64,000 nucleotides of DNA from Megaustenia siamemsis (taxonomy: Eukaryota; Mollusca; Gastropoda; Stylommatophora; Ariophantidae). Positions 1 through 64,000 of the stretch are shown here, piece by piece. The DNA is taken from NCBI GenBank assembly GCA_032433765.1, contig JAVIAB010000124.1:76936119-77000118 (forward strand). Direction: 5' to 3'. Both the position numbers and the translations under genes were made by a program. Under the pieces are notes generated by a model. That model worked only from the letters and a program-made list of their open reading frames with translations. It did not search any database and was not told the origin of the DNA. Position 1 is the stretch's first letter, and every line of letters begins with the position of its first letter.

Positions 1-783
1 TCAGTACATAAGTGAATTGTGTGATCTCTTGTCACCACTACTGTCTGTCAGTACATAAGTGAATTGTGTGATCTCTTGTCACCACTACTGTCTGTCAGTA
101 CATAAGTGAATTGTGTGATCTCTTGTCACCACTACTGTCTGTCAGTACATAAGTGAATTGTGTGATCTCTTGTCACCACTACTGTGTGTCAGTACATGAG
201 TGAATTGTGTGATCTCTTGTCACCACTACTGTCTGTCAGTACATAAGTGAATTGTGTGATCTCTTGTCACCACTACTGTGTGTCAATACATGAGTGAATT
301 GTGTGATCTCTTGTCACCACTACTGTGTGTCAGTACATAAGTGAATTGTGTGATCTCTTGTCACCACTACTGTTTAATTGTGTGATCTCTTGTCACCACT
401 ACTGTGTGTCAATACATGAGTGAATTGTGTGATCTCTTGTCACCACTACTGTGTGTCAGTACATGAGTGAATTGTGTGATCTCTTGTCACCACTACTGTC
501 TGTCAGTACATAAGTGAATTGTGTGATCTCTTGTCACCACTACTGTGTGTCAGTACATAAGTGAATTGTGTGATCTCTTGTCACCATTACTGTGTGTCAA
601 TACATGAGTGAAGTGTGTGATCTCTTGTCACCACTACTGTGTGTCAGTACATAAGTGAATTGTGTGATCTCTTGTCACCATTACTGTGTGTCAGTACATG
701 AGTGAATTGTGTGATCTCTTGTCACCATTACTGTGTGTCAGTACATGAGTGAATTGTGTGATCTCTTGTCACCATTACTGTGT
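1..783. repeat. 47-bp minisatellite, about 16.5 copies
   Basis: Direct tandem repeat with a 47-bp period; the window opens inside it. Each unit starts TCAGTACATAAGTGAATTG and ends CACCACTACTGT. Units differ by a few substitutions (ATAAG/ATGAG, CTGTCTG/CTGTGTG, CACTAC/CATTAC), and one unit near 372 is shortened by an internal deletion. No coding frame runs through it, since 47 is not a multiple of 3. It stops abruptly at GTGTTAAGTTG. Confidence 0.97.
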
Positions 784-850
784 TAAGTTGAGGTCACTGT
801 TGTGATGATTTAACTTGAATGGAGATGCGTACACATCTAAACGTCGCTGG

Positions 851-1110
851 GATAGGCGCCAGGAACCATTAAAGGCTATGTCTGAAAAGTGTTCCTTGTT
901 GCAGTTTCCTCATATTCCAAGTACGGCTTGTTGCAGGAGCTACTGAGTTAAGTGCTCTGTGCAGACCATGAACTGTGCATTTCATCCGTTTTAATCGTGT
1001 TTCAATACTCCGATTGCTTGCGCTGAATGATGATATCGTATGACAGGGAACAGACGGTTGTGTTCACTTTCTGTGCGGTTTCGCCTTATGTTTTTTGTCG
1101 TGTGCTGATA
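851..1110 (+). repeat. Dispersed sequence, copy A of a diverged inverted pair
   Basis: This stretch matches the reverse complement of 3500-3758 with clear substitutions and small indels. Shared blocks include CTGAAAAGTGTTC, ATGATGATATCGTATGAC and TTAGTGCTCTG-like text. Its minus-strand frame, aligned to the frame of copy B, is broken by stops, so it looks like a decayed copy of a dispersed element rather than a gene. The family is not recognised. The two copies face each other across the 30-bp array. Confidence 0.8.
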
Positions 1111-1355
1111 TATATAATAACTAAAGGGTACCACAAGGTAAAATGTTGACATGATATATGGATGCCGACGTCATCAACATGACACAGGATGATGGTGATC
1201 ATGTTGTTGAGCATACTGACATACTCGTATGTTTCAAATAGTCACATATGTCTACATGTACCCTATGGATTATTAACTAATGAGACAAATTATGCTCCAG
1301 ATAACGCAATTTTCAAATGCCCGCCTAATGTTACAATATGAAGATGAGACCTTGC

Positions 1356-1358
<3 letters not shown>

Positions 1359-1426
<68 letters not shown>
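1359..1426. repeat. (TA)n microsatellite
   Basis: About 34 uninterrupted TA dinucleotides. It can unwind or form a cruciform, and its length is likely polymorphic. The flanks (1111-1358 and 1427-1740) show no coding region I can support. Confidence 0.98.
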
Positions 1427-1429
<3 letters not shown>

Positions 1430-1744
1430 TAAAACCACCAAATTAACAGTGACACCATACACAATAAAACATACATTAATATGAGTACATTTAACAAAAG
1501 AATACTTCGCTGCGTTGATAGTTGGAAACTAGTTAAATGATTTTGTTCAAATTCATATATTAGGAAGGAAGGGACTTGTGTATCGTGGAGCAAAAGGAAG
1601 TGTGTGATGCCCATATTGTGAAAGGGTGTCAGTAGCAGCGGAACGGCCAACGGGACATGAATGTATCGACCACAAAGCAGAAACAACTTGACTTTCCTTC
1701 GTCTCTGTTGCTTTTCAGTGTAGAGGGGAAAATGGAGTGTACAA

Positions 1745-3155
1745 ACCACTCTATAGAGTGTCTTATGTTCGAACCACTGCTCTATAGAGTATCTTTTATT
1801 CAAACCGCTGCTCTATACAGTTATCTTATGATCGAACCACTGCTCTATAGTGTCTTATATTTGAACCACTGCTATATAGAGTATCTTATGATCGAACCAC
1901 TGCTCTATAGTGTCTTATATTAGAACCACTGCTATATAGAGTATCTTATGATCGAACCACTGCTCTATAGTGTCTTATATTCGAACCACTGCTCTATATA
2001 GTGTCTTATATTCGAACCACTGCTATACAGAGTATCTTATGATCGAACCACTGCTCTATAGTGTCTTATATTCGAACCACTGCTATACAGAGTATCTTAT
2101 GATCGAACCACTGCTCTATAGTGTCTTATATTCGAACCACTACTATACAGAGTATCTTATGATCGAACCACTGCTCTATAGTGTCTTATATTCGAACCAC
2201 TGCTATATAGAGTATCTTATGATCGAACCACTGCTCTATATAGTGTCTTATATTCGAACCACTGCTATATAGAGTATCTTATGATCGAACCACTGCTATA
2301 TAGAGTATCTTATGATCGAACCACTGCTCTATAGTGCTTATATTCGAACCACTGCTCTATATAGTGTCTTATATTCGAACCACTGCTATATAGAGTATCT
2401 TATGATCGAACCACTGCTCTATATAGTGTCTTATATTCGAACCACTGCTATATAGAGTATCTTATGATCGAACTACTGCTCTATAGTGTCTTATATTTGA
2501 ACCACTGCTCTATAGTGTCTTATATTCGAACCAATGCTCTATAGTGTCTTATATTCGAACCAATGCTCTATAGTGTCTTATATTCGAACCACTTCTCTAT
2601 AGTGTCTTATATTCGAACCACTTCTCTATAGTGTCTTATATTCGAACCACTGCTCTATATAGTGTATTATATTCTAACCACTGCTCTATATAGTGTCTTA
2701 TATTCGAACCACTGTTATATAGAGTATCGTATGATCGAACCATTGCTCTATATAGTGTCTTATATTCGAACCATTGCTATATAGAGTATCTTATGATCGA
2801 ACCACTGCTCTATATAGTGTCTTATATTCGAACCACTGCTCTATATAGTGTCTTATATTTGAACCACTGCTATATAGAGTATCTTATGATCAAACCACTG
2901 CTCTATATAGTGTCTTATATTTGAACCACTGCTATATAGAGTATCTTATGATCGAACCACTGCTCTATATAGTGTATTATATTCGAACCAGTGCTATATA
3001 GAGTATCTTATGATCGAACCACTGCTCTATATAGTGTCTTATATTCGAACCACTGCTATATAGAGTATGTTATGTTCGAATCACTGCTCTATAATAGAGT
3101 GTCTTATGTTCGACCCACTGTTCTATAGAGTGTCTTATGTTCGAACCACTGATCT
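1745..3155. repeat. 30-bp minisatellite with 60-bp dimer structure, about 47 monomers
   Basis: Monomers of 28-32 bp carry the core TTCGAACCACTGCT followed by TATATAGAG or CTATAGTGT. Two monomer types alternate (TTATATTCGAACC and TTATGATCGAACC), giving a 60-bp dimer that is exact in 2041-2220. The 5' and 3' edges use divergent monomers ending GAGTGTCTTATGTTC. The units are rich in short palindromes (TTCGAA, CTATATAG). Short ORFs inside it follow from the repeat, not from a gene. The 3156-3380 flank is unremarkable. Confidence 0.96.
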
Positions 3156-3499
3156 TGCAACCAAATGTTCAATAACTATACAAATCTGTTATCGATCTCT
3201 ACTTTCCCATTATATTATAATGATTCTCACACATTTGATGCATGTCGTCTGTTTTCATTTGTTGTGTGTGTTCTTGATAGAGATGCGTGTCTTTTTTTTT
3301 TCCCTGCTACAATCATGATTTCTATTTCTCCCACATTTTATGGTTGTGGTTATGGAAGGCCCCGGTATCACTGCAAATGAATTAAAATCTATAATTGCTC
3401 AACCGCCAGTGCCAGTGGAATCATCCGAATTAAAACTAATCTCATTGAAGGATCCAAACAAATAAAGGCAGCTGCAGTCCCCATCATAGCAGCTACCGT

Positions 3500-3758
3500 A
3501 CACGCCAAAAGACATAAGGCCAAGCGGCACCGAAAGTGGACGCAGCCAAACTGTCCTTCGTCATACGATATCATCATTCATCGTAAGCAATCGAAATATC
3601 GAAACAAGATCCGGATTAAAAACATAGCCCACGGTGTGAACAGAGCACTAAAATCAGTAGTTAAGCCAGCAAACCGGACTTGGAATAGGCGGGCACTGCA
3701 ACAAAGAACACTTTTCAGACTTAGCCTCAATGGTTCCTGCCGTCTATTGGTCATATTG
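3500..3758 (-). repeat. Dispersed sequence, copy B of the inverted pair
   Basis: Reverse-complement partner of 851-1110. The plus frame here is open without an ATG from about 3382 to 3788 (roughly 135 codons, rich in Lys/Arg, with RTWNRRALQQRTLFR near its end). The aligned frame in copy A reads RTWNMRKLQQGTLFR but has two stops. This suggests an old mobile element with a basic protein whose identity I cannot assign. Minus-strand ORFs over the same bases have no support. Confidence 0.7.
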
Positions 3759-3789
3759 ACCGGAAGTCCAGCTGAGGAGGTGATCTGAA

Positions 3790-4315
3790 CACTTTCAGAG
3801 CTGTTGTTCGATATGCCATGTGGATAAGTTTGTGGAATAAACCACGGCACTGAGCTACCTCGACTCCCGAGTACAGATCTGACTTCTCTGTGCTTTACCT
3901 GTAATCAATGAGAGCATCTATACAACCACTGTTTGTCCCGAATTAGGATGTCGAGAAGAATTAATATTGTGGACGATGTAGTATGAAGCATTAAGTAAAC
4001 AGATGACAAGAGATAACTATCAAAACTGACACGATAACAAAGTAACAACTCTTAGTGTCGTTATAGAGACGACCAGTAGAACAACAATATGTAATCTGAG
4101 CACAGATATCAGAATCACGTTTGTTGTTCAGATTGTCACGAGATCTTGCTAGAAACGTCCATAATGTCCACTCATGTGTTAGTCTCACACAACTGAGCAC
4201 ATTTTTAATTCCTCACTTGAAACAAAAACACATATCTATAAATATAAAGTTAGCCAAATACATATCAGAAGGAAGTCAACTTTTCCTCAATTTCCTATTC
4301 ATGATTTTTTTGTTA
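3790..4315. other. Intergenic, no gene seen
   Basis: Unique AT-rich sequence between copy B and the 64-bp array. No splice-bounded exon, RNA gene or mobile-element motif is visible. Confidence 0.5.
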
Positions 4316-4886
4316 CATGAATCCCACACAAGCTCGAGCAATTGTTTTATCCAGCACAAAATGGCACATTTATTTGTTACTTGAATTCCCCACATGCTCT
4401 TGCAAGTATTTTATCCAGCACAAATTGGCACATTTATTTGTTACTTGAAATCCACACATGCTCGTGGAAGTATTTTATCCAGTACAAATTGGCACATTTA
4501 TTTGTTACTTGAATTCCCCACATGCTCTTGCAAGTATTTTATCCAGCACAAAATGGCACATTTATTTGTTACTTGAATTCCCCACATGCTCTTGCAAGTA
4601 TTTTATCCAGTACAAATTGGCACATTTATTTGTTACTTGAAATCCACACATGCTCGTGGAAGTATTTTATCCAGCACAAATTGGCACATTTATTTGTTAC
4701 TTGAATCCCACACATGGTCGTGCAAGTATTTTATCCAGTACAAATTGGCACATTTATTTGTTACTTGAATCCCACACATGGTCGTGCAAGTATTTTATCC
4801 AGCACAAATTGGCACATTTATTTGTTACTTGAAATCCACACATGCTCGTGTCAGTATTTTATCCAGCACAAATTGGCACATTTATT
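4316..4886. repeat. 64-bp minisatellite, about 9 copies
   Basis: Unit of 64 bp with the constant segments TGGCACATTTATTTGTTACT and AAGTATTTTATCCAG. Subtypes differ at GAATTCCCCACATGCTCTTG, GAAATCCACACATGCTCGTG and GAATCCCACACATGGTCGTG, and they alternate, so multi-unit duplication is likely. Because 64 leaves remainder 1 on division by 3, successive units shift frame and every short ORF spans about three units. Confidence 0.97.
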
Positions 4887-6776
4887 CATGGTAAGAGCAT
4901 GCGCATTCTGCACTCACAACTGACGGGGGAAAAAATGGTCTTAGCCTTCATGAATACGTAGATTTTAATCATAGCCTTTATCTTCGTGTATATTTATTAG
5001 TGGAGGTCAATAAATTAGTCTGGAGCGGCTTGTCATTTACTGATGTATTAATGTATTTGTTATCAAGTAATTCAGCAATATAAGTTAGCACCAGTCTCCT
5101 AGTGTTAATAACAAGACAGCACACATTACTTGTTTAAAAAGAACGTGCTTGTGTATTTGACGAGAATATCGCTTCATAGCCAAACAGATTTATATTTATA
5201 TCTATTGATGTCATCTCCTACCATTTCTTAGACATTAACTTTATGACGTCAACTTGGGTATGCGAAAAAAAAAAGTGTTTGCTAAGAGACACCATCTTCT
5301 AATATAAATAAATGACATCACGTGGCACTTATATATGTATAAGTAATAATTACCCATATCTCCGAACGAAAATCGAAAAGTCTTGTCGAAAGAGAAAAGT
5401 CACCTTCCTGCTAGATAAACTTGTCCCAGACCATTGCACACGTGCTGGCACTCCACCAAGTGGCTTCTCAACAACAAGCAATACTGGCTCCAGCCTCGGC
5501 TCACTGTTTAAAAAGCACATCCTTCAGTTGTGATTACACTTTTCTGGGAACAGTTCCAAGACGGCGCTACAAGATATTGAGGGTTTACGTTTGCGCCTAT
5601 AACCGACAGCAGTTCCAGGCGTAGCTCTAGCCTCCTAGCAAGTAGCTGGCTTTGCTGGCACCTGTTCACCGGAGGCTTGGCCTGGCTAATCTCATGTCTA
5701 TCCAGTCACGTTGGAATGCACAATAATGGAACATATATTAGTGTTTATAAAGCAACTGTATACAGCTGTGTTTACGTTTTAAAATAATATTTTTTTTCCC
5801 CTTAACACATTAAAGTAAATGAACTGTTGAAACAAAAATGTGGAAAATATGAAAAAACAATAATAAACAGGCTCAATCTCCATGAATGTACCAACTTTTT
5901 GTAAATATATGATAAATGTTAACTTCACGTCGAACCAATGGTTCATCTATAGGCCCTTGCAAATTTTGCATGAATCAACTCATAACGGTTTTTTTTCCCC
6001 TTTTTAAAAAAATATTAAATATGAAAGGTCACAATTTCCGACTGCATTTCTACCGTGGGGAGTGAAGGGGTCTCAAGTCACCTAGGAACAACTGCGGGGG
6101 AGGCGATGGAGAAGGGGCTTCCCTCAGTTTGATGGTCTGGAGAATGTATGTGTGGAACCGTCGTGTTCGGTGTCAAGCCATGACTCACACCAATAAATGC
6201 CAGCTGTGAACGTTACAACAAAGAACGCTATAAAATAACGATAAGATGGCAAACTGTAGAACATCAAGATGGGTCTTCTTATACCGGCCGTGCCAGTGAT
6301 ACGATAACAACAGAAACATCCACTAGCAGAGCTTAACAATGCGAATACGAATCAAAGACAGTCTTCATGAACGTTGCCAAGTTCAATTTCTCGTTGCGAC
6401 ACACAAACTCGTCTGGTTGACATTTCTGTCTACAACTTGAAGCTTCTCTCCATACAGAAATCAATGTTGTCATCATAAATCTACAAAAACATGTGTACCC
6501 GTTATGATTGTGCTTGATCAAGTGATAATTAGAATTGTGTTTAACCACATGGTAATTATTGCGACAGTTCCCTATTCTCAATACAATCAACAAAGTGTTT
6601 AACACAGAACATCTTTTCTGAGATCACATACAAGGAAATGTCACTTCTGCTTGTGTTCTCGATCTTTACCTTTAGCTTGCTCAATTATACAAGTCTTGAC
6701 AGTTATTGAGCCATCGTCAAATATTGTTCATAATGTCTATAATCTTTTAATGTCGTCGTCGAATGTATACATTACG
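4887..6776. other. Unique region without an assignable gene
   Basis: 1.9 kb of non-tandem sequence. ORFs of 60-90 codons exist on both strands (for example a minus frame 6333-6605 ending in a Cys-containing stretch), but none has a recognisable domain or a convincing pair of splice sites. The 5420-5700 part is more GC-rich than its surroundings. Confidence 0.4.
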
Positions 6777-6780
6777 GCAC

Positions 6781-7085
6781 CGACCAACACTAAGTTATTA
6801 GTTCATTCCAAATCTCATCAATTAGGTCTATCCATGCAAGTTTATTGGCCCTGCCGACCAACACTAAGTTATTAGTTCATTCCAAATCTCATCAATTATG
6901 TCTATCCATGCAAGTTTATTGGCCCTGCCGACCAACACTAAGTTATTAGTTCATTCCAAATCTCATCAATTATGTCTATCCATGCAAGTTTATTGGCCCT
7001 GCCGACCAACACTAAGTTATTAGTTCATTCCAAATCTCATCAATTAGGTCTATCCATGCAAGTTTATTGGCCCTGCCGCCCAACA
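6781..7085. repeat. 74-bp tandem repeat, about 4 copies
   Basis: Units start CGACCAACACTAAGTTATTA and end TTTATTGGCCCTGC at a 74-bp spacing (6781, 6855, 6929, 7003). They are nearly identical: the main difference is AATTAGG versus AATTATG, and the fourth unit ends in CCGCC. Recent expansion is likely. Confidence 0.95.
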
Positions 7086-7539
7086 AATGCTGGCGTTGTG
7101 AGGTTTCCCATATTCAACAAAACTTATCAGACGCTAATCAAGTCCGTTGTGCTTTTCCATTAACCAATGTCACACGAGACACGGTATCCTTGGAAGCATG
7201 AGTCCTCAACTTATTAACTGTTTCATCGGCCAACAAAATATGAAATTAATTTATCAATCATTGTACTAAGCTCACGCAGGCAGGACGAAGATAAGAGCAG
7301 AATGTCAAGCAATACATGTTATCAGCCCTATATTTACTCATCTATTCTTATTTCCTTCGCTTATTTGCCTTTTGCGTCAAGGGGAGATATAATTTGCGGT
7401 CTTTTGCTCTTCTGTTCGCCTCTGCTGCTGTTATGTTTCATAGTGTTTATAATATTCCATCAATCCATCTTTTTGGTGGTCAGCCCTTGGGTTTGGTGTT
7501 TTCGCAACGTTAATTGAATGCTCGTTGTGTTGTGTTTTG

Positions 7540-8345
7540 ATCTCTCTGCCTTATCACAAGGCCAAACATTTTATCTGTTGTTTCTTTATACATTCTAAGG
7601 TAGAGGTTACTCCTAGATTTTTTCTCAGTTTTTCATTTCTGATCTTATCTCTCAGACTGTTTCCTGTCATTCGTCTGACACATTTCATTTCGGTATTGGT
7701 TATTTCTGTTATTGTTCTTGCATCTAGGGTCCAAGACTGGCATCTCAAATGCGCAAGTCAGCCTAAGACAACCTGCACTATCAAAGCAAGAGAGAGAGAG
7801 TGGAATAGCGTTCCATGATAGCCAACCTTCGATGTGGAGAAGGCACTCAATCGTGATGTGGTCCAGGAATGGCATTGGTAGCACAACATTAGGATGAAAT
7901 TGTATTGTAAAGTGCCCGTTTTGCTTGTAGAGTTATTTCCTTTTTGGACAATAGTGGTGATTGCTGTCCAATGATTTGACAATAATTTTGTTCATCTTGA
8001 GTCTACCTCTGCTGTTTTAGAATTGTCGTTTGTCACTAGACTTCCTAGGTATTTGAGTTCCTCTATATGTTTTAGTTGTCTGCCTTCTATAGTTATGTTG
8101 ATGTTCTGTTTATTTTTGGCGACATTCATGACTTCTGTTTTGTTGCTATTAATTTTCATGTTGTATTTTGTGTCTGTGCTGTTGAGTTTATTAAACGTTC
8201 TTGTAGGTCTTATATTTTTTCATGTGTTAGTGCCTGATCTTCTGCAAATAAAAGCTAGTTGATCTCCTCTGTCTTTAGTAGGTTGACTAACTTGCACATA
8301 TAGTCCATGTTTGTAATAAACATTAGGAGGGATAGAGCATAGCCC
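7540..8345 (-). mobile_element. LINE reverse-transcriptase fragment, minus strand, decayed
   Basis: Reading the minus strand from 8345 down, conceptual translation gives a frameshifted non-LTR RT. There is a motif-C relic LLFAEDQAL (YADD-like, with E for the first D), then YNMKINSNKTEVM, then KYLGSLV, and after an insertion CQSWTLDARTITEI, MKCVRRMTGN and RDKIRNEKLRKNLG. These are the palm/thumb and C-terminal segments of LINE ORF2. It lacks the endonuclease and the front of RT, has several stops, and is interrupted by a plus-strand LINE tail at 7745-7860. It is a dead 5'-truncated copy. Confidence 0.85.
7745..7860 (+). mobile_element. LINE 3' end nested in the antisense LINE
   Basis: The plus-strand text GTCAGCCTAAG ... 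GGAATAGCGTTCCATGATAG ... GAAGGCACTCAATCGTGATG aligns base by base, with substitutions, to 9118-9208, the 3' end of the next LINE. It is a very short 5'-truncated copy of that family inserted into the minus-strand LINE. A (GA)5 stretch sits inside it. I could not define a target-site duplication. Confidence 0.7.
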
Positions 8346-9215
8346 TGTTACTAAGCTATACACTGAGCAAATCTTTAAAAATATCACAGAGACGCCAGGC
8401 CTAAACATTGATGGAAAGATAATCAATAACCTTAGACATGCTGATTAAACTGGTTCACTAGCAGACAATACCGAAAATTACAAAATTGCTTAATGAATTA
8501 AACATGACAATAAAAAATATGGATTGGTTATGAAAATTAAAAAAAAACTAAAACTATGATCATAAACAAAGATAATACTTAAAACCTATAAGTGGATATC
8601 AAAATTGAAGGAAAAGACCTGGAGACAATTCAAAGTTATAACTACCTTGGATATACTATAATCACTGATGGAAATGTAAACAGAAATAAACAAAAGAATA
8701 GGAATGGTAAAAAGTAACTTTAATGAGATGAAAATATATGCTAACATCAAGACAAATAACACTAGGACTAAATCCAAGAATTGCAAAATGTTATATCTTC
8801 TTGACATTTCTGTATGGTGCAGAAGCATGAGCATTAGACAAGAAAACAGAACATAAAATTGAAGCCTTTGAAATGTGGATATAAAGAGGAATAGGAGGAA
8901 TTGGGTGGAAAGACAAGAAAACAATGATGAAGTCTTAAAACAACTAAAAATGAAAAGAGAACTACTAAACACAATTCAAATCAGACAAATGAGATTTTTG
9001 GGGCATGTTAAAAGACACAGGAGCCTACTAAAATAATCTTAGAAGCGAGAATAAAAAGAAAAGAGGCAGAAGGAGACCAAGACTAACATGGACGAGTAAC
9101 ATCAAAAAATGAACAAGTCAGCCTATGCTAATCTTCACTAGCAAAGTAAATGAAAGCGGAATGACGCTCCATGTTATCCAACTTTTGATGTAGAGATGGC
9201 ACTTAATGATGATGA
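8346..9215 (+). mobile_element. RTE-like LINE fragment (RT palm to C-terminus)
   Basis: The plus strand decodes, across several frameshifts and stops, as KLYTEQIFKNITETPGLNID, NNLRHAD (decayed YADD motif C), KYGLVMKIKKK, SYNYLGYTI, TEHKIEAFEMWIYRR, KDKK, MRFLGHVKRH and a basic tail rich in KRKRG. It ends in ATGATGATGAT, the short TGA-type tail shared by other LINE copies in this window. The order and spacing match RTE/BovB-type LINE ORF2 C-termini. It is inactive. Confidence 0.85.
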
Positions 9216-9276
9216 TCTATTTCCTATGGTAGATATAGCCGCTATATTATCGGGACAATTCTACTGACACAAGACT

Positions 9277-9785
9277 GAAGCCAGTGAGTGAAGTGCATGA
9301 GTGTCTGTGTTAGCAGTGAGTGAAGTGAATGGGCGTCTGTGTTAGCAGTGAGTGAAGTGAATGGGCGTCTGTGTTAGCAGTAAGTGAAGTGAATGGGCGT
9401 CTGTGTTAGCAGTGAGTGAAGTGAATGGGCGTTTGTGTTAGCAGTGAGTGAAGTGAATGAGTGTCTGTGTTAGCAGTGAGTGAAGTGAATGAGCGTCTGT
9501 GTTAGCAGTGAGTGAAGTGAATGAGTGTCTGTGTTAGCAGTGAGTGAAGTGAATGAGCGTCTGTGTTAGCAGTGCGTGAAGTGAATGAGCGTCTGTGGCA
9601 GCAGTGAGTGAAGTGGATGAGAGTCTGTGTTATCAGTGAGTGAAGTGAATGAGCGTCTGTGTTAGCAGTGAGTGAAGTGAATGAGCGTCTGTAGCAGCAG
9701 TGAGTCAAGTGAATGAGTGTCTGTGGCATTAGTGAGTCAAGTGAATGAGTGTCTGTGGCAGCAGTGAGTGAAGTGAATGAGTTAA
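9277..9785. repeat. 32-bp minisatellite, about 16 copies
   Basis: Unit of 32 bp: GCAGTGAGTGAAGTGAATG followed by RGCGTCTGTGTTA. Substitutions such as GTGTTA/GTGGCA and GGGCG/GAGCG/GAGTG mark subtypes. The minus-strand ORF over it cycles through three frames and is not a gene. Confidence 0.96.
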
Positions 9786-10857
9786 TGTTCAATAAAAAAT
9801 ATGAACATCAAGGAGAAAACAAAACAGAATAAAGAATGGACACTTCCAGCTTTACTGTGCAGAAGAACATCGCAGGAGAGCAACTTTATAGCAAGAATCC
9901 TATGGCCAGTCTTTGATGGCAGTTTGTTGCGGGCAGCAACATCATCACTTATTGATTGCAGCCAATGAAGTTCTCATTGTATTAAATGCCTCAACACACA
10001 ACACATCATTATTGATTGATTTTGTCAAAACTGACTTATTTGACTCATTTTAGTTTGATGTTCAGTTGTTGCAATAGTTGATGTGGTGGGGAGTAGTAGA
10101 CTCTGCAAGGAAAAACGTAGCACCAGATAACATGATGACGGCTGTAGCCATGGATGTTGCACCAACTACCACCATAAGATACAGCTCAGCACATCTGAAA
10201 TTTGAAATCAAAGCAGGAATGTGGAGTCATCTGCACATCTGAACTAGGCCCAAGTATGCGCCAGCACAAAAACATGCATTTCGCTGTTTCGTCGAGGCAC
10301 GCAGATCGCCTGAGTTAGCTGCTGGTACGTGATGAGACAACGAATCCAGTCAAACAATTACCCCAAGCCTACAGGCGCAAGTAGCAAGCTGAACTTGATG
10401 AATAGCAAACATAGTTTTAAAAGTACCTCCTATTTTCTCGTCATTTGATTGGACATAAAACCCAGCCAGTCTTATGATCTGTATGTGCCGCGTAACAACA
10501 GTTACTAGTTCTGCGAAACGTTTCTCGATCCTAGATAAGATGAACAATCGAAGTGGTCAATTGTACTACCGTGTCAATAGAAATATGCCAGCATATATGA
10601 TAATATATACGAGAAAATATCTGCTTACGGTTATCTAAGAGAGTCAGGTTAATAAAGAAACGCGTATATCAAGTCTAATCACGCGTCAGGGTGATACACA
10701 CAACATATGTTGGTAGTTCCGTTACATAACGACTGTCCTACAAGTAGTAGCACAGTGGTAGCAAGCTACACACTGCAAAAGTAGCAGTTTAAAGACGACC
10801 ACCCCACTTAAGACATTCATCTTGGTGTGCTCCATCATCCGTCCCCCATCTAAATAA
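9786..10857. other. Unique region, no gene seen
   Basis: Non-tandem sequence between two arrays. I found no exon with credible splice sites, no RNA gene and no recognisable transposon protein on either strand. Confidence 0.45.
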
Positions 10858-11628
10858 ACAGCAGCAGTAGTAGCAGTAGTAGTAGTAGTAGCAGTAGCAA
10901 GAGCAGTAGTAGTAGCAACATCAGTAGTAGTACTAGCAAGACCAACAGTAGTAGCATTAGCAACATCAGTAGTAGTAGTAGTAGTAGCAACAACAGTAGT
11001 AGTTCTAGTAAGAGCAATAGTAGTAGCATTAGCAACATCAGTAGTAGTAGCAACAACAACAGTCGTATTACTAGCAAGACCAACAGTAGTAGCATTAGCA
11101 ACATCAGTAGTAGTAGTAGTAGTAGCAACAACAGTAGTAGTAGCAGTAGCTAGAGCAGTAATAGTAGCAACAACAGTAGTAGTTCTAGTAAGAGCAACAG
11201 TAGTAGCATTAGCAACATCAGTAGTAGTAGCAACAACAGTCGTATTACTAGCAAGAGCAACAGTAGTAGCAGCAGCAACATCAGTAGTAGTAGAGTAGCA
11301 ACATCAGTAGTAATAGCAGCAGTAGCAACATCAGTAGTAATAGCAGCAGTAGCAACATCAGAAGTATTAGTAGTACCAGCAGCAACATCATTAGTAGCAG
11401 CAGTAGTAGCAACATCAGTAGTAGTAGTAGCAACATCAGTAGTAGTAGTAGAAGTAATAGTAGTAGTGGTAGCAATAGTAGTAGCAACATCAGTAGTAGT
11501 AGTAGTAGCAACATCAGTAGTAGTAGTAGCAACAAAGTAGCACTAGTAGCAGTAGTAGTAGCAGTAGCAACATCAGTAGTAGTCGTAGCAGTAGTAGTAG
11601 CAGCAGTAGTAGCAGTAGTAGCAACATC

Positions 11629-11666
<38 letters not shown>

Positions 11667-12720
11667 CAACACAGTAGCAGTAGTAGCAACATCAGTAGTA
11701 GTAGTAGCAACACAGTAGCAGTAGTAGCAACCTCAGTAGTAGTAGTAGCAACATCAGTAGTAGTAGTAGCAACACAGTAGCAGTAGTAGCAACCTCAGTA
11801 GTAGTAGTAGCAACATCAGCAGTAGTAGTAGCAACATCAGCAGTAGTAGTAGCAACATCAGTAGTAGTAGCAACATCAGTAGTAGTAGTAGTAACAACAT
11901 AGTTGCAGTAGTAGCAACATCAGTAGTAGTAGTAGTAGTAAGAAAAGAAATAGTAGTAGCTGTAGCAACACCAGCAGTAGTAGCAGAAGCAACTGTAGTT
12001 GCAGAAGTAGCAGTTGTAGTAACAACAGTAGCAGAAGCAGTTGTAGTAACAACAGTAGTAGTAGCAGTAGCAATAACAACAGTAGTAGTAGCAGTAGTAA
12101 TAACAATAGTAGTAGTAGCAGTAGTAATAACAACAGTAGAAGTAACAGTAGTAATAACAACAGTAGTAGTAGCAGTAGCAGAAACACACAACAGTAATGC
12201 CAGCAGTAGTAATAACAACAGTAGTAGTAGCAGTAGTAGTAACAACAGTAGTAGTAACAACAGTAGTAGTAGCAGTAGTAATAACAACAGTAATAGTAGC
12301 AGTAGTAGTAACAACAGTAGTAGTGACAGTAGTAATAACAAAAAATAGTAGTAGCAGTAGTAGTAACAACAGTAGTAACAACAGTAGTACCAGCAGTAGT
12401 AATAACAACAGTAGTAGTAGCGGTAGTAGTAACAACAGTTGTAGTATCAGTAGTAGTAACAACAGTTGTAGTATCAGTAGTAGTAACAACAGTGGTAGTA
12501 ACAGTAGCAGAACACACAACAGTAGTGCCAGCAGTAGTAATAACAACAGTAGAAGTAGTAGTAGTAGTAATGACAACAGTAGTAGTAGCAGTAGTAATAA
12601 TAGCAAGTAGTAGCAGTAGTAACAACAACAGTAGTAGTAGCAGTAGTAATAACAACAGTAGCAGTAGTAATAACAACAGTAGCAGAAACAACAGTAGTAG
12701 TTGCAACAGTAGCAGAAATA
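10858..12720. repeat. Imperfect triplet-repeat field (AGT/AGC/ACA)
   Basis: About 1.86 kb built from AGT, AGC and AAC/ACA triplets in short runs (for example AGTAGTAGTAGCAGTAGC and AACATCAGTAGT). Triplet phase is mostly kept, so long poly-Leu, Thr/Val or Tyr/Cys frames open on the minus strand and Ser/Asn or Val frames on the plus strand. Mixed blocks around 11990-12720 include AACAACAGTAGTAGT modules. It is the evident precursor of the 45-bp array that follows. Confidence 0.95.
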
Positions 12721-15700
12721 CACAATAGCAGTGTCAGCAGTAGTATCAACGGTAGCACAAACAACAATAGTAGTGCCAGCAGTAGTATCAACGGTAGCAC
12801 AAACAACAATAGTAGTGCCAGCAGTAGTATCAACGGTAGCACAAACAACAACAATAGTAGTGCCAGCAGTAGTATCAATGGTAGCACAAACAACAACAAT
12901 AGTAGTGCCAGCAGTAATATCAAGGGAAGCACAAACAACAACAATAGTAGTGACAGCAGTAGTATCAACGGCAGCACAAACAACAACAATAGTAGTGCCA
13001 GCAGCAGAATCAACGGTAGCACAAACAACAACAATAGTAGTGACAGCAGCAGTATCAACGGTAGCACAAACAACAACAATAGTAGTGCCAGCAGCAGAAT
13101 CAACGGTAGCACAAACAACAACAATAGTAGTGCCAGCAGTAGTATCAACGGTAGCACAAACAACAATAGTAGTGCCAACAGTAGTATCAACGGTAGCACA
13201 AACAACAATAGTAGTGCCAGCAGTAGTTATCAACGGAAGCACAAACAACAACAATAGTAGTGCCAGCAGTAGTTATCAACGGTAGCACAAACAACAACAA
13301 TAGTAGTGCCAGCAGTAGTATCAACGGTAGCACAAACAACAACAGTAGTGCCAGCAGTATATCAATGGTAGCACAAACAACAACAATAGTAGTGCCAGCA
13401 GTAGTATCAACGGTAGCACAAACAACAACAGTAGTGCCAGCAGTAGTATCAGCGGTAGCACAAACAACAACAATAGTAGTGTCAGCAGTAGTATCAACGG
13501 TACCACAAACAACAACAATAGTAGTGTCAGCAGTATTATCAACGGTAGAACAAACAACAACAATAGTAGTGTCAGCAGTAGTATCAACGGTAGCACAAAC
13601 AACAACAACAATAGTGCCAGCAGTAGTATCAACGGTAGCACAAACAACAACAATAGTAGTGCCAGCAGTAGTATCAAGGGAAGCACAGACAACAACAGTA
13701 GTGCCAGCAGTAGTATCAACGGTAGCACAAACAACAACAGAAATGCCAGCAGCAGTATCAACGGTAGCACAGATAACCACAATAGTAGTACCAGCAGCAG
13801 CAGTATTAACGGTAGCACAAACAACAACAATAGTAGTGCCAGCAGTAGTATCAACGGTAGCACAAACAACAACAATAGCAGTGCCAGCAGTAGTATCAAC
13901 GGTAGCACAAACAACAACAATAGTAGTGCCAGCAGTAGTATCAACGGTAGCTCAAACAACAACAATAGTAGTGCCAGCAGCAGTATCAACGGTAGCACAA
14001 ACAACAACAATAGTAGTGCCAGCAGCAGTATCAACGGTAGCACAAACAACAACAATAGTAGTGCCAGCAGTAGTATCAACGGTAGCACAAACAACAACAA
14101 TAGTAGTGCCAGCAGTAGTATCAACGGTAGCACAAACAACAACAATAGTAGTGCCAGCAGCAGTATCAACGGTAGCACAAACAACAACAATAGTAGTGCC
14201 AGCAGTAGTATCAACGGTAGCACAAACAACAACAATAGTAGTGCCAGCAGCAGTATCAACGGTAGCACAAACAACAACAATAGTAGTGTCAGCAGTAGTA
14301 TCAACGGTAGCACAAACAACAACAATAGTAGTGCCAGCAGCAGAATCAACGGTAGCACAAACAACAACAATAGTAGTGCAAGCAGTAGTATCAACGGTAG
14401 CACAAACAACAATAGTAGTGCCAGCAGTAGTATCAACGGTAGCACAAACAACAACAATAGTAGTGCCAGCAGTAGTTATCAACGGAAGCACAAACAACAA
14501 CAATAGTAGTGCCAGCAGTAGTTATCAACGGTAGCACAAACAACAACAATAGTAGTGCGAGCAGTAGTATCAACGGTAGCACAGAATACAACAACAGTAG
14601 TGCCAGCAGTAGTATCAACGGGTAGCACAGACTACAACAACAGTAGTGCCAGCAGTAGTATCAACGGTAGCACAGAATACAACAATAGTAGTGCCAGCAG
14701 TAGTATCAACGGTAGCACAGACAACAACAATAGTAGTGCCAGCAGTAGTATGAACGGTAGCACAAACAACAACAATAGTAGTGCCAGCAGTAGTATCAAC
14801 GGTAGCACAAACAACAATAGTAGTGTCAGCAGTAGTATCAGCGGTAGCACAAACAACAACAGTAGTGCCAGCAGTAGTATCAACCGTAGAACAAACAACA
14901 ACAATAGTAGTGCCAGCGGTACTATCAACGGTAGCACAAACAACAACAGTAGTGCCAGCAGTAGTATCAACCGTAGAACAAACAACAACAATAGTAGTGC
15001 CAGCAGTAGTATCAACGGTAGCACAAACAACAACAATAGTAGTGTCAGCAGTAGTATCAACGGTATCAACAAACAACAACAATAGTCGTGCCAGCAGTAG
15101 TATCAACGGTAGCACAAACAACAACAATAGTAGTGCCAGCAGCAGTATCAACGGTAGCACAAACAACAACAATAGTAGTGCCAGCAGTAGTATCAACGGT
15201 AGCACAAACAACAACAGTAGTGCCAGCAGTAGTAAAATGGTAGCACAAACAACAACAATAGTAGTGTCAGCAGTAGTATCAACGGTAGCACAAACAACAA
15301 CAGTAGTGCCAGCAGTAGTATCAACGGTAGCACAAACAACAACAATAGTAGTGTCAGCAGTAGTATCAACGGTACCACAAACAACAACAATAGTAGTGTC
15401 AGCAGTATTATCAACGGTAGAACAAACAACAACAATAGTAGTGTCAGCAGTAGTATCAACGGTAGCACAAACAACAACAACAGTAGTGCCAGCAGTAGTA
15501 TCAACGGTAGCACAAACAACAACAATAGTAGTGCCAGCAGTAGTATCAAGGGAAGCACAGACAATAACAGTAGTGCCAGCAGTAGTATCAACGGTAGCAC
15601 AAACAACAACAGTAGTGCCAGCAGCAGTATCAACGGTAGCACAGATAACAACAATAGTAGTGCCAGCAGCAGCAGTATTAACGGTAGCACAAACAACAAC

Positions 15701-16292
15701 AATAGTAGTGCCAGCAGTAGTATCAACGGTAGCACAAACAACAACAATAGCAGTGCCAGCAGTAGTATCAACGGTAGCACAAACAACAACAATAGTAGTG
15801 CCAGCAGTAGTATCAACGGTAGCTCAAACAACAACAATAGTAGTGCCAGCAGCAGTATCAACGGTAGCACAAACAACAACAATAGTAGTGCCAGCAGCAG
15901 TATCAACGGTAGCACAAACAACAACAATAGTAGTACCAGCAGTAGTATCAACGGTAGCACAAACAACAACAGAAGTAGTGCCAGCAGTAGTATCAACGGT
16001 AGCACAAACAACAACAATAGTAGTGCCAGCAGTAGTATCAACGGTAGCACAAACAACAACAATAGTAGTGCCAGCAGTAGTATCAACGGTAGCACAAACA
16101 ACAACAATAGTAGTGCCAGCAGCAGTATCAACGGTAGCACAAACAACAACAATAGTAGTGCCAGCAGTAGTATCAACGGTAGCACAAACAACAACAATAG
16201 TAGTGCCAGCAGCAGTATCAACGGTAGCACAAATAACAACAATAGTAGTGTCAGCAGTAGTATCAACGGTAGCACAGACAACAACAATAGTA
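12721..16292. repeat. 45-bp higher-order array grown from triplet repeats, about 80 units
   Basis: Unit of 45 bp (variants of 42 and 48) starting GTATCAACGGTAGCACAAAC and ending GTGCCAGCAGTA. Plus frames read VSTVAQTTTIVVPAV or SINGSTNNNNSSASS, and minus frames read LPLILLLALLLLLFV or TTAGTTIVVVCATVD. Nearly all indels are whole triplets, so up to 525 codons stay open, but one-base insertions (AGTTATCAAC at about 13226, 13270 and 14475) break each frame. Two segmental duplications are visible, with offsets of 1872 bp and 1249 bp. Confidence 0.95.
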
Positions 16293-16311
16293 GTAGTTGT
16301 TTGTTCGCATA

Positions 16312-16785
16312 CGCTAAGCACTCTCTACCAAAGTCCCGAGAGTCTCAATTTTCCATGAATATTCCTTTTTCCTATTTCTCACACTGGCAGCCGTGTGCTC
16401 AGGTGTCCCCCACCATACAGGCAGACATTTTCCGGCTTCAGAAGTACTCTTATATGTTTGATCGTGGAGAACTTTTAACGTTTCGGTGAGCGATTCTTTT
16501 CCTATTAGTTTTGCGCGAGCAGCGAGCACCTTTGGCGAAATCTTTTTAGATTGCCAACTGTCAAAGTTTCTTTAGTGGTCGCAGACCGCACACGGGACCT
16601 CCAGTTTTACCGAGAGGGCTAGATATCAGATCTCACTACCCAGAGACCAGGGGAGGGTAAAGCCACGGATTCGAGTTTTTAAAAAAAGATTCTTTTAATT
16701 GTCACTGTCTGTGTTGGGAATCGAACTCGTGACCTTTGTGTACAGAGAGGCTGCCATCTGACCTCTACAGCAGCCCTATCAGTGG
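16312..16785 (-). mobile_element. tRNA-derived SINE, family A, copy 1
   Basis: On the minus strand the head carries a Pol III B-box-like AGTTCGATTCCC (16715-16726), preceded by GGTCAGATGGCAG as in tRNA-related heads. The body shares CCTGGTCTC, GAGTACTTC, CCTGAGCACACGGCTGCCAG and GGACTTTGGTAGAG with the SINEs at 27128-27480 and 63029-63306. It is longer than those copies, with an extra stretch around 16490-16620. Its 3' end lies about 20 bp from the end of the triplet array. It is not a functional tRNA. Confidence 0.8.
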
Positions 16786-17525
16786 CGTTGCCAGTCAGTG
16801 GCGTTATGCGTGCGACGCAAGCTCTAATGAATGTACTCACATGTATTTGTGATAGTATGTTATAAGTTATGTCAAATTATAATATTGTATAACAACTGAT
16901 GTTTGACTGTTGATACAAGCAGGCGTTGAAGCCTTGTCTACGATTAATCAGATGATTGTTAACATAAGACAGAGTTATGTCCCTCTTTATTTGACGCGCT
17001 TTACAGTGGGATAACCAGTGGCTCTGTAGTTGACGTCATAGTCAACAGTATGTAGTTGGTAAATGTAGGACGCAAGCATAGGACTGTGCGTGAGCCAATG
17101 GGACAGTGCGCAGCTCTTGACAAGAAATGTTTATGTACTATAGCATAGCACATTACCATTACGGGGCGGATTAATGCGTGTATATAAAGGTTATCCTTCT
17201 GTGATTTTTTTTTTCATAAAGTTTAAGTTAAATTTCTTGTGATGAGAAGAAGTAAAGGTGATCAGCACAGATATCAATAATAAAACATATTAAAAACCAA
17301 GCGGGGCTGCGAGTATGTCTACAGAAAATGTATAAAATAAATATTAAATGGTGACATTTCATGAAATCATGGAAGAAACAATTGTAGGCCTATATTGGAA
17401 GATCTGACAAGTAACTGTTGACAATTACAAAGAAGCCTTTTCTGATGAACTTTTAAGTCAATTAATCTGCATCATCCAGATGTATATCCTTCAGGCATGT
17501 TGTTCGTTTCATAGGGTATATTCTG
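16786..17525. other. Unique AT-rich region, no gene seen
   Basis: No exon, RNA gene or transposon motif that I can defend. The stretch ends where the minus-strand LINE relic begins. Confidence 0.45.
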
Positions 17526-17760
17526 TCAAAAAATTGTGTGTGGTCTTATTAAGCTTGTAAAGATTTGGTGTAGTCTATGAAGGTTGCACAAATTTGGTTT
17601 GTTTACTTCTGTATACTTTTCTGTTAACATCTTCATGCAAAAGATGGCTTCTCTGGCCCCACTATTGTATGCTTTACCAAAGATATGTACAATGTAAGCT
17701 ATAACAACTTTGATGAATGAATCCACAGCAGCCGCTATTCTCATTGGGAAAAGTCGACGT
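17526..17760 (-). mobile_element. LINE RT fragment (fingers/motif A region), minus strand
   Basis: Minus-strand reading gives GAREAIFCMKMLTEKYTEVN and then, after a one-base frameshift, FIDYTKSLQA. These correspond to the conserved LINE segments 'GTR.AIF.MRML.EK..E' and motif A 'FIDY.KAFD', the latter having lost its second Asp. Two stop codons follow directly. It is a short dead fragment from the middle of an RT. Confidence 0.75.
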
Positions 17761-17829
17761 TTGATTAGTTAAGTACAATCTATTGAAGAGAGAACAGTAC
17801 ACGCAGTATTCTCCCTCTCAAACAAACCA

Positions 17830-18210
17830 CAATGTCCCAAGCTAACGCTGGATGGAGAACATCTACATCTGGATGAAAATAAACAATTCCTTAGTATCAC
17901 TATTAATAGTTAACTAACATGGACAACTTAGATATAAGGATGGCAAAACAGGGCAAGGCAAAGGATGGCAATAAACACAAAAGTACCTTGTGCAGCAGAT
18001 GGGAGTGTACTAAAAACTGTGCACATTTGGCGTGAGAGGCCAGCTCTAAAGCATGCTACCGCAGCATGGGAAATAGAAAAAAATTCATTTTTGTGAAGAT
18101 CAACAAACCCCAAGCAATGAAAACCACAACTTTGCCATGAGATCAACGCAGAGCTGAACATAAATCACATCTGTCACCAAAGAAAGGTAGAAGATAGACC
18201 CAGAAAACGC
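17830..18210 (+). mobile_element. LINE ORF2 C-terminal relic, plus strand
   Basis: Plus-strand translation gives CPKLTLDGEHLHLDENKQFL, then LTW, KVPCAADGSVLKTVHIWRER and PALKHATAAWEIEKNSFL. This matches the post-RT region of Jockey/CR1-type LINEs (the 'LG...D..LTW', 'W GAD..vLk..Y...vRp.leYg..aW' pattern). Stops and frameshifts show it is dead. The family differs from the RTE-like copies elsewhere in the window. Confidence 0.65.
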
Positions 18211-18282
18211 TGACACTTTTTACAGATTATCTAATCACTCAAAGCCTCTGATAATAAACGCTTTTAGAAACATACACTCATG

Positions 18283-18344
18283 TATGCACATGTGCACGCA
18301 CGCGCGCACGTACGCACGCACGCGCGCACACACACACGCATCTA
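18283..18344. repeat. Alternating purine-pyrimidine CG/CA tract
   Basis: Runs of CACGCACGCGCGCACGTACG and CGCGCGCACACACACACG form a strictly alternating tract of about 50 bp. Such sequence is the classic Z-DNA-forming type. It lies about 30 bp past the donor of the minus-strand exon, inside its presumed intron. Confidence 0.9.
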
Positions 18345-18371
18345 TATAAAGTTGCACATTAAAATACTTAC

Positions 18372-19058
18372 CAGACGAGGCAGGGTTTCTAGTGATGCGA
18401 GAGCGCCTCTCTGTCGCTGATGAGGTGTCTGTGTTGCACAAAGCATCATCAAAGTTACAAAGAACATGGTCTGTACTGCTCCTGCTGGGTGAGCCTCACT
18501 AACTACATTTGTTGGGTGAGCCTCACTAGACACGCTAGAAAGGTGAGCCTCACTAATCCCACCAACCGCGTTACCAAGGTTATCAGAAGTGTCTTGGTTG
18601 AAGACTGATCCTACATGTGTCGTCTTTCTGACCGGGCGCTTTTTTGGCCAAGTATTACGACCAACAGTCGGAACATCGTGGCATTGCTCCGGTACTTCAG
18701 GACAGTGGTCGGGCACATTGTCAGGGACGCAGGCTTGCTCCTCGAGATGGGGATGCTGTTGGTCATTAGCATCACGAGATTTATGTTGTTGGAATGGAGA
18801 TTGATGAGAAAGTCGACAGTTTTGGCTGGGATGATTATCACCGTTAGATTGTTGCGCTAACTCTGAAACAGTCTGCACTGAATGTTCATGCTCCCTGAAG
18901 TGCCCCTGATGATGATGTTGCTGTTGTTCGTTGAGATGTCCTAGATGTTTTGAGTCCGTCCTCTGGGTATCCCCGTCGCCGCTTGGCCTCCGCTCGAGCT
19001 TCAGTCCGCACGCGTGATCTATCTTTTGTTCAGCAATGCAGCCCTTAAATAAATTCAT
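18372..19058 (-). CDS. His/Gln-rich coding exon with consensus 5' splice donor
   Basis: An ATG-initiated minus frame of 229 codons ends exactly at a phase-0 donor: CGTCTG|GTAAGTAT, last exon base 18372. The product has no recognised domain. It is hydrophilic and probably disordered: QQQHHHQGH near residue 45, a Gln/His/Pro/Asp middle, a basic PKKRPVRKTTH at about residue 140, three SEAH repeats at about 170-195, and a short hydrophobic MFFVTLMMLCA stretch. It is not a tandem-array by-product and is GC-richer than its flanks. The frame stays open upstream of the ATG to about 19120, where TTTACCTTCCAGTAG could be an acceptor, so it may be an internal exon starting there. It could be a downstream exon of the minus-strand FHA gene; that is inference from strand, order and phase only. 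Confidence 0.55.
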
Positions 19059-19398
19059 AACACAATATTGATCCGCTGTCTCAAACAGCTGGTTTATAGT
19101 TGTACCTAGGTACTACTGGAAGGTAAATATTGATGTCATAATGTGCAGTATGTTACAAGATGGGAAACTAGTATGCTAAAATACAAGACAATGATATGAG
19201 TCACATAAAGATACATAATGGGATATCAGTTTTAGAGTTATGAAGGTACAAACACAAAACGTAGCTCAACTTTAATAACATCGCAACTCTTGCCTTATTG
19301 CATCCAATCGACTCTCGTTGAGAATAATGCTGGCTTGAAGTTGTCTTTTCTAAATCATTGGCAAGTCTATCTCTGTCATTTCGGAGAAACAATGTTTC

Positions 19399-19550
19399 TT
19401 ACGAGTTTATGGTTGCGAGTTTATGGTTGCGAGTTTATGGTTGCGAGTTTATGGTTGCGAGTTTATGGTTGCGAGTTTATGGTTGCGAGTTTATGGTTAC
19501 GAGTTTATGGTTGCGAGTTTATGGTTGCGAGTTTATGGTTGCGAGTTTAT
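19399..19550. repeat. 14-bp minisatellite, about 11 copies
   Basis: GAGTTTATGGTTGC repeated with a single G-to-A variant near 19499. As 14 is not a multiple of 3, three frames cycle and all stay open, giving three overlapping short ORFs that are artefacts. Confidence 0.98.
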
Positions 19551-20667
19551 CTACAAGTACACAATTTACTCGTCTTCTGTGTCGCGAATTCCGATTGTTT
19601 TAGAATAGGCACATAATGATGGTCGCTACTGGGTCTACTATCTAAAGTGATGTCCTAAACGTTTTATTGAAACGAGTCCCTCCAAGATGTAGTCCTTCCC
19701 ACTGCCAGAACACTTCTGTGTCAACCTCTCTCGCTTGGTGACACCAGTGACCATTCTAACAAATCTAACATCGCTTGTTACGGACGTAATGACTTATAAT
19801 GTAATAGGACATTAATGTGTGCAGTGACGAAACACAACAGCTGACACGATGATCTACTCTCATTTCTACAAAGACATTCTATCTGACTTTAGTACACTAA
19901 ATGCTCTACGCTATTCCATAGCCGCATAAAATGAAACAGAGAGAACTACTAAGCAACAAGAAGGGTATATTCCACTTAATCAATGAGGATACGTGAAATC
20001 AATATAACCGGAATCGATCGTCATTACTGATTGTGCATATCAAATGGGTCCGTGATGTTACATTATGATTAACATAGTCTAACAGCTGGAACAATGAGGT
20101 TCTATCTGCAGGTAAGTTCATGCCCTTGTATCACCCCCCTCCCCTCTATTATTTCAGCAAACAACACCGTTGCACCACTTCCCTTCAATCAGTTCCTCAA
20201 ACACAAGCTCAAGCACTCGTTTTTGACTTGATTTCTTACAGATCATCTGCTATATAAAACATGTTTCTATCTTTACTGCCTGTGCATCTTGAAGTTCTCT
20301 AGTGATGGTGCCTGGTCTTTATAAATTGTTGAGCTTTTAGTTTCAAATTAAAATATGAAAATCTGTTTTCTATATTTATTTGCATAATGAGCGATTCGAT
20401 TTTCGTAATTCTAGTGGTTTTGGTACGGTATTTAATGCTTATACTGGAGCTCTGGGGTCGAATGTTTTTCCTTAACAAAGATGTGACTTCAACACGTGTT
20501 GCTGTATAAAAATAGCAGTGTGTTTTATCTAAATGCGACCACTAAATTTGTAGCATACATAACATATGATGTACATATAGAGCAAACGAAACATATATAT
20601 GTGAACAGTTCATTACTACACTTGCAGAATATCATCTTGCACTTGCACAATAACGTGCCCACACAAA
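19551..20667. other. Unique region, no gene seen
   Basis: Non-tandem sequence with no exon, RNA gene or transposon motif I can support on either strand. Confidence 0.45.
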
Positions 20668-21487
20668 TAAAACCCACTAATGTCATACCTATGTAATGAC
20701 TGTGACATTCTAGTCTCTTATTGGTACATAACATTATCCCACACAAAAATATACTAATGTCATACTTATGTAATGACTGTGACATTCTAGTCTCTTATTG
20801 GTACATAAAATTACCACACACAAAAATCTACTAATGTCATACTTATGTAATGACTGTAAACATTCTAGTCTCTTATTGGTACATAAAGTTACCACACACA
20901 ATAATGTGCCCACACACAAAAATCTACTAATGTCATACTTATGTAATGACTGTGACATTCTAGTTTCCTATTGAAACATAAAGTTACCACACACAATAAT
21001 GTGCCCACACACAAAAGTCTACTAATGCCATACTTATGTACTGACTGTGACATTCTAGTTTCCTATTGAAACATAAAGTTACCACACACAATAATGTGCC
21101 CACACACAATAATGTGCCCACACACAAAAATCTACTAATGTCATACTTATGTAATGACTGTGACATTCTAGTCTCTTATTGGTACATAAAGTTACGACAC
21201 ACAATAATGTGCCCACACACAAAAGTCTACTAATGTCATACTTATGTAATGACTGTGACATTCTAGTCTCTTATTGGTACATAAAGTTACCACACACAAT
21301 AATGTGCCCACACACAAAAGTCTACTAATGTCATACTTATGTAATGACTGTGACATTCTAGTCTCTTATTGGTACATAAAGTTACCACACACAATAATGT
21401 GCCCACACACAAAAATCTACTAATGTCATACTTATGTAATGACTGTGACATTCTAGTTTACTACTGAAACATAAAGTTACCACACAC
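20668..21487. repeat. 95-bp tandem repeat, about 9 copies
   Basis: Units start ACTAATGTCATACTTATGTA and contain CATTCTAGTCTCTTATTGGT and CACACACAATAATGTGCCCA. The early copies (20668-20870) are shorter because they lack the AATAATGTGCCCACACAC segment, which is duplicated in the copy near 21090. Subtypes (CTCTTATTGG and TTCCTATTGA) are interspersed. Confidence 0.95.
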
Positions 21488-21639
21488 CATCAATGTCTAT
21501 TCCTGACAGCAATCTGGGGCTAAGAACATGGAATTCTGGCCTCTTCTTTCACTGCCTCGTGTCCCGACACATCCCAGTCAAGCATATGTCTACCTATACA
21601 ACCACCAATTTCTTGTTAACCCTAGGACATATCTTATCT

Positions 21640-23125
21640 CCTAGTCATCAACTCGTCACTGTCCCTAACGTCATCACCAACTCGTCACTGTCTCTAGCGT
21701 CAGTCACCAATTCGACACTGTCCATAACGTCAGTTAACAACTCGGCACTGCCCCTAACGTCAGTCACCAACTCGGCACTGTCCCTAACGTCAGTCACCAA
21801 CTCGGCACTGTCCCTAACGTCAGTCACCAACTCGGCACTGTCTCTAATGTCAGTCACTAGCTCGGCACTATCTCCAATGTCAGTCACAAACTTGGCACTG
21901 TCTCTAATGTCAGTTACTAACTCGGCACTGTTCCTAACGTCAGTCACCAACTTGGCACTGTCTCTAACGTCAGTCACCAACTCGGCACAGTCCCTAACGT
22001 CAGTCTCCAACTCGGCACTGTTCCTAACGTCAGTCACCAACTTGGCACTGTCTTTAATGTCAGTCACCAACTTGGCACTGTCCCTAACATCAGTCACTAG
22101 CTCGGCACAGTCCCTAATGTCAGTCTCCAACTCGGCACTGTTCCTAACGTTAGTCACCAACTTGGCACTGTCTCTAATGTCAGTCAATAGCTCGGCACTG
22201 TCTCTAAGGTCACTCACAAACTCGGCACTGTCTCTAACGTCAGTCACCAACTCGGCACTGTTCCTAACGTCAGTCACCAACTCGGCACTGTTCCTAACGT
22301 CAGTCACTAACTTGGAACTGTCTCTAATTTCAGTCACCAACTCGGCACTGTCTGTAATGTCAGTCACAAGCTCGGCACTGTATCTAACGTCAGTCACCAG
22401 CTCGGCACTGTCTCTAACGTCAGTCACCAACTCGGCACAGTCCCTAACGTCAGTCTCCAACTCGGCACTGTTCCTAACGTCAGTCACCAACTCGGCACTG
22501 TCTTTAACGTCAGTCACCAACTCGGCACTGTCTCTAACGTCAGTCACAAACTCGGCACTGTCTCTAACGTCAGTCACCAACTCGGTACTGTCTCTAACGT
22601 CAGTCTCCAACTCGGTACTGTCTCTAATGTCAGTCACTAGCTCGGCACTGTTCCTAACGTCAGTCACCAACTTGGCACTGTCTCTAACGTCAGTCACCAA
22701 CTCGGCACAGTCCCTAACGTCAGTCACCAAATCGGCACTGTTCCTAACGTCAGTCACCAACTTGACACTGTCTCTAATGTCAGTCACTAGCTCGGCACTG
22801 TCTCTAACGTCAGTCACCAACTCGGCACTGTTCTTAACGTCAGTCATCAACTCGGCACTGTTCCTAACGTCAGTCACCAACTCGGCACTGTTCCTAACGT
22901 CAGTCACCAACTCGGCACTGTCTCTAACGTCAGTCACCAACTCAGCACAGTCCCTAACGTCAGTCTCCAACTCGGCACTGTTCCTAACCTCAGTCACCAA
23001 CTCGCACTGTCTCTAACGTCAGTCAACAACTCGGCACTGTCTCTAATGTCAGTCACCAACTTGGCACTGTCTCTAATGTCAGTCACTAGCTCGGCACTGT
23101 CCCTAACGTCAGTTAGTGAGTCAGG
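21640..23125. repeat. 30-bp minisatellite, about 49 copies, open on both strands
   Basis: Unit of 30 bp: CTAACGTCAGTCACCAACTC followed by GGCACTGTCT. Because 30 is a multiple of 3, a plus frame of 507 codons (21493-23016, 10-residue repeat SLTSVTNSAL) and a minus frame of 450 codons (21648-23000, repeat ELVTDVRDSA) are both open. The plus frame has a unique N-terminus of about 45 residues without a signal peptide or known domain. A one-base deletion at about 23004 breaks the plus frame. Most substitutions change amino acids in both frames, so I call it non-coding. Confidence 0.93.
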
Positions 23126-23212
23126 CCACCACATGTAAACATAAGACATACCAACTTGGGGAACCATCCATATAATCCAATGTAACGCAGCTCCAAGTGG
23201 GGAAACAAGAGG

Positions 23213-24265
23213 CAAGAAGGACTACTACAGATTATTGAAATAGTCAATGTCTACAGTTAATTAATACAAGAAGGACTACTACAGATTATTGAAATAGTCA
23301 ATGTCTACAGTTAATTAATACAAGAAGGACTACTACAGATTATTGAAATAGTCAATGTCTACAGTTAATTAATACAAGACTACTACAGATTATTGAAATA
23401 GTCAATGTCTACAGTTAATTAATACAAGAAGGACTACTACAGATTATTGAAATAGTCAATGTCTACAGTTAATTAATACAAGAAGGACTACTACAGATTA
23501 TTGAAATAGTCAATGTCTACAGTTAATTAATACCAGAAGGACTACTACAGATTATTGAAATAGTCAATGTCTACAGTTAATTAATACAAGAAGGACTACT
23601 ACAGATTATTGAAATAGTCAATGTCTACAGTTAATTAATACAAGACTACTACAGATTATTGAAATAGTCAATGTCTACAGTTAATTAATACAAGAAGGAC
23701 TACTACAGATTATTGAAATAGTCAATGTCTACAGTTAATTAATACAAGAAGGACTACTACAGATTATTGAAATAGTCAATGTCTACAGTTAATTAATACA
23801 AGACTACTACAGATTATTGAAATAGTCAATGTCTACAGTTAATTAATACCAGAAGGACTACTACAGATTATTGAAATAGTCAATGTCTACAGTTAATTAA
23901 TACAAGAAGGACTACTACAGATTATTGAAATAGTCAATGTCTACAGTTAATTAATACGAGAAGAACTACTACAGATTATTGAAATAGTCAATGTCTACAG
24001 TTAATTAATACAAGAAGGACTACTACAGATTATTGAAATAGTCAATGTCTACAGTTAATTAATACAAGAAGAACTACTACAGATTATTGAAATAGTCAAT
24101 GTCTACAGTTAATTAATACAAGACTACTACAAATTATTGATTGGGTTTATGCCCACAATTAATTAATACAAGAAGGACTGTTACAGTTACTGAAATAGTC
24201 AATGTCTACAATTAATTAGTACAAAAACTGCTACAAATGATTGAAATAATTATCTCTACAATTAA
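23213..24265. repeat. 54/50-bp minisatellite, about 19 copies
   Basis: Unit of 54 bp: CAAGAAGGACTACTACAGAT, then TATTGAAATAGTCAATGTCT, then ACAGTTAATTAATA. Four units lack four bases (CAAGACTACTAC) and are scattered, a mark of multi-unit duplication. Copies are nearly identical up to 24120, then decay over two divergent units to 24265, so the right edge looks like the oldest part. Confidence 0.97.
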
Positions 24266-24815
24266 TTTCATTCTGAATTAAATGCTGTCCACAACAAAGA
24301 AGAGTGATCAAATGTGAGAATCAGCAAGAACATGGGAAAAGATTACACTTCAATGCTTCAAAATTAGCAACAACCTGACCACATTTGTGAAGTCTTTGAT
24401 GTTGTTATAAATAGATCATGTTTTCAAATAAGCAATGAGTTGATGATAATTTATAACATTGATTTCCTTGTGACATTTTAATCAATACAATAGTCAAATA
24501 TACAACAAGTTTTCCAATGTAATCCGTGCAGTAATACAATAAAAACAAAGTCAACAACCTTCACCAAGGAAACTAAATGATACAAAATATAATCATCATC
24601 TTGATACTTATCAAAAACATCTTGATGGACATTTGAGTAATTGTAATGACATAATGATTTGTGGCTACTTGTTGAGATAAATGTTTTGTGTGCTCATTGC
24701 TCTTTGTTTGTGATGAATGTTGTGTTGTATCTGGTGAGACTGTTGTAAACCTATTATGTTTATTTTACCACTTTATCATTGAGTCTTATACCAGTTTACA
24801 TGTAAGTCAATGTGA
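24266..24815. other. AT-rich region, no gene seen
   Basis: No exon, RNA gene or transposon motif identified between the 54-bp array and the next LINE relic. Confidence 0.45.
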
Positions 24816-24819
24816 TGAT

Positions 24820-25010
24820 TGTAAGAATGATGATTGTTTCTTCCTAATATTGGAAATTAGCTCCCTCTTTGCTTTGGCCTCTTTCAGAATGTTTTCATTA
24901 CTCTTCTTAGCTGTCCATGGTATTCTCAACAATCTTCTGCAAAACCACATTTCTACAGCCTCCAGTGATTTTATTGTCATATTATATCTTGTGTAGCCAT
25001 TTGATCTGTT
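24820..25010 (-). mobile_element. RTE-like LINE C-terminal fragment, minus strand
   Basis: Minus-strand translation gives MTIKSLEAVEMWFCRRLLRI, PWTAKKSNENILKEAKAKRE and LISNIRKKQSSF. It is the same family as the LINE at 55370-55878 (VEMWFYRRMLRVPWTAKKSN). The fragment is truncated at both ends; plus-strand ORFs over it are shadows. Confidence 0.85.
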
Positions 25011-25184
25011 GTTTCCTAAAATGATCCAGCACTGATGCAACCCCCATCTCTTACAATGCTGCTGACAATCAGCCTTTCATTCCAAATTTATCCCTTGGCT
25101 TCAGTACATCAACTACTCTCCATTTCTTTAGTCAGTGGCTCCCTTTAATGTTACAAATGTCACTAGATTTATTAACTCTGTAAC

Positions 25185-25302
25185 CAAAGATTGTATAGAC
25201 AAAAAGTGTCTAACCAAAGATTGTAAAGACAAAGAGTGTCTAACCAAAGACTGTAAAGACAAAGAGTGTCTAACCAAAGATTGTAAAGACAAAGAGTGTC
25301 TA
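25185..25302. repeat. 30-bp tandem repeat, 4 copies
   Basis: Four copies of a 30-bp unit built on GTGTCTAACCAAAGATTGTA and AAGACAAAGA. The plus frame reads CLTKDCKDKE in each unit; the first copy has a GTATAGAC variant. It is very young or strongly homogenised. Confidence 0.95.
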
Positions 25303-25352
25303 CAACTTCTGCCCTATGTGCCACCGTCCGCTGGAACAAACAATAGATAGAA

Positions 25353-26070
25353 ATTAACTCTATGTGAATCAATAAACCTGTGGAGGAAGAGATCGATCAC
25401 CTTATCTATCTTGGAAGTCACATTAATCGAGAAGGGGATACAAGCAAAGAAATTAGAATCAGAATAGCTAAAGCAGCAATGTCATTCAGAAGCCTTGAAA
25501 AGTTGTGGAAATCAAAACTAATCAGCACAAACACAAAACTTAGACTATTCAAATCAAATGTGCTGTCAACCCTTATGTATGCGTGTGAAAGCTGGAAAAC
25601 AACAAGAGATATAGAAACAAGTTGAACGCATTTGAAAATAAATGTCTAAGGAAAATACTTGGTATAGCGTGGAACGAATTCAAACAAACGAGGAAATTAG
25701 AGAAATCACCAATAAACCACTAATATCTTCAGTAATAAAGAAAAGACGATGGTCATATGTTGGACATGTAATGAGAAGAGATAATAACCAAATAGCAAAG
25801 CAAGCCCTCATGTGGAAACAACAGGTAAGTGGAAAAGAGGAAGACCCAGAGAGACACTGAGAAGAACATTGATGAGAGAGGCAAGAGCAGCAGGAATCGG
25901 CTCCCTCAATAAGATAGAGCTGCTTGCACAGAACCGAGACAAATGGCGAGATTTGATAAAATATCTTTAAAAGAATTGAAAACTGCTAGAACAAAAATTC
26001 AGATAAGAGAAGGAGTATCTTGGTCTAAGCCCTATGGGCTGGCTACGGCTCGAAAGGTCAATAGATAGAA
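25353..26070 (+). mobile_element. LINE ORF2 C-terminus with 3' UTR and tail
   Basis: The plus strand encodes NKPVEEEIDHLIYLGSHINR, GDTSKEIRIRIAKAAMSFRS, TKLRLFKSNVLSTLMYACES, then after one-base frameshifts AFENKCLRKILGIAWNE, KKRRWSYVGHVMRRDNN, KWKRGRPRETLRRT and LLAQNRDKWRDLIKYL before a stop near 25970. This is the complete C-terminal part of a LINE different from the RTE-like family. A 100-bp 3' UTR follows, ending GGCTACGGCTCGAAAGGTCA plus ATAGATAG; the same 3' end is found inverted at 61018-61115. CAATAGATAGAA occurs at both 25341-25352 and 26059-26070, but it may be element sequence rather than a target-site duplication. Confidence 0.88.
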
Positions 26071-26860
26071 TCATGAGACTGTTCTTTGAGTAGCGAAGAA
26101 CTGAACAACTGCTTCACAACAAGCAAGTCAATAAGTCATCTTCTGAAAGGTGTCCACCAGGCTACCTCATTAATTAAAACAAAACCCTTACAGAACATAC
26201 AAGTTGTATCAATAATACCACATACCAAAATGTGGCTCTACTTTACTCAAGTGACATTAGAAGAATATGTTGTGATGAAAAAACAAACAAACAAAATAAC
26301 AAATATTTTACATGATGTTCAAGCAACTGTCGTCAATCCTTCAAAGAATTACCTTAATGTTAGAACAGATTGTTTGCATATACAGACATCCAATGAAGAC
26401 ATTTATTGAACATTTTATCAATTGTTAAGTACTCACATTCCTAGAAGGAAATAATTGAATGTGAGGATGGACACGCAAACACTAATTACAAAAAAAACAT
26501 ACTAATTATATGACTTACTTGACATTCAGCTAGAGAATGTGTATGTACATGAATTGTTGCTGAATCTGGAGACCTAGTTGCCCATGATGGAATGTACTGG
26601 GGATCAGGAAGCTGCCCCCCAAGAGTGGTTATTTGACTGCCTTGCTCAATGTGGTACATCATTGCATGTGAGAGTGTGTTAAGGTTTATCTCTCTTAAGC
26701 AAAGATTTCAACAACTAAAATCATTGGCTCATAACATCTTGGAGTTGTGTGATTTAGTAGTCAATAGAATTAAAAACATTGATGACACTATAAAGGTTTG
26801 AATCCATACCTAGTATAGGACATTGCTTGGGCTAAGATTGGAATTGCCAGTCCATTGTCT
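26071..26860. other. Unique region with one unassigned ORF
   Basis: A 107-codon plus frame (26086-26409) begins right after the LINE end. It shows no known domain, no signal peptide and no splice sites, and is AT-rich. I leave it as chance. Nothing else is seen here. Confidence 0.35.
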
Positions 26861-26863
26861 CTA

Positions 26864-26885
26864 CCCCCCCCCCCCCCCCCCCCCC
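26864..26885. repeat. Poly-C tract, 22 bases
   Basis: Twenty-two consecutive C. The G-rich strand can fold as a G-quadruplex and the C-rich strand as an i-motif. A 13-base C run occurs at 62693-62705. Confidence 0.98.
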
Positions 26886-27127
26886 AAGCTCCTGTGCAGC
26901 AGGTCTATTTGGAAAAGAGTACCTGAAAGTTATAATTGTACTACTGAAGGCCAACATCAGCCTACATCCAAACACAAGTGAAAACCATGTACATATATGT
27001 CTATAATCATGAGAATATAAAAACACAACTGGTTGGCCTTGGTTAAGTAATGTCATGATTAGACAGCAGAAATCTGTAGTCTTGAGTCAAACTTGCTTTA
27101 AGCAACTCCAACTGCCAGTAAAGTAGA

Positions 27128-27480
27128 TTGGGGGATTTTTTTGTTGTTGCTTTCACCTCTACCAAAGTTCCTTGAGGCTAGGAACTGAATTTTGTGTGTT
27201 AATTCATTTCTCCCTGGCAGCCGTGTGCACAGGGGTCCCTTGCTGCACAAACAGATAACTGCGTCTTCTGAGGTACTCATAGTTTGCCGTCCATGAGTAA
27301 TTGACATTTCAAGCTGGGTCTCACTGCTGAGACCAGGGCTGGCTGCTCCAGAGAGAAATCATAAATATAAATCATAAATAAAAATCCCAACTGGTGCAGC
27401 CAGGATTTGAACTCACAACCTCTCTGTCTCAAGGCCGGCATCTAGCTTCGAGGTCAACCAGTCCCCACTTAGGGGGTAAC
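27128..27480 (-). mobile_element. tRNA-derived SINE, family A, copy 2
   Basis: The minus strand starts GTGGGGACTGGTTGACCTCG (A-box region) and has a B-box-like GAGTTCAAATCCTGG about 60 bp in. It continues with CCCTGGTCTCAGCAGTGAGA, TGTCAATTACTCATGGACGG, GTACCTCAGAAG and GGACCCCTGTG..., and ends GAGGTGAAAGCAACAAC plus an A-tail. It is closely similar along its length to 63029-63306. Flanks ACCCCCTAA and TCCCCCAAT may be a decayed target-site duplication. Confidence 0.88.
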
Positions 27481-27744
27481 ATATTAACAAAGAATATTGT
27501 GTGGTTTCATTGCAGTAGTTGAGACGAAACAGAACAATCTAGTGTTGCGACCTATAAACCAAGCCTTCAGCTAGGATATATATATCCCACGAAACGTCAG
27601 TTTATTTTGTGTCATACTTTATTACCATGAAACTGCAACCAAACCATTTTCCTCTCCTCTCCATTTTGAGATATTTAGCTCAGCCTATCATCTCTCTATT
27701 CCTGTCTTCAGACACAGTATCAAGACTGTGGTATTGAAGAGATT

Positions 27745-28115
27745 TTGAACCATAACCTTCCACAATCCCCATATTGGCAGCTTTCTACTAGCCATTGTCA
27801 AGTCAGGTGGAGCTCCCGTTTAGCCCCCCTATCAGGGTTATGTGAAGCCATTGGAGCAGGTGGTGGATGGTGTTGTGGGAGCAGTCGACAAGTAGTGCCG
27901 GTTATGGTCCCCACACTGCGATGGCAGGCAGAGGATCTCATGTATAGAGACAATGGCTGCGATCTCCAACTAGTACAGTCACTGCCAAGAAGGAAAGGAA
28001 TGGCAACTACCTTCTTAAATTGCCTGGAATAATCATGACAAATCACAATGCACTGTAGATAGAAGATTGTGGAGGGACATGATCGCCTACGCCAACCGGC
28101 ATGATACATGATGAT
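27745..28115 (+). mobile_element. Retroelement 3' fragment with (ATG)n tail
   Basis: The last 60 bp encode VDRRLWRDMIAYANRHDT and a stop, matching the C-terminal tail of the RTE-like LINEs here (QKLWRDMITYVTRPGT at 52810-52865). They are followed by ATGATGATGATGATGATG. The 27745-28030 part has open frames on both strands but no motif I recognise; it is probably part of the same element or a SINE mobilised by it. Confidence 0.65.
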
Positions 28116-28299
28116 GATGATGATGATTGTCAAGTCTGATTATTTTGATTAGAAGTTTGTAGAAACTAATATGCTGGCAGTTTTTGTTGTGTGCGATATT
28201 TTAAGTCTTTCACTTCTACTGGCAGGTTGGTAATGTACTATGTTTAGAGTTTACAAAAAAACTGACTTGTGTCAATAACTTTTTATATAATGTGATTAT

Positions 28300-28571
28300 A
28301 AAGTAAAAAAAAGTAAAGAGCCTCGTCATACCAAGTGGCGTATAAGGAATATGGTGTTAGTGACCATAAATTTTACACACCGTCAGCACATGATTTTTGG
28401 GGTAATGTGGTCAGTATTACGCCCGTGCCGCTTTACTTTCCCAGAAAAAATCTGGTACCCATTTAAGGCTGGGTGAACCCGGAAGTCGTCGATTGGGATT
28501 GAACCCTACCTCTTGTCCTTTGCAGGCCAGTTCACTACCAGTTCACTAACCACTGAGCTGTCGCGGCTCCC
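28300..28571 (-). mobile_element. tRNA-derived SINE, family B, with 14-bp target-site duplication
   Basis: Minus-strand head GGGAGCCGCGACAGCTCAGT contains a near-perfect Pol III A box (CAGCTCAGTGG), and the B box is GGGTTCAATCCC. The body continues GGGTTCACCCAGCCTTAAAT. It is flanked by a perfect 14-bp direct repeat TATAATGTGATTAT at 28286-28299 and 28572-28585, a textbook target-site duplication, so the insertion is intact and fairly young. A degraded relative is at 61255-61350. Confidence 0.95.
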
Positions 28572-28585
28572 TATAATGTGATTAT

Positions 28586-28974
28586 GATAATTATTAATGT
28601 AATTAAATTTTTTTTTATTAATGTAATAGCGTTAATCAAAACTGTGCGTTATTCCTGAATGATTACACACATTTTTTTTCGTTATGCATATTGTCTTGTA
28701 AGATTACCGCTAAATTTTGTTTTTTCTATCTGTTCCTCCGTATACAAATCAATCATCATTACAGATAGCTTTTTTTGTGTGATGTGATTACACAATGATC
28801 CAAGCATAGTGCACAAACAACACATTTTAAACAGCGGACTCAAATCATTGAAATAATGGTTGGAATTTGCATTATTTTTTTATGACTAGAATGAACAAGA
28901 GTTTATAACTTAAATCTTTTCAGCTTCCAATTGTAAAGAATTAATGCTCAATCTGAACATATGACCTTTGTTTA
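28586..28974. other. AT-rich region, no gene seen
   Basis: Low-complexity AT-rich sequence after the SINE. No features I can support. Confidence 0.45.
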
Positions 28975-29340
28975 GTCCTTTCAGACTTGAGTCTTTAGTT
29001 GGGACTGGTGTCACCACAATCAAGATATTCCCACATCTGCTCTGCTGCCTGTTCCAGCAACCATCGAAGTTTTCGTCTACTGATTGTTCCTGTCCTGCAT
29101 GGATTGACTGTGTTGATTTCTTTCTTTCCTACTAAGAGTGGTTTTCCTGCTTTCACCTTCTGTAGTGCCATGTTCCACCACTCTTTTGGAAAGTGGATTA
29201 TCCTAAGCTTCCTTGTCATCACCCAGTGAGAGATATTCTTTTAAAGGCTTTGTAATTTCTTGCCCACTGGTAGACTCCCACTAATCTGTCAGCTATCTCC
29301 TCACCACGAACTGCCTTGTGTCCAAGGTAATATATTCAAG
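28975..29340 (-). mobile_element. LINE RNase H-domain relic, minus strand
   Basis: From 29340 downwards the minus strand reads YLGHKAVRGEEIADRLVGVY, the RNase H 'GH.gv.GNE.AD.LA' motif with its conserved E and D. After a frameshift it reads PKEWWNMALQKVKAGKPLL and RTGTISRRKLRWLLEQAA. This layout is typical of RNase H-bearing LINEs (I/Jockey-like) or related elements. The frame is broken twice, so the copy is dead. Plus-strand ORFs over it are shadows. Confidence 0.7.
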
Positions 29341-29659
29341 TTAGGCTGTTAACATAAGATGCATCAAGTAGGTGCAACCGCTCCCTGTCCCTGCAGAGAG
29401 TGTTCTTATCAATCTAGCAAAGCTATAGCCGTGTTCTTATTATGTCTTCGTACATGACACCACACATTCAAGAATGAACAACTTTTGTGTGTTATAAATA
29501 AGTCATCATTTATTATGCATATAGATGTATAGATACTATCAGGCTATCCTTCCTAGCATCTCTGTAGATACTGGTTCGATCTAATAACAGTCTTGGCCTC
29601 TGAAGCACTTCGACTACCGTCGGTGTTGTACCTCAGCTATTCGTATCGTGGATATTCTA
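29341..29659. other. Unique region, no gene seen
   Basis: No exon or transposon motif identified. Sequence becomes pyrimidine-rich toward its right end. Confidence 0.4.
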
Positions 29660-30165
29660 GATATCTCTCTATCTAGCTCTCTTTCGTCTGTGTCTTCTGT
29701 TTCTAATGTTCTCCAATGGCTATCTCGATGCCTATCTCTAGTTCTCCGTCTCTCATTCTAGTTCTCGTCCTCTAGTTCTGGTGCGTGACTTCTAATTCTG
29801 ATCTCCTGTAATTCTAGTTTCTGCTCTCCAGTTCTCTAGTTCTAGCTCTCCTGTTCTGATCTATGTGTTTGTCGTGTTGTTCTGCTTTCTAGTTCTGGTT
29901 CTCTAGTCTAATTCTAGTTTCCTCCTCTAGTTCTGGTCTAATCTAATTCTGCTCTCCTGTAATTCTAGTTTCAGCTCTCCAGTTTTCTAGTTCTAGTTTC
30001 TAGCTCTCCAGTTCTGTTCTAGTCTCGTCCTGTAGTTCTGCTTCCTAGTTCTCCTTTCTAGTTCTGATTCTCTTGTATAATTCTAATTTCCTTCTCTAGT
30101 TCTGGTCTAGTCTAATTCTGCTCTCCTGTAGTTCTGCTTCTCTAGTTCTAGTCTCTTCTCTAAGT
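29660..30165. repeat. Degenerate CTAGTTCT-rich pyrimidine tract
   Basis: About 0.5 kb made of loosely repeated CTAGTTCTG, CTCTAGTTCT and TCTAATTCTG words without a fixed period. It contains no open frame of note. Probably an old, scrambled simple-sequence expansion. Confidence 0.8.
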
Positions 30166-30913
30166 TGAAGTTCTTCTGTGACCATTCTCAGTGCCCATCG
30201 GTCCCTAGTGCGTGGCTATCTCTGTGTGATTCCTAAGTCAACGTCTAAGTGTAGAAGTAAAAAGTAAAAAAATTGTCCTCTCAAGTCTGCCCTCTAACTT
30301 TATACTCCTGTCTTTTGACAGACAATTAACCTCACTTCCTGCTTCTCTTTGCCCACTCATTGTGACAGATTGGAGCCAAGCCCTGGAATTTCACAGAGCT
30401 GGGTCATTTGGTCAGGCTCACATCATTACTAGTAACTCGATCTTTATGTCTTTCTCTTTTCCTAAACTTCCACCTCCCTGCTAACTATTCTTTCTCCAGA
30501 TAAAATGACATCTAATACTGCTCTATTCTTCTCTGAACTCCAAGGTGACCATCCCTGACCATCTGCCACTGTGTGACTAGCCATCAGTTTGTGAGTTCTA
30601 CATTCCTTACTGACAGCCAAGGTCATTCTGGTTTACAAGCTTTTGGTCAATCACAGCGGTTTAACATGGTCTTTTAGTCCTCGCTAAATTATGATCTAAA
30701 TATGTATGTGTCATCATTCACGGTTACATAGCATGTTTTAGAACCCATGTTTGTTGTCCATCAATAATAAAGCTAGATGCCCATTCTTATTTTTCCTAAG
30801 ATCAATGGTTACTGAAGGGAAAAAAAAATACCCGCACACTTGACAAAAGGTTCCACCTTGGAATGTGAGTCTTGACCTTGGAATCAACTCCACAAGGAAC
30901 TACTCTGCCCAAC
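30166..30913. other. Presumed intron sequence, no further element recognised
   Basis: Non-tandem sequence lying 3' of the FHA exon on the minus strand. No second exon, RNA gene or transposon motif is clear. Confidence 0.4.
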
Positions 30914-31036
30914 CCTCTGTGGTATGCACATGAACTTAAAGAATTCAAAAAGGATATCATGTCCAAGTCGTATAGAATCCATATGATTGAGTGTAACATA
31001 TTCTTCCTCCGGGATACGGGAATTGTTCACATAAGT
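30914..31036 (-). CDS. CEP170-like: CEP170-like FHA domain, C-terminal half exon
   Basis: The exon begins after a strong acceptor (a CCTCTTTG tract and TATATTTCAG|ACT) at 31036 and reads TYVNNSRIPEEEYVTLNHMD, then SIRLGHDILFEFFKFMCIPQR. TYVN completes the FHA signature NGT(F/Y)VN with the exon at 56529-56618, and RIPE..Y.TL...D.(I/L)R.G.D is the CEP170-type second half of the fold. CEP170 proteins are centrosomal and microtubule-associated, and their N-terminal FHA domain binds phospho-threonine peptides. The 3' end is uncertain: AGG|GTTGGG at 30914 keeps phase 0 but is a weak donor, and the frame otherwise ends at a TGA at 30884-30886. The family call is from remembered consensus, not a search. 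Confidence 0.8.
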
Positions 31037-31292
31037 CTGAAATATATATGAACAAAGAGGATAACACAAATCAATATGAGAATGATAGATTTTGTGAAAA
31101 TGTACCTGCTGTGCACCTACAGTAATATTTAACAAAAAATGTGGCCTTCAAATGGTTTTAGTGTCCACATTCTTCAATGACCATCAGGGTCAAATGGATG
31201 ATGTATTCAGTATCAGACCAGGCCACAATACTTTCCCATCTCTGGCATACATTTTCTGCGGCAGTATAAACCCCACACCAGCATGGATCCAG

Positions 31293-34200
31293 AAAAGACC
31301 CTGAGAAATGAAACCAGACCAAGCTAGTCCAACCACTCTGTTACAGCAGCTGCTACAAATAATAAAAGACATGTCCCTGAGATATGAAACCAGACCCAGC
31401 TAGTCCAACCACTCTGTCACAGCAGCTGCTACAAGTAATAAAAGACATGTCCCTGATATATGAAACCAGACCCAGCTAGTCAGCAGATAAACATTCCAAC
31501 CACTCTGTCACAGCAGCTGCTACAAGTAATAAAAGACATGTACCTGATATATGAAACCAGACTCAGCTAGTCCAACCACTCTGTCACAGCAGCTGCTACA
31601 AGTAATAAAAGACATGTCCCTGATATATGAAACCAGACCCAGCTAGTCAGCAGATAAACATTCCAACCACTCTGTCACAGCAGCTGCTACAAGTAATAAA
31701 AGACATGTCCCTGATATATGAAACCAGACTCAGCTAGTCAGCAGATGAACAGTCCAACCACTCTGTCAGAGCAGCTGCTACAAGTAATAAAAGACATGTC
31801 CTGAGATATGAAACCAGACCCAGCTAGTCAGCAGATGAACATTCCAACCACTCTGTCACAGCAGCTGCTACAAGTAATAAAAGACAAATTCATGAGATAT
31901 GAAACCAGACCCAGCTAGTCCAACCACTCTGTCACAGCAGCTGCTACAAATAATAAAAGACATGTCCCTGAGATATGAAACCAGACCAAGCTAGTCAGCA
32001 GATGAACATTCCAACCACTCTGTCACAGTAGCTGCTACAAATAATATAAGACATGTCCCTGAGATATGAAACCAGATCCAGCTAGTCCAACCACTCTGTC
32101 ACAGCAGCTGCTACAAATAATAAAAGACATGTCCCTGAGATATGAAACCAGACCCAGCTAGTCAGCAGATGAACATTCCAACCACTCTGTCACAGAAGCT
32201 GCTACAAATAATAAAAGACATGTCCCTGAGATATGAAACCAGACCCAGCTAGTCAGCAGATGAACATTCCAACCACTCTGTCACAGCAGCTGCTACAAAT
32301 AATAAAAGACATGTCCCTGAGATATGAAACCAGACCCAGCTAGTCAGCAGATGAACATTCCAACCACTCTGTCACAGCAGCTGCTACAAATAATAAAAGA
32401 CATGCCACTGAGATATGAAACCAGGCCCAGCTAGTCCAACCACTCTGTCACAGCAGCTGCTACAAATAATAAAAGACATGTCCCTGAGATATGAAACCAG
32501 ACACAGCTAGTCCAACTGTAACAGCAGCTGCTACAAATAATAAAAGACATGTCCCTGAGATATGAAACCAGACCCAGCTAGTCCAACTGTCACAGCAGCT
32601 GCTACAAATAATAAAAGACATGTCCCTGAGATATGAAACCAGACCCAGCTAGTCCAACCACTCTGTCACAGAAGCTGCTACAAATAATAAAAGACATGTC
32701 CCTGAGATATGTAACCAGGCCCAGCTAGTCAGCAGATGAACATTCCAACCACTCTGTCACAGCAGCTGCTACAAATAATAAAAGACATGTCCCTGATATA
32801 TGAAACCAGACCCAGCTAGTCCAACCACTCTGTCACAGCAGCTGCTACAAATAATAAAAGACATGTCCCTGAGATATGAAACCAGACCCAGCTAGTCAAA
32901 CCACTCTGTCACAGCAGCTGCTACAAATAATAAAAGACATGTCCCTGAGATATGAAACCAGACCCAGCTAGTCAGCAGATGAATATTCCAACCACTCTGT
33001 CACAGCAGCTGCTACAAATAATAAAAGACATGTCCCTGATATATGAAACCAGACCCAGCTAGTCCAACCACTCTGTCACAGCAGCTGCTACAAATAATAA
33101 AAGACATGTCCCTGAGATATAAAAACCAGACCCAGCTAGTCCAACTGTCACAGCAGCTGCTACAAATAATAAAAGACATGTCCCTGAGATATGAAACCAG
33201 ACCCAGCTAGTCCAACCACTCTGTCACAGCAGCTGCTACAAATAATAAAAGACATGTCCCTGAGATATGAAACCAGACACAGCTAGTCCAACCACTCTGT
33301 CACAGCAGCTGCTACAAATAATAAACGACATGTCCCTGAGATATGAAACCAGACCCAGCTAGTCCAACTTTCACAGCAGCTGCTACAAATAATAAAAGAC
33401 ATGTCCCTGATATATGAAACCAGACCCAGCTAGTCAGCAGATGAACATTCCAACCACTCTGTCACAGCAGCTGCTACAAATAATAAAAGACATGTCCCTG
33501 ATATATGAAACCAGACTCAGCTAGTCAGCAGATAAATATTCCAACCACTCTGTCACAGCAGCTGCTACAAATAATAAAAGACATGCACCTGACATAAGAA
33601 ACCAGACCCAGCTAGTCCAACCACTCTGTCACAGCAGCTGCTACAAGTAATAAAAGACATGTCCCTGATATATGAAACCAGACTCAGCTAGTCAGCAGAT
33701 AAACATTCCAACCACTCTGTCACAGCAGCTGCTACAAGTAAGAAAAGACATGTCCCTGATATATGAAACCAGACTCAGCTAGTCCAACCACTCTGTCACA
33801 GCAGCTGCTACAAGTAATAAAAGACATGTCCCTGAGATATGAAACCAGACCCAGCTGGTCCAACCACTCTGTCACAGCAACTGCTACAAATAATAAAAGA
33901 CATGTCCCTGAGATATGAAACCAGACCCAGCTAGTCAGCAGATGAACATTCCAACCACTCTGTCACAGCAGCTGCTACAAATAATAAAAGACATGTCCCT
34001 GAGATATGAAACCAGACCCAGCTAGTCCAACCACTCTGTCACAGCAGCTGCTACAAGTAATAAAAGACATGTCCCTGAGATATGAAACCAGACCCAGCTA
34101 GTCCAACCACTCTGTCACAGCAGCTGCTACAAATAATAAAAGACATGTCCCTGAGATATGAAACCAGACCAAGCTAGTCAGCAGATGAACATTCCAACCA

Positions 34201-37200
34201 CTCTGTCACAGTAGCTGCTACAAATAATAAAAGACATGTCCCTGAGATATGAAACCAGACCCAGCTAGTCCAACCACTCTGTCACAGCAGCTGCTACAAA
34301 TAATAAAAGACATGTCCCTGAGATATGAAACCAGACCCAGCTAGTCAGCAGATGAACATTCCAACCACTCTGTCACAGAAGCTGCTACAAATAATAAAAG
34401 ACATGTCCCTGAGATATGAAACCAGACCCAGCTAGTCAGCAGATGAACATTCCAACCACTCTGTCACAGCAGCTGCTACAAATAATAAAAGACATGTCCC
34501 TAAGATATGAAACCAGACCCAGCTAGTCAGCAGATGAACATTCCAACCACTCTGTCACAGCAGCTGCTACAAATAATAAAAGACATGCCACTGAGATATG
34601 AAACCAGACCCAGCTAGTCCAACCACTCTGTCACAGCAGCTGCTACAAATAATAAACGACATGTCCCTGAGATATGAAACCAGACCCAGCTAGTCCAACT
34701 GTCACAGCAGCTGCTACAAATAATAAAAGACATGTCCCTGAGATATGAAACCAGACCCAGCTAGTCCAACTGTCACAGCAGCTGCTACAAATAATAAAAG
34801 ACATGTCCCTGAGATATGAAACCAGACCCAGCTAGTCCAACCACTCTGTCACAGAAGCTGCTACAAATAATAAAAGACATGTCCCTGAGATATGTAACCA
34901 GGCCCAGCTAGTCAGCAGATGAACATTCCAACCACTCTGTCACAGCAGCTGCTACAAATAATAAAAGACATGTCCCTGAGATATGAAACCAGACCCAGCT
35001 AGTCCAACCACTCTGTCACAGCAGCTGCTACAAATAATAAAAGACATGTCCCTGAGATATGAAACCAGACCCAGCTAGTCAAACCACTCTGTCACAGCAG
35101 CTGCTACAAATAATAAAAGACATGTCCCTGAGATATGAAACCAGACCCAGCTAGTCAGCAGATGAATATTCCAACCACTCTGTCACAGCAGCTGCTACAA
35201 ATAATAAAAGACATGTCCCTGATATATGAAACCAGACCCAGCTAGTCCAACCACTCTGTCACAGCAGCTGCTACAAATAATAAAAGACATGTCCCTGATA
35301 TATGAAACCAGACCCAGCTAGTCCAACCACTCTGTCACAGCAGCTGCTACAAATAATAAAAGACATGTCCCTGAGATATGAAACCAGACCCAGCTAGTCC
35401 AACTGTCACAGCAGCTGCTACAAATAATAAAAGACATGTCCCTGAGATATGAAACCAGACCCAGCTAGTCCAACCACTCTGTCACAGCAGCTGCTACAAA
35501 TAATAAAAGACATGTCCCTGAGATATGAAACCAGACCCAGCTAGTCCAACCACTCTGTCACAGCAGCTGCTACAAATAATAAACGACATGTCCCTGAGAT
35601 ATGAAACCAGACCCAGCTAGTCCAACTTTCACAGCAGCTGCTACAAATAATAAAAGACATGTCCCTGAGATATGAAACCAGACCCAGCTAGTCAGCAGAT
35701 GAACATTCCAACCACTCTGTCACAGCAGCTGCTACAAATAATAAAAGACATGTCCCTGATATATGAAACCAGACTCAGCTAGTCAGCAGATAAATATTCC
35801 AACCACTCTGTCACAGCAGCTGCTACAAATAATAAAAGATATGCACCTGACATATGAAACCAGACCCAGCTAGTCCAACCACTCTGTCACAGCAGCTGCT
35901 ACAAGTAATAAAAGACATGTCCCTGATATATGAAACCAGACTCAGCTAGTCAGCAGATAAACATTCCAACCACTCTGTCACAGCAGCTGCTACAAGTAAG
36001 AAAAGACATGTCCCTGATATATGAAACCAGACTCAGCTAGTCCAACCACTCTGTCACAGCAGCTGCTACAAGTAATAAAAGACATGTCCCTGAGATATGA
36101 AACCAGACCCAGCTAGTCCAACCACTCTGTCACAGCAGCTGCTACAAATAATAAAAGACATGTCCCTGAGATATGAAACCAGACCCAGCTAGTCAGCAGA
36201 TGAACATTCCAACCACTCTGTCACAGCAGCTGCTACAAGTAATAAAAGACATGTCCCTGAGATATGAAACCAGACCCAGCTAGTCCAACCACTCTGTCAC
36301 AGCAGCTGCTACAAGTAATAAAAGACATGTCCCTGAGATATGAAACCAGACCCAGCTAGTCCAACCACTCTGTCACAGCAGCTGCTACAAATAATAAAAG
36401 ACATGTCCCTGAGATATGAAACCAGAACAAGCTAGTCAGTAGATGAACATTCCAACCACTCTGTCACAGTAGCTGCTACAAATAATAAAAGACATGTCCC
36501 TGAGATATGAAACCAGACCCAGCTAGTCCAACCACTCTGTCACAGCAGCTGCTACAAATAATAAAAGACATGTCCCTGAGATATGAAACCAGACCCAGCT
36601 AGTCAGCAGATGAACATTCCAACCACTCTGTCACAGAAGCTGCTACAAATAATAAAAGACATGTCCCTGAGATATGAAACCAGACCCAGCTAGTCAGCAG
36701 ATGAACATTCCAACCACTCTGTCACAGCAGCTGCTACAAATAATAAAAGACATGTCCCTGAGATATGAAACCAGACCCAGCTAGTCAGCAGATGAACATT
36801 CCAACCACTCTGTCACAGCAGCTGCTACAAATAATAAAAGACATGCCCTGAGATATGAAACCAGACCCAGCTAGTCCAACCACTCTGTCACAGCAGCTGC
36901 TACAAATAATAAACGACATGTCCCTGAGATATGAAACCAGACCCAGCTAGTCCAACTGTCACAGCAGCTGCTACAAATAATAAAAGACATGTCCCTGAGA
37001 TATGAAACCAGACCCAGCTAGTCCAACTGTCACAGCAGCTGCTACAAATAATAAAAGACATGTCCCTGAGATATGAAACCAGACCCAGCTAGTCAGCAGA
37101 TGAACATTCCAAACACTCTGTCACAGAAGCTGCTACAAATAATAAAAGACATGTCCCTGAGATATGTAACCAGGCCCAGCTAGTCAGCAGATGAACATTC

Positions 37201-40200
37201 CAACCACTCTGTCACAGCAGCTGCTACAAATAATAAAAGACATGTCCCTGAGATATGAAACCAGACCCAGCTAGTCCAACCACTCTATCACAGCAGCTGC
37301 TACAAATAATAAAAGACATGTCCCTGAGATATGAAACCAGACCCAGCTAGTCCAACCACTCTGTCACAGCAGCTGCTACAAGTAATAAAAGACATGTCCC
37401 TGATATATGAAACCAGACTCAGCTAGTCAGCAGATAAACATTCCAACCACTCTGTCACAGCAGCTGCTACAAGTAAGAAAAGACATGTCCCTGATATATG
37501 AAACCAGACTCAGCTAGTCCAACCACTCTGTCACAGCAGCTGCTACAAGTAATAAAAGACATGTCCCTGAGATATGAAACCAGACCCAGCTGGTCCAACC
37601 ACTCTGTCACAGCAACTGCTACAAATAATAAAAGACATGTCCCTGAGATATGAAACCAGACCCAGCTAGTCAGCAGATGAACATTCCAACCACTCTGTCA
37701 CAGCAGCTGCTACAAATAATAAAAGACATGTCCCTGAGATATGAAACCAGACCCAGCTAGTCCAACCACTCTGTCACAGCAGCTGCTACAAGTAATATAA
37801 GACATGTCCCTGAGATATGAAACCAGACCCAGCTAGTCCAACCACTCTGTCACAGCAGCTGCTACAAATAATAAAAGACATGTCCCTGAGATATGAAACC
37901 AGACCAAGCTAGTCAGCAGATGAACATTCCAACCACTCTGTCACAGTAGCTGCTACAAATAATAAAAGACATGTCCCTGAGATATGAAACCAGACCCAGC
38001 TAGTCCAACCACTCTGTCACAGCAGCTGCTACAAATAATAAAAGACATGTCCCTGAGATATGAAACCAGACCAGCTAGTCAGCAGATGAACATTCCAACC
38101 ACTCTGTCACAGAAGCTGCTACAAATAATAAAAGACATGTCCCTGAGATATGAAACCAGACCCAGCTAGTCAGCAGATGAACATTCCAACCACTCTGTCA
38201 CAGCAGCTGCTACAAGTAATAAAAGACATGTCCCTGAGATATGAAAACCAGACCCAGCTAGTCAGCAGATGAACATTCCAACCACTCTGTCACAGCAGCT
38301 GCTACAAATAATAAAAGACATGCCACTGAGATATGAAACCAGACCCAGCTAGTCCAACCACTCTGTCACAGCAGCTGCTACAAATAATAAACGACATGTC
38401 CCTGAGATATGAAACCAGACCCAGCTAGTCCAACTGTCACAGCAGCTGCTACAAATAATAAAAGACATGTCCCTGAGATATGAAACCAGACCAAGCTAGT
38501 CAGCAGATGAACATTCCAACCACTCTGTCACAGTAGCTGCTACAAATAATAAAAGACATGTCCCTGAGATATGAAACCAGACCCAGCTAGTCAGCAGATG
38601 AACATTCCAACCACTCTGTCACAGCAGCTGCTACAAGTAATAAAAGACATGTCCCTGAGATATGAAACCAGACCCAGCTAGTCCAACCACTCTGTCACAG
38701 CAGCTGCTACAAATAATAAAAGACATGTCCCTGAGATATGAAACCAGAACAAGCTAGTCAGTAGATGAACATTCCAACCACTCTGTCACAGCAGCTGCTA
38801 CAAGTAATAAAAGACATGTCCCTGAGATATGAAACCAGACCCAGCTAGTCCAACCACTCTGTCACAGCAGCTGCTACAAATAATAAAAGACATGTCCCTG
38901 AGATATGAAACCAGACCCAGCTAGTCAGCAGATGAACATTCCAACCACTCTGTCACAGAAGCTGCTACAAATAATAAAAGACATGTCCCTGAGATATGAA
39001 ACCAGACCCAGCTAGTCAGCAGATGAACATTCCAACCACTCTGTCACAGCAGCTGCTACAAATAATAAAAGACATGTCCCTGAGATATGAAACCAGACCC
39101 AGCTAGTCAGCAGATGAACATTCCAACCACTCTGTCACAGCAGCTGCTACAAATAATAAAAGACATGCCCCTGAGATATGAAACCAGACCCAGCTAGTCC
39201 AACCACTCTGTCACAGCAGCTGCTACAAATAATAAACGACATGTCCCTGAGATATGAAACCAGACCCAGCTAGTCCAACTGTCACAGCAGCTGCTACAAA
39301 TAATAAAAGACATGTCCCTGAGATATGAAACCAGACCCAGCTAGTCCAACTGTCACAGCAGCTGCTACAAATAATAAAAGACATGTCCCTGAGATATGAA
39401 ACCAGACCCAGCTAGTCAGCAGATGAACATTCCAACCACTCTGTCACAGAAGCTGCTACAAGTAATAAAAGACATGTCCCTGAGATATGAAACCAGACCC
39501 AGCTAGTCCAACCACTCTGTCACAGCAGCTGCTACAAATAATAAAAGACATGTCCCTGAGATATGAAACCAGAACAAGCTAGTCAGTAGATGAACATTCC
39601 AACCACTCTGTCACAGTAGCTGCTACAAATAATAAAAGACATGTCCCTGAGATATGAAACCAGACCCAGCTAGTCCAACCACTCTGTCACAGCAGCTGCT
39701 ACAAATAATAAAAGACATGTCCCTGAGATATGAAACCAGACCCAGCTAGTCAGCAGATGAACATTCCAACCACTCTGTCACAGAAGCTGCTACAAATAAT
39801 AAAAGACATGTCCCTGAGATATGAAACCAGACCCAGCTAGTCAGCAGATGAACATTCCAACCACTCTGTCACAGCAGCTGCTACAAATAATAAAAGACAT
39901 GCCCCTGAGATATGAAACCAGACCCAGCTAGTCCAACCACTCTGTCACAGCAGCTGCTACAAATAATAAACGACATGTCCCTGAGATATGAAACCAGACC
40001 CAGCTAGTCCAACTGTCACAGCAGCTGCTACAAATAATAAAAGACATGTCCCTGAGATATGAAACCAGACCAGCTAGTCCAACTGTCACAGCAGCTGCTA
40101 CAAATAATAAAAGACATGTCCCTGAGATATGAAACCAGACCCAGCTAGTCAGCAGATGAACATTCCAACCACTCTGTCACAGAAGCTGCTACAAATAATA

Positions 40201-43200
40201 AAAGACATGTCCCTGAGATATGTAACCAGGCCCAGCTAGTCAGCAGATGAACATTCCAACCACTCTGTCACAGCAGCTGCTACAAATAATAAAAGACATG
40301 TCCCTGAGATATGAAACCAGACCCAGCTAGTCCAACCACTCTATCACAGCAGCTGCTACAAATAATAAAAGACATGTCCCTGAGATATGAAACCAGACCC
40401 AGCTAGTCCAACCACTCTGTCACAGCAGCTGCTACAAGTAATAAAAGACATGTCCCTGATATATGAAACCAGACTCAGCTAGTCAGCAGATAAACATTCC
40501 AACCACTCTGTCACAGCAGCTGCTACAAGTAAGAAAAGACATGTCCCTGATATATGAAACCAGACTCAGCTAGTCCAACCACTCTGTCACAGCAGCTGCT
40601 ACAAGTAATAAAAGACATGTCCCTGAGATATGAAACCAGACCCAGCTGGTCCAACCACTCTGTCACAGCAACTGCTACAAATAATAAAAGACATGTCCCT
40701 GAGATATGAAACCAGACCAGCTAGTCAGCAGATGAACATTCCAACCACTCTGTCACAGCAGCTGCTACAAATAATAAAAGACATGTCCCTGAGATATGAA
40801 ACCAGACCCAGCTAGTCCAACCACTCTGTCACAGCAGCTGCTACAAGTAATAAAAGACATGTCCCTGAGATATGAAACCAGACCCAGCTAGTCCAACCAC
40901 TCTGTCACAGCAGCTGCTACAAATAATAAAAGACATGTCCCTGAGATATGAAACCAGACCAAGCTAGTCAGCAGATGAACATTCCAACCACTCTGTCACA
41001 GTAGCTGCTACAAATAATAAAAGACATGTCCCTGAGATATGAAACCAGACCCAGCTAGTCCAACCACTCTGTCACAGCAGCTGCTACAAATAATAAAAGA
41101 CATGTCCCTGAGATATGAAACCAGACCCAGCTAGTCAGCAGATGAACATTCCAACCACTCTGTCACAGAAGCTGCTACAAATAATAAAAGACATGTCCCT
41201 GAGATATGAAACCAGACCCAGCTAGTCAGCAGATGAACATTCCAACCACTCTGTCACAGCAGCTGCTACAAATAATAAAAGACATGTCCCTGAGATATGA
41301 AACCAGACCCAGCTAGTCAGCAGATGAACATTCCAACCACTCTGTCACAGCAGCTGCTACAAATAATAAAAGACATGCCACTGAGATATGAAACCAGACC
41401 CAGCTAGTCCAACCACTCTGTCACAGCAGCTGCTACAAATAATAAACGACATGTCCCTGAGATATGAAACCAGACCCAGCTAGTCCAACTGTCACAGCAG
41501 CTGCTACAAATAATAAAAGACATGTCCCTGAGATATGAAACCAGACCCAGCTAGTCCAACTGTCACAGCAGCTGCTACAAATAATAAAAGACATGTCCCT
41601 GAGATATGAAACCAGACCCAGCTAGTCCAACCACTCTGTCACAGAAGCTGCTACAAATAATAAAAGACATGTCCCTGAGATATGTAACCAGGCCCAGCTA
41701 GTCAGCAGATGAACATTCCAACCACTCTGTCACAGCAGCTGCTACAAATAATAAAAGACATGTCCCTGAGATATGAAACCAGACCCAGCTAGTCCAACCA
41801 CTCTGTCACAGCAGCTGCTACAAATAATAAAAGACATGTCCCTGAGATATGAAACCAGACCCAGCTAGTCAAACCACTCTGTCACAGCAGCTGCTACAAA
41901 TAATAAAAGACATGTCCCTGAGATATGAAACCAGACCCAGCTAGTCAGCAGATGAATATTCCAACCACTCTGTCACAGCAGCTGCTACAAATAATAAAAG
42001 ACATGTCCCTGATATATGAAACCAGACCCAGCTAGTCCAACCACTCTGTCACAGCAGCTGCTACAAATAATAAAAGACATGTCCCTGATATATGAAACCA
42101 GACCCAGCTAGTCCAACCACTCTGTCACAGCAGCTGCTACAAATAATAAAAGACATGTCCCTGAGATATGAAACCAGACCCAGCTAGTCCAACTGTCACA
42201 GCAGCTGCTACAAATAATAAAAGACATGTCCCTGAGATATGAAACCAGACCCAGCTAGTCAGCAGATGAACATTCCAACCACTCTGTCACAGCAGCTGCT
42301 ACAAATAATAAAAGACATGTCCCTGATATATGAAACCAGACTCAGCTAGTCAGCAGATAAATATTCCAACCACTCTGTCACAGCAGCTGCTACAAATAAT
42401 AAAAGATATGCACCTGACATATGAAACCAGACCCAGCTAGTCCAACCACTCTGTCACAGCAGCTGCTACAAGTAATAAAAGACATGTCCCTGATATATGA
42501 AACCAGACTCAGCTAGTCAGCAGATAAACATTCCAACCACTCTGTCACAGCAGCTGCTACAAGTAAGAAAAGACATGTCCCTGATATATGAAACCAGACT
42601 CAGCTAGTCCAACCACTCTGTCACAGCAGCTGCTACAAGTAATAAAAGACATGTCCCTGAGATATGAAACCAGACCCAGCTAGTCCAACCACTCTGTCAC
42701 AGCAGCTGCTACAAATAATAAAAGACATGTCCCTGAGATATGAAACCAGACCCAGCTAGTCAGCAGATGAACATTCCAACCACTCTGTCACAGCAGCTGC
42801 TACAAGTAATAAAAGACATGTCCCTGAGATATGAAACCAGACCCAGCTAGTCCAACCACTCTGTCACAGCAGCTGCTACAAGTAATAAAAGACATGTCCC
42901 TGAGATATGAAACCAGACCCAGCTAGTCCAACCACTCTGTCACAGCAGCTGCTACAAATAATAAAAGACATGTCCCTGAGATATGAAACCAGAACAAGCT
43001 AGTCAGTAGATGAACATTCCAACCACTCTGTCACAGTAGCTGCTACAAATAATAAAAGACATGTCCCTGAGATATGAAACCAGACCCAGCTAGTCCAACC
43101 ACTCTGTCACAGCAGCTGCTACAAATAATAAAAGACATGTCCCTGAGATATGAAACCAGACCCAGCTAGTCAGCAGATGAACATTCCAACCACTCTGTCA

Positions 43201-46200
43201 CAGAAGCTGCTACAAATAATAAAAGACATGTCCCTGAGATATGAAACCAGACCCAGCTAGTCAGCAGATGAACATTCCAACCACTCTGTCACAGCAGCTG
43301 CTACAAATAATAAAAGACATGTCCCTGAGATATGAAACCAGACCCAGCTAGTCAGCAGATGAACATTCCAACCACTCTGTCACAGCAGCTGCTACAAATA
43401 ATAAAAGACATGCCACTGAGATATGAAACCAGACCCAGCTAGTCCAACCACTCTGTCACAGCAGCTGCTACAAATAATAAACGACATGTCCCTGAGATAT
43501 GAAACCAGACCCAGCTAGTCCAACTGTCACAGCAGCTGCTACAAATAATAAAAGACATGTCCCTGAGATATGAAACCAGACCCAGCTAGTCCAACTGTCA
43601 CAGCAGCTGCTACAAATAATAAAAGACATGTCCCTGAGATATGAAACCAGACCCAGCTAGTCAGCAGATGAACATTCCAACCACTCTGTCACAGAAGCTG
43701 CTACAAATAATAAAAGACATGTCCCTGAGATATGTAACCAGGCCCAGCTAGTCAGCAGATGAACATTCCAACCACTCTGTCACAGCAGCTGCTACAAATA
43801 ATAAAAGACATGTCCCTGAGATATGAAACCAGACCCAGCTAGTCCAACCACTCTATCACAGCAGCTGCTACAAATAATAAAAGACATGTCCCTGAGATAT
43901 GAAACCAGACCCAGCTAGTCAAACCACTCTGTCACAGCAGCTGCTACAAATAATAAAAGACATGTCCCTGAGATATGAAACCAGACCCAGCTAGTCAGCA
44001 GATGAATATTCCAACCACTCTGTCACAGCAGCTGCTACAAATAATAAATGACATGTCCCTGAGATATGAAACCAGATCCAGCACAGCAGCTGCTACAAAT
44101 AATAAAAGACATGTCCCTGAGATATGAAACCAGACCCAGCTAGTCCAACCACTCTGTCACAGCAGCTGCTACAAATAATAAACGACATGTCCCTGAGATA
44201 TGAAACCAGACCCAGCTAGTCCAACTTTCACAGCAGCTGCTACAAATAATAAAAGACATGTCCCTGAGATATGAAACCAAACCCAGCTAGTCAGCAGATG
44301 AACATTCCAACCACTCTGTCACAGAAGCTGCTACAAATAATAAAAGACATGTCCCTGATATATGAAACCAGACTCAGCTAGTCAGCAGATAAACATTCCA
44401 ACCACTCTGTCACAGCAGCTGCTACAAATAATAAAAGACATGCACCTGACATATGAAACCAGACCCAGCTAGTCCAACCACTCTGTCACAGCAGCTGCTA
44501 CAAGTAATAAAAGACATGTCCCTGATATATGAAACCAGACTCAGCTAGTCAGCAGATAAACATTCCAACCACTCTGTCACAGCAGCTGCTACAAATAATA
44601 AAAGACATGTCCCTGAGATATGAAACCAGACCCAGCTAGTCAGCAGATGAATATTCCAACCACTCTGTCACAGCAGCTGCTACAAATAATAAAAGACATG
44701 TCCCTGATATATGAAACCAGACCCAGCTAGTCCAACCACTCTGTCACAGCAGCTGCTACAAATAATAAAAGACATGTCCCTGAGATATGAAACCAGACCC
44801 AGCTAGTCCAACCACTCTGTCACAGCAGCTGCTACAAATAATAAAAGACATGTCCCTGAGATATGAAACCAGACCCAGCTAGTCAGCAGATGAACATTCC
44901 AACCACTCTGTCACAGCAGCTGCTACAAGTAATAAAAGACATGTCCCTGAGATATGAAACCAGACCCAGCTAGTCAACCACTCTGTCACAGCAGCTGCTA
45001 CAAGTAATAAAAGACATGTCCCTGAGATATGAAACCAGACCCAGCTAGTCCAACCACTCTGTCACAGCAGCTGCTACAAATAATAAAAGACATGTCCCTG
45101 AGATATGAAACCAGACCCAGCTAGTCCAACCACTCTGTCACAGCAGCTGCTACAAATAATAAAAGACATGTCCCTGAGATATGAAACCAGACCAAGCTAG
45201 TCCAACTGTCACAGCAGCTGCTACAAGTAATAAAAGACATGTCCCTGAGATATGAAACAAGACCCAGCTAGTCAGCAGATAAACATTCCAACCACTCTGT
45301 CACAGCAGCTGCTACAAATAATAAAAGACATGTCCCTGAGATATGAAACCAGACCCAGCTAGTCAGCAGATGAATATTCCAACCACTCTGTCACAGCAGC
45401 TGCTACAAATAATAAAAGACATGTCCCTGATATATGAAACCAGACCCAGCTAGTCCAACCACTCTGTCACAGCAGCTGCTACAAATAATAAAAGACATGT
45501 CCCTGATATATGAAACCAGACCCAGCTAGTCCAACCACTCTGTCACAGCAGCTGCTACAAATAATAAAAGACATGTCCCTGAGATATGAAACCAGACCCA
45601 GCTAGTCCAACTGTCACAGCAGCTGCTACAAATAATAAAAGACATGTCCCTGAGATATGAAACCAGACCCAGCTAGTCCAACCACTCTGTCACAGCAGCT
45701 GCTACAAATAATAAAAGACATGTCCCTGAGATATGAAACCAGACCCAGCTAGTCCAACCACTCTGTCACAGCAGCTGCTACAAATAATAAACGACATGTC
45801 CCTGAGATATGAAACCAGACCCAGCTAGTCCAACTTTCACAGCAGCTGCTACAAATAATAAAAGACATGTCCCTGAGATATGAAACCAGACCCAGCTAGT
45901 CAGCAGATGAACATTCCAACCACTCTGTCACAGCAGCTGCTACAAATAATAAAAGACATGTCCCTGATATATGAAACCAGACTCAGCTAGTCAGCAGATA
46001 AATATTCCAACCACTCTGTCACAGCAGCTGCTACAAATAATAAAAGACCAGACATATGAAACCAGACCCAGCTAGTCCAACCACTCTGTCACAGCAGCTG
46101 CTACAAGTAATAAAAGACATGTCCCTGATATATGAAACCAGACTCAGTTAGTCAGCAGATAAACATTCCAACCACTCTGTCACAGCAGCTGCTACAAGTA

Positions 46201-49200
46201 AGAAAAGACATGTCCCTGATATATGAAACCAGACTCAGCTAGTCCAACCACTCTGTCACAGCAGCTGCTACAAGTAATAAAAGACATGTCCCTGAGATAT
46301 GAAACCAGACCCAGCTAGTCCAACCACTCTGTCACAGCAGCTGCTACAAATAATAAAAGACATGTCCCTGAGATATGAAACCAGACCCAGCTAGTCAGCA
46401 GATGAACATTCCAACCACTCTGTCACAGCAGCTGCTACAAGTAATAAAAGACATGTCCCTGAGATATGAAACCAGACCCAGCTAGTCCAACCACTCTGTC
46501 ACAGCAGCTGCTACAAGTAATAAAAGACATGTCCCTGAGATATGAAACCAGACCCAGCTAGTCCAACCACTCTGTCACAGCAGCTGCTACAAATAATAAA
46601 AGACATGTCCCTGAGATATGAAACCAGAACAAGCTAGTCAGTAGATGAACATTCCAACCACTCTGTCACAGTAGCTGCTACAAATAATAAAAGACATGTC
46701 CCTGAGATATGAAACCAGACCCAGCTAGTCCAACCACTCTGTCACAGCAGCTGCTACAAATAATAAAAGACATGTCCCTGAGATATGAAACCAGACCCAG
46801 CTAGTCAGCAGATGAACATTCCAACCACTCTGTCACAGAAGCTGCTACAAATAATAAAAGACATGTCCCTGAGATATGAAACCAGACCCAGCTAGTCAGC
46901 AGATGAACATTCCAACCACTCTGTCACAGTAGCTGCTACAAATAATAAAAGACATGTCCCTGAGATATGAAACCAGACCCAGCTAGTCAGCAGATGAACA
47001 TTCCAACCACTCTGTCACAGCAGCTGCTACAAATAATAAAAGACATGCCCCTGAGATATGAAACCAGACCCAGCTAGTCCAACCACTCTGTCACAGCAGC
47101 TGCTACAAATAATAAACGACATGTCCCTGAGATATGAAACCAGACCCAGCTAGTCCAACTGTCACAGCAGCTGCTACAAATAATAAAAGACATGTCACTG
47201 ACATATGAAACCAGACCCAGCTAGTCCAACTGTCACAGCAGCTGCTACAAATAATAAAAGACATGTCCCTGAGATATGAAACCAGACCCAGCTAGTCAGC
47301 AGATGAACATTCCAACCACTCTGTCACAGAAGCTGCTACAAATAATAAAAGACATGTCCCTGAGATATATAACCAGGCCCAGCTAGTCAGCAGATGAACA
47401 TTCCAACCACTCTGTCACAGCAGCTGCTACAAATAATAAAAGACATGTCCCTGAGATATGAAACCAGACCCAGCTAGTCCAACCACTCTGTCACAGCAGC
47501 TGTTACAAGTAATAAAAGACATGTCCCTGAGATATGAAACCAGACCCAGCTAGTCCAACCACTCTGTCACAGCAGCTGCTACAAATAATAAAAGACATGT
47601 CCCTGAGATATGAAACCAGAACAAGCTAGTCAGTAGATGAACATTCCAACCACTCTGTCACAGTAGCTGCTACAAATAATAAAAGACATGTTCCTGAGAT
47701 ATGAAACCAGACCCAGCTAGTCCAACCACTCTGTCACAGCAGCTGCTACAAATAATAAAAGACATGTCCCTGAGATATGAAACCAGACCCAGCTAGTCAG
47801 CAGATGAACATTCCAACCACTCTGTCACAGAAGCTGCTACAAATAATAAAAGACATGTCCCTGAGATATGAAACCAGACCCAGCTAGTCAGCAGATGAAC
47901 ATTCCAACCACTCTGTCACAGCAGCTGCTACAAATAATAAAAGACATGTCCCTGAGATATGAAACCAGACCCAGCTAGTCAGCAGATGAACATTCCAACC
48001 ACTCTGTCACAGCAGCTGCTACAAATAATAAAAGACATGCCCCTGAGATATGAAACCAGACCCAGCTAGTCCAACCACTCTGTCACAGCAGCTGCTACAA
48101 ATAATAAACGACATGTCCCTGAGATATGAAACCAGACCCAGCTAGTCCAACTGTCACAGCAGCTGCTACAAATAATAAAAGACATGTCCCTGAGATATGA
48201 AACCAGACCCAGCTAGTCCAACTGTCACAGCAGCTGCTACAAATAATAAAAGACATGTCCCTGAGATATGAAACCAGACCCAGCTAGTCCAACCACTCTA
48301 TCACAGCAGCTGCTACAAATAATAAAAGACATGTCCCTGAGATATGAAACCAGACCCAGCTAGTCAAACCACTCTGTCACAGCAGCTGCTACAAATAATA
48401 AAAGACATGTCCCTGAGATATGAAACCAGACCCAGCTAGTCAGCAGATGAATATTCCAACCACTCTGTCACAGCAGCTGCTACAAATAATAAAAGACATG
48501 TCCCTGAGATATGAAACCAGACCCAGCTAGTCCAACCACTCTGTCACAGCAGCTGCTACAAATAATAAAAGACATGTCCCTGAGATATGAAACCAGACAC
48601 AGCTAGTCAGCAGATGAATATTCCAACCACTCTGTCACAGCAGCTGCTACAAATAATAAATGACATGTCCCTGAGATATGAAACCAGATCCAGCACAGCA
48701 GCTGCTACAAATAATAAAAGACATGTCCCTGAGATATGAAACCAGACCAGCTAGTCCAACCACTCTGTCACAGCAGCTGCTACAAATAATAAACGACATG
48801 TCCCTGAGATATGAAACCAGACCCAGCTAGTCCAACTTTCACAGCAGCTGCTACAAATAATAAAAGACATGTCCCTGAGATATGAAACCAGACCCAGCTA
48901 GTCAGCAGATGAACATTCCAACCACTCTGTCACAGAAGCTGCTACAAATAATAAAAGACATGTCCCTGATATATGAAACCAGACTCAGCTAGTCAGCAGA
49001 TAAACATTCCAACCACTCTGTCACAGCAGCTGCTACAAATAATAAAAGACATGCACCTGACATATGAAACCAGACCCAGCTAGTCCAACCACTCTGTCAC
49101 AGCAGCTGCTACAAGTAATAAAAGACATGTCCCTGATATATGAAACCAGACTCAGCTAGTCAGCAGATAAACATTCCAACCACTCTGTCACAGCAGCTGC

Positions 49201-51610
49201 TACAAGTAAGAAAAGACATGTCCCTGATATATGAAACCAGACTCAGCTAGTCCAACCACTCTGTCACAGCAGCTGCTACAAGTAATAAAAGACATGTCCC
49301 TGAGATATGAAACCAGACCCAGCTAGTCCAACCACTCTGTCACAGCAGCTGCTACAAATAATAAAAGACATGTCCCTGAGATATGAAACCAGACCCAGCT
49401 AGTCAGCAGATGAACATTCCAACCACTCTGTCACAGCAGCTGCTACAAGTAATAAAAGACATGTCCCTGAGATATGAAACCAGACCCAGCTAGTCCAACC
49501 ACTCTGTCACAGCAGCTGCTACAAGTAATAAAAGACATGTCCCTGAGATATGAAACCAGACCCAGCTAGTCCAACCACTCTGTCACAGCAGCTGCTACAA
49601 ATAATAAAAGACATGTCCCTGAGATATGAAACCAGACCCAGCTAGTGCAACTGTCACAGCAGCTGCTACAAATAATAAAAGACATGTCCCTGAGATATGA
49701 AACCAGACCCAGCTAGTCCAACCACTCTATCACAGCAGCTGCTACAAATAATAAAAGACATGTCCCTGAGATATGAAACCAGACCCAGCTAGTCAAACCA
49801 CTCTGTCACAGCAGCTGCTACAAATAATAAAAGACATGTCCCTGAGATATGAAACCAGACCCAGCTAGTCAGCAGATGAATATTCCAACCACTCTGTCAC
49901 AGCAGCTGCTACAAATAATAAAAGACATGTCCCTGAGATATGAAACCAGACCCAGCTAGTCCAACCACTCTGTCACAGCAGCTGCTACAAATAATAAAAG
50001 ACATGTCCCTGAGATATGAAACCAGACCCAGCTAGTCAGCAGATGAATATTCCAACCACTCTGTCACAGCAGCTGCTACAAATAATAAATGACATGTCCC
50101 TGAGATATGAAACCAGATCCAGCACAGCAGCTGCTACAAATAATAAAAGACATGTCCCTGAGATATGAAACCAGACCCAGCTAGTCCAACCACTCTGTCA
50201 CAGCAGCTGCTACAAATAATAAACGACATGTCCCTGAGATATGAAACCAGACCCAGCTAGTCCAACTTTCACAGCAGCTGCTACAAATAATAAAAGACAT
50301 GTCCCTGAGATATGAAACCAGACCCAGCTAGTCAGCAGATGAACATTCCAACCACTCTGTCACAGAAGCTGCTACAAATAATAAAAGACATGTCCCTGAT
50401 ATATGAAACCAGACTCAGCTAGTCAGCAGATAAACATTCCAACCACTCTGTCACAGCAGCTGCTACAAATAATAAAAGACATGCACCTGACATATGAAAC
50501 CAGACCCAGCTAGTCCAACCACTCTGTCACAGCAGCTGCTACAAGTAATAAAAGACATGTCCCTGATATATGAAACCAGACTCAGCTAGTCAGCAGATAA
50601 ACATTCCAACCACTCTGTCACAGCAGCTGCTACAAGTAAGAAAAGACATGTCCCTGATATATGAAACCAGACTCAGCTAGTCCAACCACTCTGTCACAGC
50701 TGCTGCTACAAGTAATAAAAGACATGTCCCTGAGATATGAAACCAGACCCAGCTAGTCCAACCACTCTGTCACAGCAGCTGCTACAAATAATAAAAGACA
50801 TGTCCCTGAGATATGAAACCAGACCCAGCTAGTCAGCAGATGAACATTCCAACCACTCTGTCACAGCAGCTGCTACAAGTAATAAAAGACATGTCCCTGA
50901 GATATGAAACCAGACCCAGCTAGTCCAACCACTCTGTCACAGCAGCTGCTACAAGTAATAAAAGACATGTCCCTGAGATATGAAACCAGACCCAGCTAGT
51001 CCAACCACTCTGTCACAGCAGCTGCTACAAATAATAAAAGACATGTCCCTGAGATATGAAACCAGACCCAGCTAGTCCAACCACTCTGTCACAGCAGCTG
51101 CTACAAATAATAAAAGACATGTCCCTGAGATATGAAAGCAGACCAAGCTAGTCCAACTGTCACAGCAGCTGCTACAAGTAATAAAAGACATTTCCCTGAG
51201 ATATGAAACCAGACCCAGCTAGTCAGCAGATAAACATTCCAACCACTCTGTCACAGCAGCTGCTACAAATAATAAAAGACATGTCCCTGAGATATGAAAC
51301 CAGACTCAGCTAGTCAGCAGATGAACATTCCAACCACTCTGTCAGAGCAGCTGCTACAAGTAATAAAAGACATGTCCCTGAGATATGAAACCAGACCAAG
51401 CTAGTCAGCAGATGAACATTCCAACCACTCTGTCACAGCAGCTGCTACAAATAATAAAAGACATGTCCCTGAGATATGAAACCAGACCCAGCTAGTCCAA
51501 CCACTCTGTCACAGCAGCTGCTACAAAAAATAAAAGACATGTCCCTGAGATATGAAACCAGACCCAGCTAGTCAAACCACTCTGTCACAGCAGCTGCTAC
51601 AAATAATAAA
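31293..51610. repeat. 20.3-kb satellite, 71/76/91-bp units, roughly 250 copies
   Basis: The basic 76-bp unit runs CCAACCACTCTGTCACAGCA, GCTGCTACAAATAATAAAAG, ACATGTCCCTGAGATATGAA, ACCAGACCCAGCTAGT. A 91-bp form inserts CAGCAGATGAACATT after CTAGT, and a 71-bp form shortens CCAACCACTCTGTC to CCAACTGTC. The three forms are mixed in recurring orders, so higher-order units of about 1.4-3.6 kb exist. The left edge (31293-31330) carries variant text such as GAGAAATG and CTGTTACAG. The right edge stops cleanly at AATAATAAATGCC. Each unit holds the palindrome AGCAGCTGCT. No long ORF crosses it; the two 61-codon frames at 37984 and 40630 are by-products. Confidence 0.98.
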
Positions 51611-52077
51611 TGCCAAAACAAATAAAAATCCTTGTTGATGTCATTAGCCCCCCACCCCCCAAAAGTAATTCTAATTCCTTCCCTTTCTGTACTTCAAATT
51701 AAATAATGATTGACCTACCCAGACATGATGTATTCTGCAACTCTGAATTACTGGATAAAAGATGCATTTAAATGTAGGTCTGCCATCCCCTAAACATATG
51801 TCATTAACTGAGTTTACTGAATCTAATTAGTTTAGTAGACCAGATATGCGATAGTGTATGAATTTTATTATATACCCCAACTCTGAGTATAACATAATAC
51901 TGCCTGGGTCTAACCTGTGTAAAAAGTATCTTTCAATAATGTCCACTTTCTGGTAAAATAAAAATAATGTTCAACATAATTTATTTGAAATTGCAAGCCA
52001 TACGGCCTGTTAATTCACACAGGTTGTATCATAAACACCAGCATGAGACAACTCACATATAGACACTGTGACGCTCT
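51611..52077. other. Unique flank of the satellite, no gene seen
   Basis: AT-rich non-repetitive sequence with a short C-rich CCCCCCACCCCCC at about 51649. No coding or RNA feature. Confidence 0.45.
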
Positions 52078-52311
52078 CCTCTCATCATCAAGTACCATGC
52101 CTGCTGGCATAGGTGATCATGTATCTCCACAACATAGTTCATAACACAGTTATTTATCATTTCTGTTGTTGACCTTCTGCCAAGCCATTCTCTTTAAGCT
52201 GTCTGGTATCTTTTCTCTTTGTTTTCCTCTATCTCTTTGTCCCTCAATTTTTCCAGTTATTACAGTATATTTCAGCTGTTCCCTTCTCATTACATGGCTA
52301 AAAAATGATGA
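52078..52311 (-). mobile_element. RTE-like LINE C-terminal fragment, minus strand
   Basis: The minus strand reads HVMRREQLKYTVITGKIEGQ, RDRGKQRKKIPDSL and onward, ending with ATGATGAG at 52078. It is the same family as 52634-52872 and lies inverted to it, with the unknown element in between. It starts at the LINE position CAATCATCATTTTTT, exactly where the copy at 56215 stops. Confidence 0.8.
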
Positions 52312-52315
52312 TTGC

Positions 52316-52906
52316 TAGTAGTATAGCAGGAAGGATTTGAGTCACATTTGGCCCATAAATTAACAAAGATATATAGTGCAGTGCACGGCGCAGGGGGAGT
52401 TAACCATGACCTCTCGTGTCGGGTTGTTGACTCTCTTGTCGGGTTGTTGACTCTCGTGTCGGTGACCCCGGAAGAGACCTGTTTATGTCTGATGTGTGCT
52501 GACTTTGGAGTTCTTGATGTACTGGGTCGATAGCGATAGGTTAGTAGATTGTACTAACAATGAAAAACAATAGCATTAAAACAGAAATCAAAAGATATAT
52601 TTTATTCTTTTATTATCTCAGTAGATATATAACCCATAAATATCATCATTTTTTGGCCATGTAATGAGAAGAGAACAACTTGAATATATTGTAACAACTG
52701 GAAAAATTGAGGGACAAAGAGATAGAGGGAAGCAAAGAGAAAAAATAACAGACAGCTTAAGAGAATGGCTTGGCAGAAGGTCAACAACAGAAATGATAAA
52801 TAGCTGCCGAGATCAAAAGTTGTGGAGAGACATGATCACCTATGTCACTAGGCCCGGTACTTGATGATGATGAGATATATAACATACAGTGGATATTATA
52901 TAAGAT
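52316..52906 (+). mobile_element. Unknown ~340-bp element, copy 1, split by a LINE insertion
   Basis: Begins TAGTAGTATAGCAGGAAGGA and includes GTCGGTGACCCCGGAAG, TGTGTGCTGACTTTGGAGTT, CGATAGCGATAGGTTAGTAG and TATCTCAGTAGATATATAAC. It continues after the LINE (52634-52872) with ATACAGTGGATATTATATA. The same sequence, inverted, forms 55883-56214. This copy has an extra tandem of TTGTCGGGTTGTTGACTCTC. It has no terminal repeats or protein I recognise. Confidence 0.75.
52634..52872 (+). mobile_element. 5'-truncated RTE-like LINE with 11-bp target-site duplication
   Basis: Encodes GHVMRREQLEYIVTTGKIEG, QRDRGKQREKITDSLREWLG, RRSTTEMINSCRDQKLWRDM and ITYVTRPGT, then a stop and the tail TGATGATG. 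It is flanked by perfect direct repeats AGATATATAAC at 52623-52633 and 52873-52883. The uninterrupted copy of the host element at 55883-56214 has this 11-mer once, which proves the insertion. The frame of 66 codons is intact to the stop. Confidence 0.92.
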
Positions 52907-52978
52907 TACAAAAATATTTAGCACACTGAGTAAATATATAGTACAAGGATAACATTTATTTATAGCTATGTAGTTGGG

Positions 52979-53218
52979 AGAGGTGCGCGTGGCCGTGCGG
53001 CTAAAATCACTGTTCCTAATGGGTGAAAAGCTAACGTACGGTGTTCAAAGCACGCGGTAGACAGAAAGGATTTTTTCTATCGGGGGTGAAATAAAATCCT
53101 GAGTCGTACACATCGTGCCGACTGCTGGACCAAGCGGCCTTTATCCCTCTGGTTCTATTGTTGCCCCCCCGACATATACCAGCAATGGTACTATGTGTCG
53201 TAAAGATAGTTTTTTTTA
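52979..53218 (+). mobile_element. tRNA-derived SINE, family C, with 11-bp target-site duplication
   Basis: Head GTGCGCGTGGCCGTGCGGCT resembles a Pol III A box (TGGCCGTGCGG), and GGTGTTCAAAGC about 60 bp on resembles a decayed B box. It ends GTCGTAAAGATAGTTTTTTT. Flanking repeats are ATGTAGTTGGG (52968-52978) and ATGCAGTTGGG (53219-53229), one mismatch apart. It is unlike families A and B in its body. Confidence 0.8.
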
Positions 53219-53334
53219 ATGCAGTTGGGTGTCTGCTGACGTTGTGTATTATTTAATTGTTTTTAAATGGAGGCAAGCATAACCCGGTGCGCCTTCCCTC
53301 GGTATTATCTCTCAACATTAGGACTAGACCTTTC

Positions 53335-54041
53335 TTCTTCCTTGGTATTATTAGTACTCTCTCTCTCTCTCTCCTATTTAGTATCGTTGTTTAACTTTTC
53401 ATAACTATATTTCTTCTGTATTAGCAGTGCTAATCATCTATCTCTCTCTCTCCTATATCCTCATAGACTACTCTCCTTCCATGCCCCCTCCCTGCCTCCT
53501 CTCTCTCTTTCCACCTTAACTCTTCTAACATTCCACCCTCTCTCGTATTTTTAGCTTCTCTAATAGAATTCCCTCCATTGTAACACTTACTCATTCTCTC
53601 CATTTACGCCTATCATTTCTCTTTCCCTCTCCTAGACTTCTCTCTCTCTCTCTCTCCTCTCCTCTCTCCTATTCCTGCCTAGACTTCCCTCCATACTCAT
53701 TCTCACCTTTTAAGCCTATCACTTCCCTTCCTTCTCCTATACTTCTCTCTCACTCTCTCTCTCTGTCTCCTAGACTTCTCTCCTACCATTCCATCCTTCT
53801 GCCTCTCTCTCTCCTTACCATTTCGCCCTCCATCGTATCTTTAGCTTCCCTCCTAGACTTTCCTCCAATGTAACACTTACTCATTCTCTCCCTTTATACC
53901 TATCATCTATCTTTCACTCTCCTAGACTTCTTTCTCTCTCTCTTTCTCTCTCCTATTCCCTCCTAGACTTTCCTCCAATGTAACACTTACTCATTCTCTC
54001 CCTTTATGCCTATCATCTATCTTTCACTCTCCTAGACTTCT

Positions 54042-54080
<39 letters not shown>

Positions 54081-54169
54081 CTCCTATTCCCTCCTAGACT
54101 TTTCTCCATTGTAACACTTACTCATTCTCTCCCTTTATGCCAATCATCTATCTTTCACTCTCCTAGACT

Positions 54170-54208
<39 letters not shown>

Positions 54209-55355
54209 CTCCTATTCCCTCCTAGACTTTCCTCCATTGTAACACTTACTCATTCTCTCCCTTTATGCCTATCATCTATCTTTCACTCTCCTAGACTTCT
54301 TTCTCTCTCTCTTTCTCTCTCCTATTCCCTCCTAGACTTTCCTCCAATGTAACACTTACTCATTCTCTCCCTTTATGCCTATCATCTATCTTTCGCTCTC
54401 CTAGACTTCTTTCTCTCTCTCTCTCTCTCTCTCCTCTCTCCTATTCCCTCCTAGACTTTCCTCCATTGTAACACTTACTCATTCTCTCCCTTTATGCCTA
54501 TCATCTATCTTTCACTCTCCTAGACTTCTTTCTCTCTCTCTCTCTCTCCTCTCTCCTATTCCCTCCTAGACTTTCCTCCATTGTAACACTTACTCATTCT
54601 CTCCTTTATGCCTATCATCTATCTTTCACTCTCCTATACTTCTTTCTCTCTCTCTCTCTCTCTCCTCTCTCCTATTCCCTCCTAGACTTTCGTCCATTGT
54701 AACACTTACTCATTCTCTCCCTTTATGCCTATCATCTATCTTTCACTCTCCTAGACTTCTCTCTCTCTCTCTCTCCTCTCTCCTATTCCCTCCTAGACTT
54801 TCCTCCATTGTAACACTTACTCATTCTCTCCCTTTATGCCTATCATCTATCGTTCACTCTCCTAGACTTCTTTCTCTCTCTCTCCTATTCCCTCCTAGAC
54901 TTTCCTCCATTGTAACACTTACTCATTCTCTCCCTTTATGCCTATCATCTATCTTTCACTCTCCTAGACTTCTTTCTCTCTCTCTCTCCTCTCTCCTATT
55001 CCCTCCTAGACTTTCCTCCATGGCAACAATTACTCATTCTCGCCTTTTAACCCTATCATCTCCCCTTCCTTCTCTTAGACATCTTCTATCTCTCTCTCTC
55101 TCCTAGACTTCTCTCCTACCATTCCATCCTCCTCCTCCTCTCTCTCCCTCTCTCTCTTATAACATTCCGCCCTCCATCGTATTTTAGCTTCCCCCATAGA
55201 CTTCCCTCCATTGTAATACTTACTCATTCTCTCCATTTAATCCTATTATCTCGCTTTCCCTCCCCTAGGCTTCTCTCTCTCTCATTCTTCTCTCTATCTC
55301 TCTCTCTCCTATACCCTCCTAGACTTCCCTCCATTGTAACACTTAACTCATTCTC
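53335..55355. repeat. CT-rich array, about 115-bp units with (CT)n blocks
   Basis: About 2 kb of pyrimidine-rich sequence. The central part (53950-55020) has about ten copies of a unit holding CTATTCCCTCCTAGACTTTC, CATTGTAACACTTACTCATT and CTATCATCTATCTTTCACTC, each followed by a (CT)n block of 5-15 repeats. Unit spacing varies from 100 to 133 bp because the (CT)n blocks vary. Edge units are more diverged. Mirror-symmetric pyrimidine tracts of this kind can form triplex (H) DNA. Confidence 0.95.
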
Positions 55356-55369
55356 TCCATTTATGCCTA

Positions 55370-55878
55370 TCCAAAAGCTTTCCAAAAAATGAGGAAGATA
55401 CTATGCAATCCATTTTTGACAATAGAAACAAGAAAAAAAGTTCTTAAATGTTATGTAGAGCCAGTCTTAACATATGGATGTGAGTCATGGACAATAGGAC
55501 AAAAGACAAGAAAATCACTGCAGTCTGTAGAAATGTGGTTTTACAGAAGAATGTTGAGAGTACCATGGACAGCTAAGAAGAGTAATGAAGATGTTCTGAG
55601 AGAGGTCAAAGCAAAATGAGAGCTAATTTCCAATATTAGGAAGAGACAATCATCATTTTTTGGCCATGTAATGAGAAGAGAACAACTGGAATATATTGTA
55701 ACAACTGGAAAAATTGAGGGACGAAGAGACAGAGGGAAGCAAAGAGAACAAATAACAGACAGCTTAAGAGAATGACTTGGCAGAAGGTCAACAACAGAAA
55801 TGATAAATAGCTGCTGAGATCGAAAATTGTGAATAGACATGATCACCTACGTCAGTAGGCACGGTACTTGATGATGTT
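55370..55878 (+). mobile_element. RTE-like LINE C-terminus, plus strand
   Basis: Reads MRKILCNPFLTIETRKKVLK, VEPVLTYGCESWTIGQKTRK, SVEMWFYRRMLRVPWTAKKS, NEDVLREVKAK and, after an in-frame TGA, RELISNIRKRQSSFFGHVMR, EQLEYIVTTGKIEGRRDRGK, MINSC, a stop and MITYVSRHGT, then TGATGATG. It is the longest copy of the family found at 24820, 52078, 52634 and 56215. Three stops mark it as dead. It abuts the CT-rich array on its left. Confidence 0.9.
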
Positions 55879-55882
55879 GAAT

Positions 55883-56214
55883 GTTATATAATATCCACTG
55901 TATGTTATATATCTACTGAGATAATAAAAGAATAAAATATATCTTTTTATTTCTGTTTTAATGCTATTGTTTTTCATTGATGTAGTACAATCTACTAACC
56001 TATCGCTATCGATCCAGTACATCAAGAACTCCAAAGTCAGCACACATCAGACATAAACAGGTCACTTCCGGGGTCACCGACACGAGAGTCAACACCCCGA
56101 CATGATAGATCATGGTTACCTCCCCCTGAGCCACGCGCGTTAGGCGCGCCGCGCTATATATCTTTGTTAATTTATGGGCCAAATGCGACCCAAATCCTTC
56201 CTGCTATACTACTA
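55883..56214 (-). mobile_element. Unknown ~330-bp element, copy 2, inverted and uninterrupted
   Basis: The minus strand reads TAGTAGTATAGCAGGAAGGA to ATACAGTGGATATTATATAAC, matching copy 1 with few differences. It carries a CG-rich GCGCGGCGCGCCTAACGCGC stretch where copy 1 has TGCAGTGCACGGCGC. Because it is not interrupted, it shows the state of copy 1 before the LINE insertion. Confidence 0.75.
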
Positions 56215-56355
56215 TTGTTTCTTCCTAATATTGGAAATTAGCTCTTTTAGCTTGTCCTCTGTCGGAGCGTTCTCATTACTCTTCTTAGATGTCAATGGCA
56301 TTCTCAACATTCTTCTGTAAAACCCAATTTCTAAAGCCTCCATTAATTTTCATGT
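56215..56355 (-). mobile_element. RTE-like LINE fragment, minus strand
   Basis: The minus strand contains LQKNVENAIDIKKSNEN-type text and ELISNIRKKQ, ending at AGGAAGAAACAAT directly against the unknown element. It corresponds to the part of the LINE just upstream of the piece at 52078-52311. Confidence 0.7.
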
Positions 56356-56528
56356 CTGTTGTGTTATTGCTCTCCTCTACATTTAGCTTATTCTATGATG
56401 TCATTGCGTAGCTGGCCACCGCAGGGCATGGCGGTACACATTTTGGGAAATACAACTTTACAAAACTGTTCTCAACGAATCACTTCGAGAAAGAAGAGCA
56501 AAAGTGTCATACGACACCTGAAACTTAC

Positions 56529-56618
56529 GCCATTTGTGGTACTCAGGTCTTTCACCTTGAACCTGTTCAGGTAAAGGTCAAAAGTCAATACAGCATGTCG
56601 CTTGTCTACTGACTGTGA
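56529..56618 (-). CDS. CEP170-like: CEP170-like FHA domain, N-terminal core exon (90 bp)
   Basis: Minus-strand exon of exactly 30 codons in phase 0. It is preceded by a textbook acceptor (TTTCTTTCTCATTATTTGCAG, exon from 56618) and followed by C|GTAAGTTT (last exon base 56529). It encodes SQSVDKRHAVLTFDLYLNRF and KVKDLSTTNG. SVDK.HAV, the following (Y/F)D, VKDL and terminal NG match the FHA core of CEP170 proteins; the next exon supplies TYVN. The invariant FHA His (of S..H) is present. The exon with the start codon and the 'GR' motif was not found in the window. The retained consensus residues and sites argue that this is functional rather than a pseudogene. Confidence 0.82.
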
Positions 56619-57475
56619 CTGCAAATAATGAGAAAGAAACGTGTTTTCAATAGGGCGCCAATGACTGCTGCACAGCATCACTAAACACACCAAGACAATC
56701 AGCAGGCACCGGCTTGTAATAAACACACAAAGCCTCAAATACTGGCACCGTTCATGCTTTCCCAATTCCCCATTTTTTTTTTAAAAAACATAAAATAAAG
56801 TACATACACCAAGTTACATAAAAGAACACTGTTCTCAAAAAGAATGAAGATAGAGATAAATGATGAAGGTTGACCCAAACGTCCCCAGCGTTGTGGTAGA
56901 AAGGAGAAGAAAATTGTCACAAAAACCTGATATCCGGCAGAGCAAGACAGGCTCTGTCACGGAACGAGAGGAACGAAAAAAAAAGAAGGAAAACCGAAAA
57001 ATACTTGATGAAGAAAAAAATAATGAAAACAAATACATTGGCCTTGATGAAGGAATTTTTTTTTAATGCCCAAGAATAGGGTGGGCGGAGGCCTATGTTC
57101 CAATGGAAGCCCGAAGGACTTTGAACATAAAATAGAGGAGAAAGAAAGTTAGTGAAAGTGATAGACACCAAAACAAAGCTGTAAGGCCATCATTGATCAC
57201 CTACTGAGTCGCCAATCGATCTGGCCTGAAACACCACGACAAATGTCTCATTAACTGAGTGACATATCAGTTATGTTATCTTGTACTCGTGGACGTTAAT
57301 ACGCGCCTTAAATGTCGGGCCAAGTTCCTCAAGAACAAACATCCTGTTGTGGCTAGAACAGATCGGAGCTGATGGTGACGTGTGTTCAAGTGTGAGGTGA
57401 AAAAAGAACAGGTCATTAAATGAACTTGGTATGAGAGAATGACATGACACAGAGGGAGGTAGGAAATGAGAGATA
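56619..57475. other. Presumed intron 5' of the FHA exon, no feature assigned
   Basis: Short ORFs on both strands, with poly-A/T runs at about 56774 and 57055. A small frame MFVLEELGPTFKARINVHEY (minus, from 57342) follows an acceptor-like TTCTAG but lacks a donor that would lead into the FHA exon, so I do not call it. Confidence 0.4.
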
Positions 57476-60400
57476 ACATGGATGAGACACAAAGAGAAAG
57501 TGTTAGAGAGGGAAACAAACATGAGAAATAACACAACTTGGATGAGACACAAAGAGAGTGTCCTATAGAGGGAAACAAACATGAGAAATAACACAACATG
57601 GATGAGACACAAAGAGAATGTGTTAGAGAGGGAAACAAGCATAAGCAATAACACAACATGGATGAGGCACAAAGAGAATGTGTTAGAGAGGGAAATAAAC
57701 ATGAGAAATAACACAACATGGATGAGACACAAAGAGAATGTGTTAGAGAGGGAAACAAACATGAGAAATAACACAACTTAGATGAGGCACAAAGAGATTT
57801 TTCTATAGAGGGAAACAAACATGAGAATAACACAACTTAGATGAGGCACAAAGAGAATGTGTTAGAGAGGGAAATAAACATGAGAAATAACACAACATGG
57901 ATGAGACACAAAGAGAATGTGTTAGAGAGGGAAACAAACATAAGCAATAACGCAGCATGGATGAGACACAAAGAGAGTTTTCTATAGAGGGAAACAAACA
58001 TGAGAAATAACACAACATGGATGAGACACAAAGAGAATGTGTTAGAGAGGGAAACAAACATGAGAAATAACACAACATGGATGAGGCACAAAGAGATTTT
58101 TCTATAGAGGGAAACAAACATGAGAATAACACAACTTAGATGAGGCACAAAGAGAATGTGTTAGAGAGGGAAATAAACATGAGAAATAACACAACATGGA
58201 TGAGACACAAAGAGAATGTGTTAGAGAGGGAAACAAACATGAGAAATAACACAACTTAGATGAGGCACAAAGAGATTTTTCTATAGAGGGAAACAAACAT
58301 GAGAATAACACAACTTAGATGAGGCACAAAGAGAATGTGTTAGAGTGGGAAATAAACATGAGAAATAACACAACATGGATGAGACACAAAGAGAGTGTGT
58401 TAGAGAGGGAAACAAACATAAGCAATAACGCAGCATGGATGAGACACAAAGAGAGTTTTCTATAGAGGGAAACAAACATGAGAAATAACACAACCTGGAT
58501 GAGACACAAAGAGAATGTGTTAGAGAGGAAAACAAATATGAGAAATAACACAACTTGGATGAGGCACAAAGAGAATGTGTTAGAGAGGGAAACAAACATG
58601 AGAAATAACACAACATGGATGAGACACAAAGAGAATGTGTTAGAGAGGAAAACAAACATGAGAGATAACACAACATGGATGAGGCACAAAGAGAATGTGT
58701 TAGAGAGGTAAACAAACATGAGAAATAACACAACTTTGATGAGACACAAAGAGAATGTGTTAGAGAGGAAAACAAACATGAGAAATAACACAACTTGGAT
58801 GAGACACAAAGAAAGTGCGTTAGAGAGTGAAAACATGAGAGATAACACAACTTGGATGAGACACAAAGATAGTGTGCTAGAGAGTTAAAACATGAGAGAT
58901 AACACAACTTGGATGAGACACAAAGATAGTGTGCTAGAGAGTTAAAACATGAGAGATAACACAACTTGGATGAGACACAAAGATAGTGTGCTAGAGAGGG
59001 AAACAAACATGAGAAATAACACAACTTGGATGAGACACAAAGAAAGTGTGCTAGAGAGTGAAAACATGAGAGATAACACAACTTGGAAGCGACACAAAGA
59101 TAGTGTGCTATAGAGTGAAACAAACATGAGAAATAACACAACTTGGATGAGACACAAAAAAAGTGTGCTAGAGAGTGAAAACATGAGAGATAACACAACT
59201 TGGATGAGACACAAAGATAGTGTGCTAGAGAGGGAAACAAACATGAGAGATAACACAACTTGGATGAGACACAAAGAAAGTGTGCTAGAGAGTGAAAACA
59301 TGAGAGATAACACAACTTGGATGCGACACAAAGATAGTGTGCTAGAGAGTGAAAACATGAGAGATAACACAACTTGGATGAGACACAAAGATAGTGTGCT
59401 AGAGAGTGAAAACATGAGAGATAACACAACTTGGATGAGACACAAAGAAAGTGTGCTAGAGAGTGAAAACATGAGAGATAACACAACTTGGATGAGACAC
59501 AAAGATAGTATGCTAGAGAGGGAAACAAACATGAGAGATAACACAACTTGGATGAGACACAACGATAGTGTGCTAGAGAGGGAAACAAACATGAGAAATA
59601 ACACAACATGGATGAGACACAAAGATAGTATGCTAGAGAGGGAAACAAACATGAGAGATAACACAACTTGGATGAGACACAACGATAGTGTGCTAGAGAG
59701 GGAAACAAACATGAGAAATAACACAACATGGATGAGACACAATGAGAATGTGTTAGAGAGGAAAACAAACATGAGAGATAACACAACTTGGATGAGACAC
59801 AAAGAGAGTTTTCTATAGAGGGAAACAAACATGAGAGATAACACAACTTGGATGAGACACAAAGAAAGTGTGCTAGAGAGGGAAACAAACATGAGAGATA
59901 ACACAACTTGGATGAGACACAAAGAAAGTGTGCTAGAGAGGGAAACAAACATGAGAGATAACACAACTTGGATGAGACACAAAGAAAGTGTGCTAGAGAG
60001 GGAAACAAACATGAGAGATAACATAACTTGGATGAGACACAAAGATAGTGTGCTAGAGAGGGAAACAAACATGAGAGATAACCCAACTTGGATGAGACAC
60101 AAAGATAGTGTGCTAGAGAGGGAAACAAACATGAGAGATAACACAACTTGGATGAGACACAAAGATAGTGTGCTAGAGAGGGAAACAAACATGAGAGATA
60201 ACACAACTTGAATGATACACAAAGATAGTGTGCTAGAGAGGGAAACAAACATGAGAGATAACACAACTTGGATGAGACACAAAGATAGTGTGCTAGAGAG
60301 GGAAACAAACATGAGAGATAACACAACTTGGATGAGACACAAAGAAAGTGTGCTAGAGAGTGAAAACATGAGAGATAACACAACTTGGATGAGACACAAA

Positions 60401-60597
60401 GAAAGTGTGCTAGAGAGTGAAAACATGAGAGATAACACAACTTGGATGAGACACAAAGATAGTGTGCTAGAGAGGGAAACAAACATGAGAGATAACACAA
60501 CTTGGATGAGACACAAAGAAAGTGTGCTAGAGAGTGAAAACATGAGAGATAACACAACTTGGATGCGACACAAAGATAGTGTGCTAGAGAGGGAGAC
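57476..60597. repeat. 60/57-bp array, about 52 copies, open on both strands
   Basis: Unit of 60 bp, exactly in register over long stretches: AACACAACTTGGATGAGACA, CAAAGATAGTGTGCTAGAGA, GGGAAACAAACATGAGAGAT. A 57-bp form reads GAGTGAAAACATGAG and loses one codon. The plus frame repeats MRDNTTWMRHKDSVLERETN and is open for 230, 126 and 173 codons between isolated stops (TTTCTATAGAG variants and a TGG-to-TGA at about 60209). Minus frames of 758 and 587 codons repeat SLCVSSKLCYLSCLFPSLAH and LSLCLIQVVLSLMFVSLSST. One-base deletions near 57824, 58124 and 58303 break register in the left third. I call it a minisatellite; see the finding on its plus frame. Confidence 0.93.
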
Positions 60598-61017
60598 CAA
60601 AATTTGTCGAGGGGAGGAGTGGGGATACAGTGACAGAGAAAGAGCTACAAAGAAAGTGCATGGGAGAGATGGAGTCGGCAAACATAGGAATAGATCACAA
60701 AGCAATAAGGATATGTTTCATGGCGGTTTGTGAGGTGTACCAGCAGTCATGTTAACAGCACATCAACATAATAATATATGTATTGTACGATCAATATCGT
60801 TTAGAAACACTCGGGTCATTCTCTATTGTAATACACGCACGCATACACACACATACATACATCTCAGAGCTGAATAAATCATGCCGTGTACGAGGCACTG
60901 CTAGACTACTTACTGCTTCATGAACAGCATGACCAGTACTTTCATTTGTATGTTTATGTGTACTATGAGAATGAAGGGCATGCATATGTAGTGCTGCGAT
61001 GGAGCAGACAAATCTAT
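60598..61017. other. Unique region, no gene seen
   Basis: The plus frame of the 60-bp array runs on to 60733 as a basic tail (GVGKHRNRSQSNKDMFHGGL), but nothing supports it as a gene. A CA/CATA-rich run lies at 60834-60862. Confidence 0.4.
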
Positions 61018-61115
61018 ATATCTATCTATTGACCTTTCGAGCCGTAGCCGGCCCATATGGCATAGACCCAGATACTCTTTCTCTTATCTAAATTTTATTT
61101 TAGCAGTTTTAATCC
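61018..61115 (-). mobile_element. LINE 3'-UTR fragment, minus strand
   Basis: The minus strand reads AAAACTGCTAAAATAAAATT, AGAGTATCTGGGTCTATGCC, GGCTACGGCTCGAAAGGTCA and ATAGATAGATA. This is the same 3' end as the LINE at 25353-26070 and is a severely 5'-truncated copy with a GATA-type tail. Confidence 0.85.
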
Positions 61116-61254
61116 TTGTAAAGAAAAATAGTAAGAATATATTTGACAACAATAAACACAAATACGTGTACAAATAGCGATGAAGCTGTGGTGGTTAAAG
61201 AAGTGCTTGGTGGAATGATCTACTAAGAACAGTAGTTAATTATCTCAACAGTCT

Positions 61255-61350
61255 GGCTTCTAGGTTCACCCAGCCTTAAATGTGTATATAATTGTTTTAT
61301 TTCTGGAAAAGAAAAACAGTACTAGTCACATTAATGAAAGAAATGTACCA
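61255..61350 (+). mobile_element. SINE family B, partial and degraded
   Basis: TAGGTTCACCCAGCCTTAAA, TTATTTCTGGAAAAGAAAAA and AGTACTAGTCACATTAATGA align with the body of the family-B SINE at 28300-28571 (minus). The tRNA-like head and the end are missing. Confidence 0.6.
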
Positions 61351-62147
61351 ATAGAAGACATTAACATTATGCTCCCTATCTGACACACGAACACTACCTA
61401 CATGAGCATACATTCACAGTTTCCTGAAACTTAATCAAGACTGAGCAATCATTACGGAACAAACTTACAGCTCTTCTGTCTCGCAGGAACAAATCTCATG
61501 CCAGCCACCAGCTCAGCCAGTACTTGATCTAGTGTTTGTGCACGTCTAGCGACTATTTGTAAACATAAGAAATCCGAATCTAGAAGCAAGCTGGGAGAAA
61601 CAAGCAGAAATCACAGCTGAGGAACAGTTGCAAGTCTAGTGCAAGCGTCCACGGAAGTCGAGCGACAGTTGAATTCTAAACGTTGTCAGAACTTTTCTAT
61701 TGACATCGAGCAGTCGCTAGCAAGAAAATCAATAAGTGTCACCTTATCGAGGCTTTGATACCATTTATTATTAAACCTTTTGTTTTGGTAAGAGTTGTCG
61801 GCCTGTGTACCTGACAGCGGCACCTCAATGGTACAAAGTACTTGGTAGGAGCTTTCCTTTGACACTTCCTCTCACCAACTTAAACATACAAACATCCAAT
61901 TTATTTTTAATCACCCCTCCTTTTTCACTCCCCACTTTTCAAAGAAATATAGGGATTTTTTTTTCTCTTTCTTCTTTTCCTCTCAGCCCTCCCCAAAGAC
62001 TCACAGAAACTTGCACATTATCCCCACCATTTTGCTTTATCCTTTCACCGAAAACAATTCACTGATTGTTATTTCTTCACTTTTTTATGAGAAAAAAGGG
62101 GGTGGGGTAGAAAATGGCGGGAGCAAGATATTATAGACGAGCTGGGA
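61351..62147. other. Unique region, no gene assigned
   Basis: The 61450-61700 part is richer in CpG than its surroundings and holds splice-like strings on both strands (TTCTGTCTCGCAG on plus, AGCT|GTAAGTTTG on minus). It could be a promoter or untranslated exon of the minus-strand gene, but no coding segment confirms this. Poly-T and CT runs follow at 61920-61985. Confidence 0.3.
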
Positions 62148-62168
62148 TTGATTGCTGCAGAAGCTGGA

Positions 62169-62692
62169 CACTTGGAGGAGAAGAGCAAAAACTTGAGAGT
62201 GGCTGTCAGAGAAGTCAAGTTCCAGGGACAAGGAGCTAGACGATGTGCTATAGTGCACTTGGAGGAGAAGAGTAAAAACTTGAGAGTGGCTGTCAGAGAA
62301 GTCAAGTTCCAGGGACAAGGAGCTAGACGATGTGCTATAGTGCACTTGGAGGAGAAGAGTAAAAACTTGAGAGTGGCTGTCAGAGAAGTCAAGTTCCAGG
62401 GACAAGGAGCTAGACGATGTGCTATAGTGCACTTGGAGGAGAAGAGTAAAAACTTGAGAGTGGCTGTCAGAGAAGTCAAGTTCCAGGGACAAGGAGCTAG
62501 ACGATGTGCTATAGTGCACTTGGAGGAGAAGAGTAAAAACTTGAGAGTGGCTGTCAGAGAAGTCAAGTTCCAGGGACAAGGAGCTAGACGATGTGCTATA
62601 GTGCACTTGGAGGAGAAGAGCAAAAACTTGAGAGTGGCTGTCAGAGAAGTCAAGTTCCAGGGACAAGGAGCTAGACGATGTGGTATAGTGCA
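62169..62692. repeat. 87-bp minisatellite, 6 copies, nearly identical
   Basis: Unit of 87 bp (29 codons): CACTTGGAGGAGAAGAGTAA, AAACTTGAGAGTGGCTGTCA, GAGAAGTCAAGTTCCAGGGA, CAAGGAGCTAGACGATGTGC, TATAGTG. The only differences are AGC/AGT in the first and last units and GTGGTATAG in the last. A plus frame of 221 codons and minus frames of 233 and 208 codons are open because 87 is a multiple of 3. The near identity shows very recent expansion or homogenisation. A C13 run (62693-62705) ends it. Confidence 0.95.
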
Positions 62693-62824
62693 CCCCCCCC
62701 CCCCCATACAAACCAAATTAAACCTTGTCTCACTATTTATTTCCACATGCCCAGTGGCCGAGGCGATCATGTCTGAGCAAATATTCGTGCCAGTAGTGTT
62801 CTTTACCAGTTGATCTCTAGTGAC

Positions 62825-62985
62825 GTCAGACTGCTAATCTGTCCAGTGTTTCTTGTCCTTGTCTTCCTCTATTAACTGTAACCATTGCCTGCATTCGCCA
62901 CTTCTTCATTACGTATTTCAGCTGCCCACGAGATTCTCAACACTCTTGTAAAAACATATTTGTATTCCCTTCAATCATCTTCTTG
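62825..62985 (-). mobile_element. RTE-like LINE fragment, minus strand, decayed
   Basis: A minus-strand frame reads YVFTRVLRISWAAEIRNEEV, the counterpart of 'FYRRMLRI.WTAKKSNEEV' in the LINEs at 24820 and 55370, followed by another frame with WLQLIEEDKDKKHWTD. Frameshifted and short. Confidence 0.6.
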
Positions 62986-63028
62986 TTTGTTTATCGATTG
63001 CCCTTGACTGTTTACTATATGGCAGAAC

Positions 63029-63306
63029 GGGGGACTGGTTGGTCTCGAGGCAAGACGCCTCAGAGAGGTTGTGAGTTCAAATCCCGGCTGAACCATTTGG
63101 GATTGTTATTTATAATTTCTCTCTGCAGTAACCACCCCTGGTCTCAGCAGCGAGGCCCAGGTTGGAATGTCAATTACTCATCGACGGAAAAAAATATGAG
63201 TATCTCCCAAGACTGAATGATCTGCCTCTATGACGAGGGACCCCTGTGCAAAAATCCGTTCCTAGTCTCTAGGGACTTCGCCAGAGGTTGACGCAAAAAA
63301 AAAAAA
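63029..63306 (+). mobile_element. tRNA-derived SINE, family A, copy 3, with A-tail
   Basis: Head GGGACTGGTTGGTCTCGAGG (A-box region) and B-box-like GAGTTCAAATCCCGG at 63073-63087. Body CCCTGGTCTCAGCAGCGAGG, TGTCAATTACTCATCGACGG and GAGGGACCCCTGTGC, ending GAGGTTGACGC plus A13. Short direct repeats CAGAAC at 63023-63028 and 63307-63312 are a likely target-site duplication. It is the best-preserved copy of the family here. Confidence 0.92.
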
Positions 63307-63454
63307 CAGAACATGATTTACGTTACGTGAACACTGAAGAACTCTTGTTCTGACTTAGTCTTGTATAAAACTCATTCTATTGTGTACTAAGTTTCCTTTG
63401 CCTGTGCCATACTATATTTTATATGAGAGTTACATATATAAAGTTGTTATTGTT

Positions 63455-64000
63455 CCAAGGTATTCAAGTGTGGTATTAACAGAAAGTGTAGAAAAAGAAC
63501 CAGAGCCTATGCTAGATGAAGCTCGTTTCGCAATAAAAATAATTGAAGAGAGGGAAGTCACCAGGAAGTGATGATGTTCTAGGTGGATTCATCCAAGTTG
63601 GAGGGGAGGCCAGCGTTTGTATTTGCCATGCCCTGTGTGTGAAGATCTGGAAAAATACAGACTGGTCTAATGCTTGGAAAAGATCCGCATACATCCTCAT
63701 CTCAAAGAAAGGAAAGTTGGAACTGTGCAACTACAGAACTATTGCCCAAATAAGCCATGACAGCAAAATACACTTGCGGATCATCATGAATAGGATAGCA
63801 AGAAAGTTAGAACAAAACCTTCATATAATTCAAGCAGGCTTCATACATAGCAGAGGTACCTGGGACGATATCTTTAACATGAGAAACATACTTGAGAAGT
63901 GTAGCGAATACAACATAGAACTGTATAAATGCTACATAGATTACAGCAAAGCCATTGACTGCGTACAGCATCAGAAACTGTGGAAAATCCTGAAAGATAT
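63455..64000 (+). mobile_element. RTE-like LINE reverse transcriptase, continues past the window
   Basis: A 143-codon frame is open from about 63572 to the window end, and one frameshift upstream a shorter frame holds EKEPEPMLDEARFAIK. The open frame reads GGEASVCICHALCVKIWK, NAWKRSAYILISKKGKLELC, NYRTIAQISHDSKIHLRIIM, NRIARKLEQNLHIIQAGFIH, SRGTWDDIFNMRNILEKCSE and YKCYIDYSKAIDCVQHQKLW. These are RT fingers and motif A (the catalytic Asp of YIDYSKA is present; the AFD of the consensus is AID). Together with the C-terminal copies elsewhere it represents the same broad RTE-like group. The element is 5'-truncated and carries at least one frameshift. Confidence 0.92.

Follow-up and report, generated by a model that had tools for sequence, protein, structure and literature searches.

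A gastropod CEP170 gene with a probable U12-type AT-AC intron in its FHA domain

We found that the minus strand of contig C123 very probably carries a CEP170 gene in which, judged from the sequence, small FHA exons are separated by phase-0 GT-AG introns and a phase-1 U12-type AT-AC intron follows the domain core. This CEP170 (centrosomal protein of 170 kDa) gene is of an ordinary kind and seems intact; the gastropod that carries it is close to heterobranch records. The locus is at least 276 kb long, and two of its exons lie upstream of the 64,000-nucleotide stretch of DNA analyzed here (the window). Our analysis established the exon order, the reading frame, and the splice motifs; it also found these motifs in a paralogue, traced them through protein records from several phyla, and detected a U12 snRNA gene in this genome. 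The centrosome gene itself is standard; the point of interest is the AT-AC intron, together with an annotation trap.

The FHA domain and the exons of the gene

The first-pass annotation had proposed that a CEP170-like FHA domain is split by a 25.5-kb intron, and this was borne out. Exon 1 (56618-56529, minus strand, 90 nt, SQSVDKRHAVLTFDLYLNRFKVKDLSTTNG) is in phase 0 at both ends, has an AG acceptor (..ttgcag) and a gtaagt donor, and is also found in the paralogue. Across intron 1 (56528-31037, minus strand, 25,492 nt, GT-AG, U2-type), it joins in phase 0 to exon 2, which starts at 31036, to give ..STTNG-TYVN.., with SVDKRHAV and RIPEEEYVTL on either side as had been proposed. The joined 71 residues matched both Pfam FHA (E 6.3e-13; the halves alone gave 0.0022 and 0.0047, both below the family cut-off) and human CEP170, whose structure 4jon was the best solved relative (E 3.6e-14). 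A Mytilus CEP170 record was 82% identical across 85% of the query. We also translated the window into 2870 six-frame stretches; for records P0001 and P0002, the two exon pieces were the only matches among them at E < 1. When the whole CEP170 protein was used in tblastn against the window, Ser-rich arrays dominated, and we used the N-terminal part of the query instead.

Splicing five exons together gave 183 residues that matched Pfam FHA at E 1e-16. The PF00498 profile scored 61.5 bits against a gathering score of 20.7, at positions 3-67 of its 67. Residues 47-144 of this splice aligned with 4jon over 98 residues and no gaps (E 5.9e-27), which was its only PDB match at E <= 1e-5, and the protein matches were headed by records named CEP170. 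The Pfam FHA core (residues 67-132 of the 183) is spread over three exons, and the 4jon alignment extends into a fourth. The exons in this alignment are an upstream FHA exon just outside the window (about C123:77003168-77003296, minus strand), 56618-56529, 31036-30958, and the start of 26667-26519. As a general rule, FHA domains bind phospho-threonine, and they contact the phospho-peptide through Gly-Arg, Ser-x-x-His, and Asn-Gly. We found LGRE, the His, and NG in the gene, but the residue three before the His is Asp, not Ser, both in the window and in 4jon, and ligand binding is therefore not to be assumed.

The first-pass model lacked exons 3 and 4. Exon 3 (26667-26519, minus strand, 149 nt) encodes (D)AMMYHIEQGSQITT...LAECQ and ends at a gtaagt donor; alone, it matched Haliotis and Mytilus weakly (E 0.015 to 0.078, with Haliotis at 0.015). 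It is followed by intron 3 (26518-19044, minus strand, 7,475 nt, GT-AG) and exon 4 (19043-18372, minus strand, 672 nt, GCIAEQKIDHACG...NTWPKKRPVRKTTHVGSVF...ETLPRL), which also has a gtaagt donor and matched Haliotis at E 1.9e-4. The last third of exon 4 has no similarity to relatives, and its 3' end is therefore based on the donor consensus. We found that the 200-kb downstream flank contains collinear CEP170 stretches, namely, LVPELATVKKGTPLYGQPSWWG (E 4.5e-7), SMSFTIDLDD.. (1.3e-4), YLIDKMFEGG.. (2.1e-8), and RKRPGTGRKLPSIPSDKSP (3.2e-7), with a fifth at E 3.1. A search of 264 kb on the gene's own strand returned nothing for the C-terminal part of the protein (Haliotis residues 895-1588); the searched sequence ends before the place where this part is expected. 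In vertebrates, the C-terminal region of CEP170 binds microtubules and the centrosome. By analogy, the snail protein would act as a centriole and microtubule scaffold; published work places vertebrate CEP170 at subdistal appendages and the mature centriole.

The gene had been said to escape an ORF-length filter. This holds for exons 1 to 3 but not for exon 4, which lies inside a 256-aa stop-to-stop ORF. We rejected the long ORFs of the window as genes, many of them lying, by eye, inside tandem arrays. A Pfam scan of 8 of the 66 listed ORFs gave one reverse-transcriptase match just below the cut-off and a match to DUF4639 (E 0.054), which we took for noise; the other six had no match. Among these six is ORF 18342-19112, which contains exon 4. 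A satellite array of 20,312 bp lies within intron 1 (31299-51610; about 250 units, spaced mainly by 76, 91, or 71 bp). Scans of the window for tRNAs and against Rfam each returned 0 matches.

The AT-AC intron and its trace in protein records

Both exons of the first-pass model had been described as having intact AG and GT sites. Both sites of exon 1 and the acceptor of exon 2 (..tttcag) held up, whereas the exon 2 donor at 30913 did not. The exon had been drawn as about 123 bp ending at 30914, which is 44 nt too long; coding ends at 30958, and similarity to the homologous protein picks up again at 26667. The error arose because a U12-type AT-AC intron was left unconsidered. Exon 2 thus corresponds to 31036-30958 (minus strand, 79 nt), encodes TYVNNSRIPEEEYVTLNHMDSIRLGH plus the first base of an Asp codon, and ends in phase 1, and the stretch 30957-30914 is most likely intronic.

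Intron 2 (30957-26668, minus strand, 4,290 nt, phase 1) has features of a U12-type AT-AC intron. The 5' site consensus of this class is RTATCCTT at the exon end, and the branch consensus is TTCCTTRAY, 10 to 20 nt before the 3' end. Against these consensus sequences, the 5' splice site (30957-30950, read as D-I-L when unspliced) is an exact ATATCCTT in both the window gene and the paralogue. The branch site AACCTTAAC (26686-26678, minus strand) matches at 7 of 9 positions, differing at the first two bases. Its CCTTAAC is followed by AC at 26669-26668, and the branch A is 11 nt before the intron end. The same genome also contains a U12 snRNA gene, which scored 132.9 bits where the cut-off is 53.

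In the mechanism that we propose, U11/U6atac would recognize ATATCCTT at 30957-30950, U12 snRNA would base-pair with CCTTAAC, and the intron, presumably removed by the minor (U12) spliceosome, would end at the AC at 26669-26668. Correct splicing would yield LGHD-AMMYHIEQ and would in this way likely complete the FHA fold with its last strand. Were the intron retained, translation would run 23 residues beyond the Asp and then end, at the stop that we found in frame at 30886-30884.

The AT-AC splice product LGHD-AMMYHIEQ aligned with 4jon without gaps. We compared it with GT/GC-AG alternatives, taking donors between 60 nt ahead of the boundary and 89 nt past it, with acceptors from a comparable range. 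None of the 23 stop-free pairs joined D directly to AMMYH, and the 8 that kept both sides inserted at least 16 residues. The minus strand of the window has ATATCCTT twice, at 60714 and 30957, where 0.89 copies are expected, and CCTTAAC-N6-16-AC once, at 26684, immediately ahead of exon 3. The plus strand has one ATATCCTT and three CCTTAAC-N6-16-AC, and neither motif is rare alone. We rejected coincidence as an account of ATATCCTT, given that only the copy at 30957 is at the codon fixed by homology and that the strand's only CCTTAAC-N6-16-AC is at the other end.

A second CEP170 locus on contig C50 keeps the structure, including the AT-AC intron. There, exon 2 ends in G directly before ATATCCTTGACA, and exon 3 is preceded by CTTCCTTAGCGACCATCAC. 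The two copies of exon 3 are 71% identical (E 9e-21). The paralogue's branch site, TTCCTTAGC, matches the consensus at 8/9 positions, presumably with the branch A at position 7; its motif ends in AGC, not AAC, and its splice gives Glu where the window gene has Asp. Over exons 1 to 3, the loci agree at 74% of their coding bases and in 85 of 106 residues, and therefore neither is an allele or recent copy of the other.

Outside the snail genome, we followed the intron through translated records, not DNA. In all 15 full-length relatives, which come from Mytilus and Haliotis only, G-x-D is followed directly by S/T-M-V-Y with nothing in between. Of the 62 short relatives, 55 reach the junction (45 distinct), and 43 of the 45 distinct read-through junctions are D-I-L, the translated U12 site. 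The other two have one extra residue ahead of I-L. Position +3 is mixed, and residues beyond D-I-L vary between lineages, with fishes often having ILSL and birds IL-x-IKM. The records that run into the intron include 23 named CEP170-like, from molluscs, arthropods, and vertebrates; these end 0 to 46 residues after that point, 22 of the 23 have D-I-L itself, and some are marked partial. The D-I-L junctions and the spread of the named records over these groups suggest that the intron is probably ancient.

Alternative readings and significance

If exon 2 reached 30914 and were spliced at the GT at 30913, ILFEFFKFMCIPQR would be coding. The frame is open to 30887, GTTGGG at 30913 is a formally possible donor, and paired with an acceptor ending ..agagag it would give AMMYHIEQ in frame with 22 residues inserted. 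By eye, however, this donor is weak, and the insert would fall just ahead of the strand that aligned gaplessly to 4jon. None of the 15 full-length relatives has the insert or ILFEFFKFMCIPQR-like residues there. The missing insert and the lineage-variable residues after D-I-L led us to reject 30913 as a real donor, and we regard this reading as very improbable. A CEP170 copy that has decayed or been transposed, or an assembly error that brought exons together in a repeat-rich region, is equally improbable. Tandem repeats do make up 60.5% of the window, there is a second locus on C50, and the 264 kb searched did not yield the C-terminal exons, but the exons examined are open, ordered, and in phase with recognizable signals, and the divergence of the two structurally alike loci speaks against an allele or recent copy.

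The unspliced AT-AC intron could also be a second, used message end: slow minor splicing would then produce a short CEP170 made up of the N-terminus plus an FHA domain without its last strand. Records that end 0 to 46 residues past D-I-L in molluscs, arthropods, and vertebrates fit this idea, as does the retention of minor introns under U4atac deficiency reported in PMC11684760, in which CEP170 is named once, in the reference list. Against it, the tails of the short records share little past the splice motif except among near relatives, and such tails are what is expected of automatic gene models that disallow AT-AC introns. An early stop of this kind would also often lead to degradation of the message. 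We consider a used short form unlikely.

We therefore prefer the ordinary CEP170 gene with a spliced AT-AC intron. By translated records, that intron lies at one FHA codon across molluscs, arthropods, and vertebrates. Like the first-pass model, deposited CEP170 models enter it time and again. Users of FHA-only CEP170 records would gain from correction of these deposited models, and the intron turns CEP170 into a testable minor-spliceosome target. Our literature search, whose reach ended short of genome-wide minor-intron tables, found no paper on a CEP170 minor intron, and the human CEP170 intron may well already be catalogued in such tables. A bolder proposal is that the intron is bilaterian-ancestral and has persisted because it regulates the protein by being removed slowly, so that limiting minor splicing would yield a short CEP170 that lacks the last FHA strand and all that follows. 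We think this rather improbable. If it were true, CEP170 (perhaps also its vertebrate sister CEP170B) would directly link minor-spliceosome activity to centriole appendages or cilia and would be a candidate for mediating the microcephaly and ciliary traits of minor-spliceosome disease.

Comparison with known systems

The snail gene shares the N-terminal FHA domain of the CEP170/CEP170B family (human CEP170, PDB 4jon), gapless over 98 residues, and family blocks after this domain, such as GTPLYGQPSWWGD, are present in order. The snail genome has two paralogues. The snail gene also has an N-terminal exon (MDRIREK...VGKQ) ahead of the FHA domain; Biomphalaria, Plakobranchus, Haliotis, and Mytilus records start alike, whereas human CEP170 is not known to have such a start.

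Over exons 0-2, to which comparison with these two incomplete records is limited, 62 of 64 aligned residues are identical in Biomphalaria glabrata (P0003) and 88 of 97 in Plakobranchus ocellatus (P0025). The former record ends exactly at the end of exon 1, whereas the latter enters the AT-AC intron. Compared with U12-type AT-AC introns, the snail intron, predicted here from DNA, has two branch-site mismatches to the consensus. It shares with them the ATATCCTT 5' site, CCTTAAC 11 nt before an AC end, a non-zero phase, and a U12 snRNA gene in the genome.

The CEP170 gene and its FHA exons

Minus-strand segment 56618-56529 is bordered by ..ttgcag and gtaagt, and the stretch starting at 31036 is preceded by ..tttcag. 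We found that a phase-0 join of the two gives SQSVDKRHAVLTFDLYLNRFKVKDLSTTNG|TYVNNSRIPEEEYVTLNHMDSIRLGHD; the junction at 56529/31036 proposed in the first-pass annotation, with its AG and GT sites, is thus upheld. The 71-residue join had been called a CEP170-like FHA domain. Consistently with this, it matches Pfam FHA at E 6.3e-13 (the separate halves reach only 0.0022 and 0.0047), and its closest solved structure is 4jon, human CEP170 (3.6e-14; runner-up, 2.1e-4). A protein search with the join gave 8 candidates, all at E <= 1e-3, headed by records from Mytilus and Nymphon that bear the name CEP170 or centrosomal protein, and a Biomphalaria record (P0003) is 97% identical across its 42% of the query, its last residues being exactly ..STTNG. 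Both exons of the pair described as lying 25.5 kb apart are therefore real, but they form only the middle of the domain, because the Pfam core is spread over three exons and the 4jon alignment extends onto a fourth. We concluded that the locus is a real, ordinary CEP170 gene.

Canonical FHA domains carry Ser at the third residue before the conserved His. In the window protein and in 4jon, this residue is Asp, and with Asp in place of Ser, phospho-threonine binding by the window domain would not be safe to assume.

Exon 3 (26667-26519) and exon 4 (19043-18372) follow on the minus strand. Two stretches of exon 4, GCIAEQKIDHACG and NTWPKKRPVRKTTHVGSVF, have counterparts in the CEP170 of Haliotis and Mytilus (best E, 1.9e-4 and 2.1e-5). 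No similarity to relatives is visible in the final third of exon 4, so its 3' end is predicted from the gtaagt donor alone. Exon 4 sits inside a 256-aa ORF, and the gene is thus not invisible to an ORF-length filter, contrary to what had been proposed. Upstream on the same contig (C123), a first exon at 77012349-77012474 encodes MDRIREK..VGKQ and another at 77003168-77003296 encodes DHWYLVDTHGQKFRLPKTMLFLGREECDVVVA. In the 200 kb past the window, we found CEP170 stretches at window positions -68383 (E 4.5e-7), -76683 (E 1.3e-4), -96095 (E 2.1e-8), and -199822 (E 3.2e-7), all collinear with gene order, plus one weak match at -199444 (E 3.1). Together with the upstream exons, these give a gene span of at least 276 kb. 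No match to the C-terminal region of CEP170 was found in the window and downstream flank (264 kb).

Tandem repeats make up 60.5% of the window. Intron 1 is 25,492 nt long and 80% satellite; its 20.3-kb array (31299-51610) comprises some 250 units whose spacing, mostly 76, 91, or 71 bp, follows a mixed order that by eye recurs in longer blocks. Also in intron 1, at 52194-56369, six pairs of inverted-repeat arms (69-126 nt, 80-99% complementary) surround a minisatellite (53846-55102) and could represent a DNA transposon or foldback element carrying a tandem array. A 5.4-kb array at 10863-16294 (mostly a 45-bp unit, ~82 copies) is free of stop codons in several frames of either strand, giving spurious ORFs of up to 534 aa, and a 3.1-kb array at 57475-60594 gives a spurious 787-aa minus-strand ORF. 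A plus-strand reverse transcriptase fragment at 63543-64000 (PF00078, 28.4 bits, slightly below the cut-off of 29.6) may be what remains of a LINE, truncated where the window stops. By eye, minus-strand 28480-28590 is tRNA-derived SINE-like, with A-box- and B-box-like stretches; ARAGORN reported no tRNA in the window.

A probable AT-AC intron after exon 2

In 15/15 full-length relatives (Mytilus, Haliotis), RLG-x-D is followed by SMVYYMEQ or TMVYHVEK. Unlike these, the window reads D-ILFEFFKFMCIPQR at the same place, and the bases that follow the initial G of the Asp codon, ATATCCTTTTTG, match the consensus for a 5' splice site of U12 type. A tblastn query limited to N-terminal CEP170 found AMMYHIEQGSQITT..LAECQ at 26665-26516, a match that is weak alone (E 0.015 for Haliotis; 0.075 and 0.078 for two Mytilus forms). 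Across the start of exon 3 the sequence is AAACCTTAACACACTCTCAC|AT GCA ATG ATG TAC. AAACCTTAACACACTCTCAC contains a U12-type branch motif, the AC end of the intron lies 11 nt past the branch A, and the AT that follows supplies the two missing bases of the Asp codon. We found that joining 30958 to 26667 gives in-frame LGHD-AMMYHIEQ and that the spliced product aligns with 4jon over 98 residues without gaps (E 5.9e-27).

As alternatives, we listed the stop-free GT/GC-AG pairs around both intron ends. None of the 23 produces the LGHD-AMMYHIEQ join; 8 retain both flanks but insert at least 16 residues. Among these is the donor at 30913 chosen in the first-pass annotation, which needs a 22-residue insert. 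Given the homology break at Asp and the U12-type 5' site there, we moved the end of exon 2 from 30914 to 30958. ATATCCTT occurs twice on the window minus strand (0.89 expected) and once on the plus strand, and CCTTAAC-N6-16-AC occurs once on the minus strand (26684) and three times on the plus strand. With such counts on both strands, the motifs are telling through their position, not their rarity. For a molluscan gene, a minor intron in phase 1 is in keeping with published work; AT-AC, the subtype predicted here (30957-26668), is the less common one. The genome also carries a U12 snRNA gene (132.9 bits; cut-off, 53).

Traces of the intron in protein records

From 520 candidates at E <= 0.01, a profile search yielded 60 short relatives, or 62 with those from the earlier protein search; 55 of the 62 extend to the junction, and the other 7 fall short of it. 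After collapsing, D-I-L was present in 43 of 45 distinct junctions, a share of short relatives and not of all CEP170 records, since the size filter selects for truncated records and D-I-L sequences were already in the query alignment. The other two (Mya P0044 and the unnamed P0066) have one additional residue ahead of I-L. At position +3 the residue already varies (S 13, L 11, F 7, others), and sharing past it is confined to near relatives, e.g., fishes or birds. The U12 site read as codons, GAT ATC CTT, translates to D-I-L. Conservation that ends there thus reflects a splice signal rather than a protein. D-I-L is present in 22 of the 23 source-named records, the exception being Mya; we take these records to span bivalves, gastropods, a sea spider, a millipede, ticks, mayflies, a frog, birds, gadid fish, a snake, and mammals.

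For records that terminate 0 to 46 residues beyond D-I-L, some of them marked partial, the simplest account is that they are gene models built without AT-AC introns; some could be genuine retained-intron messages. Our search of a literature library, which covered main texts, turned up no paper naming a minor intron in CEP170. Vertebrate CEP170 is linked to subdistal appendages and cilia in published work, including PMC11112123, which cites Guarguaglini 2005 on the FHA protein. What deserves passing on is the AT-AC intron, together with the trap that it sets for annotation.

A second CEP170 locus

Another contig of the same genome holds a second CEP170 locus (G000:C50:7629079-7698152) with the exon structure of the window gene, including a GCIAEQNLEHTC stretch resembling exon 4. 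Its exon 2 terminates ..GGACAAG|ATATCCTTGACA. Its exon 3 matches window exon 3 at E 9e-21 and is preceded by CTTCCTTAGCGACCATCAC|. The intron between them is likewise AT-AC, with Glu instead of Asp as the splice codon. Across exons 1-3, the loci have 85/106 residues in common and 74% of bases identical, so the second is too divergent for an allele. The nearest of 11 compared records were those of Biomphalaria (62/64 residues) and Plakobranchus (88/97), both heterobranchs, and the genome probably belongs to the land snails and slugs. Two CEP170 loci would fit the genome duplication described for these animals in PMC12328838, and the second locus is a candidate duplicate from such an event.
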